Source of the DNA: a virus
IMG/VR virus record: IMGVR_UViG_3300009169_000013
Location: 1 to 32,157 of that record
Reading direction: 5' to 3' (one strand)
DNA length: 32,157 bases
How positions within the stretch are numbered: the first letter of the stretch is position 1; each line of letters starts with the position of its first letter. Shown here piece after piece: positions 1-32,157 of this stretch. The notes beneath the pieces are model-generated. The model ran no database searches. It was not told the origin of the DNA and worked only from the letters and a program-made list of their open reading frames with translations. Position numbers and translations under genes: made by a program.

Positions 1-103
1 CTCAGGCACTAGCGGAATATCAGGTTCTAGCGGCACATCAGGTATTGATGGCACTAGCGGTTCTAGCGGTAGCTCAGGCACTAGCGGAATATCAGGTTCT
101 AGC
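1..103. repeat. Terminal direct repeat, left copy
   Basis: Bases 1-103 are identical to the last 103 bases of the window (32055-32157). Both lie inside Gly-X-Y coding DNA with a 72-base internal period, so the identity could be an assembly overlap of a circular or permuted genome, or could reflect the tandem repeat itself. If the two copies are merged, the reading frame of the large tail gene continues without a break. I favour a circular closure of about 32,054 bp, with the repeat copy number uncertain. Confidence 0.8.
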
Positions 104-160
104 GGCACATCAGGTATTGATGGTACTAGTGGCAGCTCAGGAACCAGTGGTATAGGTATC
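1..160 (+). repeat. Gly-X-Y coding tandem repeat, 18-base units in a 72-base super-unit
   Basis: The DNA repeats in 18-base steps (six residues), and four such steps form a 72-base super-unit. It encodes GTSGID, GTSGSS, GSSGTS and GISGSS in order. The copies at the left end diverge from about base 124. It is the continuation of the repeat at the right end of the window. Confidence 0.85.
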
Positions 161-628
161 ACAATAAGCCAAGAACCATCAGTATTAATGGACACTAATT
201 TCACATTATCTACATCTATGCAGGTTTTAGATATGCCAAATAATACATTTCCGATTGATAATTCGACACTAAATAATTGTGTACCAGAAAATAACATCGG
301 TGCTAATAATGATAGCTTCAGATGGAGTGGTGCTACTGCATCATGGGTAAAATACACCTATAATGTAAATGTTGAAGATACTGCAAATAACTTAGTAGAG
401 CTTAGATTAATGCATTTTGATGGTGCAACTGCAAGTATTATATACAATGATGCTTTTATTCCAACAAATTCATTACAACACACATCTAGTGCTAATGGTG
501 AGGTGTATAAACAGGTGGACACCAATGATTACTTATATTGTGAGATAAGAAGTGTAGATATAACTGGTTCACCGATAGTGAAATATTACTCATTAACGAT
601 GACGAATGTGAACCACCAATTTAATTAA
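2..628 (+). CDS. C-terminal part of junction-spanning tail protein (continues from 28789)
   Basis: This is the 3' end of the large tail gene that starts at 28789 and runs off the right end. The frame is open from base 2. The first ~55 residues are Gly-X-Y repeats (GTSGIDGTSGSSG type). They are followed by a ~150-residue globular domain rich in predicted beta strands, with Trp at two places (FRWSGATASW), ending in NVNHQFN. An ATG at 188 lies inside the frame and is not a credible independent start, because the repeat frame runs straight into it. Merging the two window ends gives 1298 codons with no frame break. The C-terminal domain looks like a trimeric fibre tip, which is an inference from its position after collagen-like repeats. 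No family was recognised. Confidence 0.8.
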   Translation, partial: SGTSGISGSSGTSGIDGTSGSSGSSGTSGISGSSGTSGIDGTSGSSGTSGIGITISQEPSVLMDTNFTLSTSMQVLDMPNNTFPIDNSTLNNCVPENNIGANNDSFRWSGATASWVKYTYNVNVEDTANNLVELRLMHFDGATASIIYNDAFIPTNSLQHTSSANGEVYKQVDTNDYLYCEIRSVDITGSPIVKYYSLTMTNVNHQFN

Positions 629-635
629 TAACACC
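627..635 (+). repeat. Half copy of the GGTGT/ACACC element
   Basis: AATAACACC overlaps the stop of the tail gene and precedes the A-rich leader of the tape measure gene. It matches the right half of the 15-base palindrome found elsewhere in the window; the left arm is absent. Confidence 0.35.
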
Positions 636-657
636 AAAAAAAAAAATAAAATAAGCA

Positions 658-2715
658 ATGGCTAAAGAAATAGTTTTTAATTTGAACGTAAACACAGACT
701 TACAGCAAGTTGATGAAGATATCAACTCTATTATAAGTTCTACAGATACGTTAAAAAAACAGTACAAAGAATTACAAATAGCCGCACAAAAGGCAACTGA
801 CCCAGCGGCATTCGAAAAATATGCTGCTGCTGCTGGAGCGTTAAAAGATCAAATAGGTGATACTAACCAAAGAATTAACGCTTTTTCATCAGATACGCAA
901 AAATTAGACACCGTAGTAGGTTCAGTTCAGGGTGTAGCGGGTGCATTCGCTGCGGTACAAGGTGCAGTGGGTTTATTGGGTGCTGAAAATGAAGATTTGA
1001 ACAAAACCTTATTACAAGTTCAGTCATCTATGGCGGTATTAAATGGTGTTCAACAAGTAGCCAACACATTGAACAAAGATAGTGTAGTTGGTGCAAAATT
1101 ACACGCTGTTGCAAATAAAATATTAAATTCATCATTCTTAACTGTTAATGGTGGTTTAAAAGCCTTTAGAATAGCACTTATTTCCACTGGTATTGGAGCT
1201 GCTGTTGTTGCTGTTGGTTTATTAATTGCGAATTTTGATAAGATTAAAGAGGTTGTATTGAAATTCATACCAGGTCTCTCACTAGTAGGTGAGATATTTG
1301 GTAACATAGTAGATGCTGTGACCGATTTTGTAGGTATAACATCAGAAGCTGGTAGAGCTTTGGAATCTTTAACCGTGAGTACAAAGGGGTTAAATGAACA
1401 ATTAGAGCGTGATATTAAATTATTAGAGGCTCAAGGTGGTAAAGAAGCTGAGATATATGGTAAAAAAGCTGATCTTATAAAAAATAATATCAAATTATTA
1501 GAAGAAAAACTTAAAACAGGTGAAACATTAAATGAAGAAGAGTTAAAACAACAAAAAGATTTATATAATGAACTAGCGGTATTAGAGGCACAAGAAAGTA
1601 ATCGTAAAAAAACGGCTGCTCAAAAAGAAAAAGACGATTTAGATAAGATAAATGATAAAGCTGCTGCCGACAGACTAAAAAAATCAGAAGAAGCAGCACA
1701 AAAGCAAGCTCAAGTAGACGCTATTAACGCAGAAACACGTCTGAGACTCATTCAAGACACAAATGCAAAAGAATTAGCAACATATGATCAAAAGGCGGCA
1801 GCAGAAATTGAAGCTGCTAAAAAAGTAAACGCAGATGTAACATCATTATTGCAAGCACAAGCACTTGAACGCCAAGCAATTTTAGATAAACAAGCGGCTG
1901 ATGCTAAAGATAAATCAGATGAACTAGCTGCTAAAGAGTTAGATTTATTAACTAAACAATTTGATGCTCGTCTTACATTATTAGATCAACAGGCCAAGAT
2001 AGATGATTTAAGAACAGGTGATGCTACATTATCTGAAATAGAATCGAGAGGTGCTGCTGAATTAGAAGTATTTAGAGCACAATTAGATGCTAAGTTAATT
2101 ACCCAAGAGGAATATGACATTAAGGAACTAGAAAATGCTAAGGAATTATCTGATGCTAAAATTAAAATAGCACAGGATGAAGCGGATAGAAAACAAGCAT
2201 TAAATGAATTCTCTACTAACGCTGCATTAAGTGCTTTAAATACATTAGCAAATTTCAACGAGGCTTTTGCTAAGAATGATGAGAAGTCGGCCAAAAAAGC
2301 ATTCGAGAATAATAAGAAACTTCAAATAGCTCAAGCATTAATACAAACATATCAGGGTGTACAGGCAATATTTACTAGTGCTGCTAATAACCCAGGTACT
2401 ATACTATTTCCAGCACAGCCATTTATAGCTGCTGGTTTAGCATTAGCTGCTGGTTTAGCTAATGTTGCTAAAATAAAATCTACACAATTCGGTGGTAGCG
2501 GTAGTGCTGCTGGTGGTGGTGGTGCGGCTGCTGGTGGTGGTGGTATTCAATCATCGGTTTCTAACCCATTTGCTAATCAACAAGCGAGTAGTGTTATAAC
2601 ACCTACGGGTCTAGGTTCATCTCAAAATCAACCTCAGCGAGTATATGTTGTTGAATCAGATATCACAAGAGTCCAAAATAGGGTTGAAGTGATTGAAAAC
2701 AAGAACCGACTGTAA
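658..2715 (+). CDS. Tail tape measure protein
   Basis: The 685-residue protein would set tail length and help eject DNA. The N-terminal ~150 residues are helical and Ala/Gln-rich. A hydrophobic stretch at about 165-230 (ISTGIGAAVVAVGLLIANF and following) is typical of tape measures. A long Lys/Glu/Ala coiled coil fills about 240-550. A second hydrophobic part (FIAAGLALAAGLANVAKI) and a Gly/Ala/Ser-rich low-complexity tail follow. At roughly 0.15 nm per residue it predicts a tail near 100 nm, consistent with a siphovirus; that figure is an inference. The leader before the ATG is almost pure A/T, with no Shine-Dalgarno sequence. It lies 29 bases after the large tail gene. Unusually, the gene precedes the capsid genes and is far from its likely chaperone at 26211. 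Confidence 0.88.
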   Translation: MAKEIVFNLNVNTDLQQVDEDINSIISSTDTLKKQYKELQIAAQKATDPAAFEKYAAAAGALKDQIGDTNQRINAFSSDTQKLDTVVGSVQGVAGAFAAVQGAVGLLGAENEDLNKTLLQVQSSMAVLNGVQQVANTLNKDSVVGAKLHAVANKILNSSFLTVNGGLKAFRIALISTGIGAAVVAVGLLIANFDKIKEVVLKFIPGLSLVGEIFGNIVDAVTDFVGITSEAGRALESLTVSTKGLNEQLERDIKLLEAQGGKEAEIYGKKADLIKNNIKLLEEKLKTGETLNEEELKQQKDLYNELAVLEAQESNRKKTAAQKEKDDLDKINDKAAADRLKKSEEAAQKQAQVDAINAETRLRLIQDTNAKELATYDQKAAAEIEAAKKVNADVTSLLQAQALERQAILDKQAADAKDKSDELAAKELDLLTKQFDARLTLLDQQAKIDDLRTGDATLSEIESRGAAELEVFRAQLDAKLITQEEYDIKELENAKELSDAKIKIAQDEADRKQALNEFSTNAALSALNTLANFNEAFAKNDEKSAKKAFENNKKLQIAQALIQTYQGVQAIFTSAANNPGTILFPAQPFIAAGLALAAGLANVAKIKSTQFGGSGSAAGGGGAAAGGGGIQSSVSNPFANQQASSVITPTGLGSSQNQPQRVYVVESDITRVQNRVEVIENKNRL

Positions 2716-2716
2716 G

Positions 2717-2799
2717 AGTGTTAATTACACCAAGGTGTTAATCACACCAAGGTGTTAATCACACCAAGGTGTTAATCACACCAAGGTGTTAATCACACC
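2717..2799 (+). repeat. Tandem array of five 15-base palindromes
   Basis: Five palindromes lie at 2717-2731, 2734-2748, 2751-2765, 2768-2782 and 2785-2799, each separated by AA, giving a 17-base period. Copies 2-5 are identical (GGTGTTAATCACACC); copy 1 reads AGTGTTAATTACACC. The array begins two bases after the tape measure stop and ends 39 bases before the protease start. Each unit can form a 5-bp stem with a UAAUC loop as RNA. The spacing is far too short for a CRISPR. Confidence 0.95.
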
Positions 2800-2838
2800 A
2801 CTGTAAAAATAATGGGGTTGTTCCCATATAAATAGAAT

Positions 2839-4251
2839 ATGAAAGAAATAATCACATATGATGTATATGTAGATGACCTAGATGAATTAGGCGTTGATAA
2901 GATATCTCTAGTTCGTAGACCCGCAATTTTGGAAAATTTTCTATATCTAAATAGCGATATAGATGAGGTTTATCAAGTCACTATGACTGATGACGAAAAA
3001 TTCATAATTACAGGCCCTGCTCTTATTCCAGATTTGCCTATCGTTCGTAAAGACGATGATGGCGAACCATATTATATAAAGTACTCGGCTTCGCAGATTG
3101 AGAAAATAGTACAAAAGTTCTTCAAATTGAAAGACCAATATGCTATAAATAAAGACCACAAGATTGACGTATCAAATGTGTATATGTATGAATCTTGGTT
3201 AGTGGGGGAAAATGATAAAAGTATCGAATTAGGTTTCGAAGTTCCACGTGGAACCTGGATGGTTTCCATGAAAATAGACGATATGGAAATTTGGGAGGGT
3301 ATTAAGTCAGGTAAGTATAAAGGTTTTTCAATTGAGGGCTTATTTAAATTTAAACGTACATCTAAATTGGTTAAACAAGCAGAATGTACTTGTGGCGATG
3401 ATCACAAAAGCGTAGAATTAGCTAAAATCGGTCTTGTTCATTATAATTGCAGATGCAACCTTACAAAAAACGAATTTAAATTAGGTTCTGCTAAAATCGG
3501 TGTAAACGGTGAACCAATTCCATGTCAATTATGCTTAGATGCAAAATTAGCGTGGGAAAATCAAGGTATGTTCACAGCATATGTTGGTGATGAAGAGTGG
3601 GAAACTTCATATTTCAAAAAGAAAACACTACAAGAAGGTGGCGACACCAGTGTTGAAATAGTTGCCTTAAAAGCAACAGATATAAAAAATAATATAATAA
3701 AACTAATGGTTAACACTATTTTAAAAGACGGTTCAACTATGTACACAGACGCTGATGCATTTGCAGTTGGTGCTGAGGTATATTTTATGAATGGAGAAGA
3801 GAAAGTTAAGGTTGACGCTGGTGAATATGAATTAGAAGATGGTAACGTTTTCGTAGTTGATGAAGCATCAGTGGTAGCTGAAATCAAAGAAATGGCCGCT
3901 CCAGCAGAGGAAGCACCTGTTGAAGAAGGTGTGAATAACACCGAAGCAGCAGAAGGTGAAGCAACTGAAGCTCCAGAAGAAGCCCCAGCAGCGGCTCCAG
4001 CGACAGTGGAAGAAATGGTAGCATATTTCCAACCTATATTAGAAGCAATTATGACATCATTAGATGAATTAAAAGCAACTCTAAATTTGAATCAATCAAA
4101 AGTAGATATAATTGAAACTAAAATGGAAAAGGCCATTCTAGAAAATGAGATGAAATCTGTTAAAGTGATAGATACAAAAAAAGATGTGAAACTATCAGCA
4201 GCTCATAAATTTGACTATGATACTATCACAAAATTAAATAAAAAGTTCTAA
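2839..4251 (+). CDS. Prohead protease, XkdF-like, with C-terminal scaffold-like region
   Basis: The N-terminal ~170 residues match the XkdF-type prohead serine protease pattern. They include KISLVRRPAI near 21-30, ITGPALIPDLPI at 57-68, a candidate catalytic His107 in NKDHK, and a candidate nucleophile Ser164 in KGFSIEG. A Cys-rich segment follows at 183-232 (CTC, HYNCRC, CQLC). The C-terminal half is Glu/Ala/Pro-rich and then coiled-coil, as expected of a scaffold that is cleaved and lost during head maturation. It directly precedes the major capsid gene, the usual arrangement. Residues 364-368 (GVNNT) are encoded by an in-frame copy of the 15-base palindrome. The protease call is firm; the exact catalytic residues are inferred from pattern. 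Confidence 0.82.
   Translation: MKEIITYDVYVDDLDELGVDKISLVRRPAILENFLYLNSDIDEVYQVTMTDDEKFIITGPALIPDLPIVRKDDDGEPYYIKYSASQIEKIVQKFFKLKDQYAINKDHKIDVSNVYMYESWLVGENDKSIELGFEVPRGTWMVSMKIDDMEIWEGIKSGKYKGFSIEGLFKFKRTSKLVKQAECTCGDDHKSVELAKIGLVHYNCRCNLTKNEFKLGSAKIGVNGEPIPCQLCLDAKLAWENQGMFTAYVGDEEWETSYFKKKTLQEGGDTSVEIVALKATDIKNNIIKLMVNTILKDGSTMYTDADAFAVGAEVYFMNGEEKVKVDAGEYELEDGNVFVVDEASVVAEIKEMAAPAEEAPVEEGVNNTEAAEGEATEAPEEAPAAAPATVEEMVAYFQPILEAIMTSLDELKATLNLNQSKVDIIETKMEKAILENEMKSVKVIDTKKDVKLSAAHKFDYDTITKLNKKF
3928..3942 (+). repeat. In-frame copy of the 15-base palindrome in the protease gene
   Basis: GGTGTGAATAACACC encodes Gly-Val-Asn-Asn-Thr within an acidic Glu/Ala linker. The other two forward frames of this element contain TGA or TAA, so it lies in the only forward frame that leaves the gene open. 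Confidence 0.9.
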
Positions 4252-4270
4252 TTCACCTTTATTGAATTAG
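4248..4270 (+). terminator. Hairpin at the protease/capsid boundary
   Basis: CTAATTCA and TGAATTAG form a perfect 8-bp stem with a 7-base loop, overlapping the protease stop codon. No T tract follows, so it may be an RNA processing or stability hairpin rather than a true terminator. Confidence 0.4.
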
Positions 4271-4314
4271 GTAGCAATACCACAAAAATAAAAATAAAAA
4301 TAAATAATTAAACA

Positions 4315-5214
4315 ATGAGTTCATTTATTAACAACACAACTTTCGAAGGTAAAAGCGCATTCGAATTTTATGCTGCTCTTTTAGACAGCGAATTTTCAAG
4401 CAGAAACGAGTGGAAAAACTTATCAAGTGTGAAAAACACTGTGAATGTACCACAAATTTCTTTAGCTGATATAACTAAAACTGGCGAGTATTGCGACTTC
4501 GGTGCTACTGGTTCAGTAACATTATCTCGTAAGAACGTTGAGGTATGTCCAACATACGTTAACCTTGAGATATGCAAAAAAGATATTGAGCCTACTTTCT
4601 TATCGGAAAGAATGAATGCTGGTCAATTAAATGGTGAGTACGCTCCTCAAGAAATGACTGATTTCCTTATCGACTATGTAAAAGAGCAAGTATTGGTAGA
4701 TATCGAAACACAAACATGGAACGGGTCAACTGCTAGTTGTGCTGGTGGTCTAGTAGGACAAGCTTTACTTGATTCTACTGTTATAGATGTTACCGCTGCA
4801 ACTGTATCTATTACTGCTGCAAACGTACTTGCTGAGATAGACAAAGTATTAGTTGCTACACCTGCTGCTGTTAGAGAAAAAGCTGACTTTAGAATTTATG
4901 TGTCTCGCGCAATCGAATTTTCTTTCCGTCAGGCAATCGGTGCTTTAACTATACCTTACTTCAAGGCTGGCGAAAAACCTGAGTTGGCATATAACGGTTA
5001 TGTATTGAAAGCTACACCTGGTCTTACTGCTAAACAAATGTTTGCAACTAACCTATCTAACCTTTGGAATATCAATGACTTAGGGTCCGATGAACAGCGT
5101 TTACTCGTTGTAGACATGACCAATAGCACAGCAGAGCCTAAAGCTCGTTTGGCTATGCAATTTAAGTATGCTCCATCTTATGGTGTAGGTGCTGAGGTTG
5201 TTTTATACGCTTAA
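4315..5214 (+). CDS. Major capsid protein (probable HK97 fold)
   Basis: The 299-residue protein follows the prohead protease and would form the icosahedral shell. The sequence has features common to capsid proteins of this phage group. The N-terminal region NTVNVPQISLADITKTGEY is followed by GSVTLSRKNVEV and then LEICKKDIEPTFLSERM, consistent with the N-arm/P-domain region. The C-terminal half contains FRIYVSRAIEFSFRQAIG and GYVLKATPGL. It ends in a beta-rich segment (AMQFKYAPSYGVGAEVVLY) typical of the last capsid strand. The leader is an AAAAT-repeat A/T run without Shine-Dalgarno. Codons are relatively well-behaved and use more C-ending codons than neighbours, as expected for a highly expressed gene (by eye). 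The assignment rests on position, size and pattern; the fold is inferred. Confidence 0.82.
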   Translation: MSSFINNTTFEGKSAFEFYAALLDSEFSSRNEWKNLSSVKNTVNVPQISLADITKTGEYCDFGATGSVTLSRKNVEVCPTYVNLEICKKDIEPTFLSERMNAGQLNGEYAPQEMTDFLIDYVKEQVLVDIETQTWNGSTASCAGGLVGQALLDSTVIDVTAATVSITAANVLAEIDKVLVATPAAVREKADFRIYVSRAIEFSFRQAIGALTIPYFKAGEKPELAYNGYVLKATPGLTAKQMFATNLSNLWNINDLGSDEQRLLVVDMTNSTAEPKARLAMQFKYAPSYGVGAEVVLYA

Positions 5215-5233
5215 AAAAAATAAGTATTTAGCT

Positions 5234-5263
5234 GATAACCCAGTGTAATATATCTGGGTTATC
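5234..5263 (+). terminator. Perfect 10-bp hairpin after the capsid gene
   Basis: GATAACCCAG pairs perfectly with CTGGGTTATC across a 10-base loop. It lies 19 bases after the capsid stop. There is no T tract, so it may attenuate readthrough or protect the capsid mRNA 3' end. Confidence 0.55.
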
Positions 5264-5277
5264 ATCTGGTACTAAAG

Positions 5278-5292
5278 GGTGTGAATAACACC
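5278..5292 (+). repeat. Intergenic copy of the 15-base palindrome
   Basis: GGTGTGAATAACACC lies between the capsid hairpin and the tail tube start. As + strand RNA it has a GAAUA loop. Confidence 0.9.
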
Positions 5293-5322
5293 AATATAAT
5301 AAAAATAAATTAAAAAAAAGAT

Positions 5323-5841
5323 ATGGCATTTTGCACAGACTTAGATAGAGGGCTAGATCCTTTTTGTGGTTGGAACCTTGGGGGCATAGCTACAGCTTTC
5401 ATCGCTGATTATGACCAAGTAGTTAGTTATGGCATGACTGGTGCTGCTTCTAATGTGATTGAAACTATCACTATGAGCGGTACATCGAGTGTTTTTTATG
5501 AATTTAAATTTCGTGAAGACACTAGTAGCATGGCACAAACAAACACACCTACATTAAACGCAGATATAGTTGACCAAGTTGGTACATTAGTATTCCAACA
5601 ACTTTCAACATCAAAAAACACAGCGTTCAACTTATTGAGAGGTAAGAAATTAGTAGTCATTTATAAAGACGCTAATGGACAATACTGGTTATCAGGCAAA
5701 CAGCTTGGTGCTAGAGTAACAAATATCGAACAGGTAACGGGCGCAGACCGCGCAGATGATAATATTTACACTCTAACTATTACTGCTAGAGAAGGTGATT
5801 TCGCATCAGAGGTTATTAACCTTGCAGCTATACCTGTTTAA
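5323..5841 (+). CDS. Major tail tube protein
   Basis: This 172-residue protein is a good candidate for the subunit that polymerises into the tail tube. It starts with a Cys-containing segment (CTDLDRGLDPFCGWNLGGI), a pattern I associate with tail tube proteins of Bacteroidetes phages. Beta-rich stretches follow: TSSVFYEFKFREDTSS, then LLRGKKLVVIYKDANGQYW with LSGKQLGARV, and a closing strand NIYTLTITAREGDFA. The gene sits between the capsid gene and a strong terminator. Size and position agree with a tube protein. An alternative would be another small structural beta-sandwich protein. Confidence 0.7.
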   Translation: MAFCTDLDRGLDPFCGWNLGGIATAFIADYDQVVSYGMTGAASNVIETITMSGTSSVFYEFKFREDTSSMAQTNTPTLNADIVDQVGTLVFQQLSTSKNTAFNLLRGKKLVVIYKDANGQYWLSGKQLGARVTNIEQVTGADRADDNIYTLTITAREGDFASEVINLAAIPV

Positions 5842-5902
5842 ACATTTTACTTAGGAACGTTAAATTACGGCTTGTAGGTGGAACACCATACAGTCGGTAA
5901 AA

Positions 5903-5933
5903 AGCACTAGATATACTCTAGTGCTTTTTTTTT
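5903..5933 (+). terminator. Strong rho-independent terminator
   Basis: AGCACTAGA (5903-5911) and TCTAGTGCT (5917-5925) form a perfect 9-bp stem with a TATAC loop. The stem is extendable by A-T pairs and followed by a run of nine T. The upstream A run makes it potentially bidirectional. It closes the capsid/tail-tube transcription unit. Confidence 0.93.
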
Positions 5934-5936
5934 GGA

Positions 5937-5957
5937 GGTGTTTATGTTATTCACACC
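5937..5957 (+). repeat. Degenerate copy of the GGTGT/ACACC element
   Basis: GGTGT and ACACC arms are present but separated by 11 bases. The right part, GTTATTCACACC, is the reverse complement of the common GGTGTGAATAAC form. It lies between the terminator and the gene at 5991. Confidence 0.45.
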
Positions 5958-5990
5958 TAAAACACAAAATAAACCTTTTCCAATATTTAT

Positions 5991-6542
5991 ATGATTATAA
6001 TTAACGCAGGAACAGTATCGAATATCACACTTAGGCTTAACGATATGACTATTGGTGCAACACCATCATTCCTATTTGAATTTACCTCAGTACAGAGTAA
6101 TATATCTACGTTGTTTACGGCAGAAGACATATCACCAACAGACAGATATAACAAATTTTCCATATATGAAATAACAGGAACGTTTGAAGGTCTAAACCCA
6201 ACCGCGAGTACCCCACGCATATTATTAGATTATGGTGGTGTTTATAATTACACAGTTTATGAAGTTGCGAATAGTGATATTTTAACTCCATCCGATGTTA
6301 TTCTCGATGAAGGCAAGATGATATTTAAAAACGGGGAATACTCGAATTTTTTTTTTGATATAAATGATGAAGATTCCCAATATATTTTCGATGAATATAC
6401 CGCGCTTTATAATTTCGATATAGATGATGATAATACTGTTGCCATATTCGATCCCGAATTTTTTGTTAGAGAATCGGGTTATATCTTAACCGAAGATGGT
6501 GAGATTATAATGACTGAAACAACAGATAACTTAATTTACTAA
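5991..6542 (+). CDS. Putative virion structural protein, tail-associated
   Basis: I do not recognise a named family with certainty. The first ~115 residues resemble a domain seen beside tail fibres in Bacteroidetes phages: an FLFEFTS strand near 27-33, a YNKFSIYEI segment, and ILLDYGGVYNYTVYE near 77-91. The C-terminal ~60 residues are strikingly acidic and aromatic (DINDEDSQ, DEYTAL, DIDDDNT), perhaps a duplicated strand or linker. The gene starts 58 bases after the strong terminator, so it probably has its own promoter or is reached by readthrough. It is followed 26 bases later by the first fibre gene, which suggests a role in fibre attachment; this is inference. Confidence 0.5.
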   Translation: MIIINAGTVSNITLRLNDMTIGATPSFLFEFTSVQSNISTLFTAEDISPTDRYNKFSIYEITGTFEGLNPTASTPRILLDYGGVYNYTVYEVANSDILTPSDVILDEGKMIFKNGEYSNFFFDINDEDSQYIFDEYTALYNFDIDDDNTVAIFDPEFFVRESGYILTEDGEIIMTETTDNLIY

Positions 6543-6568
6543 CACACCTAAAAAAAAAACCAGATAAT

Positions 6569-9256
6569 ATGGCTAATAAAAAAATAAGCGAACTTAACCC
6601 AATTGATGCACAGAATGTGCAAAAAGATATCGCTATCATACCATTCTCACAAGGAACTGAAACGTATAAATTAACAATTGAACAACTTGAATTGGTGATG
6701 CCTGGTATTGATGGCTCTAGCGGCACATCAGGCACAAGTGGCACAAGTGGTATAGATGGTTCATCTGGAACTAGCGGAACAAGTGGTATAAATGGCTCAT
6801 CTGGAACTAGTGGTACTAGCGGTAAAAGTGGTATAGATGGTTCATCTGGAACAAGCGGAACAAGCGGTATTGGTTCTTCAGGTACATCAGGTACATCAGG
6901 TATTGGTACAAATGGTTCGAGTGGCACTAGCGGTACATCTGGCCTAAACGGTTCAAGCGGAACAAGTGGTATAAATGGCTCATCTGGAACTAGTGGTACA
7001 AGTGGTATAAATGGCTCATCTGGAACTAGCGGTACAAGTGGTATTGGTTCTGATGGCTCAAGTGGAACTAGCGGTACTAGCGGTATTGGTTCTGATGGTT
7101 CAAGTGGCACATCTGGTACATCTGGAATAAATGGTAACGATGGTTCATCTGGAACTAGTGGTACAAGTGGTATTGGTTCTGATGGCTCAAGTGGAACTAG
7201 CGGTACTAGCGGTATTGGTTCTGATGGTTCAAGTGGTACATCAGGCACATCAGGAATAAATGGTAACGATGGCTCAAGTGGTACATCAGGCACATCGGGT
7301 ATAAATGGTAACGATGGCTCAAGCGGTACATCAGGAACATCAGGAATAAATGGTTCAAGTGGAACCAGCGGTACTAGCGGAATAAATGGCTCAAGTGGAA
7401 CTAGTGGCACATCTGGAACTTCGCCTGATGCGGCCTTATATGTACCTTTCGAAACACTTGAAGATGCCTCAGCTTTTACTGGTTGGTTAGATGGTGATAA
7501 TATAGATGTTTCTTATAATGTAACAAACAGAACTGTAACACTAACAGGCGATTTAACATATCAATTTAGAGGTAGAAAAACTACATTAGTTAGTCCTTTA
7601 ACATCTGCCGCACACGCAGATACAGTTGGAGCATGGTTCTATTCGTCATCTGATGGCGTAAATTTCGATTGGGTATTAAACACACCTTGGTTATTTGAAG
7701 ATATAATGGTGGCTTATGTTGCATACGATGGTGTAGCTGGTGATACTTTTTGTATTAAAGAAACACATGGCGTAATGGACTTTGAGAGTCATGAAGAATT
7801 TCACTCTCAAATAGGTACATATAGAGTAAATGGTGGCTCTTTAAAAGAAGGCACATATGCATTAAACACAGATACTGATGTTGCAACAACACCATCATTT
7901 AACCCAGCTTTGGTGAAAGATGAAGATGTATCTACTGTTATACCTGAATGGACGCAGGGGACATATACAACAATGTACATAGGTGCAACCTCATCGAGTG
8001 TATTTAGCACTACAAACGCATTCCCATTTTTATCAACTGGAAGTTACCTTAAGGTGAATGATGTAAACGCAGGAACTATCGCTGATGGTATAAGTGCTAG
8101 GTGGTATAACGTATATCAAATTATAATGCCTTGTGCAAGTGATTCACAATCACAAAAGTATAGAATGATTATGCTTCAACCACAAAGAACCTTTACATCA
8201 TTAGTATCGGCTCAAGCGGAAGATGTTAATTCAGTTGCTTTAGGTGAATTATCAACATTATCACCAGAATTTACATTATATGCTAGAATCACATATGAAA
8301 CTAAAAACACATATGCAAATACTGGTAAATTAATCATAGCAGGTGTTTCATACATAACAGGAAATAGATTATCATCTGTATCGCTAACTGGTGTAAGCAG
8401 CACCGACCACGCATCTCTTAGTAACTTAACATGGTTAAATTCTAACCACATTGGTAGTGCTAACAAATTAGCTGGTTTTAATGCTAGTGGTATTGCGGTT
8501 GAGTATGATTTAGGTGCATCTGGAACTTCTGGAACTTCTGGAACTTCGGGTATAAATGGAACAAGTGGCTCAAGTGGAACTAGTGGCACAAGTTTTCTTG
8601 CTGAGACTGTTTATCAATTTGACCCATATACTGGCCTTATTATTACACCTGACAATGGTGAATATGTTATAATGAATAACGCTCCATGGAGTGGTTTCAT
8701 TACATCTTTAACAACTCAAACGGTAGCTGGTTCTTGTAATATAGCAGTGATGATAAATGGTGCAACCGCATCTGGTTTTGCTACTGCAAGCACTACTTCA
8801 CAGGCTGTTATAACTGGTTCAGTTTCTTTTGTATCAACCGATGATATATCTGTTAATCTTACAAATAATAGTAGTGCTACTGATTTAAATTATACCATAG
8901 TATTACAAAGAGATGCCAATTTAGGCAGATCTGGTACTAGTGGAAGTAGCGGAATATCAGGTTCGAGCGGTACGAGTGGTACATCTGGTTTTGGTTCAAG
9001 CGGTACGAGTGGTACTAGCGGCACTAGTATATCATACATATTAAAATCTGGAACATTTACTACACCAGGCGTAGCAGATTACACTGTGAATTTTGGTACA
9101 CCATTCCCAAATACCAACTACGCGGTTGTATTTACACCATACCAATTAGAAAGTTCTACACCAGCGATAGTTAGTAAAGCGGTTGGTAGTTTTGTTATTG
9201 ACCCGTTTGCTGGGGGTACATATGATTGGATAGCGGTATCTCACAATAACGCATAG
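6569..9256 (+). CDS. Collagen-like tail fibre protein 1
   Basis: The 895-residue fibre begins with a short attachment-type segment (KKISELNPIDAQ, then an IAIIPFSQG strand). About 235 residues of Gly-X-Y repeats dominated by SGTSGTSG, GINGSSG and GIGSDG follow. A central globular region (about 290-650) contains a Trp/Tyr-rich beta domain and the element DHASLSNLTWLNSNHIG, typical of trimeric fibre shafts. A second short Gly-X-Y block leads to a ~110-residue beta module (FLAETVYQFDPY to VLQRDANL), which is duplicated in the gene at 28789. A third Gly-X-Y block and a C-terminal ~75-residue domain ending DWIAVSHNNA close the protein. It probably recognises the host surface. The repeats contain essentially no proline. 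Confidence 0.85.
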   Translation: MANKKISELNPIDAQNVQKDIAIIPFSQGTETYKLTIEQLELVMPGIDGSSGTSGTSGTSGIDGSSGTSGTSGINGSSGTSGTSGKSGIDGSSGTSGTSGIGSSGTSGTSGIGTNGSSGTSGTSGLNGSSGTSGINGSSGTSGTSGINGSSGTSGTSGIGSDGSSGTSGTSGIGSDGSSGTSGTSGINGNDGSSGTSGTSGIGSDGSSGTSGTSGIGSDGSSGTSGTSGINGNDGSSGTSGTSGINGNDGSSGTSGTSGINGSSGTSGTSGINGSSGTSGTSGTSPDAALYVPFETLEDASAFTGWLDGDNIDVSYNVTNRTVTLTGDLTYQFRGRKTTLVSPLTSAAHADTVGAWFYSSSDGVNFDWVLNTPWLFEDIMVAYVAYDGVAGDTFCIKETHGVMDFESHEEFHSQIGTYRVNGGSLKEGTYALNTDTDVATTPSFNPALVKDEDVSTVIPEWTQGTYTTMYIGATSSSVFSTTNAFPFLSTGSYLKVNDVNAGTIADGISARWYNVYQIIMPCASDSQSQKYRMIMLQPQRTFTSLVSAQAEDVNSVALGELSTLSPEFTLYARITYETKNTYANTGKLIIAGVSYITGNRLSSVSLTGVSSTDHASLSNLTWLNSNHIGSANKLAGFNASGIAVEYDLGASGTSGTSGTSGINGTSGSSGTSGTSFLAETVYQFDPYTGLIITPDNGEYVIMNNAPWSGFITSLTTQTVAGSCNIAVMINGATASGFATASTTSQAVITGSVSFVSTDDISVNLTNNSSATDLNYTIVLQRDANLGRSGTSGSSGISGSSGTSGTSGFGSSGTSGTSGTSISYILKSGTFTTPGVADYTVNFGTPFPNTNYAVVFTPYQLESSTPAIVSKAVGSFVIDPFAGGTYDWIAVSHNNA
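6704..7420 (+). repeat. Gly-X-Y coding repeat block of fibre 1
   Basis: About 240 codons of irregular 9-, 18- and 27-base units encode SGTSG, GINGSSG and GIGSDGSSG. Synonymous codons vary widely (AGT, AGC, TCA, TCT for Ser), so the DNA repeat is more degenerate than the protein repeat. Short interruptions such as GIG break the triplet register. The opposite strand stays open as a Pro/Val/Leu-rich shadow frame, which is not a gene. Confidence 0.9.
8512..9030 (+). repeat. Mobile-looking beta module bracketed by Gly-X-Y blocks
   Basis: Gly-X-Y coding DNA at 8512-8592 and 8932-9026 flanks a ~110-codon module. The module is about three quarters identical in protein to the one at 31580-31910, which is bracketed in the same way. 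The arrangement suggests domain transfer by recombination between the flanking repeats. Confidence 0.8.
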
Positions 9257-9275
9257 TAAAAAAAACGTATAATAT

Positions 9276-11144
9276 ATGAGTTATTTAATTTTCATAGCCG
9301 AACAGCCGATAAGATATCGAACAAGTTGGGTGACAACTGCCTCAAATGAGCAGATCACTTTGCCTTTACAAGCAAGTGGTTCCTATGATTTCATAGTAGA
9401 TTGGGGTGATAATAGCGGTATTGACTATATAACTGCTTATAATCAAGCGGAAACCACACACACATATGTGGTTGCTGGGACGTATACTGTTTCAATTCGT
9501 GGTTTAATAAATGGGTTTGCTTTCGATGGAGCTGGCGATATAAGTAAAATACGTGATGTATTGGAGTGGGGTTCTGTGTGGGTGGTTCAAGATATGTTTC
9601 GAGGAGCCACTGGTTTAACCTCATCATTATCTCCAATAGATGTGCCGATTAATATAGCTACCGATATAAGTGAGGTATTTGACAGCACCGCAGTTGTAAC
9701 TGTAGCTAATCTTAATTCATGGAACGTTAGTGGAGTTTTAAATACACGTTCAATGTTTGCGGCCAGCGACTTTAATCAGGACATATCGGCTTGGGACATA
9801 ACTTCCCTAGATAATATGAATGGTATGTTCTCAGGTAGTTCTCTTACATATTCGGTTTCGGCTTGGGACACGAGTTCAGTTACTACTATGCAAACAGTTT
9901 TCGCAAATTCACCATATAATGCACCACTGGACTGGGACGTAAGTAATGTGATATATTTCGATGGTATGTTCTCAGGAAATACTGTTTTTAATCAGGACAT
10001 TTCAGCATGGGACACCTCTAGTGCTGGCACATTTTCATCTATGTTCTCAGGTGCTACAAGTTTCGACCAAAATATTGGCGGTTGGACAATCAGTAGTTTA
10101 GTTGCTGCTGATAATATGTTCAATGCAGTTACATTATCTGAAACAAATTATGATTCTTTATTGGCTGCTTGGGGTACAAGCTCTAAATCGCCTAATGATG
10201 ATGTTGTTTTTTCTGGTGGTAATAGTATTTATTGTTCAGCAGAAGCAGTTGCGGGTAGAGATTATTTAGTTACAACTAAAAACTGGACTGTGACCGATGG
10301 TGGTAAATGTCCATCTTATTTTTATGATGATTTTGCTGCATCTACGGTGGGTTTAAGTTTAAGAAAACTTATCTCTACTGCTACAAATTGTATTAGAGTA
10401 AGAAGAGCCAGCGATAGTACTTTATTAGTTATAGGTTTTGATGGTGATGATTTAGATACCGCTGCAATTGAAACATTCTGTTCAGGTACAACAGGTTATG
10501 TTGAAACATGGTATGGTCAGAATGGCACATGGGACTATACACAACCTACCGCTGCAAACCAACCACGTATATATGCCAGTGGTGCTATATTAACTTCTAA
10601 TGGCAAACCTGTTGTCGATTTCACAAATGTTGGCAATCATTGTTTTATGCGAACAACTTCAACCGCTAATAGATTAGCATCAAATCAAGCTTATAATACA
10701 CACGCGGTTATAACTATAAATAGTAACCCTATTGTATTTTATAATTGGGTTCCTGTTAGTAATTCTACAACAAACCCAGTTGGTGTGGTAACTATCTATC
10801 AAGGTGCATCTGGTGGTGATCCTGGTTATGGGTTCCAGAAACCTGGTGTTAATACTGTCTTCCCTTCACCACAAGTGGTATCTGATAATGTACAACAAAT
10901 ACAACAAATATGGAATAGAGATGGTACAGGAACTGCTCACCACGTGTTATATCTTAATGATGAATTAGAGGCTACTGTTAACGGTACTGGTACAGCAACA
11001 TCAGGTACATCATACTCCATGATAGGTACATCAAATCTAGGTTTCCGTGCCAAATTACAAGAGTTGATAGTGTATGCCAACTTTACTCAAACAGAGCAAG
11101 CAGATATGGCCGCAAATATAAATGCATATTGGGGTGTTTATTAA
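9276..11144 (+). CDS. Tail fibre/adhesin: PKD-like, BspA-type repeats and AbfB-like domain
   Basis: The 622-residue protein has three recognisable parts. Residues ~20-76 resemble a PKD fold (FIVDWGDNSG and THTYVVAGTYTVSIRG). Residues ~105-285 carry BspA-like (DUF285) repeats of ~24 residues with the FNQDISAWDTSS and MFSGATSFDQNIGGW signatures, known from bacterial surface proteins. From about 349, YDDFAASTVGLSLRKL, IRVRRASDSTL and VETWYGQNG resemble the N-terminal catalytic-type domain of alpha-L-arabinofuranosidase B. A LamG-like beta region follows. The gene is 19 bases after fibre 1. A host glycan-binding or glycan-degrading fibre is the likely role. Catalysis cannot be confirmed from the sequence alone. 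Confidence 0.75.
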   Translation: MSYLIFIAEQPIRYRTSWVTTASNEQITLPLQASGSYDFIVDWGDNSGIDYITAYNQAETTHTYVVAGTYTVSIRGLINGFAFDGAGDISKIRDVLEWGSVWVVQDMFRGATGLTSSLSPIDVPINIATDISEVFDSTAVVTVANLNSWNVSGVLNTRSMFAASDFNQDISAWDITSLDNMNGMFSGSSLTYSVSAWDTSSVTTMQTVFANSPYNAPLDWDVSNVIYFDGMFSGNTVFNQDISAWDTSSAGTFSSMFSGATSFDQNIGGWTISSLVAADNMFNAVTLSETNYDSLLAAWGTSSKSPNDDVVFSGGNSIYCSAEAVAGRDYLVTTKNWTVTDGGKCPSYFYDDFAASTVGLSLRKLISTATNCIRVRRASDSTLLVIGFDGDDLDTAAIETFCSGTTGYVETWYGQNGTWDYTQPTAANQPRIYASGAILTSNGKPVVDFTNVGNHCFMRTTSTANRLASNQAYNTHAVITINSNPIVFYNWVPVSNSTTNPVGVVTIYQGASGGDPGYGFQKPGVNTVFPSPQVVSDNVQQIQQIWNRDGTGTAHHVLYLNDELEATVNGTGTATSGTSYSMIGTSNLGFRAKLQELIVYANFTQTEQADMAANINAYWGVY

Positions 11145-11159
11145 AAAAATAATAATAGT

Positions 11160-11516
11160 ATGAGCAACGAATTTAAAAGCAAAGGCGCAACGTATCATTT
11201 TTATATCATTAATGACGATTTAGGTTTGGTCACTGGCCGTTTATATAACAAACAGGTAATAACTACCAATCGTGATTTTGTCTTATTTGAATACTTGGAC
11301 GAATACCTAGATGAAATGAAAAAAATAGATGCTGATTTCGATAAAAAACTTAAAAAAGATGAAAATAAATATGTTTATTTCTTACACGATTATGAACTAG
11401 ATTTTCTTAATGGTATTAAAACGAAAAAAGAGTATCGACTTAAAAAGGATGGGTATGATAAAGAAGAAAAAGAACCGAAACCAATAGCGATCGGTTCTAC
11501 TCAATCTATGATGTAA
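11160..11516 (+). CDS. Hypothetical protein, 118 residues
   Basis: No family is recognised. The protein is highly charged: an N-terminal part with a short beta-like segment (YHFYIINDDLGLVTGRLYN), an acidic helix (EYLDEYLDEMKKIDADFDKKL) and a Lys/Glu-rich C-terminus. There is no signal peptide or membrane segment. The gene begins 15 bases after the fibre gene and is followed by the compound palindrome array, so it is probably the last gene of the fibre unit. A fibre chaperone or assembly factor would fit this position, but nothing in the sequence proves it. Confidence 0.6.
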   Translation: MSNEFKSKGATYHFYIINDDLGLVTGRLYNKQVITTNRDFVLFEYLDEYLDEMKKIDADFDKKLKKDENKYVYFLHDYELDFLNGIKTKKEYRLKKDGYDKEEKEPKPIAIGSTQSMM

Positions 11517-11519
11517 TGT

Positions 11520-11566
11520 GGTGTGATGGTGTGATGGTGTGATTAACACCTTAACACCTTAACACC
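11520..11566 (+). repeat. Compound palindrome: (GGTGTGAT)x3 then (TTAACACC)x3
   Basis: Three GGTGTGAT units at 11520-11543 are followed by TAACACC and two TTAACACC units to 11566. The centre (11536-11550) is a standard 15-base element, GGTGTGATTAACACC. The outer repeats are extra half-sites, so the RNA could form one long nested hairpin. It sits in the 124-base gap before the portal gene. Confidence 0.9.
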
Positions 11567-11640
11567 TTAAGAACACAATTCTATTTAATTCCATTATATG
11601 TAGTTCATCACACCACCTTAAAAAATAAATTAAACACAAT

Positions 11641-12792
11641 ATGGGTCTTTTTGATAAAAAACCAGATAATGTAAATATAAACCCAAATGATTTCATCGCA
11701 GGACTCTCTATGAACCGCGTAGAAATACCAAAGCTTACAGAATCAGCAAATTATAAATTCATAAATTACGGTGCTAATAATGCTTATCCGCAATATTTGG
11801 TTGAGTTAAGTAAAACAAGTGCATTACACCGTACACTTATTGAAAACAAAGCGAAAATGGTGGCTGGGGGTGATATAACTATAAATGATCTTCAAATAGA
11901 TGCCTATATCGATACTTTAAATGGTACACAACAAATGCGTGTGCAGAATTTGTTCTATAATTCAAAATACCCACTACGTGATTGGCTAAAACGTACAGCA
12001 TATGACTACCAACTATTTGGCGCATATACCACAGAAGTTATTTGGTCTAATGATTTCGAGTTTATTAAAATTATGAAACATATAGACACATCTAAAATAA
12101 GAAGCGGTGCGTATAACAAAAATGGTGAGGTTGATACCTTCTATTTTAGCCGTAATTGGACTACTTGGCAGACAAAAAACATCACACCGATAGCAATTTT
12201 CGATACAGAAGATGACCAAAATTTGAACCAACTGATTTATAAAAAGAATTATTACCCAGATTTGGAATATTATTCACTACCAGATTATATCGGTGGGTTG
12301 AGTTATATTAATCTAGATTCCGAATTGGGGTTATTTAATTTATCACATATTCAGAATGGTTTGAACCCAGGTCTTATATTTAAACTACCTTTTCAATTCA
12401 AATCTACTGAAGAAAAGGCAGCGTTTATGCTCGAATTTATGAACCATTATCAAGGAGCAAGAAATAATAAAAACCCTTTGATATTAGCAAAAAATGGCGA
12501 CCAAAGCTGGGACATCGAAAAAGTGGAAGTACCTAACTTCGATGCTCAGTTAATAGCATTAGCAGACCATATCTTGCAGGAGTTAATTTTTGCACACAGA
12601 ATTACTAATGGTGCTTTGGTAGGGTTACAAACAAGTGGTAAATTAGGAACTACAAATGCGGAGGAACTAGAATTTAGCGCATCACAATTCGACAAATTCG
12701 TTATAGAACCTGCTCGTTTAATGTTGGAGGAAACTGTTGAAGACGTTATGAGAACGCATGGACTTGATGTAAAAGTAAAAATAATTAATTAA
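11641..12792 (+). CDS. Portal protein
   Basis: The 383-residue protein fits the HK97/PBSX-like phage portal family, the dodecameric channel at the head vertex. Supporting elements are the N-terminal clip/stem region with NKAKMVAGGDITI, PLRDWLKRTAYDYQLFGAY near 110-130, and the characteristic LEYYSLPDYIGGLSYINLD. These are followed by IQNGLNPGLIFKLPF and the HHH-rich C-terminal crown region (LADHILQELIFAHRITNGAL). The length is slightly short for the family but includes all main segments. A compound palindrome array lies upstream and the connector gene starts 3 bases downstream. In most phages the portal follows the large terminase; here about 15 kb of structural genes lies between them. Confidence 0.85.
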   Translation: MGLFDKKPDNVNINPNDFIAGLSMNRVEIPKLTESANYKFINYGANNAYPQYLVELSKTSALHRTLIENKAKMVAGGDITINDLQIDAYIDTLNGTQQMRVQNLFYNSKYPLRDWLKRTAYDYQLFGAYTTEVIWSNDFEFIKIMKHIDTSKIRSGAYNKNGEVDTFYFSRNWTTWQTKNITPIAIFDTEDDQNLNQLIYKKNYYPDLEYYSLPDYIGGLSYINLDSELGLFNLSHIQNGLNPGLIFKLPFQFKSTEEKAAFMLEFMNHYQGARNNKNPLILAKNGDQSWDIEKVEVPNFDAQLIALADHILQELIFAHRITNGALVGLQTSGKLGTTNAEELEFSASQFDKFVIEPARLMLEETVEDVMRTHGLDVKVKIIN

Positions 12793-12795
12793 TAT

Positions 12796-13359
12796 ATGGC
12801 GGCTTATTTTTTCAGCGAAAATTGGTTAAAAGCCAATTCACCAGTAACCAAAAACATGGACTACGAAGATTTGAGACCTTTTATCGAGGTGGCTCAAGAG
12901 ACAATCGTATTGCCTCGTATTGGCCGTGCCTTGTATAACAGATTATTGGAGTCAATTGAACTAGTAGATTATAATGCAGATGAACTGGAACTGATAAAAA
13001 TAATTAGACCAGTAGCGGCATATCAAACCATATACTTAGCTTTCCCTTTTTTACAAACAAAACTACGTAATGCAGGAATAGTTAAAAATGGTGATGCGAT
13101 GATACAAACCATATCTGGAAAGGAAATGGAAGTGTTGCGGTCAGAAATAAATCAAATGTCAGGTTTTTACCTTAATAAATTAGTAGATTATCTATGTGTT
13201 TATAGTTCAAAATTCCCCCAGTATAACTCATCTGAACCTTTACAAGATAAGGTTGGTGGTGCTACATTCGATTACGGAGGCTTTCTACCTTTTAAATCAG
13301 GTTTATCACATCGTGATGATGATTTAATAAGAAAAATGATAAATTATAAAAAACTATAA
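12796..13359 (+). CDS. Head-tail connector protein, DUF6712-like
   Basis: The 187-residue, mainly helical protein contains DLRPFIEVAQETIVLPRIGRALY near 26-48, the pattern I associate with DUF6712 and gp6-like head completion adaptors. A long helical middle (IIRPVAAYQTIYLAFPFL) and a C-terminal arm follow. It begins 3 bases after the portal gene and would dock under the portal ring. It is probably translated with the portal. Assignment is by pattern and synteny; the specific adaptor ring cannot be decided. Confidence 0.65.
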   Translation: MAAYFFSENWLKANSPVTKNMDYEDLRPFIEVAQETIVLPRIGRALYNRLLESIELVDYNADELELIKIIRPVAAYQTIYLAFPFLQTKLRNAGIVKNGDAMIQTISGKEMEVLRSEINQMSGFYLNKLVDYLCVYSSKFPQYNSSEPLQDKVGGATFDYGGFLPFKSGLSHRDDDLIRKMINYKKL

Positions 13360-13363
13360 ACAT

Positions 13364-13624
13364 ATGATAACATTTAAAGACCTAACAGATGTACTGTTTG
13401 TAATCGGTGGTGCATTATTGAGCATAATTGGTTACTTTCTATCATCGAGTATAAAAGATATAAAAGACGTGATTATTAAAACAAATATAATAGAAAACCG
13501 CTTAGATGTAGTTAAGAATGATTACATGAATAAGTACGATAACTTGACTGATAAGCTAGATGATCTTAAAACGACTATCATGACCCTAACAGCAGCTATA
13601 AACAAACTAAATGATAAGAAATAA
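13364..13624 (+). CDS. Small membrane-anchored coiled-coil protein
   Basis: This 86-residue protein has one hydrophobic segment near residues 8-28 (VLFVIGGALLSIIGYFL), followed by a ~55-residue amphipathic coiled coil (NRLDVVKNDYMNKYDNLTDK and so on). It lies between head-completion genes, spaced 4 and 5 bases from its neighbours. A single N-terminal membrane helix plus coiled coil fits a holin/spanin-type accessory or a membrane-associated entry factor. No family was recognised. It is one of two plausible lysis-related membrane proteins in a genome with no evident endolysin. Confidence 0.6.
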   Translation: MITFKDLTDVLFVIGGALLSIIGYFLSSSIKDIKDVIIKTNIIENRLDVVKNDYMNKYDNLTDKLDDLKTTIMTLTAAINKLNDKK

Positions 13625-13629
13625 AAACC

Positions 13630-14088
13630 ATGAGTTTAATCAAAATAATAAACACTATACAAAGTCTAGCTGAAAATCATGCTGATATCGGTAGTTTTGG
13701 CTATGGTTTTGAGTTTGATATTGAGACACAAAAAGAAAGTACTCAAAATTACGTGCAGTTGTTTTGCCAACCAATTAACACACAAGTTAATACTGGCCGA
13801 AATACTAGCACTAATGATAGAAGATTTAGGTTATGGGCTTATGATTTAGTTCGTCAGGACGAATTGAATAAAATAAGTGTTTGGAATGACTGTGAGGCGA
13901 TATTAATTGATATTATTCGCCAATTAAATTATGGAAGTAATGATTATAAATTAATTAATAACCCAGTATTGATTCCTATTTATGGCCGATTTGGTGAAAA
14001 TGTAAGTGGTTACTTCACTGAAATATCTGTTCAAACTAGTGAATCAAATGGAAATTGTTTTGTGCCAAGCAAAATCGATGAACTATAA
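13630..14088 (+). CDS. Putative tail terminator/completion protein
   Basis: The 152-residue protein starts with SLIKIINTIQSLAENHADIGSF, a family common in Bacteroidetes phages between connector and gp10-like genes. The central part alternates strands (NYVQLFCQPINTQVN, RRFRLWAYDLV), with a helix WNDCEAILIDIIRQL, resembling the alpha/beta plan of lambda gpU-type tail terminators. The last base of its stop is the first base of the next ATG (TAATG), implying translational coupling. The role is inferred from position and secondary-structure pattern. Confidence 0.5.
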   Translation: MSLIKIINTIQSLAENHADIGSFGYGFEFDIETQKESTQNYVQLFCQPINTQVNTGRNTSTNDRRFRLWAYDLVRQDELNKISVWNDCEAILIDIIRQLNYGSNDYKLINNPVLIPIYGRFGENVSGYFTEISVQTSESNGNCFVPSKIDEL

Positions 14089-14552
14089 TGGAACAAAGTG
14101 AATTCATAGCCTTATTAGAAAAACTTGGCGAAGATTTGAGTTTTAAAATAGTTAAAATATTAGAAACTAAGAATAAAAGAGCCACTGGTGATTTAATTAA
14201 CTCAATTGATTATGCTATTGGTGCTAGGAAAGGAGAATATTTTGTACAGTTATTAGCTGAGAATTACTGGTCGTTCATTAATTACGGCTTCAAAGCACAC
14301 TGGATCCCGATTCAACCACTTAAAGATTGGGCAGCAGTGAAAGGACTACCAGAAAGTGTAGCATATGCAACGCGCTGGAAGTATAGACCAGAAGGTGGTG
14401 TTGATATGATGGGACTATTTTTTTTAGAAGAAGCAATAAGAGGTCTAGAGGCCGAATATGCAAAGGAAATCGAATCTGCGTTTGGTTCCAACCTAGAAGA
14501 AGAAACATTCAAAAAGTTCAGTAATGCGTTTAAAGCATTAGGTAAAAGATAA
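14088..14552 (+). CDS. HK97 gp10-like neck/tail completion protein
   Basis: The 154-residue protein has the gp10-like pattern: an N-terminal helix, then RATGDLINSIDYAIG near 31-45, EYFVQLLAENYWSFINYGFKA, and IPIQPLKDWAAVKGLP. A C-terminal Gly/Glu-rich helix (FFLEEAIRGLEAEYAKEI) follows. These proteins join head to tail in lambda and HK97-like phages. The start overlaps the previous stop by one base, so the two are probably made together. The match in the motif GDLxxSI and the Trp-rich middle is good. Confidence 0.65.
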   Translation: MEQSEFIALLEKLGEDLSFKIVKILETKNKRATGDLINSIDYAIGARKGEYFVQLLAENYWSFINYGFKAHWIPIQPLKDWAAVKGLPESVAYATRWKYRPEGGVDMMGLFFLEEAIRGLEAEYAKEIESAFGSNLEEETFKKFSNAFKALGKR

Positions 14553-14562
14553 AGGGTATAAC

Positions 14563-15942
14563 ATGGCAATAACATTAGTAAATCAACCAGCAACTCCACA
14601 TTCAAGTAGCAATGATAACTACTGGGTGTTCAGTAGTGATATAAATTATGCACCTGAGTTTTATATACATACCCAAGTTTTTGATGTATCTAATAATGTT
14701 TTAAATACATTGTTATTACCAACCACACCCGCTAATATAAGCCAATTTAATATTAAAACGGTAATAGATGACTACACACCATTTGATTTTACACCATTTA
14801 TAACATCACCTACACAAAGTGAAGCCACAATGGTATATGATATAGTAGCCCAAGAGTATTTCAAAGGCTTTCCCGTGATAGGTACTGTAACTGGGGGTAG
14901 TATTTCTAATTTATATGTTTATAATAACACAACTGTTTTTGATATAGACACTCCAGCTCTTATTAATAGCATCGGTTTAGTTGGTGTTAATTTTGGCACT
15001 GCGAGTTCTTATGTAATAGGTTATGCTACTGCTGGTAATGGCTTGGTTAATTCATTAACAATTAGTTCATCTCCAACCGCTTCTATATCTGTTGCCGCAA
15101 GCCCTAACCTAAGCGGTAAGCAAGGTTTTTTAACTCTAGAAAATCTTAACAACTATTCATTCGGAGCTAGTTACAGCACATTGAGTAAAACTTCTATTAA
15201 AGCCAATTTCGATTGGGAAGATTATAATATATCTAATAATTATGCTGGTAGATTTTTAGACACAGCTACTAGTTCGTGGCTAACAAACGCACCATTAATA
15301 CAATACATCGGTGAAAATGAATATGCCACATTAACTTATTATAACAAAGATATAGCTACCGTAAGTATTGGGGTGATTTCTGATGTCGGTGTTATATCTT
15401 CTACTAATAGCACTTTACAAGGACTTGTAACAATTCCTGTTGGTACAACTAATCTTACTGTTAGTGCATCAGCTAGTTATTACTATGTACGAGTTGTAAG
15501 TGTAGATGAACCTTCATATTATTTGGAAGAACGTCTTTATAAAATCGACTGTCGAAAAAGACCAGATGCGATAAGACTAATGTGGGCTAACCGTGTTGGT
15601 GGTGTTGATTACTACACCTTTAACTATATTACAAGCGATAAAACAGATGCTAAACGCTCCGATTTTGATAGAAATTTAACCTATGGTTATACATCTACTA
15701 GCCGTGGTATTACCACCTATAAGGTAGAAGATTTTAAATCATATACAGTCGAATCTGATCTGTTAAATTCTGAACAATCTGCTTGGTTAAGCGAAATTTT
15801 AACCAGTAAAGAGGTATTTTTATTAAAAGATGGTGTGCAAATACCTATTAGCATCGTTACTAATTCGGTACAAAACAGCACAGCGTGGGAGGACTACTCT
15901 ATCAAATTTGATTTCAGAATAGCTCGAACAAACAGGTATTAA
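14563..15942 (+). CDS. Putative distal/minor tail structural protein
   Basis: The 459-residue beta-rich protein ends the linear + strand block in this window. The N-terminal part contains YAPEFYIHTQVFDVSNN; the middle is Ser/Thr/Asn-rich. The C-terminal ~120 residues carry a Cys-Arg-Lys element (KIDCRKRPDAIRLMWANRVG) and then GVDYYTFNY, a pattern seen in tail proteins near the neck or baseplate of Bacteroidetes phages. It begins 10 bases after the gp10-like gene. It converges with the - strand early operon, whose last stop lies 7 bases beyond its own. The exact function is not determined. Confidence 0.55.
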   Translation: MAITLVNQPATPHSSSNDNYWVFSSDINYAPEFYIHTQVFDVSNNVLNTLLLPTTPANISQFNIKTVIDDYTPFDFTPFITSPTQSEATMVYDIVAQEYFKGFPVIGTVTGGSISNLYVYNNTTVFDIDTPALINSIGLVGVNFGTASSYVIGYATAGNGLVNSLTISSSPTASISVAASPNLSGKQGFLTLENLNNYSFGASYSTLSKTSIKANFDWEDYNISNNYAGRFLDTATSSWLTNAPLIQYIGENEYATLTYYNKDIATVSIGVISDVGVISSTNSTLQGLVTIPVGTTNLTVSASASYYYVRVVSVDEPSYYLEERLYKIDCRKRPDAIRLMWANRVGGVDYYTFNYITSDKTDAKRSDFDRNLTYGYTSTSRGITTYKVEDFKSYTVESDLLNSEQSAWLSEILTSKEVFLLKDGVQIPISIVTNSVQNSTAWEDYSIKFDFRIARTNRY

Positions 15943-15949
15943 TGTCAGT

Positions 15950-16240
15950 CTATAGTTTAATAATTGACCTTTTTGAAACTCTATAGCTGTGAACATTTCC
16001 ACATAAAACACCATTAACTAATAGATCATAAATGTCAGCATAAACAAATTTTATATTTTCTAAATAATCATAACCATAACCATAATTAGGGGTGTTTTGC
16101 TTTATGAGATCCTCTTGAATGATGTGTAGAGAACCCCAGCCTCTTTGTCCCTTAAAATATAGTACATTTTCTTTATCAGTTTTAAACATGCCAACTGATT
16201 GCTCGTCTATTATTATTTCTTCTTTAATTTTCATTTTCAT
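15950..16240 (-). CDS. Hypothetical protein, 96 residues
   Basis: No family is recognised. The start is placed at ATG 16240, because the frame one codon upstream has only TTG. The protein begins MKMKIKEEIIIDEQSVG, followed by VLYFKGQRGWGSLHI and a Tyr-rich middle (TPNYGYGYDYLENIKFVY). It has no membrane or signal segment. It follows the methyltransferase stop by a few bases and is the last gene of the early operon, so it is probably an early accessory gene, perhaps connected with methylation by position only. Confidence 0.6.
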   Translation of the reverse strand: MKMKIKEEIIIDEQSVGMFKTDKENVLYFKGQRGWGSLHIIQEDLIKQNTPNYGYGYDYLENIKFVYADIYDLLVNGVLCGNVHSYRVSKRSIIKL

Positions 16241-16245
16241 CAATA

Positions 16246-16941
16246 TTAATGGGACAAAGATAAGTCAAATGTAACTATTTCACAAAAATTTTTATCTCGT
16301 TCTATACCTACCCAATATATGCCTTTTATCTCAGCCGCTCTTGCTACTGTACCACTGCCCATAAAAGGGTCTAGGACGCTCTGTGCTGCGGGGAAGCATG
16401 AGATGATATCTAGTGGCATTTGAATAGGAAAAGCTCTTGTATGCGCTCCTTTAGTGCCTACAGGTGTCCAATTAAATACATCACTGTGGTTAATATTATT
16501 GAACAACTTTGTCTTAGGACTTTTCGTTAACCAATACACACGCTCAGTCCATGGGTAAAATCTTATTTTATCAAAATTCTGTGATCTATTTACCCATACT
16601 ATCTCTTGTTTTATTAGCATATCTGTTTTAAATAACCACTCATATGGTGAAATCTGTACACCATTCTTTATTCTATTTTTATGGTTATAAAACATACTAC
16701 CACCCGATTTAAGTACCCTATAACATTCGTTTATTACTTCTATTTGCCATTGCTGGTACTCGTCTTCTGGCATATAATCATCATAGCATCCAGTTTTTTT
16801 ATTACCTGTATGATGATTATTTCCTAAATTGTATGGTGGTGATGTGATTATTAAATCAACCGATTCTGTGGGAATTGCTGTTATCTCATTTAGAACATCT
16901 CCATAATATAATAAACCTTTATCACTTTTATGATATAACAT
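16246..16941 (-). CDS. DNA methyltransferase (beta-class, amino-methyl)
   Basis: The 231-residue enzyme would transfer a methyl group from S-adenosylmethionine to an exocyclic amino group of adenine or cytosine. The catalytic motif IV TSPPYNLG is at residues 33-40. The AdoMet-binding motif I region, DPFMGSGTVA, is at 191-200, giving the IV-before-I order of beta-class enzymes. HTRAFPIQMP precedes it, as in related phage enzymes. SPPY is seen in N4-cytosine and some N6-adenine enzymes, so the base is unresolved. No restriction endonuclease is nearby; protection against host restriction is the likely role. It lies in a tightly packed early operon, 6 bases after the preceding gene. Confidence 0.9.
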   Translation of the reverse strand: MLYHKSDKGLLYYGDVLNEITAIPTESVDLIITSPPYNLGNNHHTGNKKTGCYDDYMPEDEYQQWQIEVINECYRVLKSGGSMFYNHKNRIKNGVQISPYEWLFKTDMLIKQEIVWVNRSQNFDKIRFYPWTERVYWLTKSPKTKLFNNINHSDVFNWTPVGTKGAHTRAFPIQMPLDIISCFPAAQSVLDPFMGSGTVARAAEIKGIYWVGIERDKNFCEIVTFDLSLSH

Positions 16942-16947
16942 TTAAAT

Positions 16948-17163
16948 CTATACCCTACCATTTATTTCCTTACGAAAATTCAAATCAGCTACTGATATAT
17001 CATCTGTATATGATGTTGCGTATAAACGTGCTCTTTCTTCGTGGTTTATTTTTCCTATAACAACAAGATACTCAATAAGTACTGGTTGAGGTGCTATGTG
17101 TGGCATTAGTTTAGCGCGGTAAATAGCATCTTTTAATATTTGTTCTGCTTCTTTTTCTTTCAT
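16948..17163 (-). CDS. Hypothetical protein, 71 residues
   Basis: No family is recognised. The small, mostly helical protein (EAEQILKDAIYRAKLMPHI, then PVLIEYLVVIGKINHEERAR) has no membrane segment. Its ATG overlaps the upstream stop as ATGA (17160-17163), so it is translationally coupled to the gene at 17160. The methyltransferase starts 6 bases downstream of its stop. Tight packing supports it as a real early gene. Confidence 0.65.
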   Translation of the reverse strand: MKEKEAEQILKDAIYRAKLMPHIAPQPVLIEYLVVIGKINHEERARLYATSYTDDISVADLNFRKEINGRV

Positions 17164-17444
17164 AAGTGTATTCTTTTTTCAATAAACATATTGCAAAAGC
17201 TAATATCTTGATTAATTGTTTCTAAAACATCAGCACTTGTTTTGTGAGTTTTGGCCGAAAATTGATATTTATACTGCACATCTTTACCAAATATGAAGTT
17301 CCAATTACCATTTGGCTCCACATGTAACAACATGTCACCTTTTTTAAAACCATCATATATGATATTAGCGGCTGTCTTTTTTATCAGTCTTCTTATCGCC
17401 CTTAAATTGTTGCGTCTATATTTTATGTCTTGTCTTGTTATCAT
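17160..17444 (-). CDS. Hypothetical basic protein, 94 residues
   Basis: The start is placed at ATG 17444, because it overlaps the preceding stop as ATGA; an in-frame ATG 36 bases upstream would overlap that gene unnecessarily. The N-terminus is strongly basic and helical (DIKYRRNNLRAIRRLIKKTA). It is followed by a beta-like part, DMLLHVEPNGNWNFIFGKD. An arginine-rich N-terminal helix can bind RNA or DNA, as in lambdoid N proteins, but that is only an analogy here. It lies in a chain of coupled early genes. Confidence 0.65.
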   Translation of the reverse strand: MITRQDIKYRRNNLRAIRRLIKKTAANIIYDGFKKGDMLLHVEPNGNWNFIFGKDVQYKYQFSAKTHKTSADVLETINQDISFCNMFIEKRIHL

Positions 17445-17623
17445 ATTACTATATCTTTTAATCGGAAAATACATGTACATTTATACTCTAGAAAATCAAT
17501 TACATTATCGAAATCACTTCTTTTTATTAAGTGTTCGATTATAGCGTATTCTTCTCTGTTGGTCTGTGATAAGACTATTAACTTTCTTGTTAAAAAATCT
17601 ATTCTTTTTAATTCTTCATTCAT
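17441..17623 (-). CDS. Hypothetical protein, 60 residues
   Basis: No family is recognised. The sequence is a short charged helix pair (ELKRIDFLTRKLIVL, EEYAIIEHLIKRSDF), ending with a CTC pair near the C-terminus (EYKCTCIFRL). The start overlaps the 3' end of the HNH gene by 8 bases, and its stop overlaps the next ATG by 4 bases. This is an arrangement expected for coupled translation. Confidence 0.6.
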   Translation of the reverse strand: MNEELKRIDFLTRKLIVLSQTNREEYAIIEHLIKRSDFDNVIDFLEYKCTCIFRLKDIVI

Positions 17624-18125
17624 ATCTCTTTTGGGCTGCTTCTTGGTATGCTCTAGCTGCGTCTTCTTCTGTTGTAAAACAACCTAAATGTCTAACTTTG
17701 CCATCTATGCTAATGTGTGCCAACCATCTTACTACTGAAGGTACGCCCTTGTTAAAGCACTGATGAAGAGAAACACCTATATACTGGCTGGTGTTTTTTC
17801 CATTAGCTTTACGTATTTTAGATATTAAACCGCTACAATGAACTATTTCCAAATTATTCACGGTGTTATCAGATATATCTTTGCTAAGGTGTTTAATAAT
17901 TTCACTGTTATTAGGCTTCCAACCTAACCAATACACCGCAACGAGTTTGTGAACTTGACGTGTAGCATATGTTTTATCATTTCTGAATAGCTTCGCTTTA
18001 TATTTTCCCGTGTCCTTACTTAAATAAAGTTTTAATATTCTGTTATTTTTGGTGTTGCGAACTTGCCCTAAATTACTGATTTCGTAATTAGGGAATTCTG
18101 TTATTACTTTCCATTCTTCTTTCAT
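17616..18125 (-). CDS. HNH homing endonuclease with NUMOD4 and AP2 domains
   Basis: The 169-residue protein has NUMOD4 at ~4-30 (EWKVITEFPNYEISNLGQVR) and an HNH_3-like core. The core includes VHKLVAVYWLG, IIKHLSKD in place of the usual HxDGD, and DNTVNNLEIV at 58-95. An AP2 DNA-binding domain fills 115-169 (YIGVS, WLAHISIDGKVRHLG, EEDAARAYQEAA). It would make a site-specific cut and spread itself, or act as a free-standing nuclease. The HxDG-to-HLSKD change might weaken metal binding. The gene lies among coupled early genes, with a palindrome copy 11 bases upstream of its start. Confidence 0.85.
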   Translation of the reverse strand: MKEEWKVITEFPNYEISNLGQVRNTKNNRILKLYLSKDTGKYKAKLFRNDKTYATRQVHKLVAVYWLGWKPNNSEIIKHLSKDISDNTVNNLEIVHCSGLISKIRKANGKNTSQYIGVSLHQCFNKGVPSVVRWLAHISIDGKVRHLGCFTTEEDAARAYQEAAQKRYE

Positions 18126-18136
18126 TTTTTTATTAT

Positions 18137-18151
18137 GGTGTTATTCACACC
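18137..18151 (-). repeat. 15-base palindrome in the HNH leader
   Basis: On the - strand, which is transcribed here, this reads GGTGTGAATAACACC, identical to the + strand copies. It lies 11 bases upstream of the HNH start codon and would form a GAAUA-loop hairpin in the mRNA leader. Confidence 0.88.
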
Positions 18152-18173
18152 TGATTATTTTTAATGTGGTCTT

Positions 18174-18197
18174 GGTATGCTACCTTGGTATTCTACC
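18174..18197 (-). repeat. Two GGTA-NNN-TACC palindromes
   Basis: On the + strand, GGTATGCTACC (18174-18184) and GGTATTCTACC (18187-18197) are separated by TT. They end one base from the stop codon of the gene at 18199. The arrangement is nearly the same as at 18654-18677. Confidence 0.85.
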
Positions 18198-18198
18198 G

Positions 18199-18570
18199 TT
18201 ATAAATCGGGGTTGAAGTCATTCAAGTACCTCTTGCATTTGCGAACATAATCAACCAGATTGTTGCAGTTATCATCGGATGGCATTGGCATGTTACGCGC
18301 TTTTATATCTTTTTTCACTTGCTTAAATAAAATAACTGCTTGGTCAAATTGCTGCTGTGACTCGTATCTTTCCATGCCATATTTAGAAATACTAGCGTTA
18401 ACGGCTGGAATTAGTTTTTCGATTTCTTCATTTTTGTAAGTTTTCATTTTAGAATTATCTTTAAATTTTTGTAGCATCAGATCATATTCTGATGGCTGCT
18501 TTTTTTTGATGTTGGCTCTTACTTGTTTGTAAACTTGCCTCATCTCTTCTCTTTGTTCCTGTGTGATCAT
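18199..18570 (-). CDS. Hypothetical protein, 123 residues
   Basis: No family is recognised. The helical, charged protein includes EQREEMRQVYKQVRANIKKK, then EEIEKLIPAVNASISKYGMER, and a C-terminal helix CNNLVDYVRKCKRYLNDF with two Cys residues. It has no membrane segment or signal peptide. It is flanked on both sides by short palindromes (GGTA-NNN-TACC), and its final residues (DFNPDL) and 3' flank resemble those of the gene at 18683 (FYDDL). This suggests that the 3' end, including the palindrome, has been copied. Confidence 0.6.
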   Translation of the reverse strand: MITQEQREEMRQVYKQVRANIKKKQPSEYDLMLQKFKDNSKMKTYKNEEIEKLIPAVNASISKYGMERYESQQQFDQAVILFKQVKKDIKARNMPMPSDDNCNNLVDYVRKCKRYLNDFNPDL

Positions 18571-18632
18571 ATAGTATATATTACATTTTTTTACTAAGTT
18601 TGCTATTTGTTAAATATTGAACGAAATAGTAT

Positions 18633-18640
18633 TTTACTGT
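18633..18640 (+). promoter_or_regulatory. TTTACTGT element
   Basis: TTTACTGT followed by TAATATTT lies in the 112-base gap between two early genes. The same octamer occurs three times in the 23017-23591 control region. It could be a regulator site or part of a promoter; no function is proven. Confidence 0.3.
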
Positions 18641-18653
18641 TAATATTTGGACA

Positions 18654-18677
18654 GGTATGCTACCTTGGTATGTTACC
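18654..18677 (-). repeat. Two GGTA-NNN-TACC palindromes
   Basis: On the + strand, GGTATGCTACC (18654-18664) and GGTATGTTACC (18667-18677) are separated by TT. They lie 5 bases before the stop codon of the gene at 18683. The surrounding bases (CCGTTATAAATCG after the palindromes) match the copy at 18174. Confidence 0.85.
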
Positions 18678-18682
18678 TACCG

Positions 18683-18964
18683 TTATAAATCGTCATAGAA
18701 ATTATCATTGAAGTCTAATTCCCTTATTTCGTAGAGAGTTGCGTAATAATCAGTTAAGTCGTCAACGATTTTAACGAGCTTAGGCAGCTTATCTTTTTGA
18801 TTCTCTACTACATCGAGCAACCACTGAGGAACGTGCATCCAGAGCGTTTTATGTAGGTAATCTGTCATGTTCTCGCCTTGTGGTGTAATGCGTGAAGTGT
18901 GGTCGAATAGTAGATTAACATCTATTTTGTTAATCATTAGTTGTTTAATTTCTCTACTTGTCAT
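18683..18964 (-). CDS. Hypothetical protein, 93 residues
   Basis: No family is recognised. The acidic, mostly helical protein contains EIKQLMINKIDVNLLFDHTS near the N-terminus, a Trp pair (LWMHVPQWLLDVVENQ) and an acidic C-terminus (NDNFYDDL). Its start overlaps the previous gene by 11 bases, which supports a coupled pair. No membrane or signal segment is visible. Confidence 0.65.
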   Translation of the reverse strand: MTSREIKQLMINKIDVNLLFDHTSRITPQGENMTDYLHKTLWMHVPQWLLDVVENQKDKLPKLVKIVDDLTDYYATLYEIRELDFNDNFYDDL

Positions 18965-19235
18965 AATTCTTTAATTTTTTTTTTGATATTGGCCTATTGT
19001 AACTATATTTTTCTTTGAATTTAAAAATAGCATGATCAGATGCACGGTACATTTCAAACATATCTTCTAGACCATTAACATAATTCCATTGAACGTGTAT
19101 AGCCTCGTCTAGTAACTGTGCTTTTTTAGGCACAGAAGGTTCCACGGAGCCTGAGAGTATGTCCATTGTGGTGTTCTTTTTCACTAACTCTTTGTAGGTT
19201 GTGACTATGTTTTGGTAATATTCTTTAGCGTTCAT
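18954..19235 (-). CDS. Hypothetical protein, 93 residues
   Basis: No family is recognised. The helical protein contains EYYQNIVTTYKELVKKNTT and AIHVQWNYVNGLEDMFEMY, with a Lys-rich C-terminus (SKKKLKNYDK). It lies 48 bases downstream of the nuclease-like gene. Its 3' end overlaps the next gene by 11 bases. Its role is unknown; the place in the operon suggests an early replication or host-takeover accessory. Confidence 0.65.
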   Translation of the reverse strand: MNAKEYYQNIVTTYKELVKKNTTMDILSGSVEPSVPKKAQLLDEAIHVQWNYVNGLEDMFEMYRASDHAIFKFKEKYSYNRPISKKKLKNYDK

Positions 19236-19283
19236 TTTCTTATCGCAAATATAGTTAGTATTAGCATAACTTTTTATTTTTTT

Positions 19284-19901
19284 TTAATGTAGCTCTAAAT
19301 TTTTTGTTTTATGTATTGCTCTTAAATGTGTGTGTTTATTATGAAAATTGATGAATAACTGTTTCAATTTTTCATTAGTTATGTTATATTCATTATCTAC
19401 ATATTTTACTAAATCGCAATAATCTAAATTTTTTTTTTGTTTTAATAATTCCATGAATTTTGATACTAATTCCACAAACTTCAAATCATAATGATCTATG
19501 TGAGTATTGTTGTTAACTAGAGGTATTCCAGTTAGTGGGCAAACAGGCTCTGGGTTGTTTTTGAAGAAATTAAATCTAAATTCCATTGAAATAGGTGCTA
19601 TAGCTTCACGGAAAGCACCTACTACTTTGATTTTTTCAGATTTTTCTCCTATTGTGTTGGTTGAAATATTCTCTTGATCAGTTAGAGAATATGACATAAC
19701 AGTTCTTTCACCTTTTCTACCTCTTACAAGTTTCATTTCTATTATATCTTTTGTTTCTATAATGCCTATTCTATCTGGCCTATATTTTAGGAGGAAGTTT
19801 TTCAATGTTGTTAAGTCCTCTTCAGAAAATGTGTCACCTATATTGTATTTGTCTCTGATTTTTTTGTTTATGTCTAGTATTGATTTTTTTGTTTGCTTCA
19901 T
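19284..19901 (-). CDS. HNH-like nuclease, DUF3223/DCL-like
   Basis: The 205-residue protein has an FREAI segment near 97-101. CPLTGIPL follows at 121-128, then THIDHYDLKFVELVSKF at 133-149. This Cys...HxDH arrangement is a DUF3223/DCL or HNH-type pattern. The family probably has a metal-dependent nuclease core. Its ATG overlaps the primase-helicase stop by 4 bases (ATGA, 19898-19901), so the two are translated together and the nuclease may act at replication intermediates. That role is inference. A second Cys pair to complete a zinc site is not obvious. Confidence 0.6.
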   Translation of the reverse strand: MKQTKKSILDINKKIRDKYNIGDTFSEEDLTTLKNFLLKYRPDRIGIIETKDIIEMKLVRGRKGERTVMSYSLTDQENISTNTIGEKSEKIKVVGAFREAIAPISMEFRFNFFKNNPEPVCPLTGIPLVNNNTHIDHYDLKFVELVSKFMELLKQKKNLDYCDLVKYVDNEYNITNEKLKQLFINFHNKHTHLRAIHKTKNLELH

Positions 19902-22816
19902 ATTGAAAATGATGTTTTTTCTTTTAATGTTTCTACTATTTTTTCTTTAAAAAATAACCCTGCCGAATTTAAACAAAACACACGTTGCGTTTCATCTTTT
20001 CTTAAATATTCAACATCATATTCATCAGCAAATGATTTTCTAATATAATCTCTCTGAAATTTACTTAACCTGCTATAACTGTTATTGAACCCCTCTTGTT
20101 TTAGTTTAGTGTTCCACTTAGTGATAATCTTTTTAGATGAAAGGAAATTTTTTGGTGTTATTTTTGTTTGTGGTGATGTGAATAATAATTCTTCGTTTAT
20201 CACCTCTAATAGTATTTCATATTTTTGATCATCAGCTAATTCATTTTGAATTTTAGTTTCGAAACCTTCAGTTGAGTTGTATTTCTCAATGCCGTTGTTT
20301 AAATAAAACTGAACACATTTTGCAACAAACAATGCATGTTGGCTCCAATCTTCTTCTTGATCATCAGAGAATATTGTATATGGTCTTTCTAAATTGAATT
20401 CTTGTTGTAACCAATTTTCTAATGGGTTTTTTTTTCTATGAAAAAAATCAGTTGTGTGGAAAAAATATAATCTTGTCAAAATACTATCATGATTGATAGG
20501 TGGTGTGTGATTACTAATCATCATTAATCTAGGTGTGGTTTTAATATCTGTTGTCATAAAATCAACACCTTTTTTCTCATATTTTAAATTGAAACCAGTG
20601 ACAGCTTTTGATATTCCTTCAAGATCATATTGGTTCCAAAGAATATCATCATGTACTATTAACTGATGTTCAAGAGTTAAATCACTTAACCCAAACGTTG
20701 AAATTTTAGGTGATTGCGTGACATTTGAACGTCTGAAAAAAGAACACAATACACTAATTAAAGATTTGCCACTACCAGTACCCACTTCGATAGATTCTAT
20801 TCCATCTAGAATGATGACACACTTGTTTTTATTCGCTGCTCTGTAAGTGTGTATCATATAGCCGATAATAGCCTTCGCATAATCATAATTTTTTTCATCG
20901 CCAGTGATTTTTTTCAATGCTTTTAAAAATTTATAATTCTTTAATGTGATATCTTCATTCCATATAATGTGATTTCCTCTTAGATCTTTTGCTAATTGTG
21001 TTTCTAAAATGAAATCGGCTTTTGTGTAATCTAATGATGTTATTTCCTCTTTTGTTATTTTCAGTTTTTTGTTTGTAAAAAATAAATAAGAACTTTCTCG
21101 TGTGTCGTTTTGTTTTCTTTCATGAATATCAATTTCCTTGTAATTCAATTTGGACATCAAATTTTTTGTTTGTATTTTGTCTATGATTGCTAATTTTATA
21201 TTTGATAATTCATCACCAGAATAATCTTCTTTAAAATAATTATCTAAGAATATGTGTAAGAATTTGTTTAGCTTGTTTACAGATTTTATGTTGCCGTTCC
21301 ATATTTGTTTTACTAAGTGGTTGTCTTTAGTGTATAAAATAAACTCAGAATCATCTTTCAAAGTGAAAAATATATCTAATAAAACTTTTTCTAAATTGGC
21401 TGTATTTATTTGTATTTTATCTTTATCATCATAATACACAAGTTCTAATTTTCTAGCTAAACCTAACTCATTTAACAACATTGTTTTCAATTTGTAAACA
21501 TGTTTGTAAAATATAAAATCGTTCTTTTGTTGTTTTTTATAAAGAGGTACTATGTAATTTTCTACCGTTCTTTTTTTAGCTTCATCATCTGTTATTCTCT
21601 GGTCAGTTGGTGATATCAATAACAAATGTTTAAATACATAAGCTAATTGGTTTGGTGTCAATACATTTGAAATAGAATTAAGTAAATCACGAGTTCTTTT
21701 ATACATCTGAACTCCATCACATAATGGTTGGTAATTGTTTTCTTTGCCAATCTTGATAATTTCGTCCATTACAGTTAAAATCTCTTTTTGTGCATCTCTG
21801 AGTTCTTCGTCTGTTAAACTAACAATCGATGTGTTTTGTAATTTTTCATCAGTTAGTGTTGTTATTGATGGTGATGATGATGAACTCGGTAATTTAAAGC
21901 TAAATATGTCTTTATCAGTTAATTCTAATACATCTGTTTCTTTATATTCAATGGTACGATCAAGATATTTACCTAAATACCATGCGCGAGAAATATTTTT
22001 ACATGAAAGGTCTAATTCTAGATTTCTGTCAATACCATTACTCTTAATAACTATTTCTGATAATATTGTTTGTATTTTAATAAAAAACAATTTATTATAA
22101 TCGTCATATAATGCTGGTAGTAAATCAGTAGTGACTTTTTTTATACCTTTTAAGTGAGCATAATGTCTCACTGCTTTATCATCTATTTTGACATTGAAAA
22201 TAATTCGATGCGTTTTACTAGGTGAGCATAAGGTTAATGCAATTGGTATTTTTTCATTTACTTTTTCAAGTAAATCATTCTGATCATCGATAGGAATATC
22301 TATATCTATGGGGAATAAACCACTATGTCCTATAACATCGGCTGTTGCTTTGTGAAAACTGTCTAGTGGGTAATGTGCCACATACATAACAGGTGATATG
22401 CTTTTCTTTAAAGAATATACACCCTTTTTCATTTCATTTGATGTGTCAAATATTCTACCTAATAAGGTTTCGTCTAATATGTGTACTAATGGTACGAAAT
22501 CATCAATACTTATTGTTTTTTTTTCTTTATCAATATGTAATAAAGCATCATAATTTATCTTACCATCGTTATATACATCTTTTAATAAATAGCCTAATAA
22601 ATAGCTGTTGCGCATAATAGCTTCACTATTATTAGTAACTAATTTTTTTGCTTTTAATAAATTATCTTCACTGTATTTTTTAAAACCACTAAGTTTATCT
22701 AAATTGTCAAAAAAATCTTTATCAGCGGAGTTAAATGTTTTTATCAATTCGTCTAAAGGAATTCTTCTTATATCACCTAATTGACGAATATTATTTACTA
22801 ATGTGATTGACTGCAT
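19898..22816 (-). CDS. Primase-helicase: AEP-type primase fused to SF3-like helicase
   Basis: The 972-residue enzyme is the main replication protein. The N-terminal part resembles an archaeo-eukaryotic (VirE/BT4734-like) primase: a DID metal motif at 171-173 in FPIDIDIP, SPSKTHRIIF at 198-207, and SRAWYLG at 276-282. The C-terminal part resembles a D5/SF3 helicase: Walker A GTGSGKS at 679-685, a Walker B-like QLIVHDDILW at 718-727, the motif-C-like PRLMMISNHTPP at 762-773, and a possible arginine finger at Arg782. Such fusions prime and unwind phage DNA. No DNA polymerase is encoded, so host polymerase is presumably used. It follows the small gene at 22822 by 5 bases. Confidence 0.85.
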   Translation of the reverse strand: MQSITLVNNIRQLGDIRRIPLDELIKTFNSADKDFFDNLDKLSGFKKYSEDNLLKAKKLVTNNSEAIMRNSYLLGYLLKDVYNDGKINYDALLHIDKEKKTISIDDFVPLVHILDETLLGRIFDTSNEMKKGVYSLKKSISPVMYVAHYPLDSFHKATADVIGHSGLFPIDIDIPIDDQNDLLEKVNEKIPIALTLCSPSKTHRIIFNVKIDDKAVRHYAHLKGIKKVTTDLLPALYDDYNKLFFIKIQTILSEIVIKSNGIDRNLELDLSCKNISRAWYLGKYLDRTIEYKETDVLELTDKDIFSFKLPSSSSSPSITTLTDEKLQNTSIVSLTDEELRDAQKEILTVMDEIIKIGKENNYQPLCDGVQMYKRTRDLLNSISNVLTPNQLAYVFKHLLLISPTDQRITDDEAKKRTVENYIVPLYKKQQKNDFIFYKHVYKLKTMLLNELGLARKLELVYYDDKDKIQINTANLEKVLLDIFFTLKDDSEFILYTKDNHLVKQIWNGNIKSVNKLNKFLHIFLDNYFKEDYSGDELSNIKLAIIDKIQTKNLMSKLNYKEIDIHERKQNDTRESSYLFFTNKKLKITKEEITSLDYTKADFILETQLAKDLRGNHIIWNEDITLKNYKFLKALKKITGDEKNYDYAKAIIGYMIHTYRAANKNKCVIILDGIESIEVGTGSGKSLISVLCSFFRRSNVTQSPKISTFGLSDLTLEHQLIVHDDILWNQYDLEGISKAVTGFNLKYEKKGVDFMTTDIKTTPRLMMISNHTPPINHDSILTRLYFFHTTDFFHRKKNPLENWLQQEFNLERPYTIFSDDQEEDWSQHALFVAKCVQFYLNNGIEKYNSTEGFETKIQNELADDQKYEILLEVINEELLFTSPQTKITPKNFLSSKKIITKWNTKLKQEGFNNSYSRLSKFQRDYIRKSFADEYDVEYLRKDETQRVFCLNSAGLFFKEKIVETLKEKTSFSI

Positions 22817-22821
22817 TATTA

Positions 22822-23016
22822 TTATTTCTCTGTATTTTTTATGTAGATTTTACCAAACTCTACTGCTTCTGGTTGTGTTTGTACTAAACTATCTTCTATT
22901 ATTTTACCTAGAGATGGTGATTTGTATAATAAATTACCTTGGTTTTTGAGATGAAAATCTCTTTGGAGTTTTTTTAATGTGATGTGTAATGAATCACTAA
23001 TCTTTAACATTTGCAT
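22822..23016 (-). CDS. Small early protein, 64 residues
   Basis: No family is recognised. The short protein has LKISDSLHITLKKLQRDF, then GKIIEDSLVQTQPEAVEFG. The N-terminal strand followed by two helices could be a ribbon-helix-helix-like DNA-binding fold, but the match is weak. It is the first gene of the leftward early operon, directly after the control region, a usual place for a regulator or replication accessory. A second ATG at 23010 is also possible as the start. Confidence 0.55.
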   Translation of the reverse strand: MQMLKISDSLHITLKKLQRDFHLKNQGNLLYKSPSLGKIIEDSLVQTQPEAVEFGKIYIKNTEK

Positions 23017-23182
23017 AATTTTTATAATTTATTTTTTGATTGATATGATATATATTATAAAAAGTCCACGAGTTTACTGTTTTTTGAAAAAAAGTTGTAT
23101 AAATTACGACCCTTATTTAGTCTAAATAGTGAGGCTTATTTAGAATGATGTTAAACATGATGTTTTTACTGTAATATTTAAC

Positions 23183-23193
23183 GGTAGCATACC
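23183..23193 (-). repeat. GGTA-NNN-TACC palindrome in control region
   Basis: GGTAGCATACC on the + strand is GGTATGCTACC on the - strand, identical to the first unit of the two early-operon pairs. It lies 6 bases upstream of the small open frame at 23200. Confidence 0.75.
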
Positions 23194-23199
23194 AAAAAA

Positions 23200-23352
23200 A
23201 TGAATAGAAATTTACCCTTAAAAAATAAAAAGTGGTGGTGTTTTTATATGTGTTTTAAATTTAAGGAGATTTTTGATGAAGATGATGATCTGTGTTCCCC
23301 GCCCTTTAAATTCAAATTCCCTTTAAAAACACTTTTTTCATTTTCATCATAA
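23200..23352 (+). CDS. Possible small protein, 50 residues
   Basis: This open frame has an ATG after a run of A, like other genes here. It encodes NRNLPLKNKKWWCFYMCFK, then an acidic part (EIFDEDDDLCSPPF) and FKFKFPLKTLFSFSS. It contains three Cys residues and no known motif. It lies inside a probable control region and could be chance. The aromatic/Cys-rich composition is unusual for noncoding AT-rich DNA, but it is not proof. Confidence 0.3.
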   Translation: MNRNLPLKNKKWWCFYMCFKFKEIFDEDDDLCSPPFKFKFPLKTLFSFSS

Positions 23353-23591
23353 TAAAAGGGGAGTTGCGTTGGTGTTTTTGTAATGGCGTTTTTTGATGTT
23401 TTTTCCTCTTATCCCCTTAATTCCTTAATAATTAAATTATACATATAAAATACAGTAAACATTAACAAATATACAATAATGATAAAGATTATATGTATTT
23501 ATATGGTGCTACTGAAACACGAAGGGTTTAGAGTAAAGGGGGAGAAATAAAAAACCCCCACCAACCCAACTATATTTTTCCAATATCTTAT

Positions 23592-24026
23592 ATGAAATCT
23601 ATCACCTTTTTATTAGGTATCATCATAATATCATGTACTCCAACAGCAATTAATGTTGAACCTATAACTGAATATTGCGTATCAATTCCAAAATACGAAC
23701 AGAGCTTATGTTTAGCTGAACCACATGACACTTTAGCAGGTGTTAATCACACCCCGATGATATATGTAGATCGGCTTAACTTAAATAAAAACTTCAAAGA
23801 TTTAACTATGCATTATATGATGATAGTTTCAATCGATGGAGATGTGTACACACTATCAAATTTGAAATATAGTTGTAAAGTTAAATTTGATGATGGTGTG
23901 AATAACACTGGTGTGAATAACACCTCCGAAGTCAAGATACAAGATATGTATTATGTTATTATCAAGCAAGAGTATTTAGATAGTTCCGTTGTTGTGGGCT
24001 TCACAGGTGTGAATGACACACTATAA
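23592..24026 (+). CDS. Small lipoprotein carrying four GVNxT elements
   Basis: The 144-residue protein begins with a short signal peptide and lipobox (TFLLGIIIISC, acylated Cys15), so it would be lipid-anchored in a host membrane. No family is recognised. A lysis spanin or superinfection-exclusion lipoprotein is possible. Four copies of the 15-base palindrome lie in frame: GVNHT at 50-54, GVNNT at 102-106 and 107-111, and GVNDT at 139-143, the last touching the C-terminus. The element makes up 20 of 144 residues. It is the first gene of the rightward late unit and is followed by a hairpin containing another copy. Confidence 0.75.
   Translation: MKSITFLLGIIIISCTPTAINVEPITEYCVSIPKYEQSLCLAEPHDTLAGVNHTPMIYVDRLNLNKNFKDLTMHYMMIVSIDGDVYTLSNLKYSCKVKFDDGVNNTGVNNTSEVKIQDMYYVIIKQEYLDSSVVVGFTGVNDTL
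23739..23753 (+). repeat. In-frame palindrome copy (GVNHT)
   Basis: GGTGTTAATCACACC is identical to the units of the array at 2734-2799, but here it is coding. Confidence 0.92.
23895..23924 (+). repeat. Two direct in-frame palindrome copies (GVNNTGVNNT)
   Basis: GGTGTGAATAACACT (23895-23909) is followed with no spacer by GGTGTGAATAACACC (23910-23924). The first copy has one arm mismatch (ACACT). The 15-base direct duplication keeps the frame. Confidence 0.92.
24006..24020 (+). repeat. Imperfect palindrome copy at the lipoprotein 3' end
   Basis: GGTGTGAATGACACA encodes GVNDT, followed by Leu and the stop. The right arm has lost its last C and the loop ends in G. Confidence 0.75.
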
Positions 24027-24033
24027 AAAAACC

Positions 24034-24070
24034 CCCACCACGTTGGTGTGAATAACACCGTGGTGAGGGT
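24034..24070 (+). terminator. Terminator-like hairpin built around a palindrome copy
   Basis: The inner stem GGTGT/ACACC (24045-24059) extends outward to CACCACG/CGTGGTG, with a two-base bulge and further C/G pairs. A run of A lies upstream and no clean T tract follows, although an A-rich stretch appears at 24079. It probably folds very stably and may end or slow the lipoprotein transcript, or terminate leftward transcription (a T tract exists in that direction). Confidence 0.65.
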
Positions 24071-24107
24071 CTTAGGCGAAAAAAAAAATTATGAATGTAT
24101 GTCAAAT

Positions 24108-24126
24108 GGTGTGATTAATTCACACC
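24108..24126 (+). repeat. Longer variant palindrome upstream of the late sigma gene
   Basis: GGTGTGA-TTAAT-TCACACC has 7-bp arms, two base pairs longer than the standard element. It lies 48 bases upstream of the gp55-like start, in a possible promoter or leader region. Confidence 0.85.
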
Positions 24127-24173
24127 CCACCAACTATATATAAAACTTTTTTTTTAAAAAGGCCAATATAGAT

Positions 24174-24572
24174 ATGTCAAATAAGAAAAATCACTATGTT
24201 AATCAGAAAAAGCTTTACGTTCAAACAGTTATAAGCCAAGCACTCGGTAAAAAAACACCAGAGCTACTCACTATGCTTTTAAAAATAAACGAGGGAGTAA
24301 ACAGCAAATTCCAGTATTACGGGGGAGATGATGATAGATACGATTGCAAGATGGAAGCACTAGCTGTTTTGTTATCAAATTGGCACACCTTTGATTCGGT
24401 TAATTATATTTCACCATTCCAGTTATTTACTGAGATTTCTAAAAGAGGCCACACCAAGGGACTTGAGATACTTTACGGACAAAAAGGCTTAAAAAAAGAT
24501 GAAAGAAAGACTATATTTTCTCTTGATTTTGTCATGGGAGAGGATGGCGGAAGCATAGGTGATCTATTATAG
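24174..24572 (+). CDS. Putative late sigma factor, T4 gp55-like
   Basis: The 132-residue protein follows the pattern of T4 gp55, which binds host RNA polymerase to start late transcription. HYVNQKKLYVQTVI near the N-terminus corresponds to YVNNKELL in gp55. A middle helix, LLTMLLKINEGVNSKFQYY, precedes the sigma region-2-like core DCKMEALAVLLSNWHTFD, SPFQLFTEISKRG. It is shorter at the C-terminus than T4 gp55 (185 residues). Position at the head of the rightward structural operon agrees with late regulation. A palindrome variant lies in its leader. The match is by motif memory, not by search. Confidence 0.65.
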   Translation: MSNKKNHYVNQKKLYVQTVISQALGKKTPELLTMLLKINEGVNSKFQYYGGDDDRYDCKMEALAVLLSNWHTFDSVNYISPFQLFTEISKRGHTKGLEILYGQKGLKKDERKTIFSLDFVMGEDGGSIGDLL

Positions 24573-24641
24573 GCTAGTGTAGCGATTTCTGTGGCATCTC
24601 AGGCACTTTCTCATATCAAAACATAGCTAGATAAGGGTAGT

Positions 24642-24649
24642 TAAATTTG
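24642..24649 (+). promoter_or_regulatory. Possible Bacteroidetes -7 element (TAAATTTG)
   Basis: TAAATTTG fits the TAnnTTTG -7 consensus of Bacteroidetes promoters. It lies 74 bases before the gene at 24723, in a 150-base gap. No good -33 TTG was found at the expected distance, so this is a weak candidate. Confidence 0.25.
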
Positions 24650-24722
24650 AGGCTGTTAGAAGGCTTTAAAATGCTTAGATAGATTCGGAAAAAACACTAT
24701 TTTAAATATTAATAAATATAGT

Positions 24723-25028
24723 ATGGAAGAATTTAACGAAATATTCAAAAAACTTAAGTGGTCATTTTTGAGGAATTACAAAGATTACACAGACGAAATC
24801 GAGTATTTATTCGAAGCACTGGAATTACTTAATCAAAACATACCAAAGAGATTAACGGACAATGTAATTAATCATGCTGAGGTAGAAGTGATATACGCTA
24901 TACATCTAATGCCAGAGGCAACCATGTGGTTACTTGAAGAGATACTAGCAAAGACAATAGAGTTAGAATTGTATGAAATATCAAAGAATTACAAAATTTT
25001 AATGTTCAAAATTTCACAACCTAACTAG
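24723..25028 (+). CDS. Hypothetical protein, 101 residues
   Basis: No family is recognised. The protein is acidic and helical: EEFNEIFKKLKWSFLRNYKD, then EVEVIYAIHLMPEATMWLLEE and TIELELYEISKNYKIL. It has no membrane segment. It starts a tight run of genes (3 bases before the sigma-like gene at 25032) and may assist transcription or assembly, but its function is unknown. Confidence 0.65.
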   Translation: MEEFNEIFKKLKWSFLRNYKDYTDEIEYLFEALELLNQNIPKRLTDNVINHAEVEVIYAIHLMPEATMWLLEEILAKTIELELYEISKNYKILMFKISQPN

Positions 25029-25031
25029 ACA

Positions 25032-25556
25032 ATGAACGAGTGGATAGAAGAAAATTACAAAATGATCGAGACAATTGCCAAACGAGTGTTGTCCGACCGA
25101 TATGGTGAAGGTATATCAGCATATTATTTACATTTAATTAACAAAGACAAGATACCAGCCAACCCACCAGTGACGACATACTATTTCATGGTAAATTTAA
25201 AAAAACCGAAGTCATCTATAAACTACCAGAAATTCCAGCATAAAATACAAACATTCACTGGTTACGAAGTAATCGAGCATAATGAAGAGAAACTAAATGA
25301 TATGAAAATGGATCTACAGGATCCAACCATGATAGATTTCCTTCACAACAACGACAACAACGAAAAGTGGGTACAAATATACGAGATATTATACAGTAAA
25401 AAAATTAATTTAGATTTATTCGAGCAGCGATTATTTGATTTAATCTTTTATGAAAATCTATCTATAAGAAGTATAGCAAAGTTGACACAATCATCACCGA
25501 GCTGGGTGTATCAAAAAAGGAAAAGTTTGCTCGAAAAAATAAGAGAAGCGTTATGA
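25032..25556 (+). CDS. Sigma-70-like/HTH protein
   Basis: The 174-residue protein resembles a minimal sigma factor. The N-terminal helices (NEWIEENYKMIETIAKRVL, then PPVTTYYFMVNL) occupy the place of region 2. The C-terminal ~45 residues form a region-4-like helix-turn-helix (DLIFYENLSIRSIAKLTQ, SPSWVYQKRKSLLEKI). It may bind a phage promoter or act with the gp55-like protein 460 bases upstream. An alternative is an HTH regulator or terminase-associated protein. The stop overlaps the next ATG by 4 bases. Confidence 0.55.
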   Translation: MNEWIEENYKMIETIAKRVLSDRYGEGISAYYLHLINKDKIPANPPVTTYYFMVNLKKPKSSINYQKFQHKIQTFTGYEVIEHNEEKLNDMKMDLQDPTMIDFLHNNDNNEKWVQIYEILYSKKINLDLFEQRLFDLIFYENLSIRSIAKLTQSSPSWVYQKRKSLLEKIREAL

Positions 25557-25843
25557 TAATAGATATTTTATTAATACTTGCGTTCACCACATTAATTACT
25601 GAGCAAGTAATAGGAAGAAGAATAGTAAATTACATTTTAAATTTTAAACCTGAAAACTATTTACAATTAAATGGTACAAAGAGGTTCTTCATTGACTTAT
25701 TATCATGTCCTGTATGCACAAGCTTTCATATAGGTTATTTATATCACCTCGTTGTATATGGTTTAACTGACCTGTATTCAACTTTCACGTATGCGATGGT
25801 GTCGATGGTCATCTCATCAATTATAGAGAAGCTAAAGCGATAA
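25553..25843 (+). CDS. Small membrane protein with CPVC motif, DUF1360-like
   Basis: The 96-residue protein has hydrophobic segments near 2-18, 57-71 and 74-91. Between them is FIDLLSCPVCTSFHIGY, with the Cys52-Pro-Val-Cys55 motif seen in DUF1360-like membrane proteins. The function of that family is unknown to me. Two or three membrane helices and its small size also allow a holin role, which is noteworthy because no other holin is clear. The start overlaps the sigma-like gene by 4 bases. Confidence 0.65.
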   Translation: MIIDILLILAFTTLITEQVIGRRIVNYILNFKPENYLQLNGTKRFFIDLLSCPVCTSFHIGYLYHLVVYGLTDLYSTFTYAMVSMVISSIIEKLKR

Positions 25844-25875
25844 TAATAGATATAAAAAAAAGAATTAGAAAAAAC

Positions 25876-26214
25876 ATGAAAATGGAAGAACAACATAAAT
25901 TAATACAGGAGATGGAATCATTACCATCGAATAAAGAAAAAGTAGAAAGATTTTTTGAGCTAAGATTAGGCCCCAAATATGGAATGTCTGCACAATTCAC
26001 CATTTATATGTACCAGTTATATCAAGAATCGAGTGGTGATAATTCAATGGCAGGAAAGTTTGCCTGTGGGTCGTGCCAGGATCAAATTTACCGTAGATTA
26101 CAGGACTTCATTAAGTACGGTGATAATATAGGTAAGCCACTAAATAATTGGGAGCCAACGATTTCACAAGAAATAATTGGGGAACCAGTTAAAATAAAGA
26201 GAAAAAAGAAATGA
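25876..26214 (+). CDS. Hypothetical protein, 112 residues, with CxxC
   Basis: No family is named with confidence. The protein is helical with a CGSCQDQIYRRLQDF segment near 64-78. A similar Cys-Gly-Ser-Cys helix occurs in small proteins near terminase genes in related phages. The C-terminus is Lys-rich (KIKRKKK). The stop overlaps the next ATG by 4 bases (26211-26214), implying coupled translation with the tail chaperone gene. Confidence 0.6.
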   Translation: MKMEEQHKLIQEMESLPSNKEKVERFFELRLGPKYGMSAQFTIYMYQLYQESSGDNSMAGKFACGSCQDQIYRRLQDFIKYGDNIGKPLNNWEPTISQEIIGEPVKIKRKKK

Positions 26215-26852
26215 AGAACAATAATATAACACTTTATTCACCAGAAAACTGGGGCGAGGTAACGTTTAAGCAGTGGCGATTAATGTTAGCCGAGATGCAT
26301 AAATTAGATGTTTCTGATAAAATTAATTTATTACGATATCGGGTTAAGCAAGCACAGATATTAAACCCACAATACACTGAGAAACAGATAGGTCAATTAA
26401 CATTACCTCAGCTACAGCAGTATTTCACGAAGATAGAATTTTTGGATGATGAGCCAGTTAAAGAAATTTGGGACGAGTTTGAAATAAACGGTGAAACTTA
26501 TAAATTAATAAATTACAAGAATTTGAGTTTAGAAATGTGGATAGATGGTGAAAAATACACCAGCATGGAAGATGCACATAAGCTCATTGCTTTATTTTAT
26601 TTAAGACCAGATACATATAGTGAAGAAAAACTTGATGAAATAGCACAATTCATTGATACACAACCATGTGGTAGAGTTTTCTACCTTATATCTTTTTTTT
26701 TCTTTACACACAAAGCGTTAGAACTAGCTACAAGTCTTTATTCCGACCAGCTAACGAACCTGAACCGAAAGATAGAGAGGGTGAAGGAGACAGATCAGAA
26801 GATAAAAAACCTAAAAAGCAAAGTAATGAAAGCGTTTGGTTTAACATCATAA
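26211..26852 (+). CDS. Tail assembly chaperone, short form (gpG-like)
   Basis: The 213-residue protein has the layout of phage tail-assembly chaperones. An N-terminal helical part is followed by FEINGETYKLINYKNLSLEM near 96-115 and a YTSMEDAHKLIALFYLRPD segment. A hydrophobic block, CGRVFYLISFFFF, is followed by charged helices. Chaperones of this kind bind the tape measure during tail assembly and are often made in two lengths by -1 frameshifting. The frame contains two good slip sites, and the -1 frame is open through both into 26810-26986. The tape measure itself is about 6.6 kb away in circular order. Family memory is moderate. Confidence 0.6.
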   Translation: MKNNNITLYSPENWGEVTFKQWRLMLAEMHKLDVSDKINLLRYRVKQAQILNPQYTEKQIGQLTLPQLQQYFTKIEFLDDEPVKEIWDEFEINGETYKLINYKNLSLEMWIDGEKYTSMEDAHKLIALFYLRPDTYSEEKLDEIAQFIDTQPCGRVFYLISFFFFTHKALELATSLYSDQLTNLNRKIERVKETDQKIKNLKSKVMKAFGLTS

Positions 26853-26986
26853 TGCAAGTTAATGATTATGACTTAGTTAAGGCGAAACAATATCTTTCAT
26901 TAAACCATCAGCTTGTATTTTCCCATATTATTGCAGTAGGTCGTAGAAATGATGCGATTAAACGGGAATTTAATAAGAAAAAATAA
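26675..26986 (+). CDS. -1 frame extension of the tail chaperone (gpGT-like)
   Basis: The -1 frame is open from 26675 to the stop at 26984-26986. T TTT TTC (26696-26702) and A AAA AAC (26804-26810) are both canonical slip sites read in the 0 frame. Slippage at either gives a protein of about 258 residues ending in a Trp-containing helical domain. That domain is SNESVWFNIIMQVNDYDL, then KAKQYLSLNHQLVF, ending KREFNKKK. An ATG at 26852 sits inside this domain, after the Trp, so an independent 44-residue gene would be truncated. The charged linker between (ANEPEPKDREGEGDRSEDKK) looks like a domain linker. The arrangement parallels lambda gpG/gpGT. Confidence 0.6.
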   Translation, partial: SFLPYIFFFLYTQSVRTSYKSLFRPANEPEPKDREGEGDRSEDKKPKKQSNESVWFNIIMQVNDYDLVKAKQYLSLNHQLVFSHIIAVGRRNDAIKREFNKKK

Positions 26987-27074
26987 CCCCTTTTTTTACT
27001 CAATAACAAGACTAGATGCGAAAAATGGAAGTAATATATGTATTTACTTACAAAAAAATAATAAAAAAGAAAAT

Positions 27075-27479
27075 ATGTCATCAAAAAGCAACAGTGATCG
27101 AAGTAAATATTCAAAAGACGACCTGATATCAAAGGTCATATACATGCGAACTAATCAAATGTGTTCGGTAACGACTATAATAAATTTCATACAAGATTTG
27201 GGTTATTCTAAATCACAGGCATATGAATATCTCAAATGGGCGAGAGAAGAGATTAAAGAACGTTTCAATCTATTGAACCCAGCGATGATAGATGAAGCTA
27301 TTGCGCAGTATGAACAAGCGTTAGAAGAAGCGAGAGCGGCAAAAGACTGGCGCATGTGGAATGATCTTAAGAAGGAGATGAATAAGATACAGGGCAATTA
27401 CGCGGTACAGAAAGTTGACGTGAATGCTGATATTAATTTACATAATATCACAATTGAAATAGTTAAAAAACGTGATTAA
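27075..27479 (+). CDS. Terminase small subunit
   Basis: The start is placed at ATG 27075 after an A-rich leader; a frame extension upstream to 26949 begins inside the chaperone extension and lacks a good leader. The 134-residue protein has a charged N-terminus (SSKSNSDRSKYSKDDL) and a helix-turn-helix-like part (MCSVTTIINFIQDLGYSKS, then QAYEYLKWAREEI). It ends in long helices (AIAQYEQALEEARAAKDWRM) for oligomerisation and a short C-terminal strand. It would recognise the packaging site and recruit the large subunit, encoded next. The stop overlaps the next ATG by one base. Confidence 0.72.
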   Translation: MSSKSNSDRSKYSKDDLISKVIYMRTNQMCSVTTIINFIQDLGYSKSQAYEYLKWAREEIKERFNLLNPAMIDEAIAQYEQALEEARAAKDWRMWNDLKKEMNKIQGNYAVQKVDVNADINLHNITIEIVKKRD

Positions 27480-27619
27480 TGAAAAAGATAGAGGTTACTA
27501 TGCAAGAGTTATGGGCTGCAACGCGCCCTAATAAGCATAAGAACAAAAAAAAGTATCGAAGATATGAATTTAAAGCTACAAGCTACAAATGTATTAGAGA
27601 GGAACGCACAAGCATTTAA
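27479..27619 (+). CDS. Possible small basic protein overlapping the terminase start
   Basis: This 46-residue frame begins in a TAATG overlap with the terminase small-subunit stop and ends 56 bases inside the large-subunit gene. It starts KKIEVTMQELWAATRPNKHK and continues with a strongly basic stretch (KNKKKYRRYEFKATSYK). The TAATG link is the same coupling seen between other genes here. The basic stretch could bind nucleic acid. It may instead be only a leader that delivers ribosomes to the terminase start; no family is recognised. Confidence 0.4.
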   Translation: MKKIEVTMQELWAATRPNKHKNKKKYRRYEFKATSYKCIREERTSI

Positions 27620-28733
27620 TGATGGTTTTAGATTTATAATTAATCAGGGCGGCACACGCTCCAGTAAAACATATTCCATCATTCAACTACTGGTTGTTTT
27701 ATGTTTATCACAACCAAAGACACAAGTTTCAATAGTTCGAAAGACATTCCCTGCACTTAGGGCAACTGTCATGAAAGATTTAATAAATTTCTTAAAAGAG
27801 CACAATTTATATGACATAAATAAGCATAAGAGAACCGAATGGACATATGAATTTGAAAACGGTAGTGAAATAGTATTCTTTAGCACTGATGATGATTTAA
27901 AATTACGTGGAAGACAACATGATATAGTCTGGATAAACGAAGCCAACGAAGTAAATTATGACATTTTTGCAGAATTAAACCAGAGAACACGCAGGGCAAT
28001 ATTCATAGATTTCAACCCATCCGATTTATTTAGTTTCATATATGATTTATACAAAAGAAGAGAGACAATTGTTATTAAATCTAATTATTTAGACAACCCA
28101 TTTTTACCAGATGAATTAGTTAGAGAGATAGAGTATTACAAAGAAAATGACCCATGGCGGTGGAGGGTAATGGGGATGGGAGAGATAGGTGAAAGTCCCG
28201 AACTTATTTTTGATAGTTTTCAATACTATGATATTGCACCAATTGACTCTGATGGTAAATACATAGGTAAGGTAGCATTCGGGGCAGACTGGGGCTATAA
28301 AGACCCCACGACCATTGTTAAAACCACTTTAGTTGATGGTGTGACTGGATGGGAGCTTTATTTAGAAGAAATTTTATATGAAACACATCTAACACCTCAA
28401 CAGATTAAAGAAAGATTTGAGATAGTACCTAAAGACCAGCAAATATTTTGTGATCACCGACCCGAATACGTTGATATGTTAAGTGATTGGACAATTAAAA
28501 ACGCAAATAAGGCGATCAATCAGGGTATAATGGCTATGAAAGATTGCAAGATATTTTTAAAAAGAGATTCAGAGAATTTGATTAAAGAATTCAGAAACTA
28601 TAAGTGGAAGAAAGTAAAAGATCAAATAACAGATACACCCATTGATTTATTAAATCATAGCATAGATGCATCACGATATGGTCTTATGGGCTTAAGAAAT
28701 ATAGGTGTAACAGATTGGAAATTATTATTCTAG
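27564..28733 (+). CDS. Terminase large subunit
   Basis: The 389-residue motor and nuclease cuts and pumps phage DNA into the prohead. The ATPase has Walker A GGTRSSKTYS at 29-38 and Walker B IVWINEANEV at 121-130, with catalytic Glu126. The coupling-type motif IDFNPSD lies near 148-154. The RNase H-like nuclease has Asp242 in FGADWGYKDPT, Asp297 in IFCDHRPE and Asp368 in HSIDASRYG. It belongs to the PBSX/terminase_3-like group. It lies directly after the small subunit. In this phage the gene that follows is the large tail protein rather than the portal. Confidence 0.95.
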   Translation: MNLKLQATNVLERNAQAFNDGFRFIINQGGTRSSKTYSIIQLLVVLCLSQPKTQVSIVRKTFPALRATVMKDLINFLKEHNLYDINKHKRTEWTYEFENGSEIVFFSTDDDLKLRGRQHDIVWINEANEVNYDIFAELNQRTRRAIFIDFNPSDLFSFIYDLYKRRETIVIKSNYLDNPFLPDELVREIEYYKENDPWRWRVMGMGEIGESPELIFDSFQYYDIAPIDSDGKYIGKVAFGADWGYKDPTTIVKTTLVDGVTGWELYLEEILYETHLTPQQIKERFEIVPKDQQIFCDHRPEYVDMLSDWTIKNANKAINQGIMAMKDCKIFLKRDSENLIKEFRNYKWKKVKDQITDTPIDLLNHSIDASRYGLMGLRNIGVTDWKLLF

Positions 28734-28788
28734 TATCTACGAAGCAGTAATATAACATATTCCAATCTAATTAAACCAAAATACACAT

Positions 28789-31700
28789 ATGGCTGAAATA
28801 ATTATAATACCAAACTGGTCAGAAGAAGAGAGATATTACTTAGATGGTGATATTGACATGCTTTTAAATTTCAAAATACAAGATTTGAAAGATTTAAAAC
28901 GTGCCAGTACATATACTAAGTCCATAACTGTACCATTTTCAGCTAACAACAATGAAATATTCACTCAAATTTTCAATATAAATGTATTAGCTGGTTTTAA
29001 CCCTAAGAAAAAAAGCGATTGTATTGTCACTGAGGGTGGAGTGTTATTATCTTCTGGTTATTTACAGGTATTAGAGATAGATTTAACTAACAAAGTTTAT
29101 AAATGTGTATACTACGGTGAGAATGGGAACCTATTCGATGACATGGGTGAAAATTACATCACAGGTAATATAGATGCTACCGATAATATTGATTTTGATC
29201 AAGATATACACACACTAAATCAAGCGACCATGGAATCTGCGTGGAATGGCAATGAAAATTATGTATACACGCTAATTCAAGACGAAGTAAATCAACTAAC
29301 TCCCTCAAATTTCACAACAGGTATAGATGCTTACCGTTGGAAGATGATGTATAATGCAAAAAAAATATTTGATAGTATATTTATTAAACATGGTTATTCA
29401 TACAACTCCGATTTTTTAAACTCAGAAGACTTCACTAAACTATTTATTCTACCTGCTCTAACTACATCGGTTGGTGAACCATATGTACAGTGGAACAGAG
29501 ACCCATTATATAATCAACTTTTGGGTACAACTAACGATTCAGTGGTTCCAGAACTAACTAATCAAATAACAGATATAGTAGGTGGTAGCTATAACAGCAC
29601 AACTAACCGATTCAAAGTACCAGTAAAGGGTAAGTATCTTTCAACTGGTACAATAAATTTTTATAGATTAGGCCAAACGGTAAAGCTACCTACAATTAAC
29701 CCATTAGATAGTATAAAAGTAACATATAACATATATCGTGGTAACACACTAATATTTACGGACAAAATAGCACCTAATAAATTAGCACCAAAGGGTTATG
29801 ATGGTACTAATTGGTTGTATAATATGGTGTACAACTATCAGTGGAATAATGCTAATATATTTTCAGCTCAAAATTTATTACCTAATGATGAGATTGAGTT
29901 CGTTGTAACATGTGTGTACAATAACTCGCCTAATTCATATTTCATATCTAAGGCAGATATATCTGTACAAAGTTCAGTGTATGGTATTAACCCAGCATTT
30001 AATTTCTTAAATATTAAGCAAAAAGATTTCATAGGTGATATGTTTAAGATGTTTAATCTTTATATCACTCAAGATAAGACAAAGATAAGACATTTCTTAA
30101 TAGAACCACGAGACGCTTTTTATAAAAGTGGTAGAGTTGTAAGTGATTTACAATATGACGTATCTGATGTTGTTAATTTATCAACTTTAACTGACTTAAG
30201 TAACCAATCGTGGTTATTTACATATGCAAAAGGGGACGATTTATTTAATAAACAATTCTCCGAAGAGTATTCTGGAAGAGTATATGGTGATGTAAAAGTA
30301 GAGTTAGATATCGATTTTTTGAATGGTGAGAAGAAAATTGAGTTAAACGCTGTACCAACTATATTTCAAAATCAGTTCAGTAATGTATCACTTCCAAATG
30401 TAACAGAAGGAACTAAAGAAGGTGTGTTACGCTATGCGGTGTATGAAGGTTTCACGGAATTTAACCCACCACTTGTTGCCACATATAAATTTTATGGTGG
30501 TACAAGTGCTACATATAGCTCATTCCCACTATTTAATGATGACCCTATATTGTTCGCTAGTGTTTCAGATCAGTTAGACAGAGAAGATAGTTTATATTAC
30601 AACTATTACGAGAACGAAATTGAGACCTATGCGACACCTAGATCACATATTTTAACGTTAAATGTTAGAATTAATACAAAAATATTCACAAATTTTAATT
30701 TTAATGATGTTTTTTATTTTGAAATAGCTGACAATGCTGGCTATTATACATTATTATCAATAGATAATTACAACCCGACTGAAGATCAAGTCGTTAAGAT
30801 GACATTCCTAACATATTTTGGAAATGAAACTATACGCCCAATTTACAAACGTAAAAGATTTCCACTTTTTGGTAAAACAGATAGTGTAGGTAGAATTAAC
30901 AGAGGTGGTAAGATATATGTCGATGATGGTAACTATGATTTGAATTTTGTCGAGAACTATTCGGGAGGAGTAGTAGTAGGTAGAGATATAGTTATAGTAG
31001 GTGATACAAAAGACCCAATACTATTTGGTGATAATATAATAGTAGCACAAGGAGTTCAAAACCCTGTTGTGATGGGCGGTAGTGATATCTACATAGACGC
31101 TGATAATGTATCTATCGCTGGTTCTAATGGCGGCACATATAGCATACCAAACACATTCAACTTCGGCACACAAAACCCAGTACTGAGAAACACCATCACA
31201 TTAACTGAAATAACACCAACCGAAGGTATGATAGGTTATTCTACTTATTCAACTCCAGAGGTTTATTCAACAGGTCTTGCAATATATGAAGATGGTGAAT
31301 GGAAGCGCATCGGTGGAACTGGTGTTAGTGGTTCGAGCGGCACATCAGGCACATCAGGTGTAGATGGAAGTAGTGGCACAAGTGGTATAAGTGGCAGTAG
31401 CGGTAGCTCTGGTACTAGCGGAATCTCTGGCTCAAGCGGCTCTAGTGGAACTAGTGGCACATCAGGTTCCAGCGGTACATCAGGTCTAAATGGTAGTTCA
31501 GGAACTAGTGGAATATCAGGTTCCAGTGGCACATCGGGCACAAATGGCTCTAGCGGCACATCAGGCACATCAGGCACAAGCTTCTTGGTTGAAACTGTTT
31601 ATCAATTTGACCCATATTCAGGCTTAATTACTACTGCTGCTGACCGTGAATACGTTTTTTTAAATAACACACCTTGGGACGGTTTTATTACATCTCTAAC

Positions 31701-32157
31701 AACTGAAACAGAAGCTGGTTTTTGTGATATAGCAGTGCTAATCAATGGTGCAACCGCAACTGGTTTCGCCACTTCAAGTACCACATCACAAGCTGTTATA
31801 ACAGGTTCAGTTTCTTTCACAACAACTGATGATTTAAGTATATTAATATCGAATAATTCAAGTGCAACAGATCTAAATTACACGGTTGTTTTACAAAGAG
31901 ATGCTAATTTAGCTCAATCTGGTGCGGGAACTGGTTCGAGTGGCACTAGTGGCACAAGCGGTATAAATGGTAGTTCAGGAACTAGCGGAATATCAGGTTC
32001 GAGTGGAACTAGCGGCACATCAGGTATTGATGGTACTAGCGGTTCTAGCGGTAGCTCAGGCACTAGCGGAATATCAGGTTCTAGCGGCACATCAGGTATT
32101 GATGGCACTAGCGGTTCTAGCGGTAGCTCAGGCACTAGCGGAATATCAGGTTCTAGC
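28789..32157 (+). CDS. Large tail protein with Gly-X-Y repeats; runs off the right end
   Basis: The frame starts at ATG 28789 and is open to the window end; through the 103-base overlap it continues to the stop at 628, for 1297 residues. The N-terminal ~840 residues are globular: EIIIIPNWSEEERYYLDGDI, then STYTKSITVPFSANNNEIF, FNPKKKSDCIV and VYKCVYYGENGNLFDDM. This N-terminal pattern recurs in tail/baseplate proteins of Bacteroidetes phages. Gly-X-Y repeats begin near residue 841. A duplicated ~110-residue beta module follows (FLVETVYQFDPY to VLQRDANL, about 930-1042), then more Gly-X-Y and a C-terminal beta domain. Position between terminase and tape measure and the shared fibre module suggest a baseplate-fibre protein. 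It is partial only because of the window end. Confidence 0.85.
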   Translation, partial: MAEIIIIPNWSEEERYYLDGDIDMLLNFKIQDLKDLKRASTYTKSITVPFSANNNEIFTQIFNINVLAGFNPKKKSDCIVTEGGVLLSSGYLQVLEIDLTNKVYKCVYYGENGNLFDDMGENYITGNIDATDNIDFDQDIHTLNQATMESAWNGNENYVYTLIQDEVNQLTPSNFTTGIDAYRWKMMYNAKKIFDSIFIKHGYSYNSDFLNSEDFTKLFILPALTTSVGEPYVQWNRDPLYNQLLGTTNDSVVPELTNQITDIVGGSYNSTTNRFKVPVKGKYLSTGTINFYRLGQTVKLPTINPLDSIKVTYNIYRGNTLIFTDKIAPNKLAPKGYDGTNWLYNMVYNYQWNNANIFSAQNLLPNDEIEFVVTCVYNNSPNSYFISKADISVQSSVYGINPAFNFLNIKQKDFIGDMFKMFNLYITQDKTKIRHFLIEPRDAFYKSGRVVSDLQYDVSDVVNLSTLTDLSNQSWLFTYAKGDDLFNKQFSEEYSGRVYGDVKVELDIDFLNGEKKIELNAVPTIFQNQFSNVSLPNVTEGTKEGVLRYAVYEGFTEFNPPLVATYKFYGGTSATYSSFPLFNDDPILFASVSDQLDREDSLYYNYYENEIETYATPRSHILTLNVRINTKIFTNFNFNDVFYFEIADNAGYYTLLSIDNYNPTEDQVVKMTFLTYFGNETIRPIYKRKRFPLFGKTDSVGRINRGGKIYVDDGNYDLNFVENYSGGVVVGRDIVIVGDTKDPILFGDNIIVAQGVQNPVVMGGSDIYIDADNVSIAGSNGGTYSIPNTFNFGTQNPVLRNTITLTEITPTEGMIGYSTYSTPEVYSTGLAIYEDGEWKRIGGTGVSGSSGTSGTSGVDGSSGTSGISGSSGSSGTSGISGSSGSSGTSGTSGSSGTSGLNGSSGTSGISGSSGTSGTNGSSGTSGTSGTSFLVETVYQFDPYSGLITTAADREYVFLNNTPWDGFITSLTTETEAGFCDIAVLINGATATGFATSSTTSQAVITGSVSFTTTDDLSILISNNSSATDLNYTVVLQRDANLAQSGAGTGSSGTSGTSGINGSSGTSGISGSSGTSGTSGIDGTSGSSGSSGTSGISGSSGTSGIDGTSGSSGSSGTSGISGSS
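31312..31577 (+). repeat. Gly-X-Y coding block before the duplicated module
   Basis: Irregular 9- and 18-base repeats encode GVSGSSGTSG and related triplets with no proline. It is the left bracket of the module at 31580-31910. Confidence 0.9.
31580..31910 (+). repeat. Second copy of the ~110-codon beta module
   Basis: The encoded segment differs from the fibre-1 module at about 26 of 110 positions by eye, so about 76 percent identity. Conserved stretches include SQAVITGSVSF and NNSSATDLNYT. The DNA is also clearly related, so the duplication or exchange is fairly recent. Confidence 0.88.
31917..32157 (+). repeat. Gly-X-Y tandem repeat with 72-base period at the right end
   Basis: The same 18-base steps as at the left end build a nearly perfect 72-base super-unit, which is why the contig could break or close here. 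Unit number is uncertain from short-read-type assembly. Confidence 0.9.
32055..32157. repeat. Terminal direct repeat, right copy
   Basis: Identical to bases 1-103. The frame of the gene at 28789 places base 32055 at a third codon position, and base 1 has the same phase in the gene ending at 628. The join is therefore in frame. Confidence 0.8.

Follow-up and report, generated by a model that had tools for sequence, protein, structure and literature searches.

A dispersed 15-base palindromic repeat in a phage genome, tentatively read as an RNA hairpin of gene junctions

The phage genome considered here has 32,157 bases, makes up an IMG/VR virus record in its entirety and is referred to below as the window. 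It carries a short, imperfectly palindromic repeat which, when each place is counted once, is present in about 16 copies at 11 loci. Our leading, still tentative, reading takes the repeat for a cis element, one that is lineage-specific and sequence-specific and that functions as a small hairpin within the phage mRNAs, chiefly at the junctions between genes. Bacterial chromosomes and a few phage groups are known to contain dispersed short palindromes, and the present set, with its 15-base unit in a 32-kb phage genome, constitutes an unusually small and recent case: the repeat probably arrived after this phage had diverged from relatives whose capsid proteins are 80% identical. The system would allow the selfish spread of such repeats to be tested against an origin as sites to which a phage regulator binds.

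The phage terminase resembles, among others, those of Bacteroides and Flavobacterium phages, the capsid protein of the window shows a distant likeness to that of Nonlabens phages, and the host is considered to be a Bacteroidota-type bacterium. The list of open reading frames, taken together with the relatives L102 and L105, gives a gene order of tape measure, protease, capsid, two small ORFs, fibres and portal, with a replication block on the minus strand. Capsid queries detected seven relatives among viral contigs, six of them at 80–90% identity, and none among species genomes; terminase queries yielded no relatives.

Searching both strands of the window for GGTGTGAATAACACC with up to three mismatches gave 30 matches against 0.75 expected, the expectation being the mean of 100 shuffles in which the maximum was four matches. 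GGTGTGAATAACACC is the main form of the repeat and GGTGTTAATCACACC the second form. A copy consists of 5-bp arms around a 5-base loop, and in intact copies positions 6 and 10 are always G..A or T..C and never complementary; the description as a palindrome in the earlier, sequence-only reading is thus correct for the arms but not for the loop ends. A single intact copy folds into a hairpin whose 5-base loop is closed by a stem of 5 bp, at −5.6 or −4.2 kcal/mol. The arms are constant among the copies, with no compensatory changes, and exact copies sit between unrelated flanks. Tandem expansions occur with periods of 17, 15 and 8. The repeat has no match in Rfam. The loci are summarised in Table 1, where those at 5937 and 24108 are the two off-type ones.

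Table 1. Repeat loci in the window and the open reading frames discussed in the text.
Feature	Position	Strand	Context
Five-copy array, 17-bp period, first copy degenerate	2717..2799	+	between tape-measure ORF and protease ORF
GGTGTGAATAACACC, reads GVNNT	3928..3942	+	in frame, protease ORF linker
GGTGTGAATAACACC	5278..5292	+	leader of ORF 5323, 3' of capsid gene; intergenic
Off-type copy GGTGTTTATGTTATTCACACC	5937..5957	+	directly 3' of intrinsic terminator; intergenic
Three GGTGTGAT units, then three TAACACCT units	11520..11566	+	5' of portal gene; intergenic
GGTGTGAATAACACC	18137..18151	-	11 nt before minus-strand HNH endonuclease ORF; intergenic
GGTGTTAATCACACC (second form), reads GVNHT	23739..23753	+	lipoprotein ORF
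Two head-to-tail copies, 15-bp period, GVNNTGVNNT	23895..23924	+	lipoprotein ORF
Degenerate copy GGTGTGAATGACACA, reads GVNDT	24006..24020	+	lipoprotein ORF, 3' end
GGTGTGAATAACACC inside larger hairpin	24045..24059	+	3' of lipoprotein ORF; intergenic
Off-type copy GGTGTGATTAATTCACACC, 7-bp arms	24108..24126	+	5' of sigma-like ORF 24174; intergenic
Protease ORF (Peptidase_S78_2, S78_2-type)	2839..4251	+	one copy in variable linker
Orphan lipoprotein-like ORF	23592..24026	+	four copies
93-aa orphan ORF, arginine-rich N-terminal stretch	17160..17441	-	candidate RNA-binding partner

The copies are concentrated between genes: seven of the 11 loci and 11 of the 16 copies are intergenic in a genome of which only 8.7% of the bases are intergenic (p 9e-6 by locus). 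At two of these junctions the unit has been expanded into long hairpins and at a third it is nested in one, with z values measured against shuffles in each case. The array upstream of the protease ORF folds as a whole into a long, nested hairpin (−31.5 kcal/mol, z −6.0), the units before the portal gene provide three 8-bp half-units per arm of one extended hairpin (−24.2 kcal/mol, z −5.9), and the hairpin at 24030–24075 reaches −23.0 kcal/mol on the plus strand and −26.4 kcal/mol on the minus strand (z −4.5).

The pattern GGTGTN5ACACC is absent, on either strand, from six related records, one of which (L099) extends over just 2.2 kb. Gaps in relatives cover window copies at three gene junctions: the 2717–2799 array is absent in L102, the copy at 5278 is absent in both L102 and L105, and a gap in L102 covers the 5937–5957 segment, approximately one copy, 3' of the terminator. 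Given this absence from relatives, together with a gap spanning a single copy, the repeat was probably gained in this lineage. At the same capsid junction, L105 carries an unrelated strong hairpin, GGCTGGTCTC-GAAA-GAGGCCGGCC, and the occurrence of a different hairpin at this place in a relative suggests that a hairpin may be used there with turnover of its sequence.

Wider searches were also made. A single-site search of 2.9 million viral contigs yielded 87 stretches, which their context identified as unrelated chance matches. Paired sites were not found in the viral and species-genome collections, a search that may omit records lying very close to the window. A looser paired pattern recovered one unrelated contig with local same-arm hairpin arrays confined to one gene; it is a lookalike rather than a relative, and its tandem arrays indicate that units of this kind also expand locally in other sequences.

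The coding copies had been the starting point of the sequence-only reading, which placed five of them at 3928–3942 in the protease and at 23739, 23895, 23910 and 24006 in the lipoprotein, all in one reading frame. Positions and frame were confirmed, the five copies being read in frame 1 as GVNNT, GVNHT, GVNNT, GVNNT and GVNDT, respectively. The exact element that had been quoted is present at 3928, while the copy at 23739 is of the second form, that at 23895 is GGTGTGAATAACACT and that at 24006 is degenerate. Moreover, a description of the element as carried inside proteins fits these five and not the intergenic majority. TGA or TAA had been reported in the other two forward frames; this holds for GGTGTGAATAACACC, whereas GGTGTTAATCACACC has a stop in one of them only. 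Since the main form has stops in its other two sense frames, the shared frame is a filter effect, expected for main-form copies that survive in genes, and it provides no independent evidence. Their shared orientation, in contrast, would not be expected from stop codons, because the main form, when reverse-complemented, has no stop in any of the three frames and would be easier to accommodate; nevertheless, the coding copies of the main form are all in the sense orientation, which is allowed in one frame only.

In the protease the copy lies within a low-complexity linker rich in Glu, Ala and Pro. It had been suggested that insertion should appear as a clean five-residue gap in homologues, and three relatives do show such a gap at GVNNT, but the linker is not reliably alignable and the gap is not trustworthy to the residue because the same linker has neighbouring gaps. 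Conservation of GVNNT with other codons, which would speak against insertion, was seen in no relative. The lipoprotein-like ORF has a phage-like and coding-like codon use, whether or not the element codons are included. Queries with it detected no family and no relative, and its AlphaFold model is uninformative (pLDDT 34).

In the RNA reading that we favour, the unit would be a 5-bp GGUGU/ACACC stem carrying a GAAUA or UAAUC loop. A trans factor would recognise this hairpin, or the longer hairpins built from the repeat, and/or the hairpins would set transcript boundaries; the binding protein could perhaps be N-like. The in-frame copies would represent spill-over, in stop-free frames, into proteins that can accommodate five additional residues, namely the protease with its loose linker and the orphan lipoprotein. 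The observations in favour of this reading are the copy number, the intergenic concentration, the absence from relatives and the foldability of the unit, together with the long hairpins described above.

The loop may carry a further signal. Nine loci were counted (the array at 2734, 3928, 5278, 18137 on the minus strand, 23739, 23895/23910, 24006, 24045 and 11536), and in eight of them the loop read in the sense of transcription contains AAU (one-sided binomial 0.02, a pattern noticed after looking). GAAUA occurs at 3928, 5278, 18137, 23895/23910 and 24045, GAAUG at 24006, and UAAUC in the 2734 array and at 23739; GAUUA at 11536 is the sole exception. The locus at 18137 is the only one on the minus strand, and its orientation is flipped together with that of its gene. 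A loop oriented with transcription is therefore suggested by nine loci, some of which lie in one gene, with the lipoprotein copies perhaps non-independent. Orientation and the middle base do vary, the latter as in GAUUA at 11536, and this counts against the RNA reading, as do the two off-type loci at 5937 and 24108.

The constancy of the arms also counts against an RNA hairpin, in so far as recent copying, or a site bound by protein in the DNA, would account for it just as well. A site acting in DNA would either bind a regulator, dimeric or asymmetric, as an operator or stoperator-like sequence, or belong to a set of partition-type sites spread over the genome. We regard this as rather improbable, although arms that stay constant without compensation, the placing of copies in intergenic sequence and an asymmetric unit, GGTGTGAWTAACACC, that runs forward with transcription at seven of nine loci are all in keeping with it. 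Extended and nested hairpin designs would be unnecessary for such a site, and no repressor, integrase or ParAB was recognised among the proteins scanned, a set that includes many orphans. Alternatively, the repeat could be a functionless hairpin, selfish or mutational, with copying or template switching behind its spread and slippage behind its expansion, the surviving copies being those that landed where they are harmless. Exact copies between unrelated flanks, the tandem expansions with their three periods, the absence in relatives, the location of coding copies in tolerant places and the same-arm arrays in the unrelated contig would all follow from such spread. The orientation bias and the paired architecture retained by two extended hairpins would not, no transposase or target duplication was seen, and the unit, at 15 bp, falls below the size of known mobile palindromes; we consider this explanation about as doubtful as a site in DNA. 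Our ranking, a tentative one, has the RNA hairpin first and the other two about level behind it. The sequence-only reading had offered either a spreading micro-element or selection for a DNA or RNA motif overriding the protein sequence, and motif selection appears the likelier half of that proposal.

Selection on the peptide itself, under which GVNxT would be, say, a surface motif or a modified one and the likeness of the DNA a by-product, is very improbable. All five coding copies do encode GVN(N/H/D)T, but most copies are non-coding, their identity lies in nucleotides and goes beyond residues, and the peptide is absent from the protease relatives. Two further candidates were rejected. Homing HNH endonucleases usually cut one site, and homing by the adjoining HNH endonuclease would leave sixteen copies unexplained. 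Intrinsic termination by the copies was dismissed on the grounds that A-rich leaders, not T runs, follow most of them on the 3' side.

If a protein partner exists, one candidate can be named. The most arginine-dense 18-residue stretch of the proteome, RQDIKYRRNNLRAIRRLI, lies at the N-terminus of the 93-aa orphan protein, where a helix is predicted with low confidence. No relative of this protein was found. Small arginine-rich proteins are not rare, and we treat its possible partnership with the hairpin, suggested by sequence composition, as a lead only. It is a long shot that the phage evolved a boxB-like hairpin together with its own arginine-rich RNA-binding protein, and that the hairpin was then multiplied at many junctions, and even in coding sequence, as a genome-wide code for antitermination or transcript processing. 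Should the RNA reading prove true, it would extend boxB-like transcript control to Bacteroidota phages, of which no description was found in the literature searched.

Several known systems share properties with the repeat. T4-type mobile promoter stem-loops (PeSLs) are stem-loops at phage gene junctions, and the present repeat is similarly placed, although no promoter was seen attached to it. The sequence-only reading had compared the coding copies with Rickettsia palindromic elements, which also are palindromic repeats carried in frame within proteins, but those measure about 150 bp per unit and have an ORF whose peptide is conserved (PMC10969869), and the comparison fails for a 15-bp, mostly non-coding repeat that lacks a long conserved peptide; such an element was therefore rejected. 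REP elements and BIMEs are likewise short intergenic palindromes occurring singly and in clusters. A REP palindrome, however, has 20–40 bp and is tagged by GTAG or CGTC (PMC3733652), while the repeat is shorter, has flanks without either tag and resides in a phage, and it was not accepted as a REP element; no RAYT tyrosine transposase was detected among the window proteins scanned. Mycobacteriophage stoperators, asymmetric sites of 13 bp, are also dispersed and for the most part share one orientation (PMC6550527); the repeat resembles them in that its short asymmetric sites extend across the genome of a single phage and largely face the same way relative to transcription. It differs from them in having a 15-bp, near-palindromic site with tandem and nested arrays, and in that no repressor or integrase has been recognised among the proteins scanned. 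Partition sites of the sopC type can also be scattered (PMC5016525), and no Par family was present among the scanned proteins that would provide the ParA/ParB (SopAB) genes of an N15-type dispersed centromere.

The lambdoid nut boxB differs from the repeat in occurring at one or two nut sites rather than in many genome-wide copies. Moreover, the present phage is of a Bacteroidota type, its N partner is a candidate only and its second loop form falls outside GNRNA. The likeness lies in a 15-nt hairpin with a 5-bp stem, a closing U-A pair and, in the main form, a GNRNA loop. In lambda boxB a GNRNA pentaloop adopts a GNRA-tetraloop-like fold above a closing U-A pair and a 5-bp stem (PMC12027372), and the main form, GGUGU-GAAUA-ACACC, fits this loop rule while the UAAUC and GAUUA copies do not. 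Phage boxB is also known with a UMAC-type loop that mimics this fold (PMC12550061) and, by analogy, the UAAUC loop could be such a mimic.

Once the copies of the 15-base hairpin element had been removed from the coding sequence of the window, sense-strand ACACC, which constitutes the 3' arm of the element, was the most over-represented of all 1024 pentamers, with 45 occurrences against 31 in synonymous shuffles performed within genes and preserving junctions (z 4.8). GGTGT showed no such over-representation in the same coding sequence under these shuffles, and ACACC was not enriched in the related virus records L102 and L105 when judged against simpler global shuffles.

Further features of the record are summarised in the table. 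Its first 31 bases are identical to its last 31 and lie inside the collagen-like repeat, and the genome may therefore be circular or, alternatively, the repeat may have collapsed at the record ends. A counterpart of the endonuclease, 29% identical, occurs at a different location in L105. In an unrelated contig (L111), three distinct tandem arrays with short units of 17, 24 and 13 bp adjoin one another at positions 1527-1748, all within one linker of a single 523-aa ORF.

Additional features of the virus record
Feature	Position	Strand	Remarks
Long collagen-like SGTSGTSG repeats	6569-9256 and 28789-32157	plus	
93-aa orphan protein	17160-17441	minus	arginine-rich, helix-like stretch at N-terminus
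NUMOD4/HNH endonuclease with AP2-like tail	17616-18125	minus	
Sigma-like ORF	24174-24572	plus	weak likeness to late sigma factors (phrog_234, E 2e-4)

The sigma-like ORF has a relative in L108. Upstream of several start codons in L102 and L105 we observed ACAATATAAATATG, which includes TATAAATA, the motif of T4 late promoters. Judged by eye, the N-terminal stretch of the 93-aa protein resembles N-type RNA-binding peptides.

Follow-up and report, generated by a model that had tools for sequence, protein, structure and literature searches.

A phage genome of about 32 kb carries, side by side in its late unit, a protein of the T4 gp55 family and a sigma-70-family protein with a well-supported region 4. 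We propose that the two form a late-transcription module that, acting together or in parallel, brings the host RNA polymerase to phage late promoters, a reading to which we assign a probability of roughly 55%. gp55-driven late transcription has been described in T4-like phages with their own clamp and replisome, and this late-gene switch is known mainly from giant phages. The pair described here suggests a compact version of the switch, with gp55 in a genome about one fifth the size of that of T4, no recognised phage clamp, and a region-4 protein as its partner.

The window, i.e., the whole stretch of DNA analysed, is the entire IMG/VR record IMGVR_UViG_3300009169_000013 (32,157 bases). The record carries a 103-base terminal repeat and a tail gene continues in frame across the join, so that we regard the genome, of about 32.05 kb, as probably complete. 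Since the repeat sits inside a collagen-like repeat, closure is likely, if short of proven. The tail gene (31263-32157 and 1-180) encodes collagen-like GSSGTSG repeats that enclose the closing terminal repeat, and its repeat length may be collapsed. Matches to the 35.7-kb Nonlabens phage P12024L, a siphovirus, were obtained for the genes of the protease, the capsid, the portal and the terminase, which points to a small tailed phage. Judging from the hosts of relatives, the host would belong to the Bacteroidota. Pfam and PHROG scans recognised no sliding clamp or DNA polymerase in the window proteins they covered; weak matches could escape such scans.

Three consecutive open frames make up the locus:

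24174-24572, + strand: gp55-family late sigma with sigma region 2 only, 132 aa (PHROG 234, T4-free profile, fold)
24723-25028, + strand: small gene between the pair, 101 aa, no known family (no Pfam or NCBIfam match)
25032-25556, + strand: sigma-70-family protein with region 4, 174 aa (TIGR02937, C-terminal part, homologs)

The earlier note had described two neighbouring sigma-like proteins, parted by one small gene, at the head of the late unit of a small siphovirus, and this layout holds up. In the window's late unit, one small ORF (23592-24026) precedes the gp55-like gene; in the relative G004, introduced below, gp55 comes first and a different small gene separates the pair. The terminal repeat and the P12024L-like structural genes agree with a small siphovirus.

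Several further elements were observed in the window. The minus-strand gene at 17616-18125 encodes an HNH endonuclease and is likely a mobile, homing-type gene; its relative in G004 is part of the late unit and lies downstream of the portal. The palindrome GGTGTKANTMACACC occurs in 11 exact copies (0.045 expected in Markov sequence), mostly intergenic (2734-2799, 3928, 5278, 11536, 18137, 23739, 23910 and 24045), including four tandem copies at 17-base steps upstream of gene 2839. It may be an operator, a replication element or a mobile element. Members of a second short palindrome family, GGTAnnnTACC (18174-18197, 18654-18677 and 23183), cluster upstream of minus-strand genes.

A gp55-family protein in a small genome

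The protein encoded at 24174 belongs to the T4 gp55 family and has the fold of sigma region 2. It matched PHROG 234 ('late sigma transcription factor') with E = 1.9e-4, and six of the seven aligned members, the window protein included, matched the same family (best E = 7e-13). A profile of eight homologs, with T4 left out, retrieved T4 gp55 (7d7c_F) from the PDB at E = 4.2e-5, the one other row standing at E = 1. The same chain, T4 gp55 in the late open complex, was the top fold match of the predicted structure (Z = 12.4, 1.9 Å over 102 residues), followed by the next row and other sigma chains at Z = 9.6 and below; the model was built from 20 sequences and its helices are confident.

Homologs detected by tblastn were found in 23 phage records (best E = 5e-13), and among the matches listed (20 of 23 annotated phage records) lengths ranged from 219 to 735 kb. 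T4 gp55 itself matched 1,956 records, of which 40 listed at even steps were at least 144 kb long, except for one short partial record. Ten small Bacteroidota phages (34.7-54.3 kb) gave no gp55 match, IMG/VR scans with single proteins (the products of 24174 and 25032, the portal protein and the terminase) found nothing, and a search of genome contigs with the gp55 alignment returned 219 stretches, none of them confirmed.

PMC7892883 describes residues E70, D74 and E77 in helix 3 of T4 gp55 as touching the beta' clamp helices. In a pairwise alignment, these acidic residues align to D57, E61 and A64 of the window protein, two of the three being acidic. Of the helix-loop-helix that follows region 2, the model shows just a low-confidence helix at residues 108-114; the protein is short. 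It ends in a further candidate element:

24516-24569, + strand: C-terminal tail FSLDFVMGEDGGSIGDLL, a possible clamp-binding motif (likeness to the T4 gp55 tail; low model confidence)

Its SLDFVMGE resembles the SLDFLYE of T4, whose translated stretch ends in SLDFLYEAND. Tails of gp55 proteins from large phages are conserved yet different (e.g., LISIEGSNDGMGLHSL), and the G004 tail reads EIEFIRFEDLLNQQ. If the tail of the window protein works, its partner could be the host clamp, a candidate because no phage clamp was recognised.

The second sigma-like protein and its relatives

Region 4 in the protein encoded at 25032 is well supported. Over its full length the protein matched NCBIfam TIGR02937 (sigma70-ECF) at E = 3.5e-7, with residues 3-174 on positions 5-165 of the 165-position profile and a score below the curated cut-off (30.0 versus 42.9 bits). 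The C-terminal 65 aa alone gave E = 4.3e-6, region 4 being the last 48 residues, and further matches were obtained with PHROG 351 (sigma factor; E = 8.6e-5) and with region 4 of FliA in the PDB (E = 0.0095). PHROGs 351 and 1740 (sigma factor) as well as PHROG 36 ('transcriptional regulator') match this protein or its homologs. The profile searches thus put the two proteins in gp55 and sigma families and neither in an unrelated one, in keeping with the gp55-like protein and the region-4-like end that had been read from the letters.

25032-25406, + strand: N-terminal part, unrecognised but conserved in relatives, possibly a divergent region 2 (block of invariant residues in the alignment)

These N-terminal two thirds add just 3.6 bits to the whole-protein score. 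Pieces of them alone had no match in NCBIfam or Pfam, and a three-sequence profile of this part found nothing of note in the PDB. The homolog in G002 also aligns to TIGR02937 from end to end; that in G004 is covered at 104-182 only. Because its whole length aligns to the profile of a complete ECF sigma, the protein may be a complete sigma factor, its N-terminal part possibly being a worn region 2. A profile-profile comparison (RpoE plus P12024L gp35) aligned region 4 alone, and a single-sequence AlphaFold model (mean pLDDT 42) was unusable.

Relatives were collected through the capsid protein, a scan that yielded six close records with capsids 80-90% identical. Both proteins were sought in whole records at 28 of 80 capsid-relative loci (L189-L268), and by profile in the fetched stretches of L109-L280. 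Among the 28 loci searched whole, three carry a homolog of the second protein (44-49% identity), namely G004 (IMGVR_UViG_3300047557_002182, L273; 30.8 kb), G002 (L275) and G001. A scan with an alignment of three 25032-type sequences recovered the same three records and nothing further, and tblastn in phages gave no homolog, with one weak match when run at E 10.

gp55 was found in one of the 28 loci, G004 (30% identity, E = 3e-12; PHROG 234 at E = 3.7e-9). There the pair is conserved in order: gp55, first gene of the plus-strand unit and facing a divergent unit, is followed by one small gene, the sigma-like gene and then the late genes of the window with insertions. The second protein of G004 is 49% and its capsid 80% identical to those of the window. 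The intervening gene of G004 encodes an unrelated-looking, zinc-ribbon-like protein of 121 aa; the small gene is not conserved. In the sequence of G001 and G002, both of them incomplete contigs, gp55 was not found, profile searches included; in G002 this covers 2.5 kb upstream of the sigma-like gene. A 456-aa late-strand ORF (133-1503) lies in that region of G002, near the place of gp55 in the window and G004. It had no meaningful match in Pfam, NCBIfam or the PDB, and its IHDS motif might hint at a polymerase.

A late-gene motif and how the pair may act

The window and its relatives share a motif before late genes, T[AC]CAATAT, placed 4-5 bases before the ATG, with GAAGCA 14 bases further upstream. 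It is clearest in G004, where TACAATAT stands at this distance at six of eight sites (five of seven on the late strand), compared with three of four in G002. The window form, [TG]CCAATAT, keeps this spacing at three of five sites (genes 5991, 23592 and gp55), and one bipartite site is orthologous between the window and G004. The window features are:

5900-5934, + strand: hairpin and T run resembling an intrinsic terminator, upstream of the 5979 motif (read from the sequence)
5979-5986, + strand: TCCAATAT, 4 bases before the ATG of gene 5991, behind the terminator-like hairpin (motif search, sequence)
23579-23586, + strand: TCCAATAT, 5 bases before the ATG of ORF 23592 (motif search)
24162-24169, + strand: GCCAATAT, 4 bases before the ATG of the gp55-like gene (motif search)
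28741-28766, + strand: GAAGCA-N14-TCCAAT, upstream of tail gene 28789 (motif search)

The G004 ortholog of the tail gene, 9048, is preceded by the variant AAAGCA-N14-TACAATAT, the fifth bipartite site of that genome. The pattern GAAGC-N14-16-[TG][AC]CAAT occurred four times in G004 (0.15 expected) and once in the window (0.12 expected); the -35-like GAAGC element is present at none of the G002 sites and at one of the four window sites. At three orthologs (5991, G004 18194 and G002 14638) the motif follows a terminator-like hairpin. In control loci where the pair was not found, the ATG spacing stayed at chance level: the 74 distant capsid-relative loci showed it at 7 of their 214 sites, the 80 protease-relative loci at 2 of 137. 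One copy in G004 lies within the head protease gene; the ATG of this TACAATAT-N4-ATG is in frame, an arrangement that would suit a scaffold protein started internally.

Other promoter candidates were rejected. A weight matrix from G004 and G002 scored the window sites no higher than shuffled sequence, generic sigma-70 promoters numbered 42 in the window against 47.6 in shuffles, and the T4 late octamer TATAAATA, with seven exact copies over both strands, is not a common element; a single copy stands directly before a late gene (2827, +).

We read T[AC]CAATAT as a putative late promoter. If transcription starts at the ATG, the motif would lie at about -12 to -5, close to the T4 late element at -13 to -6.

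As a yardstick, we took 80 IMG/VR loci from large phages that carry the most closely related gp55 genes (L012-L091). Here the octamer AATATATA was present in 231 of 559 upstream stretches (41%; shuffled mean 25.5). Two control sets had it in 4 of 523 and in 14 of 564 stretches; they are less AT-rich (0.59 and 0.72 versus 0.80), a difference in composition for which the shuffles allow. Most copies of the octamer fall into two classes, 4-5 bases (79 of the 231) or about 16-33 bases from the ATG, as expected if transcription starts 4-5 bases after the octamer. AATATATA is a candidate late promoter that would give rise to leaderless and short-leader messages. Since 5 of 14 AATATATA sites in distant capsid-relative loci also lie 4-5 bases before an ATG, this spacing is not unique to gp55 phages. 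No -35 signal beyond A-richness was seen upstream of the octamer in the large gp55 phages, and TATAAATA was at background there (27 versus 26.4 in shuffled stretches). In the window, AATATATA is not enriched (2 versus 7.1 expected), although the minus-strand gene 18570 has a copy 4 bases ahead of it. The large gp55 phage loci searched held no homolog of the second protein (best E = 0.073).

In the mechanism that we propose, the product of 24174 would act as a short gp55-type factor that binds the core of the host RNA polymerase, alongside a member of the sigma-70 family whose region 4 is genuine and whose region 2 is probably worn. The pair would turn the polymerase to promoters with T[AC]CAATAT roughly 12 to 5 bases ahead of the start codon and a GAAGCA-like element 14 bases upstream, and many late transcripts would begin at the ATG itself, i.e., be leaderless. 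The second protein would read the bipartite promoter and gp55 would serve as a second specificity factor. This assignment appears likelier because the motif accompanies the second protein in each of the three genomes, whereas gp55 turned up in two of them, and because the motif has a clear -35-like part in one genome. As the motif is present in G001 and G002 and no gp55 was found in their sequence, gp55 may be dispensable for the motif or may lie in the missing part of the contigs.

The strongest alternative, which we nonetheless consider unlikely, is the split sigma suggested by the earlier note. Here gp55 would supply region 2 (core clamp and -10 element) and the second protein region 4 (beta flap and -35 element); the N-terminal part of the latter would be a joining adaptor, as in gp55 plus gp33 of T4 but with true reading of the -35 element. 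The genes adjoin in an order conserved in G004, region 4 is missing from gp55 and present in its neighbour, whose N-terminal part is unrecognisable as region 2, G004 has a two-element promoter-like motif, and the large gp55 phages lack a -35 signal upstream of AATATATA; all of this suits a divided factor. Against it, TIGR02937 spans both the window protein and its G002 homolog end to end, and G001 and G002 have the motif and a homolog of the second protein where gp55 was not found. We regard two separate sigma proteins as somewhat likelier, for two reasons: the motif is present in a relative whose searched sequence yielded no gp55, and the full ECF profile covers the second protein from end to end. 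Of the earlier sigma-pair reading, the gp55-like protein, the region 4 and the shared motif before late genes stand, whereas two halves of one sigma are the less likely reading, given the alignment with a complete ECF profile. The fullest form of that idea, in which the second protein has a new adaptor domain besides region 4, late promoters have regained a -35 element (GAAGCA-N14-T[AC]CAATAT), late messages are leaderless and the host clamp possibly stands in for a phage clamp, is doubtful.

Somewhat less probable still is that the motif is a translation-start signal rather than a promoter and that both proteins act elsewhere. The near-fixed spacing of 4-5 bases to the ATG and the G004 copy within the protease gene, which is followed by an ATG in frame, would fit such a signal, but the GAAGCA element, at a constant 14 bases upstream of the motif, is too distant to serve the ribosome, and the terminator-like hairpins ahead of the motif call for a promoter behind them. 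Moreover, the motif stays at chance level in other phages with related structural genes, and the two distances of the large-phage octamer from the ATG, 4-5 or about 16-33 bases, are what a transcription start site would dictate. Finally, a region-4-type regulator (anti-sigma or activator) in place of a sigma, with gp55 alone directing late transcription, would suit the sub-threshold score of 25032 and the PHROG 36 matches of its homologs, yet is improbable given the sigma factor matches to PHROGs 351 and 1740 and the full-length collinearity with the ECF profile.

Comparison with known systems

If the proposed module is real, it offers a small system in which to study the separation of region 2 from region 4 and to learn whether a phage clamp is dispensable for gp55. 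The predicted late promoters of this group, together with AATATATA for the large gp55 phages, are testable predictions.

In the open literature searched on gp55 in siphoviruses or Bacteroidetes phages and on leaderless late promoters, titles and abstract beginnings name no such pair. For 'group 2' jumbo phages, the accessible portion of PMC7824862 reports single-HTH and fuller sigma types as well as gp33 orthologs, and describes no 32-kb phage. In P12024L, gp35 occupies a place similar to that of the second protein, upstream of the terminase, but the two share no significant BLAST similarity and P12024L has no gp55 match. ECF sigmas (TIGR02937) resemble the second protein in region 4 and in collinear length, and differ from it in that its region 2 is not detectable alone.

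The closest gp55 proteins, 28-37% identical among the matches listed, come from large phages (Lak, PAU and uncultured phages of 462-735 kb), whose IMG/VR relatives share the leaderless-like spacing of an octamer; that octamer is AATATATA rather than T[AC]CAATAT, and no homolog of the second protein was found in the loci searched. Within the T4 system, gp55 and gp33 have been described as a split sigma (PMC2988020), in which gp33, according to PMC7892883, contacts the DNA backbone only. The second protein would likewise sit at the beta flap, but unlike gp33 it matches sigma region 4 and sigma profiles. The window protein at 24174 shares with T4 gp55 the family and fold of sigma region 2, the lack of region 4 and possibly a clamp-like tail. 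It is shorter (132 aa versus 185 translated for T4) and is encoded in a 32-kb genome that has no recognised phage polymerase or clamp and that, in contrast to the T4 late system, pairs gp55 with a region-4 protein.
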